This document shows positions 1 through 41,366 of a stretch of DNA of 41,366 nucleotides, in pieces; positions within the stretch are counted from its first letter, which is position 1, and every line of letters starts with the position of its first letter. The stretch covers positions 1-41,366 of the forward strand of contig JACQVI010000118.1 in the NCBI GenBank assembly GCA_016209795.1. Reading direction: 5' to 3'. The position numbers were made by a program, and so were the translations under genes. Below the pieces are notes generated by a model, which ran no database searches, was not told where the DNA came from, and worked only from the letters and a program-made list of their open reading frames with translations. The stretch comes from Ignavibacteriota bacterium. GTDB lineage: Bacteria > Bacteroidota > Ignavibacteria > UBA10030 > SZUA-254.

Positions 1-63
1 ACAATAACTTTGAACGAAATAAGCACACTCAGCCCATCGATGAAAGCGAGTTTGATTTTAGGT

Positions 64-90
64 ATAACAAAACAGTCCCGCAAGGCGGGA
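64..90 (-). terminator. Rho-independent terminator downstream of porV-like gene
   Basis: A perfect 6-bp GC-rich stem (TCCCGC at 76-81, GCGGGA at 85-90) encloses a 3-nt loop. Read on the minus strand it is followed by a T-rich tract (CTGTTTTGTT). It lies just beyond the stop codon of the minus-strand gene ending at 96, so it probably terminates the two-gene minus-strand transcript. Bases 1-63 show no supportable gene. Confidence 0.7.
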
Positions 91-95
91 TGCAA

Positions 96-1046
96 TCAAT
101 CAAAAGAGTTTTTACCCCAGACGTCGAGTCCAAGCGAGAATTGATAAAGGCGATTTGTCAGCTTGCTTGGAGACATAGCATACTCAAATCGGATTCTGCC
201 CGCTTTGATACCAAGTCCGTAAAAAGCGACTTTGACCTCAGGATCAACGAGATATCCTGTTCGCAGTGCGATAAAATGTACAGGAAAAAATTCGATTCCG
301 CCCTTATATCGAATGCCTGCTCGATCAAAGATTTTTTCGTTAGCTACCGAAATGATAAAAATTGTTTGCTTTAGGCTCGAAGGATACCGTAGCGAGGCGC
401 CTACTTGCAACCTTCGAGATAACTTAGCAGTACTTAAGGCAGTTGAAATTCCGTTATGGCTGTATCGTATCCCTGTCCCCAACCCACTAAAAGATGCACC
501 ATAACTAATTTCTTGAGATGGAGAGTAAAAAATTCCGACTGAGGACGAAACTCCCCAAACATTAGACGAAGGAGTATGACCATAGCGTAAACCTACACGA
601 GCGCCTATGCTCACTGTTGGAATGAGCTTTTGAGAATAAGCAACATCATATCCATATTGTACAGCACGGAAATTAGCCTCTACGCCTTCACGCAGGTATC
701 CAATATGATTGACAGTCAAGCCCATTGCCATAACCTGCTCATTGGTACGATACAAGGGCATTGAAATATTTTCATTCATAAGATTACTTGATACTTCTAA
801 CGCATGATCAAGAACGAAAGAATATTGTCGAAGATAACTTAACGAGGCTGGATTCCAATACATACTATTCACATCGTACGCTTCCGCCACATGTGCTTCT
901 GCCAATCCGAGTGCGCGAGCACCGGCATTGAATAGACGTGAATTATCGAGAATAATACTCTGTGTATAGGTTGGATTGTTAAATGCTACAACACAACAGA
1001 GGAAACTAAGAACAAATGAAAACCAACGAGTCAACATAGAGATCAT
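96..1046 (-). CDS. PorV/PorQ-like outer-membrane beta-barrel protein
   Basis: The 316-aa product begins with an N-terminal hydrophobic signal segment (about residues 8-28). It then carries the signature of the PorV/PorQ/UPF0164 family: GARALGLAEAHVAEA followed by a MYWNPASL box at about residues 42-70. The rest alternates short amphipathic strands with Gly/aromatic turns, as expected for an outer-membrane barrel. In Bacteroidota, PorV shuttles type IX secretion cargo and PorQ-like relatives occur widely; which role applies here cannot be decided from sequence. It lies 16 bases downstream of the Wza-like gene on the same strand, so the two are probably co-transcribed and followed by the hairpin at 64-90. 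The pairing suggests an outer-membrane partner for polysaccharide export, which is inference. The start ATG at 1044-1046 places a plausible signal peptide at the N-terminus. Confidence 0.8.
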   Translation of the reverse strand: MISMLTRWFSFVLSFLCCVVAFNNPTYTQSIILDNSRLFNAGARALGLAEAHVAEAYDVNSMYWNPASLSYLRQYSFVLDHALEVSSNLMNENISMPLYRTNEQVMAMGLTVNHIGYLREGVEANFRAVQYGYDVAYSQKLIPTVSIGARVGLRYGHTPSSNVWGVSSSVGIFYSPSQEISYGASFSGLGTGIRYSHNGISTALSTAKLSRRLQVGASLRYPSSLKQTIFIISVANEKIFDRAGIRYKGGIEFFPVHFIALRTGYLVDPEVKVAFYGLGIKAGRIRFEYAMSPSKLTNRLYQFSLGLDVWGKNSFD

Positions 1047-1062
1047 CAGTAGTATTGCTGTA

Positions 1063-1770
1063 TTAATTGAAAATCCGGAAGAATCCGAAAATAAAAATTG
1101 CGTCTCGCATAAAATCAGATAACTCTCTCATCATATTATCTTTCCTCGGGACAAAAATCGTATCTCCCGGACGAACCGTAGGGATTGATTCTATCTCACC
1201 GTTTTCAATAAACCACGTTAAGTCAACATGAATAGGTTGACCGCTTTGGCCATTGCGAAGAATCTTAATATTTCGTAGATCTGACTCGAGAGTGGTTCCA
1301 CCCGCCGTCGAGAGAATTTCTAGAAGCGTTGCATCAGATGTCAGTGGATAATTCTCCTGCCTCGAAACGGCACCTAACACTGTCACCCTTTGAGTAACAG
1401 AACTAACAATAGTAACCGCGAGTTTTATTTCTCCCTGAATGTATTCAGATAACTTTTGTTTCATTTGCTGAATAAACTGCTCTTTCGAAAGTCCTACAGC
1501 GTTTACTTCTCCAATAAGGGGTATTGTCACAGTCCCTAATTCTTTAACCTGCGTTGCCGTACTGAATTCAGGGTATCCCCACACTGAAAATTGTATTTGA
1601 TCACCCTGCCGAAGAACATAATTATCCGACTGGGTATCGATTTGAAGTGATTGTGGAGAAGAACGTATCACTCGAGTTAACTTATCTTGTGTGAGCTCGC
1701 TGCTTGAACAGCCATTCACCATAGCTAACAACCCGAAAAGAGTGAGGGATATGAGAACATTTTTCAGCAT
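1063..1770 (-). CDS. Polysaccharide export lipoprotein, Wza/GumB type
   Basis: The 235-aa product starts with a lipoprotein signal peptide ending in a VNGC lipobox (lipidated Cys about residue 21). It is followed by a Poly_export domain (LRQGDQIQFSVWGYPE, then a GTVTIPLIGEVNAVGLS segment) and one SLBB-like segment (VTVLGAVSRQENYPL ... LLEILSTAGG), and ends in a hydrophobic stretch. This is the outer-membrane export channel component of Wzy-dependent polysaccharide pathways. It is shorter than E. coli Wza (about 380 aa) and has one SLBB unit rather than two, like the GumB/EpsE-type short forms. It is transcribed divergently from the Wzz/BY-kinase genes across 1771-2279, so export pore and co-polymerase are separately promoted but adjacent. 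Confidence 0.9.
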   Translation of the reverse strand: MLKNVLISLTLFGLLAMVNGCSSSELTQDKLTRVIRSSPQSLQIDTQSDNYVLRQGDQIQFSVWGYPEFSTATQVKELGTVTIPLIGEVNAVGLSKEQFIQQMKQKLSEYIQGEIKLAVTIVSSVTQRVTVLGAVSRQENYPLTSDATLLEILSTAGGTTLESDLRNIKILRNGQSGQPIHVDLTWFIENGEIESIPTVRPGDTIFVPRKDNMMRELSDFMRDAIFIFGFFRIFN

Positions 1771-1784
1771 TCTAAGCCTGTCAC

Positions 1785-1814
1785 ATTATCAAAATTATGA
1801 ATTAAGAAACTCAA
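1785..1814 (-). promoter_or_regulatory. Candidate sigma70-type promoter for wza-porV transcript
   Basis: Read on the minus strand, TTGAGT (forward 1809-1814) is separated by 18 nt from GATAAT (forward 1785-1790), close to TTGACA-17-TATAAT. Transcription would begin about 10 nt upstream of the wza ATG. This is a motif match only. Confidence 0.35.
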
Positions 1815-1961
1815 CGTGATCGGTGCGTAATCTGAGTCTCATGAAATAATGGTTCGGTTAACGATGAGATCCCTAAGAGAAATATCCATTTAAAACGACA
1901 AATCTTATGCCAGAATTTCATCAAAGCTCGATCTGTTTTCTTGCCAAATAGTTGAATGTTT

Positions 1962-1976
1962 TGTTCATGATGAACA
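1962..1976. promoter_or_regulatory. Inverted repeat TGTTCAT-G-ATGAACA, possible operator
   Basis: This is a perfect inverted repeat with 7-bp arms and a 1-bp spacer, in the middle of the divergent intergenic region. Compact, odd-length dyads of this kind are typical of dimeric regulator sites. The cognate regulator is unknown, and no DNA-binding regulator gene is in the window. Confidence 0.4.
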
Positions 1977-2072
1977 TGTGTTACATTGGTCGGAACATAA
2001 AGTTACCTCATATTTCTTGTGCAATCCGACTGGAGTGGGTAAATCTTACACATCGTGCCTGGTTGTACGTGT

Positions 2073-2082
2073 TTACATGTAA
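2073..2082. promoter_or_regulatory. Palindrome TTACATGTAA, possible operator
   Basis: This is a perfect 10-bp palindrome (TTACATGTAA) about 80-100 bp upstream of the candidate plus-strand promoter. A 10-bp palindrome can occur by chance, but its position in the divergent control region together with the dyad at 1962-1976 makes a regulatory role plausible. Confidence 0.3.
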
Positions 2083-2150
2083 CCTTTCTACACCCATTAA
2101 AGATCCAGAGAGAAGTACATACTAAAGAAATAAGCTAACCATGAAACGTT

Positions 2151-2176
2151 TTGGCATTCACTTTACATTTTATAAT
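2151..2176 (+). promoter_or_regulatory. Candidate promoter for the polysaccharide operon
   Basis: A perfect -10 box TATAAT (2171-2176) is preceded by TTGGCA (2151-2156), a 5/6 match to TTGACA, but with a 14-nt spacer that is shorter than optimal. A start near 2183 would give a leader of about 95 nt before the TTG start at 2280. Confidence 0.35.
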
Positions 2177-2279
2177 AACAAAAGCACAAAAACCTCACTA
2201 AATCCTGGCTCGTCAATTGCAGTATTTGGCGACTGCATCTCACACTTTTCTATGAATTAATAACAAGAGGAATTTCACA

Positions 2280-3626
2280 TTGCGTACTGCACAAGTAACA
2301 TTACGTGAGTTTATTGGCGTCTATCGATTACGGAAAAAATTATTATTTATCCCGCTTTCGATCGTAACAATTCTTTCAATCCTTGGGGCATTTACTCTTC
2401 AAAGTCGATACGAAGCAACAACGACGATATTAGTCCAGCGGGAGGATATTCCAAACCCCCTCTTAAGTTATGAATTATCGCTGCGGATGGGCGAAGACGA
2501 TCGTTTACGAACGTTTGACGAGATCATTTCTAGTCGGATCACTATTAAGAAACTCATCGACAGTCTCGGTCTGGGAAAAGACGTAAGATCCGAAGCTGAA
2601 GAACAAGCAATTGTCGAGAATGTTCGCAGTAATATTCAAACCGAGCGCAAGGGATCGGATTCTTTCAGTATCACCTATACTTCATCGGATCCTTATCGTA
2701 CACAGCGCGCCGCATCTCTGTTGGCAAATTTCTTTATCGAAACTATCCTACAAGTCAAAAACCAGCGTAATGATCTTGCAGTTCAATTCTACGAGAAAAA
2801 GCTTGAAGAGATCCGTAAAAAGTTCGAAACCAGCCAGAAGAAAGTAGTCTCCGCGCTTCATTCTCGTCTTGGCAACATGCCTGTCGAAAACAGGATTCTC
2901 TATACCCAAATCGAAAACCTTGATAGAAAAATTGGCGAGTTCGATTCCCGCATTAAAGAGTATCAGCAAGGACTTGGGGTCTTGCGGACACTTCCGAAAG
3001 TCTTACACGCTAAAAGCGGTAAACAGACATTGTATGATCTTCAACGCACCGATGTTCCGTTTGCAGCGGACTTACGGACGTTATTAACGAGATACGATGA
3101 GTATATTCGACGGTACACTGTAAAATATCCAGAAGTCGAGAAGCTTGAAAGCCAAATCATCGAGCTTTTAGGACGTATGCGCTCAAGTATGGAATCTGAA
3201 TTGACCGGGTTGCAATCGGAGCGCTTAGAATTTGAAAAACAACGCACGGCAATTATCGCTGAGCTTAAGGAGTCATCGGTTCAGCAGCGAATCGGCGACG
3301 TCGAATCCGATTTTGATATCTATAAGAAGTTATACGATGAAATGACTCTCAAACTTGAACAAGCCCAAACAACACGCGACTTAGGTGAGAAAGGTGCAAG
3401 TCATTTCATTATCATCGACCCTGCTGTGGTGCCCACGCGACCAACAAAGCCAAATCGTTCCAATATTATTTTGGGGGGATTTGGTCTTGGGCTTTTCCTC
3501 GGCATTGTTGCTATGGCTCTCAAGGAGTTGTTGGATACAACGCTTAGAGGACCGCGTGACATTGAGATTTACGAAAAGCCTGTCATTGCGTTAATCACCG
3601 ACGGTGGCAGCGAGAAGTATAACTAA
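2280..3626 (+). CDS. Wzz/GumC-type polysaccharide chain-length determinant (GNVR family)
   Basis: This is an inner-membrane polysaccharide co-polymerase of 448 aa. The first transmembrane helix is at about residues 21-43, followed by the Wzz domain, a long charged coiled-coil periplasmic region (about 150-370), and then the hallmark Pro-rich box (VVPTRPTKPNR) and second helix (about 393-416). The C-terminus ends shortly after at ALITDGG, so the cytoplasmic tyrosine-kinase domain is a separate protein, encoded by the next gene. The start is TTG, supported by an AGAGG Shine-Dalgarno at 2266-2270 with 9-nt spacing and by an in-frame stop upstream. It partners the ATPase at 3680 to set polymer length and couple to the Wza-like channel encoded divergently. 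Confidence 0.9.
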   Translation: MRTAQVTLREFIGVYRLRKKLLFIPLSIVTILSILGAFTLQSRYEATTTILVQREDIPNPLLSYELSLRMGEDDRLRTFDEIISSRITIKKLIDSLGLGKDVRSEAEEQAIVENVRSNIQTERKGSDSFSITYTSSDPYRTQRAASLLANFFIETILQVKNQRNDLAVQFYEKKLEEIRKKFETSQKKVVSALHSRLGNMPVENRILYTQIENLDRKIGEFDSRIKEYQQGLGVLRTLPKVLHAKSGKQTLYDLQRTDVPFAADLRTLLTRYDEYIRRYTVKYPEVEKLESQIIELLGRMRSSMESELTGLQSERLEFEKQRTAIIAELKESSVQQRIGDVESDFDIYKKLYDEMTLKLEQAQTTRDLGEKGASHFIIIDPAVVPTRPTKPNRSNIILGGFGLGLFLGIVAMALKELLDTTLRGPRDIEIYEKPVIALITDGGSEKYN

Positions 3627-3653
3627 TCCGATTTTAGTAGCTCACTTTCCACC

Positions 3654-3666
3654 GTAAACGGTTTAC
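3654..3666. promoter_or_regulatory. Inverted repeat GTAAAC-G-GTTTAC before the BY-kinase-like gene
   Basis: A 6-bp perfect dyad with a 1-bp spacer overlaps a second dyad (ACCGT-AA-ACGGT, 3651-3662) in the 53-bp gap between the Wzz and ATPase genes. It could be an operator or an mRNA processing hairpin. No T-tract follows, so it is not a classic terminator. Confidence 0.3.
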
Positions 3667-3679
3667 TTGAAAGATACTT

Positions 3680-4471
3680 ATGGCTGATGATGCAAACATC
3701 TCAATGCTGAATAATGAAAAGAAGATAGACGGTACAAGCGATACCTCACATCATGAGGATAAACTCGTCCGGTTAATAAAATCTATTGTTATTAATCACG
3801 ATGTACCTGAGTTCATTGATGAGACAGTCATCAAATTCAAGTATTACAATTCCTTTAATTTTTCGCCCTTAGCTCAAGATCACAAGAATTTCAATTTAAC
3901 ACTTGGAATTACAAGCCCGAATGCAGGTGAAGGAAAAACACTTGTTGCCTGTAACCTCGCTATTGCACTCGTTTTAGGATCTCAGAAAAAAACTGTCCTG
4001 GTGGATCTCAACGTTACCAATCCCTGTTTACATCGAATTTTCGGGACACAATCACAACCTGGGTTAGTTGACGCTTTCATGAATAGTCACGTTGACGTCT
4101 ATCGAACCAGAATTGAACATCTTTGCGTGTTACCAATTGGAGATTTTACAATTCACCAAACCGCCTGGTTAAAGTCGTCTCCTGTTCCTACCCATCAGGA
4201 TGGTAAGCCAACCATAGGATTAGAACAGTTAGCAACATTTCGAGACGTAATTTACTCGCTACAGCAAGAATTTGAATTTGTCATTGTGGATATGCCTTCG
4301 ATTCAAAATGGAAGCGTACCGCTGCTTTTTGCCAATCAACTCGATGGATTAATCATCGTGGTTGAAAGCGGACGAACAAAACGTGAGGACATCGACGCAC
4401 TGCTTCACCAGATTAATCAGCACCAAATTCTTGGGTTTGTTTTCAATCGTTTTAACGAACGGATATCCTGA
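3680..4471 (+). CDS. CpsD/BY-kinase-like ATPase, apparently degenerate
   Basis: The 263-aa cytoplasmic P-loop ATPase of the capsular tyrosine-kinase family has a Walker A SPNAGEGKT (residues 79-87) and a Walker B-like FVIVDMPS (about residue 210). Two features depart from active BY-kinases. The Walker A' motif, normally DxDxR, reads VDLNVTNP (109-115), so the second Asp is Asn and the Arg is replaced. The C-terminus (FNRFNERIS) also lacks the tyrosine cluster that is normally autophosphorylated. Active BY-kinases bind the cytoplasmic tail of the Wzz partner, which is the preceding gene. Here the protein probably regulates or scaffolds chain-length control rather than acting as a standard tyrosine kinase; this is inferred from residue loss and depends on the remembered consensus. 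Confidence 0.82.
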   Translation: MADDANISMLNNEKKIDGTSDTSHHEDKLVRLIKSIVINHDVPEFIDETVIKFKYYNSFNFSPLAQDHKNFNLTLGITSPNAGEGKTLVACNLAIALVLGSQKKTVLVDLNVTNPCLHRIFGTQSQPGLVDAFMNSHVDVYRTRIEHLCVLPIGDFTIHQTAWLKSSPVPTHQDGKPTIGLEQLATFRDVIYSLQQEFEFVIVDMPSIQNGSVPLLFANQLDGLIIVVESGRTKREDIDALLHQINQHQILGFVFNRFNERIS

Positions 4472-4486
4472 GAGAACTGAGAATTC

Positions 4487-4654
4487 ATGATCGCCTTACT
4501 TGGAATAGTAGGATTGTTGATGCTTGTAATAACTATTGGCAAGAGACAAAAAGAGATTCGTCCAATCAGCTATATATTTGTCGTAGTGATTGCGCTCCTC
4601 CAGGTTATGATTGTTCTCTACGATATTTACACCATGGAGCCACCAATTTTCTAA
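4487..4654 (+). CDS. Small two-helix membrane protein (55 aa), unknown
   Basis: ATG at 4487 opens a 55-codon frame ending TAA at 4654. The product begins MIALLGIVGLLMLVITIG, has a short charged loop (KRQKEIRP), a second hydrophobic helix (ISYIFVVVIALLQVMIVL) and a short acidic/Pro tail. Two clean helices separated by a basic loop are unlikely to arise by chance. The start lies 15 bases after the BY-kinase stop, with a weak GAGAG element upstream, and the stop is 25 bases before the ATG favoured for the next gene, so the spacing fits an operon. Tiny membrane proteins are common accessories of polymerase/ligase complexes; no family is recognised and the function is unknown. Confidence 0.65.
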   Translation: MIALLGIVGLLMLVITIGKRQKEIRPISYIFVVVIALLQVMIVLYDIYTMEPPIF

Positions 4655-4679
4655 ATCGATAAACAAGCCAAAACACGTA

Positions 4680-6212
4680 ATGCCAAAATTTCTGGAAAAT
4701 ACCTCAACGGGAAACGGCTGGTTTCTCAATCTACTTAGACAAGAAAAAGAGGAACGAACTACGTTTTTTGTCCTAGTTTTATTGTCAATAGTGAGCAGCC
4801 AACTTCTTATCACTACAGATGGAAATTTATTCGAGCCAATAGCGATCATTGTTATTGTTTCAGTGGTTTTAATAACCTTCTACCGTCTGGACTGGGGATT
4901 GATGTTGTTTATTGGGATGGTACTGGCGCTCGACCAATTCGCTCCCAAAGGCTTTGCCCGCTCTATTATTGGCGTTGAGTACTTTAGAAACCTCAAAACG
5001 CTCAGTTATTTTTCGGGTATCGATCTTGCTGTTGTTAATCCTTTAGAGCTTCATCTGTTACTACTGTTATTTGTCTGGCTCATTCTCATTGCAATGGGAA
5101 AACGAGTAATACTGAATCGTGTACCTGTATGGCCCGCTGCATTGATTTTTTTCCTCTGGCTATCAATCTCGGCGATTTATGGAATTGAAACTGGCGGCGA
5201 ATTTTTACCGGCATTGTGGGAGCTACGAGCACTCTTTTACATGGGATTGATGTATTTTCTTGTCCCTCAAATCATTCAGACAAAAGATCAACTCGAAAAA
5301 CTCGTCTGGGTATGTATTGTTGCGATTTCATTTAAAGCATTTCAAGGTACCGTCCGTTATATTCGGTTGGGCTTCGATTTGGGAGGCAGAGATGAGCTGA
5401 CGAGCCATGAAGACCCCTTGTTCTTTATCTCGCTCTTCATCCTGTTGTTCGGATTGACCCTCTTTGGAAGTAATGTGAAGCAGCGTAAGGTTCTCACATG
5501 GCTCATGGTTCCGTTACTCTTCGTCTTCCTCCTTGCGCAGAGACGGGCAACCTACGCAGCTCTTGGAATTGCACTCATCGCTTTTATGGTCATTCTCCAT
5601 AAAAAGGAACGCCGAAAGATGTTCAAAATGATATTACCGGCTGGTATTATTGTTACTGCTTACCTGATAGCTTTTTGGAATAGTACGAGTAGCTTCGGTT
5701 TAACTGCTCAGCTTATTAAATCATCATTTTTATCGAACACTGATAAAGACATTGTCCGATACTACTCCACACTTTATCGAGAGATGGAGAATTACAATCT
5801 TGCACAAACTGTCAAAAAATCGCCCATCATCGGAATAGGTTTCGGTAATAAATATGAGCAGCCTATCGAGCTACCAAGAATTCGTTTTCCACTGAGAGAT
5901 TACATTCCACACAATGAGATCCTTTGGCTGCAAGTTAAAATGGGCGGTGTTGGGTTTTTCTTTTTCTGGATTTTCATCAATTCATTTGTTTACCAGGCAT
6001 CATCTACTTTTTCCAGACTTAAGGACCCATATTTACAAGCTGTTTGTGCTGTCTCGATCATTGCAATAGTAGGTCAAATAGTTGTTTCCTTTTTTGATCT
6101 CCAGCTAACGTTCTATCGAAATATGATATACCTCGGTTCATTAATGGGATTGCTACCAACGATTGACATGATAGATAAAAACATCAAGGTTCTAGTGTCA
6201 CTTGAACGGTAG
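4680..6212 (+). CDS. O-antigen ligase/polymerase-like membrane protein (Wzy/WaaL family)
   Basis: This polytopic inner-membrane protein has about 11-12 hydrophobic helices. A large hydrophilic loop near its C-terminal half carries a short IIGIGFGN motif and PHNEILWLQ, both typical of the O-antigen ligase/polymerase (Wzy_C) superfamily. It probably polymerises repeat units or ligates the finished chain on the periplasmic side. An upstream TTG at 4611 keeps the frame open, but that start would overlap the small membrane-protein gene by 44 bases and prepend a poor, non-hydrophobic leader; ATG 4680 gives a 510-aa protein and is preferred. Flanking Wzz, flippase and glycosyltransferase genes support a Wzy-type role. 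Confidence 0.85.
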   Translation: MPKFLENTSTGNGWFLNLLRQEKEERTTFFVLVLLSIVSSQLLITTDGNLFEPIAIIVIVSVVLITFYRLDWGLMLFIGMVLALDQFAPKGFARSIIGVEYFRNLKTLSYFSGIDLAVVNPLELHLLLLLFVWLILIAMGKRVILNRVPVWPAALIFFLWLSISAIYGIETGGEFLPALWELRALFYMGLMYFLVPQIIQTKDQLEKLVWVCIVAISFKAFQGTVRYIRLGFDLGGRDELTSHEDPLFFISLFILLFGLTLFGSNVKQRKVLTWLMVPLLFVFLLAQRRATYAALGIALIAFMVILHKKERRKMFKMILPAGIIVTAYLIAFWNSTSSFGLTAQLIKSSFLSNTDKDIVRYYSTLYREMENYNLAQTVKKSPIIGIGFGNKYEQPIELPRIRFPLRDYIPHNEILWLQVKMGGVGFFFFWIFINSFVYQASSTFSRLKDPYLQAVCAVSIIAIVGQIVVSFFDLQLTFYRNMIYLGSLMGLLPTIDMIDKNIKVLVSLER

Positions 6213-6236
6213 CATATTTTAGAAGCGAATGATCAG

Positions 6237-7103
6237 ATGCACTTGAACCAAACATATATCAAGAACTTTGATTGTCGATGCCGACTTAATAGTCGAACTA
6301 ACCACATCAAATCATCAAATTTTAAATGTTTCCTCAAGAGGATATTGCCAAAACACATAGTAACCACCATAAAAAAAATTCAATATACTCAGAGTACACG
6401 TGAAATTTCAGATGAAAGTGCACCTGAATTCAAGATTATCTCTCAACTGATTCATCCTGGTGAGACAGTCATCGATATAGGAGCAAATCTTGGTATGTAC
6501 ACAAAGTATCTCTCCGACATTGTTAGTAGCACCGGGACTGTGGTAAGCATTGAACCGATAAAAGAAACCTTTGAAATTCTTCAGCACATTGTTCGCAGCT
6601 TAAAGATGAATAACGTCCTCTTGTATAATAATGCAGTTTCAGATTCTCAGGATACACTTCTGATGGAAATACCTCTATATGAAAATGGAGAAGAAAATTT
6701 TTATGAAGCGCAGGTTGTAAAACAGAAGTCAAATTCAGCATATCGGACAGTCTTAGTTAACGCTTTGAGCTTGGATTTAATGTGTTCCTCTTTAAACAAA
6801 ATATCGTTTATTAAATGTGATGTTGAAGGCCACGAGTATGAATGCCTTCAGGGAGCTTCATCAATTCTTAACAGATGGAAGCCATCGATATATATTGAAA
6901 TTCAGGGAAACATCGAGGATGTAGCATCCCGAGGATACAAGACTGTTAGATTTTTACAGAATCTCAGTTATGACATCTACATGTTTAGAGGAACAACATT
7001 ATGGAAAAGGCAACCTGGCGAGTTCAACACTAACTATTTTTTCTTAACACCCGACCATATTCATAATCTCAAAGCACAGCAAACGATCGCATTGCACGTA
7101 TAA
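6237..7103 (+). CDS. FkbM-family SAM-dependent methyltransferase
   Basis: The 288-aa product carries the class I methyltransferase motif I VIDIGANLG (78-86), an acidic SAM-ribose residue in VSIEP (about 106), and the FkbM signature KCDVEGHEYECLQGA (about 193-207) followed by PSIYIEIQG. FkbM enzymes O-methylate sugars or secondary metabolites, so this one probably methylates a hydroxyl on the polysaccharide repeat unit. The first 55 residues are basic and precede the conserved core; no better internal start is seen. The coding DNA looks somewhat more AT-rich than its neighbours, which could mean separate acquisition, although composition was judged only by eye. Confidence 0.88.
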   Translation: MHLNQTYIKNFDCRCRLNSRTNHIKSSNFKCFLKRILPKHIVTTIKKIQYTQSTREISDESAPEFKIISQLIHPGETVIDIGANLGMYTKYLSDIVSSTGTVVSIEPIKETFEILQHIVRSLKMNNVLLYNNAVSDSQDTLLMEIPLYENGEENFYEAQVVKQKSNSAYRTVLVNALSLDLMCSSLNKISFIKCDVEGHEYECLQGASSILNRWKPSIYIEIQGNIEDVASRGYKTVRFLQNLSYDIYMFRGTTLWKRQPGEFNTNYFFLTPDHIHNLKAQQTIALHV

Positions 7104-7124
7104 AGGAATAAGTGTGAAGAACAA

Positions 7125-7907
7125 ATGGAGCTGATTGATTTTGCTCATAAGGAAATGTTTAATCGATTAAATGGATCGGTTGATGTATTAGGGATACGCA
7201 TTGATAACGTCTCGATGGAAGAAGCGATATCACAGATAGAGTTAATGATTCACAGTCAGCGAAATCATTACGTTGTTCCGGTTAATCCCGAAATGATCGT
7301 GGCTGCACAGACTAACGTACAATTTCGAGAAGCACTGAATAATGCATCGTTGGCACTTCCGGATGGAATAGGTACTGTCCTTGCGTCTAGATTTATGGGA
7401 AAACCATTGAAGGAACGAGTAACCGGCATCGATACTGTGAAACGACTTGCAGCGGTTGCGCACTTTAAAGGCTTGCGATTATTTTTTCTCGGTGCTGCGC
7501 CAGGTGTTGCTGAACAAGCTGCCCAACGATTAAAGACGCTATACTCCAAACTAGAGATTGTTGGTACTTATTCCGGTTCTCCCGATCCTACTGAAGAAGA
7601 GGAAATTTGCAATCGAATTGCCGTTGCGAAACCACACATCCTTTTTGTTGCTTATGGTGCACCACAACAGGAACTATGGGTTGCTCGCAACCTGCAACGC
7701 CTGAAAGCGCCAGTCGTGATGTGTGTAGGGGGTACGTTCGATTATATTGCAGGTGTAGTTGTTCGAGCTCCAATATGGATTCAAACCCTTGGATTTGAAT
7801 GGTTTCATCGTCTGATACAACAACCGCATCGATTTCAACGGATGTTAGCACTGCCTCGTTTCACAATTGCTTTTATCCTCCAACTGTTGAAAACATTCGC
7901 CGATTAA
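7125..7907 (+). CDS. WecG/TagA/CpsF-family glycosyltransferase (GT26)
   Basis: The 260-aa product has the family landmarks in order: VDVLGIRIDNVSMEEA (19-34), VNPEM (53-57), PDGIGTV with the proposed catalytic Asp (79-85), ERVTGID (97-103), then GGTFDYIAG and the C-terminal basic segment ending PHRFQRML. These enzymes add N-acetylmannosamine-type sugars to undecaprenyl-linked GlcNAc in wall teichoic acid, enterobacterial common antigen and capsule synthesis. It probably performs the second or an early glycosylation of the lipid-linked repeat. The basic C-terminal tail fits peripheral membrane association. It sits 10 bases before the flippase gene. Confidence 0.92.
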   Translation: MELIDFAHKEMFNRLNGSVDVLGIRIDNVSMEEAISQIELMIHSQRNHYVVPVNPEMIVAAQTNVQFREALNNASLALPDGIGTVLASRFMGKPLKERVTGIDTVKRLAAVAHFKGLRLFFLGAAPGVAEQAAQRLKTLYSKLEIVGTYSGSPDPTEEEEICNRIAVAKPHILFVAYGAPQQELWVARNLQRLKAPVVMCVGGTFDYIAGVVVRAPIWIQTLGFEWFHRLIQQPHRFQRMLALPRFTIAFILQLLKTFAD

Positions 7908-7917
7908 CAAATAGGTT

Positions 7918-9417
7918 ATGAATCAAGAAATAGCACAATCCATAGCTCGGAATACAACGATCCAGATGATCCAGCAGATTATCACCTGGACATCGAGCTT
8001 CATTCTGATGCTATTCTTACCTCGCTATCTAGGTCCTGTCGATTATGGCAGGCTTTATCTTGCGATGTCGATTGCTGGAATGTTTTTGATCTTGATCGAT
8101 TTCGATGGACGCATGGGCATTGCCAAACGAATCGCACGAGCAAGGGAACAGGCTCCCCAAACGCTAGCTAATGCTATAGGTTTACGGATTATTCTCTGGT
8201 TTTTCTCATTTCTTACTATGCTCATTTTTGCACTGCTTGTTGACTATCCTACTGCTGTTAAGATACTATTGATAGTGTTCGGAGTAGAAATGTTCTGGAG
8301 AGCTATTCGTACGGTATTTGCGGGTACGTTTTTAGGGTTCGAGCTTCTTCAATATTCTGCTGTGGGTGCAATTATAGAACGGGTCTTCATCTCTGTTGTT
8401 GGTGTTAGTGCAATTCTGCTCGGCGCTAATTCTCTAACAATAGCAATCATTCTGGTCGTGGGCACACTACTGAATTTCCTGATCTGTGCAAAATTTACAA
8501 CTCGAATAGTTAGTTATCTTCCAAAAATTAATTGGACTGCTATGCTTTCGTTAAGTAAGGATGGAGTACCTTATCTGCTTACTACTATTTTCGGTGTAAT
8601 CTACTATAGCATTGACACCATCATGCTCTCCATTCTCACCCCAGCTATAGTTGTTGGTTGGTACGGGGCAGCTTATAAGTTTTTCGACGTTCTAGTATTT
8701 CTACCAAGCATCTACTCGACCTCAATCATGCCAATCTTGTCGCGACTTTGGGGCAAAGAAGACGAAATGCTCTCACGCACTGCACAAAAAAGCCTTAAAG
8801 TGATGATGATCTCTGGTATTCCCATCAGCATTTTAGCGTTTACATTTTCAGATAAGATCATCAGTCTCTTTTTTGGGTTGGAGGGATACGGACCGTCAGT
8901 AGTTACCCTTCAAATTTTTACTGTTGGATTATTGCTTCTCTACGTTGATTTCGTTTTAAGCTCAATGCTTCTTGCCTGCGACAAACAGCGTGCATGGGCT
9001 ACGGTTGCGTTTGCCGCAATATTCGTCAACTTTGGATTGAATTACTTTCTAATTCCTTACACCCAAACTCGCTTTGGGAACGGAGGAGTGGGGGCAGCTA
9101 TCGCAACAATCATCACAGAATGTTTTGTGATGATTTCTGCTTTGTCAATCTTGCCTAGGGGCATCTTGGACAACTCCCTTGTCACAGTATCTTTGAAAAC
9201 CATAGCCTCTGGAATCGTGATGGCGCTTGCACTCTGGCTATTTTCATGGTATCATCCTCACTGGATGGTGAATGCAATAGTAGGCAGCATTGTCTATCTC
9301 GTGGCGCTATTTTCACTTAAAACATTTAACGCAGCAGAATTAGCATTCATGAAGAACTTTTTATCGCCACGGAACTTCAAAAATATCTTGGTACTGCATA
9401 AAGGGGCGAGTACATGA
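7918..9417 (+). CDS. Wzx-type oligosaccharide flippase (MOP superfamily)
   Basis: The 499-aa polytopic protein has about 14 predicted helices and a Polysaccharide_synt-type N-terminus (NTTIQMIQQIITWTSSF, then LPRYLGPVDYGRLY). Further MOP-like blocks include GVEMFWRAIRTVFAGTFLGFE and a central VPYLLTTIFGVIYYSIDTIML. It would move the undecaprenyl-linked repeat unit from the cytoplasmic to the periplasmic leaflet. Its stop codon overlaps the next gene's ATG (ATGA, 9414-9417), indicating translational coupling. Length and topology are normal for the family, and it is the only flippase candidate in the window. Confidence 0.92.
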   Translation: MNQEIAQSIARNTTIQMIQQIITWTSSFILMLFLPRYLGPVDYGRLYLAMSIAGMFLILIDFDGRMGIAKRIARAREQAPQTLANAIGLRIILWFFSFLTMLIFALLVDYPTAVKILLIVFGVEMFWRAIRTVFAGTFLGFELLQYSAVGAIIERVFISVVGVSAILLGANSLTIAIILVVGTLLNFLICAKFTTRIVSYLPKINWTAMLSLSKDGVPYLLTTIFGVIYYSIDTIMLSILTPAIVVGWYGAAYKFFDVLVFLPSIYSTSIMPILSRLWGKEDEMLSRTAQKSLKVMMISGIPISILAFTFSDKIISLFFGLEGYGPSVVTLQIFTVGLLLLYVDFVLSSMLLACDKQRAWATVAFAAIFVNFGLNYFLIPYTQTRFGNGGVGAAIATIITECFVMISALSILPRGILDNSLVTVSLKTIASGIVMALALWLFSWYHPHWMVNAIVGSIVYLVALFSLKTFNAAELAFMKNFLSPRNFKNILVLHKGAST

Positions 9418-10643
9418 AAATCCTGTTCATGCTACCATATTCTCCGGTACCTCCAACATTTGGAGGAGCGATGCGCATCTACCATCTCATCAAACTGGCG
9501 CTCAGGAATCACGATGTCAGCATCCTCTCTTTTGGATCATCGGAAGATGAACGTGAACTACGATCTCATCTTGGATCGCAGACAAGGAATATCAACGTCA
9601 TTCCACTTCGCTGGCATAAAAAAACGCGTCGTTTAAGACAGTTTTTCTCTCTGTTCCGTAACCACAGCTTCATGTATTTGTTAGTACATAGGCAAAAGAT
9701 GCAGGATGAATTAGACCATCTGTTAGAGACTTTGGATTTCGATATCGTGCAAACAGAATATCCAAGCATGGGCTCATACCAGCTCAACTCACACGCTATA
9801 AAGATTCTCGATTCTCCAGACGTTCAGTATGACAATTTCCGCCAGACCTGGCATACGGCTCGTACACAGCTACGAAAGCTATACTATCGAAATGAATACA
9901 AGAAATTTTATCGGGAAGAGATTGAAGCGTGCAATCGTTATGATGTTGTTTTGTTGACCTCTGCACGAGATAAACAGATTCTCGATGCCGATATCCCCAT
10001 TATTCCAAAATATGTGATTCCAAATGGCGTTGACGCGAGTTATTTTATACCATCCTCTGTATCAATAGAGCCATGGTCATTAGTCTTTACAGGGGCAATG
10101 GGGTACATTCCAAATTATGACGGGATGTTGTACTTCATTGATGAAATTCTTCCTCATGTTTTGAAACGGATCCCTGCCGCTAAGGTTTATATCGTCGGCG
10201 ATAATCCACCGAAACAACTGTTGAAGAAAGCTTCACATAACGTGATCATTACGGGATACGTAGAAGATGTTCGACCGTATGTATGGCGCTCAAGCGTGTA
10301 TATTGTGCCATTACGTATGGGAAGCGGAACACGTCTGAAAGTGTTAGAGGCTATGGCAATGAAAAAACCTATTGTCAGCACAAGCATCGGTTGCGAGGGC
10401 ATCGATGTTGTCAACGGAGAATCTGTGATTATTGCCGATGAACCTCAAGCATTTGCAGAATCAATCATTAAGCTGCTTTATGACAACAGATTATGCGAAC
10501 AGCTCATTAACAATGGATATGAGCTTATGAAAACAAACTACGAATGGCAAGTGATCGGGGACCAATTGGAGAATCTCTACCAAGAACTTTACAGAAAAAA
10601 CCATCTTACAACTATGAAAGAAATAACTCGAATCGCCATCTGA
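9414..10643 (+). CDS. Glycosyltransferase family 4, PEP-CTERM/XrtA-type
   Basis: The 409-aa GT-B glycosyltransferase has an N-terminal acceptor domain that begins MKILFMLPYSPVPPTFGGA with the Gly-rich loop. The C-terminal donor domain carries VFTGAMGYIPNYDGMLYF, VYIVGDNPP and PLRMGSGTRLKVLEAMAMKK. The latter is the donor-binding segment of the subgroup often seen in exosortase-associated exopolysaccharide loci. It transfers a nucleotide-sugar donor onto the lipid-linked glycan; the sugar cannot be predicted. It is coupled to the flippase by a 4-base overlap. No exosortase gene is present in this window. Confidence 0.88.
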   Translation: MKILFMLPYSPVPPTFGGAMRIYHLIKLALRNHDVSILSFGSSEDERELRSHLGSQTRNINVIPLRWHKKTRRLRQFFSLFRNHSFMYLLVHRQKMQDELDHLLETLDFDIVQTEYPSMGSYQLNSHAIKILDSPDVQYDNFRQTWHTARTQLRKLYYRNEYKKFYREEIEACNRYDVVLLTSARDKQILDADIPIIPKYVIPNGVDASYFIPSSVSIEPWSLVFTGAMGYIPNYDGMLYFIDEILPHVLKRIPAAKVYIVGDNPPKQLLKKASHNVIITGYVEDVRPYVWRSSVYIVPLRMGSGTRLKVLEAMAMKKPIVSTSIGCEGIDVVNGESVIIADEPQAFAESIIKLLYDNRLCEQLINNGYELMKTNYEWQVIGDQLENLYQELYRKNHLTTMKEITRIAI

Positions 10644-10680
10644 ACACATGAATAATCTGATTCTCTAAGTAGGAACGCAC

Positions 10681-11571
10681 ATGACAAATGGACAAACCAT
10701 AGTAGACAGGAAAAGATCAAATGGGGATCATTCTCACGACATCAAGATCCTGATGTACCACCGAATAGTCGATGATAAGAATCTCTCTCATCGTTATCCT
10801 CAGGTCTGCGTTCATGTACGGGATTTTCGACATCATCTTGCACTCTTAGAACGGTGGGGCTTCACAGCCATCACGTTCGAAGACTACCAGCTTTGTTTAG
10901 AAGGTGAATTGAATTTGCCGAAAAAGCCGGTGATTCTCACCTTCGATGATGGCTACGTTGACACCTTTCAACATGCTGTACCACTGTTGCAGGAATTTGG
11001 TACGAGGGCTGTGTTCTTTGTCTTGGGAAACCAACAAATTTCAACGAACATTTGGGACGAAAAGATTGGGTTGCCGAGAGCATCATTGATTAACGAAAAG
11101 CAAATACTTGAATTACATGGCGCCGGCTTTGAGATTGGCTCACACTCGATGACACACGCCGTCCTTCCAGCATTATCCCGTGAACAAGCGTGGGAAGAAA
11201 TTTTACGCTCTCGGGCGTTACTGGAAATCTTGTTGAATGCGCCAGTGAAATCATTTGCGTTCCCTTACGGACTTGCGGATACCATGACAAAAAAATTGGT
11301 GAAAGATGCAGGTTACTCCATTGGATGTGCAACGTATGCTGGAAGACCTCGATTCGGAACAGACCCATTTGATATTCACCGTATCGTAGTACCAGGGACA
11401 TCCGATACATTAGGCTTCGCCCTTCGCGTGCTTGCACCGTTTGAGTATTATTCCTGGCTCCGATGGAAAACAAAATTGCTGCTCTTTGCTCATCGTAATG
11501 GAAAGAGAAACGGGCAACTTCTTGCCAATGAAATTATAGAGGCAGCCGATATTGCAAAAGAACAAGAGTAA
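10681..11571 (+). CDS. Polysaccharide deacetylase (NodB/CE4)
   Basis: The 296-aa protein has an intact CE4 catalytic set: TFDDG (87-91, catalytic base and metal Asp), the metal-binding SHSMTH (154-159, two His), and FAFPYG. It lacks a signal peptide, so it probably acts in the cytoplasm or at the inner membrane on a lipid-linked intermediate, removing N-acetyl groups from amino sugars. A free amine would be a natural acceptor for the FemAB/CelD-like acyltransferase encoded 5 bases downstream and for its paralogues further on, which is inference from adjacency. A TAGGAA element sits 8-13 bases before the ATG and supports the start. Confidence 0.9.
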   Translation: MTNGQTIVDRKRSNGDHSHDIKILMYHRIVDDKNLSHRYPQVCVHVRDFRHHLALLERWGFTAITFEDYQLCLEGELNLPKKPVILTFDDGYVDTFQHAVPLLQEFGTRAVFFVLGNQQISTNIWDEKIGLPRASLINEKQILELHGAGFEIGSHSMTHAVLPALSREQAWEEILRSRALLEILLNAPVKSFAFPYGLADTMTKKLVKDAGYSIGCATYAGRPRFGTDPFDIHRIVVPGTSDTLGFALRVLAPFEYYSWLRWKTKLLLFAHRNGKRNGQLLANEIIEAADIAKEQE

Positions 11572-11576
11572 GATCT

Positions 11577-12959
11577 ATGAAAGATCATGGTCATACATAC
11601 CCCGCTGCCGAAAGACTGAATACGTCTGCATATAGCCGAGCACACCTGGATGACTCGTCACTCACGATCCAAGTTGTGAGAGATGCCGAGACGTTCAGCA
11701 CACTGCGCAATGAATGGAATGAATTAGCTGTTGCATCTTCGGCAACAATTTATCAAACCCATGAATGGCTATCGATCTGGTGGAAGTATTATGGCAGTCA
11801 ACCTAACCGTAGTCTTTATATCCTTCTCTTTCGGTACTTTGGAAAATTAGTCGGTGTAACTCCGCTCTGTTTACAGAATGATAACGTTTTCGGTCTTTGC
11901 TTAGATCGTCGACTAACTTTTTTGGGAAGCGGAGAAGCGTTTGGAAAGTCATTTGGCATTTTCTTCGATGATGGACCCAGCGATTACCTGGATATCATCA
12001 TCCTGCCTGGGTTTGAAATAGAAGTCTGTCATTGTTTACTCACGTATCTGAAAGAGTTTGGCAATTTTTATGATACCATTGAACTTGTTAATGCAAAACC
12101 CTATGGTACGCTTATGAAAGAGCTTGTTCCTCGCTTAGAGCAGTACGGCTTTAGCCACAAAGTATCTCAAGCAGAGGTATGTTCACAACTTCATGTTCCA
12201 CCTTCATTTGAGAAGTATCTTTTTGGACTAAAGCCAAGTGTACGACGACGCCTTTCGCAAGCTCTGAGAGCTGCAGAAGATAATGGCATATTTACAATCA
12301 AAGAAATTGACTCTCTTAAAGGATACAAACAAGCATTGCATTTGCTCATTCAGCTACATCAGAAACGATGGAATCGCATGGGATACCCAGGACTGTTTGC
12401 CGATCAACGTTTTCAGCGATTTCAAGAGGATATCATCAATGCTTTTTATCAGAACGGTTGGTTATGGTGTAAGACTGCACACGCTAACGGTTCAGGTGTT
12501 GCTGCTCGGCTGTCATTTAAATTCAATAACTGTTACTACGACTATTTATCTGGTTTCGATGACGCTTCACTTTCGGCGAAGTACAGACCTGGACTTCTAC
12601 TCCTTATCGAAATGATTAAAGATGCGATCCGTGAAAAAATTCAGACAATTGATCTGCTCAGAGGAGATGAACAGTACAAGACTGAATTGGCCCCACATAA
12701 AAGTAGTAATTGGAATATCATAATTCGGCATCGAAATTCAAAGGGAAAATTACATCTCCAATTGTTCCGTTCAATCCATTCAGTAATGAGATTCCTTGTG
12801 TTTCTTATGAACCGCGAAAGGAAGCTTATCGTAGCCCAGTATGACGAGCGTTCATTTCCCAAGTTTGTAATCTCTTATATCAAATTTCGATGTTCGAGAC
12901 TTATAAATAAAATTCGAAAAGCTCGGTTTCGTCTATTGCGTGGTGGTGATTCTACTTAG
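11577..12959 (+). CDS. FemAB/CelD-like GNAT acyltransferase, copy 1
   Basis: The 460-aa product has the Acetyltransf_6 (BcsL/CelD/FemAB-like) layout. The N-terminal lobe has YQTHEWLSIWWKYYG and a V-G-V-T-P-L strand. A middle segment holds LKPSVRRRLSQALR, and the C-terminal GNAT lobe contains YLSGFD, KYRPGLLLLIEMIKDA and the diagnostic LLRGDEQYK. Members transfer acyl or aminoacyl groups to amino sugars or peptides, from acyl-CoA or charged tRNA. It most resembles the copy at 23084 (matching QTHEWL/QTFEWL and the central YLDIIILPG/YIDIIITKG strands). It directly follows the deacetylase, which could supply the free amine. Confidence 0.85.
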   Translation: MKDHGHTYPAAERLNTSAYSRAHLDDSSLTIQVVRDAETFSTLRNEWNELAVASSATIYQTHEWLSIWWKYYGSQPNRSLYILLFRYFGKLVGVTPLCLQNDNVFGLCLDRRLTFLGSGEAFGKSFGIFFDDGPSDYLDIIILPGFEIEVCHCLLTYLKEFGNFYDTIELVNAKPYGTLMKELVPRLEQYGFSHKVSQAEVCSQLHVPPSFEKYLFGLKPSVRRRLSQALRAAEDNGIFTIKEIDSLKGYKQALHLLIQLHQKRWNRMGYPGLFADQRFQRFQEDIINAFYQNGWLWCKTAHANGSGVAARLSFKFNNCYYDYLSGFDDASLSAKYRPGLLLLIEMIKDAIREKIQTIDLLRGDEQYKTELAPHKSSNWNIIIRHRNSKGKLHLQLFRSIHSVMRFLVFLMNRERKLIVAQYDERSFPKFVISYIKFRCSRLINKIRKARFRLLRGGDST

Positions 12960-13011
12960 AGTTAACATTTATGATTCTCAAGCTATTTTTTAACAACCGC
13001 TTAGTATTGCA

Positions 13012-14160
13012 ATGAAAACACTTTTGATTGTAACAACAGGACTACAACGACTTGATCGAGCCGAACTTCTGCTCAAAGAAGCAGCCGACGAATTCCCTCG
13101 AGTTTCCTTGTTCGGGACAAAGCTGAACAGTGATATATTAGATGAAAGATATCTTAAGACGGTGACCTTAATCAGACGATTCCTGTATAAGCTAATCCCC
13201 ACCGCCGTTGCCCAAGTCCTTGAGGCATTTTACATCAAAAATAAATACGACGTCATCATCTCATGGTCAGAAAGGCGTGCGCTCTTATTTGCACTGCTAC
13301 TTAAACTCTCGGGTTCGAATACTAAACACGTCGCTTTGATGTACTGGATGTCAAAACCGAAGCAGTCGATACTTTTTCACTTGGTTCATAACCATTTTGA
13401 TCGGATAATTACATGGTCATCAGTTCAGCGAGATTATGCATTGAATGTGTTAGGTATTCCGGCATCGAGAATCGCTTTTGTTCGCCATCCCGTTGATCAA
13501 CAATTTTGGAGACCAATCAAACAAGAAACAGATATGATCTCTTCAGCAGGATCTGAAATGCGTGATTATGCTACATTGCTTGAGGCTATGAAAGGTCTCA
13601 ATATGAAATGTCATATTGCAACGAACGAAATTCGCATTGTGAAAAACCATACTGCCGTCAGGTTAAACAAAAACCGGCTCGGTGCACTTCCACCAAATGT
13701 GTCTATTGGATTTCTACAGTATAAAGAACTAAGAGATCTCTATGCTCGCTCACGATTTGTCGTCGTACCACTATTCCCTTCAGACACAGACAACGGTATT
13801 AATACAATCTTGGAAGCTATGGCTATGGGCAAAGCAGTAATATGCTCACGGATCAAAGGACAGGTAGATGTCATCCGGGAAGGGAAGACCGGCATCTTTG
13901 TACCTCCGGGGGATTCTAAAGCTCTTCGCAATGCAATCGAATATTTATGGAATAATCCATCAGTCGCGCAACAAATGGGAACCGAGGCGCGACTTTACAT
14001 AGAAAAATATCATAGCATCGAGCAATTTGTCGATGACGTCAAAAGCTTGGTTGAAGAGGTCATTACAAAAGACAAAACTAAAAGTAAGTGTATGACCTCC
14101 ATTCATCATGAATCAATTATTGGAAACATCCATGGAACTTCTCGACCAATATCTTCTTGA
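13012..14160 (+). CDS. GT4-like glycosyltransferase, copy A
   Basis: The 382-aa GT-B protein has a C-terminal donor domain with the GT4 pattern VVVPLFPSDTDNG..TILEAMAMGKAV and a following REGKTGIFVPPGD. The N-terminal half (TTGLQRLDRAELLLKEA, then DEFPRVSLFG) is not typical of well-known GT4 members. It is shared almost throughout with the protein at 27677, for example VQRDYALNVLGIP in both. The two are clearly paralogues within one locus. The 3' end overlaps the AMP-ligase-like gene by at least 29 bases in another frame. No good Shine-Dalgarno precedes the ATG. Confidence 0.82.
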   Translation: MKTLLIVTTGLQRLDRAELLLKEAADEFPRVSLFGTKLNSDILDERYLKTVTLIRRFLYKLIPTAVAQVLEAFYIKNKYDVIISWSERRALLFALLLKLSGSNTKHVALMYWMSKPKQSILFHLVHNHFDRIITWSSVQRDYALNVLGIPASRIAFVRHPVDQQFWRPIKQETDMISSAGSEMRDYATLLEAMKGLNMKCHIATNEIRIVKNHTAVRLNKNRLGALPPNVSIGFLQYKELRDLYARSRFVVVPLFPSDTDNGINTILEAMAMGKAVICSRIKGQVDVIREGKTGIFVPPGDSKALRNAIEYLWNNPSVAQQMGTEARLYIEKYHSIEQFVDDVKSLVEEVITKDKTKSKCMTSIHHESIIGNIHGTSRPISS

Positions 14161-15658
14161 TGCAGCTCAGAAATTTCCTGAGAAAAAGGCAATCATCTGT
14201 GATGAGCACGTTATATCATACATAGAGCTTATCAACCGAATTAGTACTTTCTCAGAGAAATTACGGGATAGTGGCTTTGACCTGGGCAAAAGAGCTGTCA
14301 TCTTGGTTCACGACAAGGTAGATTACCTCACAGCTTGCTTTGCTACGATGCAGGCAGGGGGCATTGCTGTTCCGTTGACTGAAACTACCACCACCCACTT
14401 TATCCAAAAAGTAATGAAGGATTGTGATCCCCTGCTTTTTATAACAAGCAAAAAGGAGACGTTAGAAGATTCTCTCTCAAATATCGATCATAATTGCACG
14501 ATAATGTATGTTGATGATACAACAATGCCCCTCTTTCAAAGCAAGAGATATACGGTTCCACTATTAGCAGATAATCAACGTGGGGCATTGATACTCCACA
14601 CTCATGGAACAAACGGTGAACAGAAGAGTGTCTTGATGTCACATCGAAATCTTATTCATGCTGCATTATCCGCTAATACAATCTCAGGAATTGATTCTTC
14701 AATTCGAGAGTTTGTTACACCACAACTTACACAATCGTTTGGCTTTGGAAGATGCTTATCTATACTCATCAACGGCGGTACAATTGTGGTTACGAATCAA
14801 ACGATAACTTCTCTCACGATAACAGAGACGATTTTTAAGCACCGCTGCAATGCATTATCCATTGCCCCTTCAATGTTCTCAACTATCATGAATTCCAGTA
14901 AATCACCGTTGAAGAACATTTCTTCACAATTACAAGTTATCGATTTGGGGAGTAAGGAAATTTCTGTACAAAGGAAAAGAGACTTTCTGAGAATGTTCCC
15001 AAAAGCTCGCATTTTCACGCACTATGGACTTACCGAAGCCTCGTATTGTACGTCTCTTGAATTACGATCTGAAGAGAAGAAAATTCAAACAGTTGGCAGA
15101 GCTTCTCCATCTGTTGAAATCGGAGTTATTGATGATCATGGAAATCTTCTAAGGCATAACATGACTGGCGAGATTACAGTGCGTGGAGAAAATGTCATGA
15201 GCAGGTACTGGCACGATAGCGAGCTTACTCAACAAAGCTTCACCGAAGGAAAATGGTTGAAGACAGGAGATTGTGGTTTTTTAGATGATGATGGCTATCT
15301 CCATGTTTTAGGTCGTAAGGCAGAGATGATCAACCTTGGTGATACAATGTTCTCTCCACTTGAAGTTGAGGAAAAAATACGAGAAATATTTCCAGACTAT
15401 GAATTCTGTGTTATAGGTGTTCCGGACCCGAGTGGAGTACGAAAAGAAATTCCGGTGCTCTGCTACATTCCGCATGAAGGTAAAACCATCAATGCATCCG
15501 AGCTTTCACAAGCTCTATCGAACAAAGTTGATACGAATAAGATTCCTCGGATCGTCTATCGCATTGACCATCTTTCAATATCGGACCATCAGTCATTACG
15601 ACAAGAAATCCGGAAACATCTCTTAGTAAGTTTTGCACAAACAGTTAATCTTCTTTAA
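14108..15658 (+). CDS. AMP-dependent synthetase/ligase homologue lacking the A10 lysine
   Basis: The 516-aa product has the class I adenylate-forming fold. Core A3 reads THGTNGEQK where TSGTTGxPK is usual. A5 is HYGLTEAS, A7 is WLKTGDCGFLDDDGYLHVLGR, and A8 is KAEMINLGDTMFSPLEVEE. The A10 region is altered: where a catalytic Lys normally sits in GKxxR, the sequence is DHQSLR (Gln about residue 495). A10 Lys is needed for adenylation, so this enzyme may be impaired in acid activation or may perform only the thioester-like half-reaction or binding. An alternative ATG at 14132 would shorten it by 8 residues and reduce the overlap with the preceding gene. It probably handles a small carboxylic acid for glycan tailoring; substrate unknown. 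Confidence 0.85.
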   Translation: MNQLLETSMELLDQYLLDAAQKFPEKKAIICDEHVISYIELINRISTFSEKLRDSGFDLGKRAVILVHDKVDYLTACFATMQAGGIAVPLTETTTTHFIQKVMKDCDPLLFITSKKETLEDSLSNIDHNCTIMYVDDTTMPLFQSKRYTVPLLADNQRGALILHTHGTNGEQKSVLMSHRNLIHAALSANTISGIDSSIREFVTPQLTQSFGFGRCLSILINGGTIVVTNQTITSLTITETIFKHRCNALSIAPSMFSTIMNSSKSPLKNISSQLQVIDLGSKEISVQRKRDFLRMFPKARIFTHYGLTEASYCTSLELRSEEKKIQTVGRASPSVEIGVIDDHGNLLRHNMTGEITVRGENVMSRYWHDSELTQQSFTEGKWLKTGDCGFLDDDGYLHVLGRKAEMINLGDTMFSPLEVEEKIREIFPDYEFCVIGVPDPSGVRKEIPVLCYIPHEGKTINASELSQALSNKVDTNKIPRIVYRIDHLSISDHQSLRQEIRKHLLVSFAQTVNLL

Positions 15659-15668
15659 GGAAAAAGCC

Positions 15669-16412
15669 ATGGTAAAGAAACCAAAAACCGCAGAAATCAA
15701 TCCGGGTCCCGGTTTTAGGATTCGGACAAACATCAAACGCCCTGACCCCGCGATTATAGCTGGACTGGGTGAATTCGAGACACCTGTCATCTCCGATCTT
15801 ATGAATCGGTTATACACGATGACGCCGGCAATACATAACCTTACAGCACCTGAGCTAAACATTCTTGGATCAGCCTGTACAGTCAAAGTTTTCCCGGGCG
15901 ATAATCTCATGGTCCACAAATCACTCGATCTCGCTGCACCAAATGACATTATCGTCGTCGATGCGGGTGGATCATCCATGAATGCAGTGATGGGCGATCT
16001 TGTCTGTACGAAGGCTCGGCATCGTCAAATCGGAGGTTTTGTTGTGGATGGATACGTCCGAGATATTCCAGGCATCCTTGAGCTCCATTTCCCGGTGTAT
16101 GCACGCGGTATAACTCCGATTGGACCTCTGCATCGAGGACCTGGTGAAGTCAATTTTCCAATACAGTGCGGGGGAATTGTCGTTCATCCAGGCGATATCA
16201 TTGTTGGCGATATGAATGGTGTCGTTGTTGTCCCACAGGAAATAGCCAGCGCTCTGTTACAACGATTGCGAGACCGAAGAGGAGCCGAAGCAGAATATCT
16301 CGCTGCAGTGAAACGTGGAGAATTTTCAAACGAATGGGTTGATACGATTCTTACTGAAGGTCAATGTGAAATCATCCAAGACCACGAATTCATCTACACT
16401 ACTCAACTATGA
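15669..16412 (+). CDS. RraA-like class II aldolase (HMG/CHA aldolase family)
   Basis: The 247-aa protein of the RraA/HMG-aldolase family has NDIIVVDAGG, a metal-site GDL in MNAVMGDL (104-111), GGFVVDGYVRD with the catalytic Arg131 and metal Asp132, and the C-terminal VHPGDIIVGDMNGVVVVP. Aldolases of this group cleave 4-hydroxy-2-oxo acids to pyruvate or related 2-oxo acids, or decarboxylate oxaloacetate. Arg and Asp are present, which favours an enzyme over the catalytically inert RraA ribonuclease regulator. The start ATG 15669 has AAGGA at 15657-15661; an upstream TTG would overlap the previous gene and is rejected. It is coupled to the next gene by ATGA (16409-16412). Confidence 0.88.
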   Translation: MVKKPKTAEINPGPGFRIRTNIKRPDPAIIAGLGEFETPVISDLMNRLYTMTPAIHNLTAPELNILGSACTVKVFPGDNLMVHKSLDLAAPNDIIVVDAGGSSMNAVMGDLVCTKARHRQIGGFVVDGYVRDIPGILELHFPVYARGITPIGPLHRGPGEVNFPIQCGGIVVHPGDIIVGDMNGVVVVPQEIASALLQRLRDRRGAEAEYLAAVKRGEFSNEWVDTILTEGQCEIIQDHEFIYTTQL

Positions 16413-17560
16413 AGATCACACATAACATACGCTGGAAAAGACTCCAGATAGATGTGTTACGAATGCCGATGTATTTAAAGAACGTCTGGAAGAGATTACT
16501 CAATCCAGCATATCTCGATGACAAGGCATTTGAAAAATGCTACGACTCCATCTGGCGCTATGCTGCTGAGGAATTATCGGCTGAACTTATCAAGCTACCA
16601 GATGGGTTCTGTGATATCAAGCTCAATTCTCGCATGACTCGCATGAAGCATCACCTTGTCATGATCGATCATCCTGTAACTGTCGAACTTACAAGAAACA
16701 AACCACTAGTGCATACATTATTGCGTGACGCTGGTCTGCCTGTTCCTGATTTTGCTGTATTCCTCTATGACGACATTAATTCAGCAAAATCGTTTCTTGA
16801 TAAAGCCAAGAGACCGTGTGTCATAAAGCCCGCAGAAGGATCTGCAGGAGGATTTGGTGTGACTACGAATATTAGAACGGGGCGAGATCTCAGACAAGCT
16901 GTTATATATGCATCACTCTTCAGTAAAAACTTACTCATCGAAGAGCATATTCCGGGAGAATCATATCGCCTTTTATATCTTAATGGAGAATTCATTGATG
17001 CAGTTCGTCGACGAGCACCTCGTGTTGTTGGCGACGGGAAATCAACGATTGCACAGTTGATTGAAGCGGAGAATACACGGCGCGCAACGATGATGGGTAT
17101 TGATACCCTCACACGGCTCACTATCGATCAAGACTGCATCCTTACGCTGCGTAACAACGGAACATCATTGAACGATGTACCCGAAGCTGGAGTTGAAGTT
17201 CAAATAAAAACGGCAACAAATCAAAACTCTTCAAAAGAGAACGAATCCGTACGGAATCTCCTTGTCGATGCTCTCATTCAAGAAGGTCAACGTGCTGCAT
17301 CGGTTTTGGGGGTCCAACTCGCAGGTATTGATATCATCACAAAAGATCCGACTGTCTCATTAGCACAAAGCGGCGGTGTCATTAATGAAGTGAATTCAGT
17401 GCCTGGGTTGCATTTCCATTATCAAACCTGTAATCCAGAACATCGTGTTCCTGTTGCAGTGCCTATTTTACGTCACCTTTTAGGTGTCAATAATACGTCA
17501 GCGCATTTACTGAATGAAGATCTTGAACATTATCATCATGAAACCTCACACAAATACTGA
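16409..17560 (+). CDS. ATP-grasp ligase, cyanophycin-synthetase/GshF-like
   Basis: The 383-aa protein has an ATP-grasp core. KPLVHTLLRDAGLPVPDF leads into the nucleotide-binding lysine strand CVIKPAEGSAGGFGV. LLIEEHIPGESYRLLYLNG follows, then VVGDGKSTI, and the Mg-binding end VINEVNSVPGL. This arrangement matches the amino-acid-ligating ATP-grasp domain of cyanophycin synthetase and GshF-like enzymes, which form amide bonds via acyl phosphates. The acidic Mg ligands (Glu, Asn) are retained, so it should be active. It probably condenses an amino group with a carboxylate in the proposed tailoring pathway. The 3' end overlaps the next ATP-grasp gene. Confidence 0.88.
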   Translation: MKITHNIRWKRLQIDVLRMPMYLKNVWKRLLNPAYLDDKAFEKCYDSIWRYAAEELSAELIKLPDGFCDIKLNSRMTRMKHHLVMIDHPVTVELTRNKPLVHTLLRDAGLPVPDFAVFLYDDINSAKSFLDKAKRPCVIKPAEGSAGGFGVTTNIRTGRDLRQAVIYASLFSKNLLIEEHIPGESYRLLYLNGEFIDAVRRRAPRVVGDGKSTIAQLIEAENTRRATMMGIDTLTRLTIDQDCILTLRNNGTSLNDVPEAGVEVQIKTATNQNSSKENESVRNLLVDALIQEGQRAASVLGVQLAGIDIITKDPTVSLAQSGGVINEVNSVPGLHFHYQTCNPEHRVPVAVPILRHLLGVNNTSAHLLNEDLEHYHHETSHKY

Positions 17561-18794
17561 TCGAGCACCTGCCATTATCCTTGGCGGAGATACGATTGCA
17601 TTAGCTGCAGCGCGCAGCCTTGGTCGGCGTGGCATAGAGGTCTATGCACTCGACGAGCCTGCAAGCTATGCTCGTCATTCACGGTATTGTAAATGGATTC
17701 CGTTGAAAGATCGTGACGGGTCAGGCATAAGCCGCCCAACAGTGTGGTACCGATGGCTGATGGAAGAAGGAGTAAAAACACTTCAAGGTGCTGTGCTCAT
17801 ACCGGGTTCAGATCATGGACTTGAAATAATCGGTAGACACTATGAAGAACTTAAGAAGAACTACATAGTAACAGAAACTGACCCGAATGTTCTGAGCTCA
17901 ATGTTGGATAAAGCGAAAACGTATGAATTAGCAGGCAAGATCGGAATTCTTACACCGAAAATGTGGAGTGCTCATTCCGCAGACGATATTACCCGTATCA
18001 TGGATGAGATCCCATATCCATGTGCAGTCAAGCCACGACACTCATACAAGTTTATGGAACACTTCCCTGGGAAGAAATTATTCGTCGCTCATAACCATAC
18101 TGAAATGCTAGAGATTATTAACAATGTCAAACGATACAATCTCGAGGTCATCATTAATGAGATTATCCCTGGAAAAGAAGATGCCTATTGCAGCTATTAT
18201 ACATACCTCGACGAAGATGGCAAGCCATTATTCCACTTCACAAAGCGGAAGCTTCGGCAATATCCTGTGGGATTTGGCAATGGGACATACCATTGCACTG
18301 ATTGGAATCCGGAAGTCGCTAAACTTGGATTAGAATTCTTTCAAAAGATCGGCTACCGCGGACTCGGTAATGTTGAATTTAAGCTCGATGCACGAGATGC
18401 CAAACTGAAGCTCATCGAATGCAATTCTCGATTGACGTTAGTGACTGAATTAATCAGACAATCAGGACTTGATTTACCATTGCTACTTTATCAACGAGCA
18501 ACGAAGCAACCACCGCCGCCTTTGAATGGCTATCGCAAAGAGTTATATACAGTTCTGCCAGTTGTTGATTTCCTCGCATTTCGGGAATTGCATCGTCGAG
18601 GAGAACTTTCGTGGTTTCAATGGCTGCGGAGTCTCAGGCACAAGTTTTGTTTCTTACACTTTGCATGGCATGATCCTTTGCCAACCTTAGTTCGTTTCTA
18701 TCCTTTCGTCAAAAAGCAGTTTAGAAAGTTAGGCGTGAACTTGTTTCGCAGAGGACATACCCGTCATGACTTAAAACCAATTTTGAGTAAGTGA
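17538..18794 (+). CDS. ATP-grasp carboxylate-amine ligase-like protein, copy A
   Basis: This ATP-grasp protein is of the short CarB/D-aspartate-ligase-like type. The N-terminal pre-ATP-grasp Rossmann segment is IILGGDTIALAAARSLGRRGI. KAKTYELAGKIGILTPKMW and the ATP-binding Lys strand YPCAVKPRHSYKF follow, then VIINEIIPGKEDAYCSYYTY and the Mg site GNVEFKLD..LKLIECNSR. An in-frame ATG at 17514 would add MKILNIII and overlap the preceding gene by 47 bases; ATG 17538 gives a better N-terminus before the Rossmann strand. The C-terminal 100 residues are basic and aromatic, possibly membrane-associated. It is related to the protein at 26278 but divergent. Confidence 0.86.
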   Translation: MKPHTNTDRAPAIILGGDTIALAAARSLGRRGIEVYALDEPASYARHSRYCKWIPLKDRDGSGISRPTVWYRWLMEEGVKTLQGAVLIPGSDHGLEIIGRHYEELKKNYIVTETDPNVLSSMLDKAKTYELAGKIGILTPKMWSAHSADDITRIMDEIPYPCAVKPRHSYKFMEHFPGKKLFVAHNHTEMLEIINNVKRYNLEVIINEIIPGKEDAYCSYYTYLDEDGKPLFHFTKRKLRQYPVGFGNGTYHCTDWNPEVAKLGLEFFQKIGYRGLGNVEFKLDARDAKLKLIECNSRLTLVTELIRQSGLDLPLLLYQRATKQPPPPLNGYRKELYTVLPVVDFLAFRELHRRGELSWFQWLRSLRHKFCFLHFAWHDPLPTLVRFYPFVKKQFRKLGVNLFRRGHTRHDLKPILSK

Positions 18795-18798
18795 GTGA

Positions 18799-19890
18799 AT
18801 GTTGATTGAAAATTCCATAGTAAACACCGTCTCAGTTTCAAAACAAGGTTTACAAAAATTTGTCTTTGATATCCTTATGGCAAGCGCTGCTGCGACAGCC
18901 GATGCTCAGATTGTGGCTGAAGCACTTGTCTGGTCTGACTTAAGAGGTCGACACGCACAAGGTGTCGCCCGTTTGCCAATTTTCATTAAACGATTGCAAC
19001 GCGGTTTGATTTTTTCACCTGCAGCAATGAACTGGAAAGCACTAGCACCTGCTATCTATCTCTTAGATGCAGGTCACGGATTTGGTCATGTTGCAGGTCG
19101 GATTGCAATGACAAAGGCAGTTGAATTAGCAAAAGGAAATGGAATTGGTCTTGTCACAGTGAAACACAGCAATCTCTATGGTTCAGCGAGCTACTATTGC
19201 GCATTAGCCTCTGCTGCTGATTGCATCGGGTTTACGTGTACAAATGCTGTCGCCAAAGTTGCGCCGTACGGGGGAACACGACCAGTACTGGGAACTAATC
19301 CCCTTGCATTTGGCAGTCCGACATCGTCCGGTGTACCAATACTCATTGATCTCTCAACGAGTGCGATAGCAGGTTCTTCTGCGCGCGACGCTGGAAACAA
19401 TGGCAACCTCTTACCTGAAGGTGTAGCACTGGATGCAAACGGTAATCCGACGAGAGACCCAATTGCCGCTGGGAATGGATGTTTGCTCCCGGGTGGATCG
19501 AAGGGTTTCGCATTAGGACTGATGGTAGAAATATTGTCTGGAGTCTTAACCGGTGCTGCGTTAGGGCGCGAGGTCGGCTCGATTTATAATACGTGGGATA
19601 AGCCGGTGAACACAGGACATGTCTTCATAGCAATACATATTGAAAGACTACTTCCTCTCAACGTGTTTCTTTCTCGAGTGGATCAATTGTTAGATTGGAT
19701 CTCATCAACGCCGAAACAGGAGAATGTTGACGAAATACGATTCCCTGGACAGATACGAGCCCGTTATGCCGAAGAATATTCACGGAGCGGAATCCCTTTA
19801 CCACAACAGACAGCGCTTGATTTAGAAAACCTTGCGCAACGTCTCGGTCTCGAAACACCATGGAAAGCTCAATCCAATAATCATTGCTAA
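18799..19890 (+). CDS. Ldh2-type (malate/lactate/ureidoglycolate) dehydrogenase homologue with altered active site
   Basis: The 363-aa protein of the Ldh2/AllD family has SDLRG, GIGLVTVKHSN, APYGGTRPVLGTNPLAFGSP, ILIDLSTS and the dinucleotide segment PGGSKGFALGLMVEILSGVLTG. Two family signatures are changed. The usual rGv-x-SHG is RGRHAQGV, so the motif His is Gln at about residue 54. The usual SNHFG is SNLYG, placing Leu126 where the His should be. A His lies two residues upstream in the first and three upstream in the second, so a rearranged active site is possible. Canonical members reduce 2-oxo acids with NAD(P)H; whether this one does is uncertain. It follows ATP-grasp copy A by 4 bases. 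Confidence 0.84.
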   Translation: MLIENSIVNTVSVSKQGLQKFVFDILMASAAATADAQIVAEALVWSDLRGRHAQGVARLPIFIKRLQRGLIFSPAAMNWKALAPAIYLLDAGHGFGHVAGRIAMTKAVELAKGNGIGLVTVKHSNLYGSASYYCALASAADCIGFTCTNAVAKVAPYGGTRPVLGTNPLAFGSPTSSGVPILIDLSTSAIAGSSARDAGNNGNLLPEGVALDANGNPTRDPIAAGNGCLLPGGSKGFALGLMVEILSGVLTGAALGREVGSIYNTWDKPVNTGHVFIAIHIERLLPLNVFLSRVDQLLDWISSTPKQENVDEIRFPGQIRARYAEEYSRSGIPLPQQTALDLENLAQRLGLETPWKAQSNNHC

Positions 19891-19984
19891 GCTATGCATG
19901 AGAGACGGTTGTTAGGCACAACAAGAATACAAGTTTTTTGAAAAAATCATGTAATCATCACAAATGACTGAAAAGGAGAGTACG

Positions 19985-20971
19985 ATGAAAAAAATATTCA
20001 CCTTTAATCCAGCAAGTTACGCTAAAGAGTTTGCGGAGAAAGGATTTGTTTTCATTCCGAAAGGCGTGACAGAAGAATTTCATCAATACATGGTCAAGCA
20101 AGCAGAAAATTACCAACAATCAAAGGTTCTCAAAGATTTCGCCCTTGGGAACAAACAACAATCCCTGTTTGAATTTCCAGAAAATAACAATGCGCTGAAT
20201 CAGCTTTTTGAAATGGTTAGTGGTGTCACAGGCATTGATTCGAAGCGACTCGTTCTTTCTGAGCGCCATATCAAATCGTACGAGCCAGACGCAAACCCGA
20301 ATCCACTTGCCCATAAAGATCGGTATGCTTCCGAGATCTCAGTTGGTCTTTCTATTCATGTCCCAAAAGGCTCTAAACTGATTTTGTATCCTTATGACCA
20401 CATCGAGGTCAATCCGTTCAACTCTGCAGCCGGTTTGCGAGCGAGTTTCTCACCGGATCAGCTTCCTGAAGAGTATCTTACAACAGCGCGTAAAGTAGAG
20501 TACACCGATTCTCCTCGCGATGTTCTTGTGTTTCGAGGCAGCGCTGTTTGGCATCTCCGATCCAATCCGGCAAACACAATGAATCTTTATCTCAAATTCA
20601 ATTCATTTAACTGTGATCCAATCGGAGAAGATCCAACGACAGCGGTGACTCGCAAACGAACTCTTGAAGCACTAACCATGAGCGACGACGTTCTCTTGAA
20701 TCTTACTCCCATGGTAGGCAGGCGGGTCGATTATGTTCACCGTCAGTACACACGTCAATGGGATGAAGTCCTCGGTGTAGTTCTATGGGGTGAAAGTCAC
20801 TTTACTATCGACATGCAAGAATTTGCAGCGTTGAAAGCAATGGATGGAAAGCGAAATGTCCGTGCGGTTATTTCCCAGATGAACGGATCATTGAATCAAA
20901 CAGAATGTTTGAACAAAATACGTCGCCTTGCCGCTCGTGGCGTAGTCGATTTGATACCAGCATTAGATTAA
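19985..20971 (+). CDS. Fe(II)/2-oxoglutarate dioxygenase-like protein with PqqD-like C-terminal domain
   Basis: The 328-aa product has a cupin-type core like phytanoyl-CoA dioxygenases. A candidate metal facial triad is visible: His110 and Asp112 in LAHKDRY, and His190 in VFRGSAVWHLRSN. After about residue 265 there is a small winged-helix-like tail (FAALKAMDGKRNVRAVISQM then CLNKIRRLAARGVVDL) that resembles PqqD or precursor-recognition domains. That would suggest recognition of a peptide or carrier-bound substrate for hydroxylation. ATG 19985 is chosen because AAGGAG lies 8 bases upstream; an in-frame ATG at 19964 overlaps that element. Family assignment is by motif only. Confidence 0.68.
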   Translation: MKKIFTFNPASYAKEFAEKGFVFIPKGVTEEFHQYMVKQAENYQQSKVLKDFALGNKQQSLFEFPENNNALNQLFEMVSGVTGIDSKRLVLSERHIKSYEPDANPNPLAHKDRYASEISVGLSIHVPKGSKLILYPYDHIEVNPFNSAAGLRASFSPDQLPEEYLTTARKVEYTDSPRDVLVFRGSAVWHLRSNPANTMNLYLKFNSFNCDPIGEDPTTAVTRKRTLEALTMSDDVLLNLTPMVGRRVDYVHRQYTRQWDEVLGVVLWGESHFTIDMQEFAALKAMDGKRNVRAVISQMNGSLNQTECLNKIRRLAARGVVDLIPALD

Positions 20972-21042
20972 CTGTCTATGGTGTATTGATGAGTTACAAT
21001 GTAAATAAACGTTTGGAGAACTTTTACTAAGAAGGACGAGTT

Positions 21043-21786
21043 ATGCCACATTTAAAATCCATAGAGAAAAATGTACTCGTGGATACTCTAGGACATGATA
21101 AAGGAGACGGCGGATCAAGGACAAAACGGGTATTTCACTTGAAGAATCGATTAGCAGCGCTACCTTCTGTGTTCTTAACTGTCTATGTACCCACCATAGC
21201 ATTGTTGTGCGGCGTCGTTCTGCTCAGGGTGTTTGCAAACGTTCCTATTGGCGAATTGATGCGCGACCCGGTCAATCTTTTGAAGTTCCCATTTTATCTC
21301 GGTCTCGTTTCTAACATTGGAATACTATTCTGGTGCTCGGCAGCCGCAATCTGTTTGTTTACATCTGTAGTCATGAGGAAACATCCCGTGGAGCACCGAT
21401 TTTCACAATTCCTGTTCGTTTCCGGGATCATAACAATTTTTCTGTTGCTGGACGATTTCTTCAATCTTCACGACGTAGTCTACCCTGAGTACTTGCATAT
21501 TCATGAGTACCTCGTGTATGCAATCTATGGAACAGTGGTAGCATTATATCTCGTAACTTTTAGAGCTACAATTCTCCAAACGGAGAATGCACTCATCTTT
21601 CTGTTAGCACTGGGATTTTTTGGACTGTCGTTACTGACCGATATGTTGACGGATCGCAATCTCGTATTAATACCAGCACAATTTTTAGTGGAAGATGGCT
21701 TAAAACTCTTTGGCATTATGAGTTGGTTCGCCTTCTTCTCGAAAGAGAGCGCAAGACATTTAAAACTTGTCATGATATCACGATAA
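21043..21786 (+). CDS. Polytopic membrane protein with DDFFNLHD motif, unknown
   Basis: The 247-aa product has a hydrophilic N-terminal 35 residues and then about six hydrophobic helices. A buried-looking acidic/His motif LLLDDFFNLHDVVYPEY (about 135-151) is followed by HIHEYLVYAIYG, and a later helix carries LVEDGLKLFGIMSWFAFF. Asp, His and Glu on helix ends across a membrane bundle recall intramembrane hydrolases such as the CREST superfamily, but this is only a resemblance. Similar DD-x5-HE/HD plus EDG-x-K proteins occur as uncharacterised genes in other bacteria, from memory. A clear AAGGA stands before the ATG. It may modify a lipid-linked or membrane-bound intermediate. Confidence 0.75.
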   Translation: MPHLKSIEKNVLVDTLGHDKGDGGSRTKRVFHLKNRLAALPSVFLTVYVPTIALLCGVVLLRVFANVPIGELMRDPVNLLKFPFYLGLVSNIGILFWCSAAAICLFTSVVMRKHPVEHRFSQFLFVSGIITIFLLLDDFFNLHDVVYPEYLHIHEYLVYAIYGTVVALYLVTFRATILQTENALIFLLALGFFGLSLLTDMLTDRNLVLIPAQFLVEDGLKLFGIMSWFAFFSKESARHLKLVMISR

Positions 21787-21809
21787 GCGCTGCAAACGAT
21801 ATGTAGAAA

Positions 21810-23087
21810 ATGAAAGAAAGAACCGTACATAGTCAAACTGGTGACTTAGAAATATCTGAAGAGATGGCAGCCAAAGGCGCCATGGTGAAGTCATCTTCAC
21901 TTCATGTCCAAGAAATTCGGGATTTTGAACAACTGAAGAGTTTAGAGAAAGAATGGAATGAGACATTAGACAAAAGCAAACTTCCGCTTCTCTACTTGAC
22001 ACATGAATGGATGGTATCATGGTGGAAATGCCTGGGAAAGAATGGTAAGCAGCTTTTTGTCTTGGTTGTTCGAGAGGGAAACGAAATTATCGGAATTGCA
22101 CCGTTCATGCTTGTCAAAGAGAGATTTTTGGGTGCGCCCGTGAAGAAGATTGAATTCATTTCCATGATGAAATATGCTGACTCACCGACAAACTGTGCCG
22201 CCTCACTTGACTTTATCATCAGAGATCGGTATGAACAGGTCATTGAGACAATCATGTCGCATCTGAATCGCTATCGCTGGCATTTCATCCGATTGAATCC
22301 TGTTCCCGAAAATTCCCAGACGATCAAACTTCTTGCACAAGAAGCACTTAAACACGACTTTGAGTATATCAAGTATCCTGTATCGATGAACTCAGTCATC
22401 GATGTTGACAAAAGCTGGAAAGACTACTTTTTAAGTCTTTCAAAGAACTTTCGAAAGAGATTGGTCAATAATGAACAGAAACTTCAACAGAACATTGCTA
22501 TCACGTACCGATGCGTGCAATCATATGAAGAAATGAAAGAAGCCTTTTCCACAATACTCGATATTGAAAAACGCAGTTGGAAATGGAACGCTGGCGTTAG
22601 TATAAATTCAGCAGCGTTTGGAGACTTCTATAAAATCTTCGTTGAAGAAGCGAGCAAAAAAGAACGGATCTCAATATGGATGATGAAATTTGATGAGAAA
22701 TATATTGCGTACGATGTGACTGCGGGATATAAAGGAACGTTAGAAACCTTGAAAAGTAGTTATGATGTAGCATACCGCAAATACAGCCCGGGTCACCTAT
22801 TAACATTAAAAGAATTTGAACACTTTTTCCAAAATGGTGCACAAAAGATTAATCTCTTGTGGGGAGATTTCGAGACCAAGAAGCGATGGAATGTACGACT
22901 TGAACCACACGACGAGATTTTCATTTATCATAAGAACATATATGCCAAGCTGTTATACCTCCTCATGATCACGTTCTCGTTCTATCATTGGCAAAAGAAA
23001 GCAATAGAGCTACGAAACAGAGTTGCAAGAAAATTACATATCCTGTTAAAAAGCTCAGAACTTACTCGACAGGATCAATTGAAATGA
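21810..23087 (+). CDS. FemAB/CelD-like GNAT acyltransferase, copy 2
   Basis: The 425-aa Acetyltransf_6-family protein has YLTHEWMVSWWKC, VREGNEIIGIAPFM, a helix-rich FRKRLVNNEQKL arm, YRKYSPGHLLTLKEFEHFF and the family-end motif NLLWGDFETKKRW. It pairs closely with the protein at 30783: KIEFISMMKYADSP here matches KIEFLSMMRYAYSP there, and NLLWGD is shared. The two are probably products of a duplication in this locus. Expected chemistry is N- or O-acylation of a sugar, lipid or peptide amine. The stop overlaps the next gene's ATG by ATGA at 23084-23087, so the two FemAB-like proteins are probably made in fixed ratio. Confidence 0.84.
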   Translation: MKERTVHSQTGDLEISEEMAAKGAMVKSSSLHVQEIRDFEQLKSLEKEWNETLDKSKLPLLYLTHEWMVSWWKCLGKNGKQLFVLVVREGNEIIGIAPFMLVKERFLGAPVKKIEFISMMKYADSPTNCAASLDFIIRDRYEQVIETIMSHLNRYRWHFIRLNPVPENSQTIKLLAQEALKHDFEYIKYPVSMNSVIDVDKSWKDYFLSLSKNFRKRLVNNEQKLQQNIAITYRCVQSYEEMKEAFSTILDIEKRSWKWNAGVSINSAAFGDFYKIFVEEASKKERISIWMMKFDEKYIAYDVTAGYKGTLETLKSSYDVAYRKYSPGHLLTLKEFEHFFQNGAQKINLLWGDFETKKRWNVRLEPHDEIFIYHKNIYAKLLYLLMITFSFYHWQKKAIELRNRVARKLHILLKSSELTRQDQLK

Positions 23088-24424
23088 TACAGACAAGTGA
23101 ACAAACTGGTATAACGATGCCAGACAACATGGCGGTTAAGCACTCTGAAGAAAAGAAATGTGAACTCCGCGTGATTTCAACTGACACAGAGTTTGATGCA
23201 CTGGAGGCTCAGTGGAACGAGCTTCTGGAGCAATCAGACGTCACAATCTTTCAGACGTTTGAGTGGCTCAATTCATGGTGGAAGTATTTCAAAAAACCTG
23301 ATGACCAATTACACATTGTGCTATTCCTTGATGATGATCTGCCCATTGGTGTCGCTCCAATGTTCAAACGACACTTCAAATTGCTTGGTTTCAGGATAGT
23401 AACTCAACTCCAATTCATTGGTTGCGGGTTATCAGATTATATCGATATCATCATCACAAAGGGATATAAAGAAATTGTCCTCACAACATTTACGGAGTAC
23501 ATCCATTCAAACGAAAAGAGCTGGGATGTTTTCGATATCGAGGGTGTTAATGAGTTCTCCACCGTTTATAAGTTATTGCCGGATCTCCTGAAAAAACATG
23601 GAATTAATGTTGTCGCGTATCGAGGCAATGTCTGTACGCAGGTAGCTATATCAAAGCAAGAAAATGATGAGAAAGGTATATCGACCAGTTATCACTTTAG
23701 GCGTAAATGGAAAAAATTGCAGGAGAAATTTAACACTAGCATAGTGCGTTATCAGGATGAAACCGATGACATCGAAGCTGGGGTTGAAGCATTTGCTCGT
23801 CTTCATGGAGAACGGTGGAGAAGTTTGGGCTATGCAAGTGCATTTGACGATCCTCACCATCGCGCGTTCCATGTAGAATTCTCTAAAAAATTTGCGCGGC
23901 GGGGTTGGTTACGACTTTTGTTCTTAACGGCAAACGATCAACGGGTAGCTGTCTCCTATACCTTCAATTACAGGAACCACATCTACATGTACCAATGCAA
24001 TGCCCAAGGTTCAGAGGATGTTATGAAATGCAGTCCCGGTTTTCTTCTTCGCGCGATTGTGATGGATGAAGGTCGTGTTGAAGGAATGAAACTCTACGAT
24101 TTTCTCCGTGGAGACGAGGCTTATAAGTATGATGGAGGCAAAACAACAGCGACCACTGAGTGGCTTTTGAGAGGATCTCCAGCCACTTTGAGCGGTAAAA
24201 CACGGTTCACTCTTTTTCTTATTTTTGAACTGCTTTTAAAAAGCAGACAGCGCGTGCAACGAGAAGTGTATGCCTACAGAAGATTCAGAATAACCCAACA
24301 ACCGTCATTCTGGAATACAGTCTGTTACGCAGCAGGTAAGATGCGTGAACTTTATAGCTTGGTGAAGGGCTATGTCTTTCGACATTCTCCATTTCAGAAA
24401 ACACAAAAAGAGCTTGCGACATGA
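23084..24424 (+). CDS. FemAB/CelD-like GNAT acyltransferase, copy 3
   Basis: The 446-aa product from ATG 23084 belongs to the Acetyltransf_6 family: FQTFEWLNSWWKYF, LPIGVAPMFK, SDYIDIIITKG, a HGERWRSLGY segment, then CSPGFLLRAIVMDEG and FLRGDEAYKYDGG. An upstream in-frame start at 22988 exists, but it lies deep in the preceding gene; the ATGA overlap is the better start. Its closest paralogue here is copy 1 at 11577. The C-terminal 60 residues are basic, hydrophobic and probably membrane-associated. The stop overlaps the next gene's start (24421-24424), making a three-gene chain of coupled frames. Confidence 0.84.
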   Translation: MIQTSEQTGITMPDNMAVKHSEEKKCELRVISTDTEFDALEAQWNELLEQSDVTIFQTFEWLNSWWKYFKKPDDQLHIVLFLDDDLPIGVAPMFKRHFKLLGFRIVTQLQFIGCGLSDYIDIIITKGYKEIVLTTFTEYIHSNEKSWDVFDIEGVNEFSTVYKLLPDLLKKHGINVVAYRGNVCTQVAISKQENDEKGISTSYHFRRKWKKLQEKFNTSIVRYQDETDDIEAGVEAFARLHGERWRSLGYASAFDDPHHRAFHVEFSKKFARRGWLRLLFLTANDQRVAVSYTFNYRNHIYMYQCNAQGSEDVMKCSPGFLLRAIVMDEGRVEGMKLYDFLRGDEAYKYDGGKTTATTEWLLRGSPATLSGKTRFTLFLIFELLLKSRQRVQREVYAYRRFRITQQPSFWNTVCYAAGKMRELYSLVKGYVFRHSPFQKTQKELAT

Positions 24425-25392
24425 TGCGAAACCACAGTCAAGATTACGCTTTGCATCTGAGGCTCGGTGAAACTGTAAAGGTTCGTAGTGAATCTGAAAT
24501 TCTTGAAACGCTCGATAGCAAGGGAACTTTCGAAGGACTCCCATTCATGCCAGAGATGCGAAAGTACTGTGGAAAAACATTCAGAGTGTTGAAATGTGCC
24601 GACAAAACTTGTGTAGAGGGATATGGCATGAGACGGATTGAAAATACGGTTTTTTTGGAAGGTCTTCGATGCGATGGCGAACATCATGCTGGATGTCAAA
24701 GGGCATGTCTTATGTTCTGGAAAGAAGCATGGCTCGTGCGCATGCGAAATGGAATGAGACAGGATATCAATGTTCAGACAGACACCGTCAACACTGGTAC
24801 TTTTCCAACAAATGATCCAAACAAGACCGATGGAATTTTTTTTTGTCAATCAACTGAGCTTGTAAATGCAACCACGCCTCTGCCTTGGTGGGATATCAGG
24901 CAATACGTGCGAGATCTGCGCTCTGGTCAACTGCATTTGTTCCAGATCGTCCGCGGCTTGCTCGTCCTGCTTTACAACAAGATTCAGAGGGCTCGAGGGG
25001 CAAGAGAGTTTGCCATGCTGCTCGGTGAGCGTAAGAAAACGCCGGCGGAATGTTTGAATCTTCAGCCGGGAGATTTGGTAGAAATAAAGTCTCCTCTGGA
25101 AATTCAAGCAACTCTCAATACCAAGGGAGCAAACCGTGGCTTAGAATTTTCAGCAGAAATGCTCAAATATTGTGGCAAGCAATATCGAGTGTTAAAACAT
25201 ATTAACAACATTATTCTGGAAATGACAGGGAAAATGCAACCGATCGACAACACTGTGATCCTCGACGGAGTTATCTGCGATGGGAGCTGTCATCGAGGCT
25301 GCCCCAGAGAAAATCTTTTTCTTTGGAGAGAAATATGGTTGAAGAGAGTTACGGCTGAAAAGTCATTTCATTCGAGTACAACAATAGGATGA
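24421..25392 (+). CDS. Bipartite Cys/Trp-motif protein, uncharacterised
   Basis: The 323-aa protein is built from two related halves. Half one (about 11-108) has RLGETVKVRSESEILETLD, then KYCGKTFRVLK, DKTC, and LEGLRCDGEHHAGCQRAC ending in FWKEAWL. Half two (about 212-310) repeats this as LQPGDLVEIKSPLEIQATLN, KYCGKQYRVLK, GVICDGSCHRGCPRE and WREIWLKRV. The linker holds LPWWDIRQYVRDLRSGQ. The second half lacks the DKTC cysteine and has I-I-L-E instead. Conserved Cys and Trp suggest a metal site or redox-active fold. I recall this two-part architecture in uncharacterised proteins of other phyla but can name no function. It is coupled to two FemAB-like genes. Confidence 0.78.
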   Translation: MMRNHSQDYALHLRLGETVKVRSESEILETLDSKGTFEGLPFMPEMRKYCGKTFRVLKCADKTCVEGYGMRRIENTVFLEGLRCDGEHHAGCQRACLMFWKEAWLVRMRNGMRQDINVQTDTVNTGTFPTNDPNKTDGIFFCQSTELVNATTPLPWWDIRQYVRDLRSGQLHLFQIVRGLLVLLYNKIQRARGAREFAMLLGERKKTPAECLNLQPGDLVEIKSPLEIQATLNTKGANRGLEFSAEMLKYCGKQYRVLKHINNIILEMTGKMQPIDNTVILDGVICDGSCHRGCPRENLFLWREIWLKRVTAEKSFHSSTTIG

Positions 25393-25396
25393 TTTT

Positions 25397-26233
25397 GTGA
25401 AAAAATCTGCAACAATAATGAGACTAAAACTATTGGTATTGGAAGCACAAGCTATTCTACGCAAGATGAGACTTAATAAAATAATTTGGGGTTTGAGACG
25501 ATCATTTAATAAACCCCATATTATTGCTTCAGTGCACTCAACTTTGTCAGGAAAAATTGAAGTTGTCGATCGTGGAAAAGAGCGTCAGCTTATTATCAAT
25601 GGAACTATTCAAGGCTTTTCAGTTAAGCACGACATGTTGGGTGAACTTCGACGCGGATACAGGGGTAAGATTTATCGTTCACCATTTGGAGTGCCTACAA
25701 ATCCTAATGTTCTTCTGTGTGGCTTAAAAGCTGGTATGATAGTTACACTTGTTGAACAAGACCTTCATCCCAGCGCAATCACAGTCATTGAACAAGACCC
25801 AGAGATCATTGCTATTGTCAAAAAATATTTCTTGAGAGAAGATTTGAAGAACGTTCGCTTCCTTACTCACTCTGCTTCAGAAGAACTTGTGAAACTCAAC
25901 TCACTCAACGAAAAATTTGACCTTATTATTGACAATATCTTCTATCATCCAACATGGATCAATGTTAACCAAGAACTCTTATTAGCTGATAGATGTGCAG
26001 CGCTTCTGACTTCTAATGGATCTATAGTTTTTCATCGGGCAATAGATGGGCGGAAAGCCGAAGAACGAACCAGACAGTTTATCAGTACACTTGTCAATTC
26101 AGGTTTTAATGTAAAAACAATCCAAGTACTACAGCGCTGGTCAAGTAAACTGATTTTCTGCCAACCTAACAAACTTTACACGCGAGATAAACTTAGAGGT
26201 TCTCAGCAGTACATGACTGAACATGCATTGTGA
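25397..26233 (+). CDS. Spermidine-synthase-fold protein, degenerate SAM motif (copy A)
   Basis: The 278-aa product starts at GTG, 4 bases after the preceding stop. It has the spermidine-synthase/methyltransferase Rossmann layout: an N-terminal beta segment (KIEVVDRGKERQLIING), then PNVLLCGLKAGM (104-114), VIEQDPEI (130-137) and FDLIIDNIFY. The glycine-rich motif, usually GxGGG, has become GLKAGM, losing two of the glycines its sister at 28839 keeps (GLGGGT). Polyamine-synthase gatekeeper residues are not seen. It may be a non-catalytic partner of the 28839 protein or bind another nucleotide or ligand. It shares QLIING and YRSPF/YRTPF with that sister, showing common ancestry. Confidence 0.75.
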   Translation: MKKSATIMRLKLLVLEAQAILRKMRLNKIIWGLRRSFNKPHIIASVHSTLSGKIEVVDRGKERQLIINGTIQGFSVKHDMLGELRRGYRGKIYRSPFGVPTNPNVLLCGLKAGMIVTLVEQDLHPSAITVIEQDPEIIAIVKKYFLREDLKNVRFLTHSASEELVKLNSLNEKFDLIIDNIFYHPTWINVNQELLLADRCAALLTSNGSIVFHRAIDGRKAEERTRQFISTLVNSGFNVKTIQVLQRWSSKLIFCQPNKLYTRDKLRGSQQYMTEHAL

Positions 26234-26277
26234 TAAGCTGAATATTTCGAACACTGTGAAAACTCGTGATATAATTT

Positions 26278-27669
26278 ATGAAACCATTGAATAACATAAA
26301 AACCAGAAGTGTCGTTATAGGAACAGGTTGGAGCCCCAGCGTCTACGATATTGTGCGGTGCCTTGGCATGAAAGGGATATATTCTACCGTTGCATCTATT
26401 AATACAAAACATGAGATGGCGTATTATTCACGCTACTGTTCTGAGAAACTAATTATACCTGTACTACAACCTGAAAATGAAGAAGAGATTCTGTCAAAAC
26501 TGTTAGAATACGCTTTACAACAAGAAGAAAAACCTATTCTGTTCTATACCGATGATGCTGAGCTTCGATTTGTCTGGCAATATCACAGTCGACTCTTGCA
26601 GTTTTATCGTTTTCTCTTACCACCGGACGAGATTATGGAGCCTATCTTTAACAAAGTATTATTCAGTGGTTTTGCGGAAAAATATCATCTCCCTATTCCT
26701 GTATCAAAAGCATTCCGCACGACTGAACAGCTGCGTTCTGAGATAGATACTGTGGTTTTCCCTTGTATTGTGAAGCCGGCATATCATCAGGATTGGAACT
26801 GGAAAAGCAGGAATCAACGTGAATATTTTGGTGGTTACAAAGAGTCTCTTCGCCGTTTTGATTCAAAGAATAAGCTATTGGAATTCTGTGAAAAACTTCC
26901 TCATTCACCTTCCGGCTTCGTTGTACAGGAACACATTGATGGACGGGATGAATGTATTTTTAGCTTTCATGGATATTTCAATGATCGATCACATTGCTTA
27001 GGTTATTTCCTCGGTCATAAGATCAGAACATATCCGATTCATACAGGACGAAGTGCATATATTGAAACTGTAGACAATCCTTCACTTGCAAAATCAAGTA
27101 TTGAGTATTTACAACGAGTGGGATTCCGTGGTATTGTAAAAATCGACTATAAATGGAATAAACGATCTCAGGTATTTAACATACTTGAAATTAACCCACG
27201 GTATAACATGTGGGAGGTATTGGGCGCTTATGCCGGGATAAATTTACCAGTCATAGCTTTTCACTCTCAGCGCGGGGAAAATGTAACGGAACAGTACTCA
27301 TATAATGTGAACTCTTCGTTGATTTACTGTAAAGAAGATCTTCGTTCCTTTTTGAATGGATATCGGCAAACAGGTGAGTGGACAGTAAGAACGTATCTGA
27401 AGTCAATCTTAAGGAAAAAACAGTACCGTGTTTTTGATCGCTATGATAAAATGCCATTTTGTTTCTCTACGATATCGTTCATCGTACGAAATTTCCTCCG
27501 CATGTTTGGAGTCAAACCAGAATACGAGCGGACAGTAGATGGAGAACTGCTCAAGCGAAAAGATGGCAGGGCAAAAAAATACCACGAGACGCTGGCGGAC
27601 TCTGATAAGAATTCAAACCTCGTCTCGTCAAATTCAGAAATAGATACACCGGTATTAATAAAAAATTAG
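26278..27669 (+). CDS. ATP-grasp carboxylate-amine ligase-like protein, copy B
   Basis: This 463-aa ATP-grasp protein has an N-terminal Rossmann-like segment (VVIGTGWSPSVYDIVRCLGMKG) and LFYTDDAEL. The ATP-binding Lys strand is FPCIVKPAYHQDW, followed by FVVQEHIDGRDECIFSFHGY. The Mg site is VKIDYKW..FNILEINPRYNMWE, with catalytic Glu and Asn retained. It belongs to the same broad group as 17538, resembling short CarB or D-aspartate-ligase-type enzymes that form an amide via acyl phosphate. The C-terminal 130 residues continue past the core, basic and then polar. It is followed 7 bases later by the second GT4 copy. Confidence 0.86.
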   Translation: MKPLNNIKTRSVVIGTGWSPSVYDIVRCLGMKGIYSTVASINTKHEMAYYSRYCSEKLIIPVLQPENEEEILSKLLEYALQQEEKPILFYTDDAELRFVWQYHSRLLQFYRFLLPPDEIMEPIFNKVLFSGFAEKYHLPIPVSKAFRTTEQLRSEIDTVVFPCIVKPAYHQDWNWKSRNQREYFGGYKESLRRFDSKNKLLEFCEKLPHSPSGFVVQEHIDGRDECIFSFHGYFNDRSHCLGYFLGHKIRTYPIHTGRSAYIETVDNPSLAKSSIEYLQRVGFRGIVKIDYKWNKRSQVFNILEINPRYNMWEVLGAYAGINLPVIAFHSQRGENVTEQYSYNVNSSLIYCKEDLRSFLNGYRQTGEWTVRTYLKSILRKKQYRVFDRYDKMPFCFSTISFIVRNFLRMFGVKPEYERTVDGELLKRKDGRAKKYHETLADSDKNSNLVSSNSEIDTPVLIKN

Positions 27670-27676
27670 AAAACGC

Positions 27677-28783
27677 ATGAAAATCTTAACCATAGTTTCA
27701 GCAGGATTGGGACGACCGGATCGGGCTGAATTAACACTGATGGAACGCTCAGACGAATATCCACGTGTTTCACTCTATGAAAGAATTTTAGAATCCGATA
27801 TGCTGGACGAAAAATTTATGCAGAACGTGCCGAGAGTACGGCGCGCGCTGTACAGATTTCTTCCGATGGTTCTCGCACAAGTAATCGAAGCGTATCTGAT
27901 CCGCAAACGCTACGATGCAGTGATTACATGGGCAGAACGATTAGGGCTGCCATTTGCGCTGATCCTTAAAATCACTGGCTCCAAGACTCCTCATCTCATG
28001 TTGAGTAGCTGGATATCGAAACGAAAAAAAGCAATGATGGTGAAGTTTGTTCAATCTCATATCACTAAGATCTTCATGTGGTCAACAGTACAGCGAGATT
28101 ACGCGATCAACGTGTTAGGCATACCGTCATCGAAGATTGCTTTCGTCCGTAAGTTCGCCGATCAACAATTCTGGAGACCGATGCAACGTGAAACCGATAT
28201 AATCTGCTCAGTCGGAGCTGAAATGCGGGATTATCCAACATTAATCGAAGCAATGCGTGGACTTGACATCAGATGCCACATCGCAGCGGCAAAACCACGA
28301 GGGAAAACATACTCTACAATAACGGCAATTGAAAAGATTGGACAACTACCGCCCAATGTTACAGCAGAACCAAAAAGTTATAAGGATCTGCGTGAACTTT
28401 ATGCTCGTTCCCGCTTTGTTGTCGTGCCGTTACTTCAGTCAGAAACAGATAACGGGTTAACGTGTATCCTCGAAGCGATGGCTATGGGAAAAGCGGTGAT
28501 TTGTTCAAAAACAAAGGGACAGATTGACGTCATCAAAGAAGGTGAAACCGGAATCTATGTCCCTCAAGGTGACCATTTTGCTCTACGGGAAGTCATCCAG
28601 AGACTTTGGAATAACCCAGAAGAAGCAGAACGGATGGGAAAACAGGCACGGAAAGTGCTTGAGGAACGCCATACATTTGAACAATTTGTGTATAGTGTCC
28701 GAGCGATTGTCGAAGAAGTGATTCGAAAGAAAACCCCATCAAGGGCATTCAACGTAACGGAAGTTTATGAGAAAGTAACTTGA
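27677..28783 (+). CDS. GT4-like glycosyltransferase, copy B
   Basis: The 368-aa paralogue of the protein at 13012 is collinear over the whole length. N-terminal VSAGLGRPDRAEL corresponds to VTTGLQRLDRAEL, VQRDYAINVLGIP is nearly identical, and DQQFWRPMQRETD matches DQQFWRPIKQETD. The donor-site region is LQSETDNGLTCILEAMAMGKAV with REL/KDL-type neighbours. GT4 fold and donor-binding loop are intact. Two related enzymes probably add similar sugars or act on two acceptors. It sits between ATP-grasp copy B and the second spermidine-synthase-fold gene, so the duplication included only parts of the cassette. Confidence 0.83.
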   Translation: MKILTIVSAGLGRPDRAELTLMERSDEYPRVSLYERILESDMLDEKFMQNVPRVRRALYRFLPMVLAQVIEAYLIRKRYDAVITWAERLGLPFALILKITGSKTPHLMLSSWISKRKKAMMVKFVQSHITKIFMWSTVQRDYAINVLGIPSSKIAFVRKFADQQFWRPMQRETDIICSVGAEMRDYPTLIEAMRGLDIRCHIAAAKPRGKTYSTITAIEKIGQLPPNVTAEPKSYKDLRELYARSRFVVVPLLQSETDNGLTCILEAMAMGKAVICSKTKGQIDVIKEGETGIYVPQGDHFALREVIQRLWNNPEEAERMGKQARKVLEERHTFEQFVYSVRAIVEEVIRKKTPSRAFNVTEVYEKVT

Positions 28784-28838
28784 CAACATTCAGATGATTA
28801 ATAGGTCATTCAATCTGAAATCTTGTTCGTAAAAAAAC

Positions 28839-29591
28839 ATGAAATATTATTCAGAAAAAATACTACCGGTGATTCGCTCGTATAAACCCAATAATGTGAT
28901 CTCGAGATGGAGACGAAGGAAATATTCTTCAACAATTATTTTCCAATCACACACTCCGATATCGGGCGATGTGAAAGTGATAGATTATGGAAGTGAGCGT
29001 CAACTTGTGATCAACGGAGACACGCATTCACTCAGTTTTACAAACGGAAAATGGAATGAAGTGCGACGCGAATGCTGGGGTCAATTTTATCGTACACCGT
29101 TTGCTCTTGTTCGACATCCAAAAGTTCTCCTCTTAGGCTTGGGCGGTGGAACAGTGCTTCACTTATTGCATCAAGACCTTCACCCATCATCTATGGTTGC
29201 TCTGGAGAGAGATCCTGAAATACTTGAGATCGCAAAGAGCTTTTTTTCACTCGCTAATGTACCGGGATTAGAAATAATACTTGGTGATGCGTCGGTAACA
29301 TTGAAACAGCTTCAAACCAATAATAATAAATTCGATCTGATTATTGATGATATCTTCTATCAAATGGCATCGGACACGATCAATAGAATACGTGAGCACG
29401 TAGAGATACTGTTCTCACTCCTTCACACCGGTGGTTCCGTTGTCTTCAATCATCCTATTGATAAACCGACGGAAATCAACCACACCAGACACTTCGTTCA
29501 CACGTTAGAAGATATGGATTGCGTTGTTTCGGTCAAATCCATTCGACAGCGCTGGTGGAACGATATTATTTTTTGTCGACGAAAGAATTAA
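28839..29591 (+). CDS. Spermidine-synthase-fold SAM-binding protein (copy B)
   Basis: The 250-aa product has an intact nucleotide-binding motif VLLLGLGGGTVLHLL (96-110), an acidic ligand strand ALERDPEI (121-128), LGDA (148-151) and FDLIIDDIFY (165-174). The layout equals the polyamine-synthase/methyltransferase superfamily, but the usual polyamine-site tail is not recognised, so a methyltransferase or other SAM-dependent role is equally likely. It is the sister of the degenerate protein at 25397. The pair may act as a heteromer in which only this subunit binds SAM, which is inference. It ends 8 bases before the next FemAB-like gene. Confidence 0.78.
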   Translation: MKYYSEKILPVIRSYKPNNVISRWRRRKYSSTIIFQSHTPISGDVKVIDYGSERQLVINGDTHSLSFTNGKWNEVRRECWGQFYRTPFALVRHPKVLLLGLGGGTVLHLLHQDLHPSSMVALERDPEILEIAKSFFSLANVPGLEIILGDASVTLKQLQTNNNKFDLIIDDIFYQMASDTINRIREHVEILFSLLHTGGSVVFNHPIDKPTEINHTRHFVHTLEDMDCVVSVKSIRQRWWNDIIFCRRKN

Positions 29592-29599
29592 AGACAGTA

Positions 29600-30793
29600 A
29601 TGGTCATGGAAATTCGCATCATAAATACAATAGAAGAGCTTTATTCTCTTGAACTGTCGTGGGACATGTTACATAGACAGGCTGCGGGTTCTATTTTTCT
29701 AACATTTCAATGGATAGTTGTTTGGTGGAATATCTATAGTCTGCCATCGTATCAACTCCGCGTAGTAACACTTAGGCATGAAAACATTCTCATAGGCATC
29801 CTTCCGATGTTTCTGGAAACTATTAACCTTGGAATGGTAAAGATTAAACGACTTCGTTTTCTTGGAGTTTATGAAACTTACGGTGAGTATTGTCCCCTCA
29901 TACATCCAGACTTCAAGAAGGAAGCACTACAAGCATCGGTTGCATTCTTTCGTGACGAAATTGATAAGAAACACTGTGATCTCATATCCTTCTTCCGATT
30001 TCCTCAAAATTCAGACTTCATGCAACGGGTAATTCAAGAATTACAATCGGATGATTTGTACGTCAGCTATACACCGCACTGCATCGATCGAGTGATGATG
30101 GAATTACCTCACTCATGGGAAGAATATATTAATTCACTTTCACCAAACGAGCAAAAAATGCTCGCTCGACGATCACGATCACTCTTCAAGAACAGCGTTG
30201 AACTTGAAACTCTTCAGAACTCAGAATACACTGAAGGGGATTTTGATGACTTCGTACGGCTTCATACCGCAAGCTGGACACAACGCGGTATGAGGGGATA
30301 TTTCGGTTCGTCAAGCCGTTTTGAAAAATTTCAACGAAACATTATCTCGTTGATGATCGAAAAAAATATGGCACGATTGTATTTCCTCAAGAAAGACAAC
30401 GTCCGTTTCGCTGGAGTGAGCATGTTCTATTCAAATGGTCAATGTCACTTTTACCTCAGTGGTCTAGATCGCAAACATCCGTTGGTTAATCAAAGTCCGG
30501 GCAAGGTATTGTTGAGCCTGGTTATTAAAAAGGCAATCGAAGAGAACTATATGATCTTTGACTTCCAGGGTGGAAGCGAGCAGTACAAATTTCAGCTTGG
30601 CGGTAAGCAGACAGCATTTTCTAAAGCAATTATCGCGAAGAAGGGATTACCACTAACTAAAGTATATCTCTTGCTTTGCATGCAGTCCTTGTATCGTTTT
30701 GTGTTCGAGACACTCTGGGAAAATACCATACTCAGAAGCAGCAGAATGTTGTCGAAAGCTGTCAAAAACCGTTCCAATCATCATGAGCAGTAA
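29600..30793 (+). CDS. FemAB/CelD-like GNAT acyltransferase, copy 4
   Basis: The 397-aa Acetyltransf_6-family protein begins MVMEIRIINTIEELYSLE. Motifs are FLTFQWIVVWWNIYS, ENILIGILPMFLE, LSPNEQKMLARRSRSL, HTASWTQRGMRGYFGS and the end block FDFQGGSEQYKFQLGG. An upstream in-frame ATG at 29519 would overlap the preceding gene by 73 bases and is not favoured. It is the most divergent of the five copies in the N-terminal half but keeps the catalytic-lobe signature (GSEQYK for GDEQYK). It would add an acyl or aminoacyl group to a glycan amine; donor unknown. The next gene starts inside its final codons. Confidence 0.83.
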   Translation: MVMEIRIINTIEELYSLELSWDMLHRQAAGSIFLTFQWIVVWWNIYSLPSYQLRVVTLRHENILIGILPMFLETINLGMVKIKRLRFLGVYETYGEYCPLIHPDFKKEALQASVAFFRDEIDKKHCDLISFFRFPQNSDFMQRVIQELQSDDLYVSYTPHCIDRVMMELPHSWEEYINSLSPNEQKMLARRSRSLFKNSVELETLQNSEYTEGDFDDFVRLHTASWTQRGMRGYFGSSSRFEKFQRNIISLMIEKNMARLYFLKKDNVRFAGVSMFYSNGQCHFYLSGLDRKHPLVNQSPGKVLLSLVIKKAIEENYMIFDFQGGSEQYKFQLGGKQTAFSKAIIAKKGLPLTKVYLLLCMQSLYRFVFETLWENTILRSSRMLSKAVKNRSNHHEQ

Positions 30794-32072
30794 GGTCATG
30801 GAAGTTATACAGAAGACGGCTACACCAGAACCTTTGGGGCACTTGGCTGACACGAATAACACTAAGTCTCCGATGGGAACACGCATTCTCGAGGTTCAGG
30901 AAATAACCGATATGTCGGCTCTCAAGAAACTCGAACCACACTGGAACCGCTTGCTTGAAGAGTGCGAGCGACCAGTGGTATACTTAACGTATGAATGGTT
31001 GACCACATGGTGGAATTGCCATCAAAATCCAAACAAGAAACTCATGGTGCTGGTTGTTACTGATGGCTCTGACGTCATTGGTATTGCTCCATTTATGCAA
31101 ATCGAGAAATACTATCTTGGTATGCACATGCGGAAAATTGAATTTTTATCAATGATGAGGTATGCGTACTCCCCGGTGAATTGCTCTGGCACCTTGGATG
31201 TTATTATTCCTAATCGACACATCGAAGTACTCAGTGCCATCGTAACACATCTGAAATCTATCAATCACCGATGGGATTATCTTCGACTGCATCCTATTCC
31301 CGAGAATGCACCCTCTCTTGAGGCTTTGCGAAAGGAGTCTTTACGGCATGGCTTTCTATTTTCTCAAAGGAAAGTGTTCTCCAATGCATGCATTCATGCA
31401 ACACTATCATGGGAAGAATATTATCGGAGCCGATCTCACAGCTTCCGAAAAAATCTCCGTTACCAGGCTAACAAGCTTGAACATCATGGAACGAGGACAG
31501 TCAACAATGTTAATGCACAAGTAGACATTAAGACAATCATTCAGCATATAATAGACATTGAACAACGTAGCTGGAAAGCTACTCATGGAACAAGCATCGA
31601 CAACGAACGATACCGTCGATTCTACTTTCGTTTCCTAGAAGAGGCGCACAAACGGGGATGGTTACAACTGTGGATGCTTGCCATGAATGGAAAAAATGTA
31701 GCATACGACCTTGGTATTGAATATTGTGGAAACGTCGATATACTCAAAGGGAGCTACGATAGAAGCTATCAACGGTTCTCTGTCGGCAATCTTTTGATGC
31801 TGAGAGAAATCGAATACTTTTTCCAAAGCGGCATCAGGAAAATTAACTTACTATGGGGCGATCTTCCCTACAAGCTGAAATGGGCAACGCATCTGGAGCC
31901 TCACTGTGAAGTATATCTCTTTAATAACACACTGTATGCAAAACTGTTGTACACTATTTATATCCGCTCATCGTTGTATCGAATCATTCGATTCCTATCG
32001 AATATGATCGATAAAACATTATGGAAGATTGGCGTTAAGGAAATGAAGGAAGTCGAACGATGTACGACATGA
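30783..32072 (+). CDS. FemAB/CelD-like GNAT acyltransferase, copy 5
   Basis: The 429-aa Acetyltransf_6-family protein is closely paralogous to copy 2. It shows YLTYEWLTTWWNC, DVIGIAPFMQIE, KIEFLSMMRYAYSP, SHSFRKNLRYQANKL, RSWKATHG and the final NLLWGDLPYKLKW. ATG 30783 overlaps the preceding stop (30791-30793); another in-frame ATG at 30798 is possible. An upstream start at 30699 exists but is embedded in the previous gene. N-terminal residues 1-35 are polar and poorly conserved, the fold starting near MGTRILEVQEI. It forms with copies 1-4 an unusually large acyltransferase set for one glycan locus. Confidence 0.84.
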   Translation: MSSKVMEVIQKTATPEPLGHLADTNNTKSPMGTRILEVQEITDMSALKKLEPHWNRLLEECERPVVYLTYEWLTTWWNCHQNPNKKLMVLVVTDGSDVIGIAPFMQIEKYYLGMHMRKIEFLSMMRYAYSPVNCSGTLDVIIPNRHIEVLSAIVTHLKSINHRWDYLRLHPIPENAPSLEALRKESLRHGFLFSQRKVFSNACIHATLSWEEYYRSRSHSFRKNLRYQANKLEHHGTRTVNNVNAQVDIKTIIQHIIDIEQRSWKATHGTSIDNERYRRFYFRFLEEAHKRGWLQLWMLAMNGKNVAYDLGIEYCGNVDILKGSYDRSYQRFSVGNLLMLREIEYFFQSGIRKINLLWGDLPYKLKWATHLEPHCEVYLFNNTLYAKLLYTIYIRSSLYRIIRFLSNMIDKTLWKIGVKEMKEVERCTT

Positions 32073-32920
32073 AACGAAGATTGCGAGCAGAAGTGTGGGG
32101 CACAGACATGGATCGATATGTACTTCGTCATCCTATGGTAGAAATAGATGGCGTTCTTATTGACGTTGAAGCTTTTTTCAAGACACGAAGTGGATGCGAC
32201 AAATGTGGCAAATGCTGCACGTTCGGTACAAGTATGCCAAAAGAAACAGCAGAAAAACTGCAGCAACATTTACCGGAGATTGCTGAGAGATACATTCCTC
32301 CAGAACGGCGTCCTCAGGTCGGATGGCACTTTTCGAATACATGGAATATCAACTACACAAACATTGTAAAAATTGATAGCCGCAGAAAAGGATGTTGTTT
32401 TCTGTACAAAAGTGGGGATCAGTATCTCTGTTCGATCTATTCCTGGGCACTGGAAACACAGCGCGATCCATTTGAGTATTGGCCCTTCGAATGCATTATG
32501 TATCCGATAGCAATTATACCATATAAAGGAATCTTGCACGATGGCAAAACACTTCTCACGTTACGGATGCCTCAAACGTGGCACATCGTCGATATCTATG
32601 GTCCAACGAGATCATTACAACGCTCCGTCGTGCGAAGACTCGCTTATGAATTAAAGAATGGACTTTTACGAAGACTGCATCGACTTGGACTTTTTTCAAA
32701 ATCGAACCGATTTGCAAGCGATTGTTATTTCCAGAATTCCGGATATACAAAGCCTCTTTCGTATGTCTACTTTAGCAAGCATATACGTTGGTATTTTGGT
32801 GATGAATTCTATGAAAAGATGTGTGAAGTTGCTCAACATTACCTTGATCAGGAATCGAAAGAATCCGTTTCGGTATATACGAATCCAAAGAAGTATCAAA
32901 TAGAAAGGTGCTCATCTTGA
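32060..32920 (+). CDS. YkgJ-like eight-cysteine metal-binding protein
   Basis: This 286-aa cytoplasmic protein has a CDKCGKCC motif (46-53), CC at 112-113, C124 (LCSIYSWALE) and C145 (FECIMYP). This eight-Cys pattern resembles the YkgJ/DUF3109-type zinc/iron-chelating family, in which Cys clusters bind a metal or Fe-S centre. The role is uncertain; in other loci such proteins accompany oxidative or radical chemistry. GGAAG sits 7 bases before ATG 32060, supporting this start although it overlaps the preceding gene; ATG 32069 is an alternative. The C-terminal half is basic and Tyr-rich (YVYFSKHIRWYFGDEFY). It may supply iron to the 2OG dioxygenase-like protein at 19985, which is speculation. 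Confidence 0.75.
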   Translation: MYDMKRRLRAEVWGTDMDRYVLRHPMVEIDGVLIDVEAFFKTRSGCDKCGKCCTFGTSMPKETAEKLQQHLPEIAERYIPPERRPQVGWHFSNTWNINYTNIVKIDSRRKGCCFLYKSGDQYLCSIYSWALETQRDPFEYWPFECIMYPIAIIPYKGILHDGKTLLTLRMPQTWHIVDIYGPTRSLQRSVVRRLAYELKNGLLRRLHRLGLFSKSNRFASDCYFQNSGYTKPLSYVYFSKHIRWYFGDEFYEKMCEVAQHYLDQESKESVSVYTNPKKYQIERCSS

Positions 32921-34182
32921 TTATTGTTGCAATTGAAATTCTTCTTCTTGGAATAGTTGGATTGTTCTTCCTCTATCTTGCTCTGCTGAGTATCCTTGCA
33001 TTCTTCAGACACAACAGGAAAGAATTGAGTGCTTCGAGGCTACATCGCTTTGCGATAGTTGTACCTGCACACAATGAAGAACTCACGATCGAGAAGACAC
33101 TCAAGAATCTTATTGCGGTCAATTATCCACGAAAACACTTTGATGTTGTCGTCATCGCTGATAATTGTACTGATAGAACTGCCGAAGTAGCCAGGGAACA
33201 CGGTGCAATCGTGTATGAACGAACAAACAGCAACTTGCGCGGTAAAGGACATGCACTCCGCTGGTGCTTTGATATTCTTATGTCACACCAGCCAAGTTAC
33301 GATGCATTTGTCGTCATCGATGCCGATAGTGTGGCAGCGGCAAATTTCTTGTTGGTCATGAATTGGTATCTTGAAAACGGATCAACAGTGATTCAAGCAA
33401 GCGATCTAGTAGAACCACGACCAGGTGTGTGGAGTTCAGAAGTCATACGACTTGGATTCACTTTGTATAATTACGTTCGACCATTGGGGCGTTCAGCCCT
33501 GAGATGTTCAACCGGTTTACGCGGTAACGGTATGTGTTTTGCAAGAGAGATATTTGAAAAATTCCCTTGGAACACATATTCCCTTAATGAGGATCTCGAA
33601 TACAGTCTTCAGCTTCTACTCAACGGATTTACAGTAGATTTCGCTCCTGAAGCACAGGTTCTTGCCACGATGCCAAGCAGTGCCCGACACGCTCAAAGTC
33701 AACGGATGCGTTGGGAGAAAGGAAGATTTCCCATTATTCAAAAATACTCGTTGCCACTGCTTCGAAACGCAATAACAAATCTATCACTGAAGTCCTTTGA
33801 TGCATTCTTAGATTTAGTTACTCCCCCATTGGTAAATTTGTTTTCGTTTGTCAGTCTGATGTTTACAGTGACTCTCTTCTTGTGGCTTTTTGGTATTGCG
33901 GGAATGGGTTCTTTTACAATTCTATGGGCATTGATAATCTTTCTTGGTTTGATTCATGTGTTTGTTGGGCTGCGTGCGGCAAAAGCAGATCGCTCGTTAT
34001 ACAGGTCTTTCCTGTACATACCACGCTATGCTGTCTGGAAGCTTGGAGTGTACATGAACATTGTTCGGGATGTTCGATCACAGGAATGGATTCGGACTAC
34101 CCGTGAATCATCAACTGACATTGAAAATGTTATCGCTACCAACAAGTCAATCAATCTTCATACACCAATAAAAGAAGGGTGA
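32908..34182 (+). CDS. Membrane GT2-family glycosyltransferase
   Basis: The 424-aa processive-type GT2 has an N-terminal helix (about 1-32), FAIVVPAHNEELTIEKTL (48-65), a donor Asp in VIADNCTDRT (82-91), DAD (138-140), the catalytic-base region NEDLEYSL (about 226) and QRMRWEKGR (about 264). These resemble the D,D,D,QxxRW set of cellulose-synthase-like enzymes. Two to three helices follow. It uses nucleotide sugar at the membrane to extend or transfer a sugar. The start is ambiguous: GTG 32908 was used, but TTG 32917 has a better-placed AAAGG (32904-32908) 8 bases upstream and overlaps the preceding TGA. It closes the main glycan operon. Confidence 0.86.
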   Translation: MLILIIVAIEILLLGIVGLFFLYLALLSILAFFRHNRKELSASRLHRFAIVVPAHNEELTIEKTLKNLIAVNYPRKHFDVVVIADNCTDRTAEVAREHGAIVYERTNSNLRGKGHALRWCFDILMSHQPSYDAFVVIDADSVAAANFLLVMNWYLENGSTVIQASDLVEPRPGVWSSEVIRLGFTLYNYVRPLGRSALRCSTGLRGNGMCFAREIFEKFPWNTYSLNEDLEYSLQLLLNGFTVDFAPEAQVLATMPSSARHAQSQRMRWEKGRFPIIQKYSLPLLRNAITNLSLKSFDAFLDLVTPPLVNLFSFVSLMFTVTLFLWLFGIAGMGSFTILWALIIFLGLIHVFVGLRAAKADRSLYRSFLYIPRYAVWKLGVYMNIVRDVRSQEWIRTTRESSTDIENVIATNKSINLHTPIKEG

Positions 34183-34188
34183 ACGATT

Positions 34189-34563
34189 ATGTACAGGATA
34201 CTTATTATTGATGATGATGAAATGCAACTGAAGCTGCTAAGCAGCACCCTGGCATCTGAAGGCTACCAAATCTATGCAACGGCCGATGGTCCACAAGGGA
34301 TATTCATCTTCAAGAACCAGATGCCCGATCTTGTCTTGCTCGATATTGGACTGCCAAGCATGAGTGGACTCGAAGTGCTGAGGGAAATTCGTGAGCTCGA
34401 TCCTAACGCCAAGATTATTGTCATCACAGGATATGGATCAGTGGAATCCGTTGTGCTCACAATTCGTTCCGGTGCCTGCGATTTTATCCATAAGCCATAC
34501 AATGTCGAGATGCTGCTAAAAAAGATTGAGTCAACACTTAATGCTTCGAGTTCAATCAGTTGA
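34189..34563 (+). CDS. Stand-alone CheY-like response regulator receiver
   Basis: The 124-aa single-domain receiver has IIDDDEMQ (6-13), phosphoacceptor Asp52 in VLLDIGLPS, ITGYGS (conserved Thr/Ser), and HKPY with the conserved Lys near residue 103. No output domain is attached, and no histidine kinase or DNA-binding gene is in the window, so it must be phosphorylated by a distant kinase and signal through protein contacts. It lies 6 bases after the GT2 stop and 21 bases before the next gene, so it may be part of the same transcript. It possibly couples polysaccharide production to a sensory input, as receivers in exopolysaccharide loci do elsewhere. Receiver identity is certain; its role is not. 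Confidence 0.9.
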   Translation: MYRILIIDDDEMQLKLLSSTLASEGYQIYATADGPQGIFIFKNQMPDLVLLDIGLPSMSGLEVLREIRELDPNAKIIVITGYGSVESVVLTIRSGACDFIHKPYNVEMLLKKIESTLNASSSIS

Positions 34564-34584
34564 TGAATATACAATTTGTGGAGT

Positions 34585-35871
34585 ATGGTCAGAAGATTCA
34601 TCTATTTATTGCTTATGATATTGATACACTCGAACTACACAATGGCACAGCTTGACCATTTTGTTGTTCAAGATGTGATCGGTGGGGAGATCTCCACGCA
34701 GTCCGTGGGAATACCGTTGTACATTGCAGTACTGGCAAAGGATACAATGAATAATACAGTTACCGATTTTACCGGCACCGTGAATATTACGTCTACAGGG
34801 ATACTTTCTGCTGGTGGAGGAACAACAGAAAATTTCCTCAATGGTGCGTTGGATTCACACATGGTTATTTTTTCAAATGCAGGAAACTTTACGATCACGG
34901 CAACCAACACCGATGGACCTGAAACTGGAACGAGCAATTCGTTTTTAGTTAATAATCCTGTTCCAACAATGACGAGTATTTCACCAATGAGTAAGACTGT
35001 GGGTGAATCAGGATTTGTGTTAACTGTAAACGGAACAAATTTCGTGGACAGCTCCATTGTTCAGTTTAATGGCTCGAATAGAACCACAACCTTCGTCAGC
35101 AGCACGCAACTAATCGCTGCTATTCTTCAAAGTGATCTCACAACTAAGGGGACATTCCCGATTACCGTTAGTAATCCATCACCGGGAGGTGGAACATCTA
35201 ACGTACAACCATTTACGGTGAACAATCCGATTGTCAACGTTAAACTACTTTTGCAAGGTCCTTACAACGGCAGCGGAATGAATACAACATTGAATAACGA
35301 TGGGCTTATACCACTTAATCAACCTTACAATACCCCACCATGGAATTACGCTGGTACTGAAAGTGTTACAGTGATTCCTAACAATGTTGCGGACTGGGTG
35401 CTTGTCGAATTACGCAGTGGAACTACCTCCTCGACAACGGCTGCACGACGAGCAGCATTTATTACCAGTGATGGATTTCTCGTCGACACGGATGGAACGA
35501 GTCCGGTGGAATTCTTCAATGCTTCCGCTGGCAACTATTACATTGTTATTTGGCATCGTAACCATCTTGCTATAATGAGTGCAAATACAATTGTAGTGAA
35601 CGATACAACGACGCTCTATGATTTCACAACAGGAGTTTCAAAATATTTTGGCAATGATGCAAAAAGTTTACATGGAGGAACATTTGGTATGTATGCGGGA
35701 GATTTTTCTGTCGATGGATTCATTGATGCTGCAGATTTTGTAGGACCAGATAACGATGTTTTTCTCAGTGGGTACCGACGTTCAGATCTGAATATGGACG
35801 GATTTATTGATGGATCGGATTTCGTGTATCCGGATAATAATGTGTTTAAAGGGACTAATGTTCCAAATTGA
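34585..35871 (+). CDS. Secreted IPT/TIG protein with C-terminal dockerin-like repeats
   Basis: The 428-aa product has a signal peptide (FIYLLLMILIHSNYTMAQ, cleavage probably after TMA). A filamin-like beta domain comes first, then an IPT/TIG domain (TSISPMSKTVGESGFVLTVNGTNF, about 130-215). A domain with LLQGPYNGSGMNTTL and YYIVIWHRNHLAIMSA follows; I have seen this in secreted proteins of related bacteria. It ends with two EF-hand-like calcium loops: DFSVDGFIDAADF and DLNMDGFIDGSDF. The latter resemble dockerin repeats. The frame opens at a TTG (34576), but ATG 34585 begins the signal peptide cleanly. No type IX C-terminal sorting domain is seen. It is adjacent to the giant repeat protein that may carry a cohesin-like N-terminal domain. 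Confidence 0.8.
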   Translation: MVRRFIYLLLMILIHSNYTMAQLDHFVVQDVIGGEISTQSVGIPLYIAVLAKDTMNNTVTDFTGTVNITSTGILSAGGGTTENFLNGALDSHMVIFSNAGNFTITATNTDGPETGTSNSFLVNNPVPTMTSISPMSKTVGESGFVLTVNGTNFVDSSIVQFNGSNRTTTFVSSTQLIAAILQSDLTTKGTFPITVSNPSPGGGTSNVQPFTVNNPIVNVKLLLQGPYNGSGMNTTLNNDGLIPLNQPYNTPPWNYAGTESVTVIPNNVADWVLVELRSGTTSSTTAARRAAFITSDGFLVDTDGTSPVEFFNASAGNYYIVIWHRNHLAIMSANTIVVNDTTTLYDFTTGVSKYFGNDAKSLHGGTFGMYAGDFSVDGFIDAADFVGPDNDVFLSGYRRSDLNMDGFIDGSDFVYPDNNVFKGTNVPN

Positions 35872-35957
35872 TATAGGATTCGATGCAACAAAAAATTACT
35901 TTCAGTAAATTCACAAATTTTTACCTATATGAGACTTTTTGAGATATGGAGTTAACT

Positions 35958-38900
35958 ATGCCGAAGCTTAGTATATACACTCTGATGGCAATTGTTCTAT
36001 TGGCATTTTCACAAAATGTAAATGCGCAGATTCCCACCTACCAGCTCACTCTACAGAATGATATTCTTGTAAGCGAGACTATATATGAATTCAATATCTT
36101 TATAGAACGAACTGGTGGTGGTATATTTGAACTGGCTTCCCTCCAATCTATTTTCACATTCAACACGGCAATATCAACAGGGACGCTGTCGTTTACAATC
36201 AATCTCGGTACATCAGAATTAGATGAGTTACAACAACCTACCAATCTTAGATTGTCAATAAGTGGGAATGAGTTACGTATAGCCCCCAATACACCGCCCG
36301 GATCTGGAAACGGCACAATAATCCCATTAAATACAAAATTACGTGTTGGGAGGTTTCGCCTTACAAGCTCAGTATCTTTTTCAAACCAAAGACCTAATAT
36401 TGTGTGGAAGAATTCTACCAATCCGTTTACTAAAGTTTTTGCGTACGTTGATGGTAGCAACACAGAAATTACAGACTCTACCAGTCACATCAATTTGCTC
36501 ACTAATCCAAAGCTTGCTCCATTGACAATTACGAGTTCTTCACCTCTTCCAAATGCTACGGCGGGAGTAGCGTATGCAGAAACGCTGAAGGCATCTGGTG
36601 GAGATCCGCCCTATAACTGGTCAATTACTTCAGGATCGCTTCCGAGTGGATTGACGCTTTCTTCAGCAGGGGTAATCAGTGGAACAGCAACGCTTGCCGG
36701 GACGAGCAACTTCACAGCCCGAGTTACTGATGTCCTATCCTCAAGCACGTCTAAAGCATTCTCACTCACCGTTGTTGCTAACAATGCCACACAAGTGGTT
36801 TTCATTCAACAACCAACAAATGCCGTCGCCGGCACCACGATTAGCCCACCAGTCACGGTACAATTACGAGATGCTTTCGGAAACAATGTTTCTTCTCTTG
36901 GAGTTGGAATCACATTAACACTTTCTTCTGGCACTGGCACACTGTATGGTACAACCACCCGCACGACCAATAGTTCTGGTCTTGCAACTTTTGATAACCT
37001 GAGCATCAATCTGGCAGGATCAAAGAATCTCACTGCCTCGAGTGGTTCAATAACCCCTGCAGTGAGCAACGCTTTTACAATTTCTGCAGGAGTGGCAACC
37101 CAGTTAGCATTCGTGCAGCAACCAACGAACACAACAGCAGGTGCAGCGATTAGTCCACCTATCACTGTGCAGTTGCGTGACGGCTTTGGCAATGATGTTG
37201 CTTCTTTAGGTGTCTCGATAACTATGACACTCTCTTCAGGAACAGGCACACTCAGTGGAACAACAACCCGGTCAACGAACAGTTCTGGGTTGGCAGCTTT
37301 CAATGATCTCAGTATTAACTTGGCGGGTTCCAAAAATCTAACAGCTTCCAGTGGTTTACTCACCTCAGCCTTAAGCAATCCGTTTTCCATCACTGCAGGG
37401 AGCGCAACACAATTAGCATTCGTCCAACAGCCAACCAACACCACTGCAGGCTCCACAATCAGTCCGCCAGTAACAGTTCAGCTCCGCGATGCTTTCGGCA
37501 ATAATGTTGATAGTTCTGATGTTGCAATTACAATGACACTTTCTTCTGGCACAGGAACTCTTAGCGGCACAACATCGCACCCAACGAACAGTTCTGGCCT
37601 TGCAACGTTTGATAATCTCAGCATTGATCTTGCAGGATCAAAAACACTCACAGCATCCAGTGGATCGTTAACGTCTGCAGTCAGCAATAGTTTTTCCATT
37701 TCGTCGACTTCAGCCACACAATTAGCATTCGTTCAGCAACCTACAAACACACAGGCTGGTGCTGCAATCACTCCCTCGGTGACTGTGCAGGTACGTGATA
37801 CCTTTGGTAATGATGTTGCCGTCTCAGGAGTTGCTATCACCATGACACTTTCATCGGGCACTGGAATTCTTAGTGGTACAACAACGCGAACTACGAATAG
37901 CTCAGGGCTGGCATCCTTTAACGACTTGAGCATCAATTTAGCGGGATCAAAAAATCTCACTGCTTCCAGCGGCTCCCTCACTCCTGCGGTGAGCAATGCT
38001 TTTACTATCTCTGCCGGAACTGCATCACAGTTAGCCTTCGTGCAACAGCCAACGAATACTGTTGCCGGGACTACGATCAGTCCTGCAGTGACAGTCCAAT
38101 TACGTGATGCTTTTGGCAATGATGTTGCCGCATTGGGTGTGGAAATCACGTTGACACTTTCCTCAGACACAGGCACACTCAGCGGAACAACAACTCGTTC
38201 AACAAACAGTACCGGACTTGCTACATTCGATGATTTAAGTATCAATTTGATGGGCTCAAAGAATCTGACTGCCTCCAGTGGTTTATTGACCTCTGCAACG
38301 AGCAATGCTTTCATAATTTCAGCGGCAAATGCTTCACAGTTAGCATTCATTCAGCAGCCAACAAACACAGTTGCAGGCGCCATTATTAGTCCTTCGGTCA
38401 CAGTCCAATTGCGAGATGCTTTTGGCAACGATGTTGCCTCGATTGGTGTAGCCGTGATCATGACACTATCTTCAGGTACCGGCACACTCAGTGGCACTAC
38501 AACTCGGTCAACCAACAGTTCCGGACTTGCAACTTTCGACGATCTGAGTATCAATCAACCAGGAACAAAACGATTCACCGCTTCAGACTCTGGTTTGACT
38601 TCTGCTATCAGTAATGAGTTCACGCTCACAACATATACTATTACTGCATCAGCGGGATCGAATGGAACAATTGTGCCATCGGGAGATATCTCAGTTAATC
38701 ACGGTGCCGATCAAACATTTACCATCACACCAAACACCGGTTACCATATTGCAGATGTCCTTGTTGATGGCAATTCTGTTGGTGCAGTTACAGCTTATAC
38801 GTTTGACAGCGTTACGACTAATCACACAATCAGTGCAAGTTTTGCTCCAAACTCGTTATCAATTACGGTTCAAACCAACCCATCGGGAAAAACGATTATT

Positions 38901-41366
38901 GTTGACAACATAGTGTATACAAGTCCCGTGACATTCACATGGCTTGCTGGAACAACTCATACCATTGAAACAGATAGCCTCCAAAATGTTTCGACTGGAA
39001 CTCGTCATACATGGACAAGCTGGAGCGATGGTGGAACTCGCAAACACACAGTCTCACCTCTGGTGAACACGACGTACACAGCAAACTTTAAGACTCAATT
39101 CTTCTTGACGATGACTGCGAATGCTGGTGGAACTGTCAGTCCACCCAGCAGCTGGTATGATAGTGCTCAAGCTGTGACGATTTCGGCAACGCCAAGCAGT
39201 GGTTATAGCTTCGATGGCTGGAGCGGCACAGGATCTGGTTCATACACGGGATTTGCAAATCCCCGGACAATTACAATGAACGGACCAATCACTGAAATTG
39301 CCAATTTTGACCTCAATGACGTTCTCATCACGGTGCGCACGAACCCACCTGGCAGATCGTACCGCGTCGACGGAACAACGTATACTGTGGAACGCACATT
39401 CTCGTTCCTGCCTGGATCAACACATACACTTTCTACCGATAGCATACAGGCTCAAACCGCAAGTTCTCGGTACATATGGACGAGCTGGAGCGATGGTGGC
39501 ACGCGATCTCATACAATCATTGTTCCCAGTACTGATTCAACGTACACCGTAAACTTTAAGACGCAGTTCTTCTTGACGATGAATGCATCTACAGGAGGCA
39601 CCGTCACTCCTGCCAGTAACTGGTACGACAGTGCGCAGGTTGTCTCCATCAGCGCAACACCAAATGTGGGATACACATTCAGTGGTTGGAGTGGAAGCGG
39701 AACAGGATCGTATACAGGACCAAACAATCCTGCCAGTATCACAATACGTAGCGCGATTACGGAAACTGCTAGTTTCACGTTATTCCCCATCCAGGTTACA
39801 GTACAATCAAATCCTCCCGGTAGAAGCTTCATCGTGGACGGAGTAGCGTACAGTAATTCACAGACTTTTACCTGGTCTGCCACGGAGAGCCACACCCTCT
39901 CGACAACAACTCCGCAAACTGGAGATTCAGTAACGAGATATTTGTGGAGCAGTTGGAGTGATGGCGGTGCGATGACACACAGTGTGGCACCTATAACCGA
40001 TACGACGTTCATCGTCAACTTTACAACCCAATACTTCTTGACGATGATTGCAAATACTGGCGGAACCGTCAGTCCTGTGAGCAATTGGTATAACAGTGGA
40101 CAGGTAGTATCAATTTCTGCCACACCAAGTAGTGGTTATAGCTTTAGTAGTTGGACAGGCACGGGCACGGGTTCGTATACCGGACCAAACAATCCGGCAA
40201 CCGTGACCATGAACTCCCCAATCACTGAAACTGCTAACTTCACACTAAACTCGATTCAGGTGACCGTGCAAACCGTTCCCTCAGGCCGGACTGTTATTGT
40301 TGACGGAATAACATACACTAGCCCGAGTACATTTATCTGGGTAGCAAATTCAAGCCATACAATCTCTGCAGATAGTATTCAAAGTGGAACAAGTGGCACT
40401 CGCTATGTATGGAGTAGTTGGAGCGATGGTGGCACTCGCACACACACAGTCGCACCCTTAGTTAACACGACCTACACTGCAACGTTCAGAACTCAATACT
40501 TCCTGACCATGGTTGCAAACCCTGGTGGAATAGTGACACCATCAAATGACTGGTTTGATAGTGGCGAAAATGTAACGATCACGGCTATACCCAATAGCGG
40601 CTTCAGTTTTAGCAGTTGGACTGGATCAGGAACCGGTTCATACACCGGCACTGGTAATCCACGAACGATTACAATTAATGGTCCTATAACTCAGATTGCA
40701 AACTTTACTCAAAACCCTTATCAGGTAGTCGTGCAGACGAACCCACCTGGCAGGACATTCAGAGTCAGCGGTCAAAACTACACAACACCCCAAACATTCA
40801 GTGTCCCTCCGGGGAATAGTCTCTCGCTTTCTATTCCAGTCAACCCACAGAGCGGACCTACCGGAACCCAGTACGCCTGGAGGAGTTGGAGCGATAGCGG
40901 AGCAATCTCGCATACGGTTACACCCATCAGTGATACGGTGTACACCGCCTTCTTCACGACACAATTCTTCCTGACGATGAACGCTGGTACGGGAGGAACC
41001 GTTAGCCCCGCCAGCAACTGGTACGATAGCGCTCAGGTCGTTACACTTACTGCTACACCGAATACAGGCTCGGGGTATAGTTTCAGCGGATGGACAGGCA
41101 CGGGTAATGGTTCCTATACAGGTCCTGCTAATCCAGCAACAGCGACGATGCAAGGTCCTATTACTGAGACAGCAAGTTTCACTCAATTCCCAGTCCAAGT
41201 GGCCATCACGACCAATCCTGTGGGCGATTCGATCATGGTCGATGGGACCAAGTTCCTCAGTCCTCAGACATTCACCTGGACATCCGGATCAAGTCACACC
41301 ATCGAAACCGACAGCATTCAACTTGTTAGTGAAGGCATACGGCACGTCTGGAGTAACTGGAGCGAC
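35958..41366 (+). CDS. Giant secreted repeat protein, 3' end beyond window (partial)
   Basis: ATG 35958 (GGAG 7 bases upstream) begins a frame open for all 1803 codons to the window edge. The product has a signal peptide (LMAIVLLAFSQNVNAQ). An N-terminal beta domain of about 140 residues follows, with YQLTLQND, FELASLQSIFTF and GTIIPLNTKLRVGRFRL, perhaps cohesin-like. Next is one He_PIG-type Ig domain (PPYNWSITSGSLPSGLTL), then six 103-residue invasin/filamin-like units (36789-38642), a single divergent InlB-like unit, and five full plus one partial 155-residue composite units (38862 onward). Each composite unit pairs an IVDGITYTSP segment with a WSSWSDGG box and GGTVSPASNWYDS. Such architecture is typical of surface adhesins or matrix proteins. 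A sorting tail, if any, would lie beyond the window. Confidence 0.9.
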   Translation, partial: MPKLSIYTLMAIVLLAFSQNVNAQIPTYQLTLQNDILVSETIYEFNIFIERTGGGIFELASLQSIFTFNTAISTGTLSFTINLGTSELDELQQPTNLRLSISGNELRIAPNTPPGSGNGTIIPLNTKLRVGRFRLTSSVSFSNQRPNIVWKNSTNPFTKVFAYVDGSNTEITDSTSHINLLTNPKLAPLTITSSSPLPNATAGVAYAETLKASGGDPPYNWSITSGSLPSGLTLSSAGVISGTATLAGTSNFTARVTDVLSSSTSKAFSLTVVANNATQVVFIQQPTNAVAGTTISPPVTVQLRDAFGNNVSSLGVGITLTLSSGTGTLYGTTTRTTNSSGLATFDNLSINLAGSKNLTASSGSITPAVSNAFTISAGVATQLAFVQQPTNTTAGAAISPPITVQLRDGFGNDVASLGVSITMTLSSGTGTLSGTTTRSTNSSGLAAFNDLSINLAGSKNLTASSGLLTSALSNPFSITAGSATQLAFVQQPTNTTAGSTISPPVTVQLRDAFGNNVDSSDVAITMTLSSGTGTLSGTTSHPTNSSGLATFDNLSIDLAGSKTLTASSGSLTSAVSNSFSISSTSATQLAFVQQPTNTQAGAAITPSVTVQVRDTFGNDVAVSGVAITMTLSSGTGILSGTTTRTTNSSGLASFNDLSINLAGSKNLTASSGSLTPAVSNAFTISAGTASQLAFVQQPTNTVAGTTISPAVTVQLRDAFGNDVAALGVEITLTLSSDTGTLSGTTTRSTNSTGLATFDDLSINLMGSKNLTASSGLLTSATSNAFIISAANASQLAFIQQPTNTVAGAIISPSVTVQLRDAFGNDVASIGVAVIMTLSSGTGTLSGTTTRSTNSSGLATFDDLSINQPGTKRFTASDSGLTSAISNEFTLTTYTITASAGSNGTIVPSGDISVNHGADQTFTITPNTGYHIADVLVDGNSVGAVTAYTFDSVTTNHTISASFAPNSLSITVQTNPSGKTIIVDNIVYTSPVTFTWLAGTTHTIETDSLQNVSTGTRHTWTSWSDGGTRKHTVSPLVNTTYTANFKTQFFLTMTANAGGTVSPPSSWYDSAQAVTISATPSSGYSFDGWSGTGSGSYTGFANPRTITMNGPITEIANFDLNDVLITVRTNPPGRSYRVDGTTYTVERTFSFLPGSTHTLSTDSIQAQTASSRYIWTSWSDGGTRSHTIIVPSTDSTYTVNFKTQFFLTMNASTGGTVTPASNWYDSAQVVSISATPNVGYTFSGWSGSGTGSYTGPNNPASITIRSAITETASFTLFPIQVTVQSNPPGRSFIVDGVAYSNSQTFTWSATESHTLSTTTPQTGDSVTRYLWSSWSDGGAMTHSVAPITDTTFIVNFTTQYFLTMIANTGGTVSPVSNWYNSGQVVSISATPSSGYSFSSWTGTGTGSYTGPNNPATVTMNSPITETANFTLNSIQVTVQTVPSGRTVIVDGITYTSPSTFIWVANSSHTISADSIQSGTSGTRYVWSSWSDGGTRTHTVAPLVNTTYTATFRTQYFLTMVANPGGIVTPSNDWFDSGENVTITAIPNSGFSFSSWTGSGTGSYTGTGNPRTITINGPITQIANFTQNPYQVVVQTNPPGRTFRVSGQNYTTPQTFSVPPGNSLSLSIPVNPQSGPTGTQYAWRSWSDSGAISHTVTPISDTVYTAFFTTQFFLTMNAGTGGTVSPASNWYDSAQVVTLTATPNTGSGYSFSGWTGTGNGSYTGPANPATATMQGPITETASFTQFPVQVAITTNPVGDSIMVDGTKFLSPQTFTWTSGSSHTIETDSIQLVSEGIRHVWSNWSD
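36789..38642 (+). repeat. Six tandem 309-bp repeats encoding Ig-like units
   Basis: Copies begin at about 36789, 37098, 37407, 37716, 38025 and 38334, spaced exactly 309 bp (103 codons). Each encodes LAFVQQPTN, AG..ISP..TVQLRDAFGN, LSSGTGTLSGTTTR, NSSGLATFDDLSIN and TASSG segments; the last copy drifts after GTKRFTASD. The constant unit length with drifting bases suggests amplification with purifying selection on the domain size. Minus-strand open frames over this region are by-products of the repeat. Confidence 0.95.
38862..41366 (+). repeat. Five and a partial tandem repeats of about 465-474 bp
   Basis: Copies begin at about 38862, 39327, 39795, 40260, 40725 and 41199, giving spacings of 465, 468, 465, 465 and 474 bp; the last is cut by the window edge. 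Each copy encodes TVQTNPPGRT, VDG.TYTSP.TF, SHTI..DS, RY.W.SWSDGG, NTTYTA.F.TQFFLTM, GGTVSPASNWYDS, S.TPSSGYSFS.W.GTG.GSYTG and ITETANF. The second half is InlB-B-repeat-like and the first half PEGA-like, by resemblance. Confidence 0.9.

Follow-up and report, generated by a model that had tools for sequence, protein, structure and literature searches.

A five-gene module, possibly for polymer decoration, within an Ignavibacteria exopolysaccharide locus of the Wzx/Wzy type

Introduction

How a bacterial polysaccharide is charged, how it adheres, and how immune systems or enzymes recognize it depend on its non-sugar groups, for which few pathways have been worked out. The XrtA/PEP-CTERM-associated exopolysaccharide (EPS) loci also contain deacetylase, FemAB-like, AMP-ligase, and GT4 families. 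The amidoligase systems predicted by Iyer et al. 2009 (cited in PMC12419801) reportedly combine ATP-grasp ligases with acetyltransferase-fold (GNAT) enzymes that make peptide or amide modifications, a general idea shared with the locus described here. The FemX-like HfsK and the deacetylase HfsH both function in the Caulobacter holdfast polysaccharide pathway (PMC5362036).

We analyzed a 41,366-nucleotide stretch of DNA from an Ignavibacteria bacterium (the window). It has Wza, Wzz, Wzy, Wzx, a WecG-type glycosyltransferase, GT4s, an EpsU-like GT2, and a deacetylase adjoining a FemAB-like GNAT in common with Wzx/Wzy-dependent loci such as those for Myxococcus EPS and Caulobacter holdfast (the latter with HfsH and HfsK). 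Compared with these loci, the window adds five FemAB-like genes, three ATP-grasps, and a module of RraA, ATPG1, ATPG2, Ldh2, and 2OG genes. The deacetylase, AMP-ligase, and GT4 scored far below the curated XrtA cut-offs (TIGR03006, 23.5 of 276 bits; TIGR03098, 172.9 of 592 bits), and none of the window FemAB genes tested matched an XrtA FemAB model. The genome of the window gave no match to exosortase PF09721, and membership of the XrtA/PEP-CTERM loci was therefore rejected. The coenzyme M/sulfolactate pathway (ComA-ComB-ComC) offers another likeness, because in relatives ComA and ComB adjoin the module and Ldh2 belongs to the ComC superfamily; the window, however, lacks ComA, and its Ldh2 lacks the catalytic histidines of the family. 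The five-gene module recurs with a conserved gene order in many unrelated bacteria and is undescribed in the partial literature covered.

Results

Framework of the locus

Wza/OPX, Wzz, Wzy, Wzx, and glycosyltransferases were all found together in the window by Pfam and synteny. The framework genes were:

1063–1770, minus strand: Wza/OPX export protein, Poly_export + SLBB (Pfam 1.8e-16; same position in relatives G007 and G015; divergent from the operon)
2280–4471, plus strand: Wzz-like chain-length protein and partner tyrosine-kinase-like ATPase (Pfam; syntenic)
4611–6212, plus strand: Wzy/O-antigen ligase-like polymerase (PF04932, 5.7e-13; 63% identity in G007)
7125–10643, plus strand: WecG-type GT26, Wzx flippase, and GT4a (Pfam; syntenic in relatives)
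10681–11571, plus strand: polysaccharide deacetylase (PF01522, 2.1e-27)
13012–14160, plus strand: GT4b glycosyltransferase (Pfam/NCBIfam; 56% identical to GT4c)
27677–29591, plus strand: GT4c (starting at 27677) and SpdS2 (Pfam/NCBIfam; weak HMM match for SpdS2; synteny)
32908–34182, plus strand: GT2, EpsU-like processive-type glycosyltransferase (Pfam; NF041865, 259.8 bits, below cut-off)
34189–34563, plus strand: response regulator (RR) receiver, the syntenic end of the locus (synteny in relatives)

The locus order was the same in G007, G008, G013, G015, G025, and G030. Ignavibacteria of the same family or of the same order have a single Wzx/Wzy EPS locus in which GT4, AMP-ligase, ATP-grasp, four FemAB genes out of the five, GT2, and RR are arranged as in the window. 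Because this order was kept at 33–76% identity, the arrangement is beyond chance. The original prediction had named scattered homologues as evidence against itself; the neighborhood proved to be conserved. Its view of a tailoring set in an EPS locus was likewise borne out by Pfam and synteny, but its 21 kb cassette fused to such a locus was not, as in relatives the EPS locus proper includes GT4, AMP-ligase, ATPG2, FemA2–5, SpdS, GT2, and RR. Only ~5.3 kb make up the distinct part. Promoter and terminator scans of the window yielded chance-level signals only. We regard it as somewhat probable that the window, one Wzx/Wzy-type EPS locus, holds an embedded, horizontally mobile decoration module.

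The five-gene module

The separable unit consists of five genes (~5.3 kb, 15633–20971):

15633–16412, plus strand: RraA-like aldolase (RraA, 5.9e-46; 76% in G008; likely start near 15669, from homologues)
16409–17560, plus strand: ATPG1, stand-alone ATP-grasp resembling the cyanophycin synthetase ligase domain (TIGR02068, 170 bits, below cut-off; PDB 7lgn, 1.9e-31)
17514–18794, plus strand: ATPG2, CPSase/PurK/biotin-carboxylase-type ATP-grasp (weak Pfam; AF2 model, pLDDT 89; Foldseek)
18799–19890, plus strand: Ldh2-like dehydrogenase (Ldh_2, 9e-99)
19964–20971, plus strand: 2OG-Fe(II) oxygenase with C-terminal winged helix (HxD...H; AF2/Foldseek; likely start 19985, from homologues)

The RraA-like protein is a class II aldolase whose conserved Arg-Asp (RD) active-site motif was intact in all 23 aligned module copies; its closest PDB entry was 3noj, an aldolase/oxaloacetate decarboxylase. 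All three ATP-grasps of the window were weak in Pfam, but ATPG1 was clear in NCBIfam and ATPG2 was recognized by its confident model. The nearest solved relatives of ATPG1 are the amide-forming cyanophycin and glutathione synthetases. The folds nearest to ATPG2 include carboxylases and PurK no less than ligases. ATPG1 was rejected as a cyanophycin synthetase: it is a stand-alone protein of 383 aa, compared with ~870 aa and a fused Mur-ligase domain. More distant ATPG1 matches in the phylum were frames of 645–933 aa, taken as cyanophycin synthetases.

The Ldh2-like gene is the only Ldh_2 gene in the genome. Catalytic histidines equivalent to His44 and His116 of AllD have been called invariant in this family (PMC3527362). 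Both are absent from the window protein, where they are replaced by Gln and Leu, respectively; Ldh2 of the L076 type has His at both positions. The fifth protein had no Pfam match. Its HxD...H triad was invariant in 10 homologues (H110, D112, and H190, numbered on the first sequence of the alignment) and lies on a double-stranded beta-helix, and its AF2 model (pLDDT 88) matched the 2OG oxygenases MINA53, SnoK, and ColD in Foldseek. This protein is the 2OG-dioxygenase/PqqD-like fusion of the original description.

Spread of the module across phyla

In a scan of 40 loci, Proteobacteria, Planctomycetota, Actinomycetes, and further phyla were found to have the module next to genes for polysaccharides; genes in GC-rich loci were picked by GC3 weighting and tblastn. 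Cultured carriers include Pseudonocardia asaccharolytica DSM 44247, Methylocystis sp. Sn-Cys, and Croceibacterium soli. For the 22 loci whose flanks each reached 3.5 kb or more, ATPG2 was located within 5 kb in 19, RraA in 15, 2OG in 9, and Ldh2 in 7, and the redox slot was sometimes occupied by DUF1932 or Iso_dh instead of Ldh2. A neighbor tally, given as raw counts with no formal background, comprised GT4 (10/122), flippases (5), sugar epimerases (4), FemAB (3), and deacetylases (3). Some module loci had few polysaccharide genes in the stretch covered. With the 2OG protein as query, plasmid tblastn returned no match, and the phylum search returned only the window itself and one spurious match.

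A search of partial literature gave no published account of the module. Nor did it turn up work that links RraA to ATP-grasp, FemAB to both EPS and ATP-grasp, or sulfolactate to an EPS pathway; within that coverage, the original prediction that no described locus has this combination stands. A compact module whose order is conserved from Ignavibacteria to Planctomycetota and Proteobacteria provides a testable pathway for non-sugar groups.

Proposed function and alternative explanations

The module probably makes an unusual carboxylic acid or small (pseudo-)peptide that is attached to a sugar chain, the chemistry of which we infer as follows. The RraA-like aldolase would convert pyruvate or a similar enolate to a 2-oxo (hydroxy) acid, which the dehydrogenase-family protein and the 2OG oxygenase may adjust or hydroxylate. 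ATPG1 and ATPG2 would activate carboxylates as acyl phosphates and form two amide bonds in turn, so that a short pseudo-peptide or an N-acyl group results. The deacetylase would free amino groups on lipid-linked sugars, and FemAB-like GNATs could then move acyl or aminoacyl groups onto them before Wzx flipping and Wzy polymerization. Our preferred product is a modified carboxylic acid or a pseudo-peptide, which ATP-grasp ligases and FemAB-like transferases would join to the amino groups of the polymer. The group may be another kind of acid rather than the amino acid or peptide originally suggested, as relatives have an enzyme for sulfolactate formation in this slot. The EPS genes, the conserved locus order, the repeated polysaccharide context in other phyla, the amide-forming relatives of ATPG1, and the intact RraA and 2OG motifs favor this reading, for which HfsK and HfsH of Caulobacter are a precedent. 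Counting against it are the carboxylase and PurK folds near ATPG2, the histidines missing from Ldh2, the decayed look of the AMP-ligase, and the module loci with few polysaccharide genes.

The module might instead make a free small molecule (a short peptide, an osmolyte, or an antibiotic-like compound) and occur in EPS loci only by hitch-hiking on mobile DNA. Its sporadic occurrence fits this, as stand-alone ATPG1 at >35% identity was found among 395 phylum genomes only in the window and in G192, where the module lies among transposase genes in a cluster with no obvious Wzx/Wzy set. Related ATP-grasps also make free N-acetylglutaminylglutamine (NCBIfam). Against it, the EPS context is repeated in different phyla, no module-specific exporter was seen, and in both G008 and the window the module lies inside the EPS transcription unit, between AMP-ligase and FemA2. 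We consider this explanation unlikely, with some real weight. It is less probable still that the extra genes form a patchwork, decayed in part, of two merged EPS locus types with several inactive enzymes. GT4, SpdS, and FemA2/FemA5 are indeed duplicated, the order resembles a G008-type block with a G007-type block behind it, and AMP-ligase and Ldh2 have active-site losses; yet the active-site motifs of RraA, ATPG1, ATPG2, and 2OG are intact, all frames are unbroken, and 44–76% identity is still kept.

Sulfolactate, or a sulfopyruvate or cysteate derivative, could also decorate the polymer, made by ComA and ComB with the Ldh2 relative acting like ComC and the ATP-grasps attaching the product. 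All nine genes for ComA (phosphosulfolactate synthase) among 100 relatives sit in this EPS locus, and in G008 ComA and ComB lie directly upstream of the five module genes. The best NCBIfam model of the window Ldh2 is L-sulfolactate dehydrogenase, but its 232.9 bits fall below the cut-off of 500, among solved structures a malate/lactate dehydrogenase is closest to it, and, given this score and the missing histidines, identity with ComC was rejected. Moreover, ComA was not found in the 96%-complete genome of the window and is absent from most module loci in other phyla, which makes this explanation a poor candidate for the window. Within the literature searched, the confinement of ComA to one EPS locus is nevertheless a first indication that a polysaccharide may contain sulfolactate. 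Our tentative proposal, to which we give slightly less than even weight, is that RraA-ATPG1-ATPG2-dehydrogenase-2OG is an undescribed, mobile, multi-phylum module for a new hydroxylated acid or pseudo-peptide group on EPS, and that the same slot in Ignavibacteria also hosts a ComA route to sulfolactate-bearing polymers.

Other tailoring genes

The remaining tailoring genes were:

11577–12959, plus strand: FemA1, FemAB/CelD-like (PF13480, 6.2e-27; orthologous clade in five relatives)
14108–15658, plus strand: AMP-ligase relative (PF00501, 1.7e-55; motif check)
21043–21786, plus strand: membrane protein carrying a DDxxxxLHD motif (the G040 locus has a homologue at 32%)
21810–24424, plus strand: FemA2 and FemA3 (PF13480; Pfam, synteny, clade analysis)
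24421–25392, plus strand: two-half Cys/Trp protein (homologue comparison)
25397–26233, plus strand: SpdS1, SAM/spermidine-synthase-like Rossmann protein (weak HMM; 37% to SpdS2)
26278–27669, plus strand: ATPG3 ATP-grasp (49–52% homologues in EPS loci with ComA)
29519–32072, plus strand: FemA4 and FemA5 (PF13480; Pfam, clade analysis)
32060–32920, plus strand: DUF3109/CxxCxxCC Cys-rich protein (Pfam; 11 Cys in all)

The 20 plus-strand frames predicted at 13012–34182 were confirmed as open reading frames and carry essentially the families named. Pfam and NCBIfam recovered the two GT4s (13012 and 27677), the AMP-ligase relative, RraA, Ldh2, and the four FemAB/CelD-like genes with a fifth at 11577. 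All five of the latter exceeded the PF13480 cut-off for the FemAB-type GNAT domain and are the only PF13480 genes in the 3.4 Mb genome. The AMP-ligase relative looks decayed, judging from its missing A10 catalytic lysine and altered P-loop, a pattern that differs from a functional AMP-forming acyl ligase; the gene is intact in G040 and G439 and decays in several relatives. Since the AMP-ligase lacks this lysine and Ldh2 both histidines, the acid activation and redox roles originally assigned to them are doubtful.

The bipartite Cys/Trp protein represents a genuine two-half family, whose homologues adjoin Wzx-like flippases in EPS loci of Nonomuraea and Mesorhizobium and one flippase in Bosea. 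Among 60 relatives only the protein itself was found, which therefore places it outside the conserved module. Both spermidine-synthase-fold proteins were matched, but by weak HMM hits, and the protein described as having eight Cys is Cys-rich, as expected, but has more of these residues. The GT2 at 32908–34182 was absent from the original list. The overlaps between frames are real, but several (15633, 22988, 29519, and 30699) probably arise from over-long starts.

Gene content of the EPS locus

The window is a single contig of a metagenome-derived genome (3.39 Mb, 96% complete). Identification of the gene families across the window showed that most of it is a Wzx/Wzy-type exopolysaccharide (EPS) locus, with the gene order Wza, Wzz, kinase-like ATPase, Wzy, FkbM methyltransferase, WecG-type GT, Wzx, GT4, deacetylase, a long run of tailoring genes, GT2 and response regulator (RR). 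The original prediction had listed the genes of the tailoring run, and a gene-by-gene family check bore out all of its main points. The regions discussed below are as follows.

1063-34563, EPS locus
13012-34182, tailoring genes
14108-15658, AMP-ligase relative
15633-20971 (+), five-gene module: RraA-like aldolase, two ATP-grasp enzymes (ATPG1 and ATPG2), Ldh2-like protein, and 2OG oxygenase with a winged helix
21043-21786, small membrane protein carrying the motif DDxxxxLHD
24421-25392, Cys/Trp protein of two halves
34576-41366, region downstream of the EPS locus

The five-gene module is conserved across phyla

An ATPG1 alignment, run once against 84,980 species genomes, yielded 40 loci. In these loci, RraA, ATPG1, ATPG2, and Ldh2 recurred in this order and with near-constant spacing: measured from the point where the ATPG1 match begins, RraA lay ~0.8-0.9 kb before, ATPG2 ~1.0-1.1 kb after, and Ldh2 ~2.2-2.4 kb after. 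The 2OG gene was also close to ATPG1 in many loci. Among the 22 loci with enough flanking sequence on both sides, ATPG2 was found within 5 kb in 19, RraA in 15, 2OG in 9, and Ldh2 in 7. Some of the loci without Ldh2 carried a replacement, either a DUF1932-type enzyme (five loci) or an isopropylmalate-dehydrogenase-type enzyme (three loci). We consider the module real and conserved. In a raw tally of its neighbors, made without a background set, GT4s, flippases, sugar epimerases, UDP-sugar dehydrogenases, deacetylases, FemAB, and MBOAT proteins were numerous. The module probably acts on or for the polymer.

Within the phylum of the window, stand-alone ATPG1 occurred sporadically, which suggests horizontal transfer. 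In one related genome (G192; locus records L033 and L034), a cluster amid transposase genes held ATPG1 and RraA in two copies each and also Ldh2 copies, one Ldh2 being broken. Its further genes encode sugar-acid enzymes, among them an HpcH/HpaI aldolase.

Gene order in related genomes

The locus was retrieved from related genomes with ATPG2 and GT4a (one of three GT4 genes) as handles, and the gene orders were compared. Two genomes of the same family represent two arrangements. In G007, the order was FemA1, GT4, AMP-ligase, ATPG2, FemA2, FemA3, spermidine-synthase-like gene (SpdS), FemA4, FemA5, GT2, RR, where FemA1-5 are FemAB/CelD-like genes (PF13480). The order in G013, G015, G025, and G030 resembled that of G007, with one or more of its genes missing. 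In the FemAB tree, FemA1, FemA3, and FemA4 each clustered with their positional counterparts from the relatives. This grouping, along with the positional conservation in the G007-like relatives, indicates that the genes of the G007 arrangement are part of the EPS locus proper.

In G008, the order was FemA1, GT4, AMP-ligase, methyltransferase, ComA, ComB, RraA, ATPG1, ATPG2, Ldh2, 2OG, FemA2, FemA3, GT2, RR. The module proteins of G008 and the window were 76% (RraA), 56% (ATPG1), 49% (ATPG2), 55% (Ldh2), and 58% (2OG) identical. In the window, a block of the G008 type seems to precede one of the G007 type, with GT4 and SpdS duplicated. The variable region of related EPS loci of the phylum (L043, L044, L052, and L061) contained a GH9 cellulase-like gene.

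Predicted enzymatic capabilities

The active-site Arg-Asp motif of RraA was retained in all 23 aligned copies, and the closest solved structure was an aldolase/oxaloacetate decarboxylase. For ATPG1, the closest solved structures were cyanophycin and glutathione synthetases. The predicted structure of ATPG2 was confidently that of an ATP-grasp enzyme of the carboxylase/PurK/L-amino-acid-ligase type, which would be compatible with more than one reaction. The protein originally predicted to be a 2OG-dioxygenase/PqqD-like fusion kept its 2OG part: HxD...H was invariant in the homologue alignment, and the predicted fold was similar to those of ribosomal oxygenases of the JmjC type and of 2OG enzymes with tailoring roles. 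The C-terminus was predicted to form a winged helix, and the likeness to PqqD was weak.

The active sites of two further proteins are doubtful. The window's copy of Ldh2, which is the single Ldh_2 gene of the genome, has Gln and Leu at the positions of AllD His44 and His116, two residues said to be invariant across the family (PMC3527362). These positions were variable in other module Ldh2 copies as well. The AMP-ligase of the window lacks the A10 (catalytic) lysine. Across this gene and its counterparts in G007, G013, G015, G025, and G030, the P-loop and A10 motifs were lost by degrees, with 250-aa remnants at the extreme; judging from these sequences, the gene is visibly decaying in some relatives.

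In the proposed mechanism, the ATP-grasps would make an amide-linked acid or pseudo-peptide, and the FemAB-like GNATs would transfer it to the amines exposed by the deacetylase. The Caulobacter holdfast polysaccharide pathway, with its deacetylase HfsH and FemX-like HfsK (PMC5362036), is a model for the proposed deacetylation and transfer step. A partial literature search found no published account of the module, which, because the search was partial, is weak evidence of novelty.

ComA and a possible sulfolactate link in related EPS loci

ComA, the phosphosulfolactate synthase, joins sulfite and PEP. It was present in 9 of 100 Ignavibacteria relatives, with every copy inside this EPS locus; we found no report of ComA as an EPS gene in the searchable literature. 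Examples, often with a divergent ComB, include L047:8013-9587, G012:C176, G040:C27, G027:C154, and G467:C224, among others. The search with ATPG1 also turned up a Desulfobacteraceae locus (L090:4-8 kb) that combined ComA (66% identical) with ComB, ATP-grasps, a radical-SAM-like protein, and a GT. A search of the window's genome (96% complete) detected no ComA, and the sulfolactate link therefore concerns the relatives, not the window as it stands.

Other proteins of the window

Two proteins of the tailoring run have no Pfam model. The DDxxxxLHD membrane protein also occurred at L061:11711-12496, in another EPS locus, where it lies next to ComB. In Nonomuraea, Mesorhizobium, and Bosea, homologues of the Cys/Trp protein (~40%) adjoin Wzx-like flippases. 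Downstream of the EPS locus, the window encodes a dockerin-like protein and a repeat protein of great length (>1800 aa), both of which are also found downstream in relatives.
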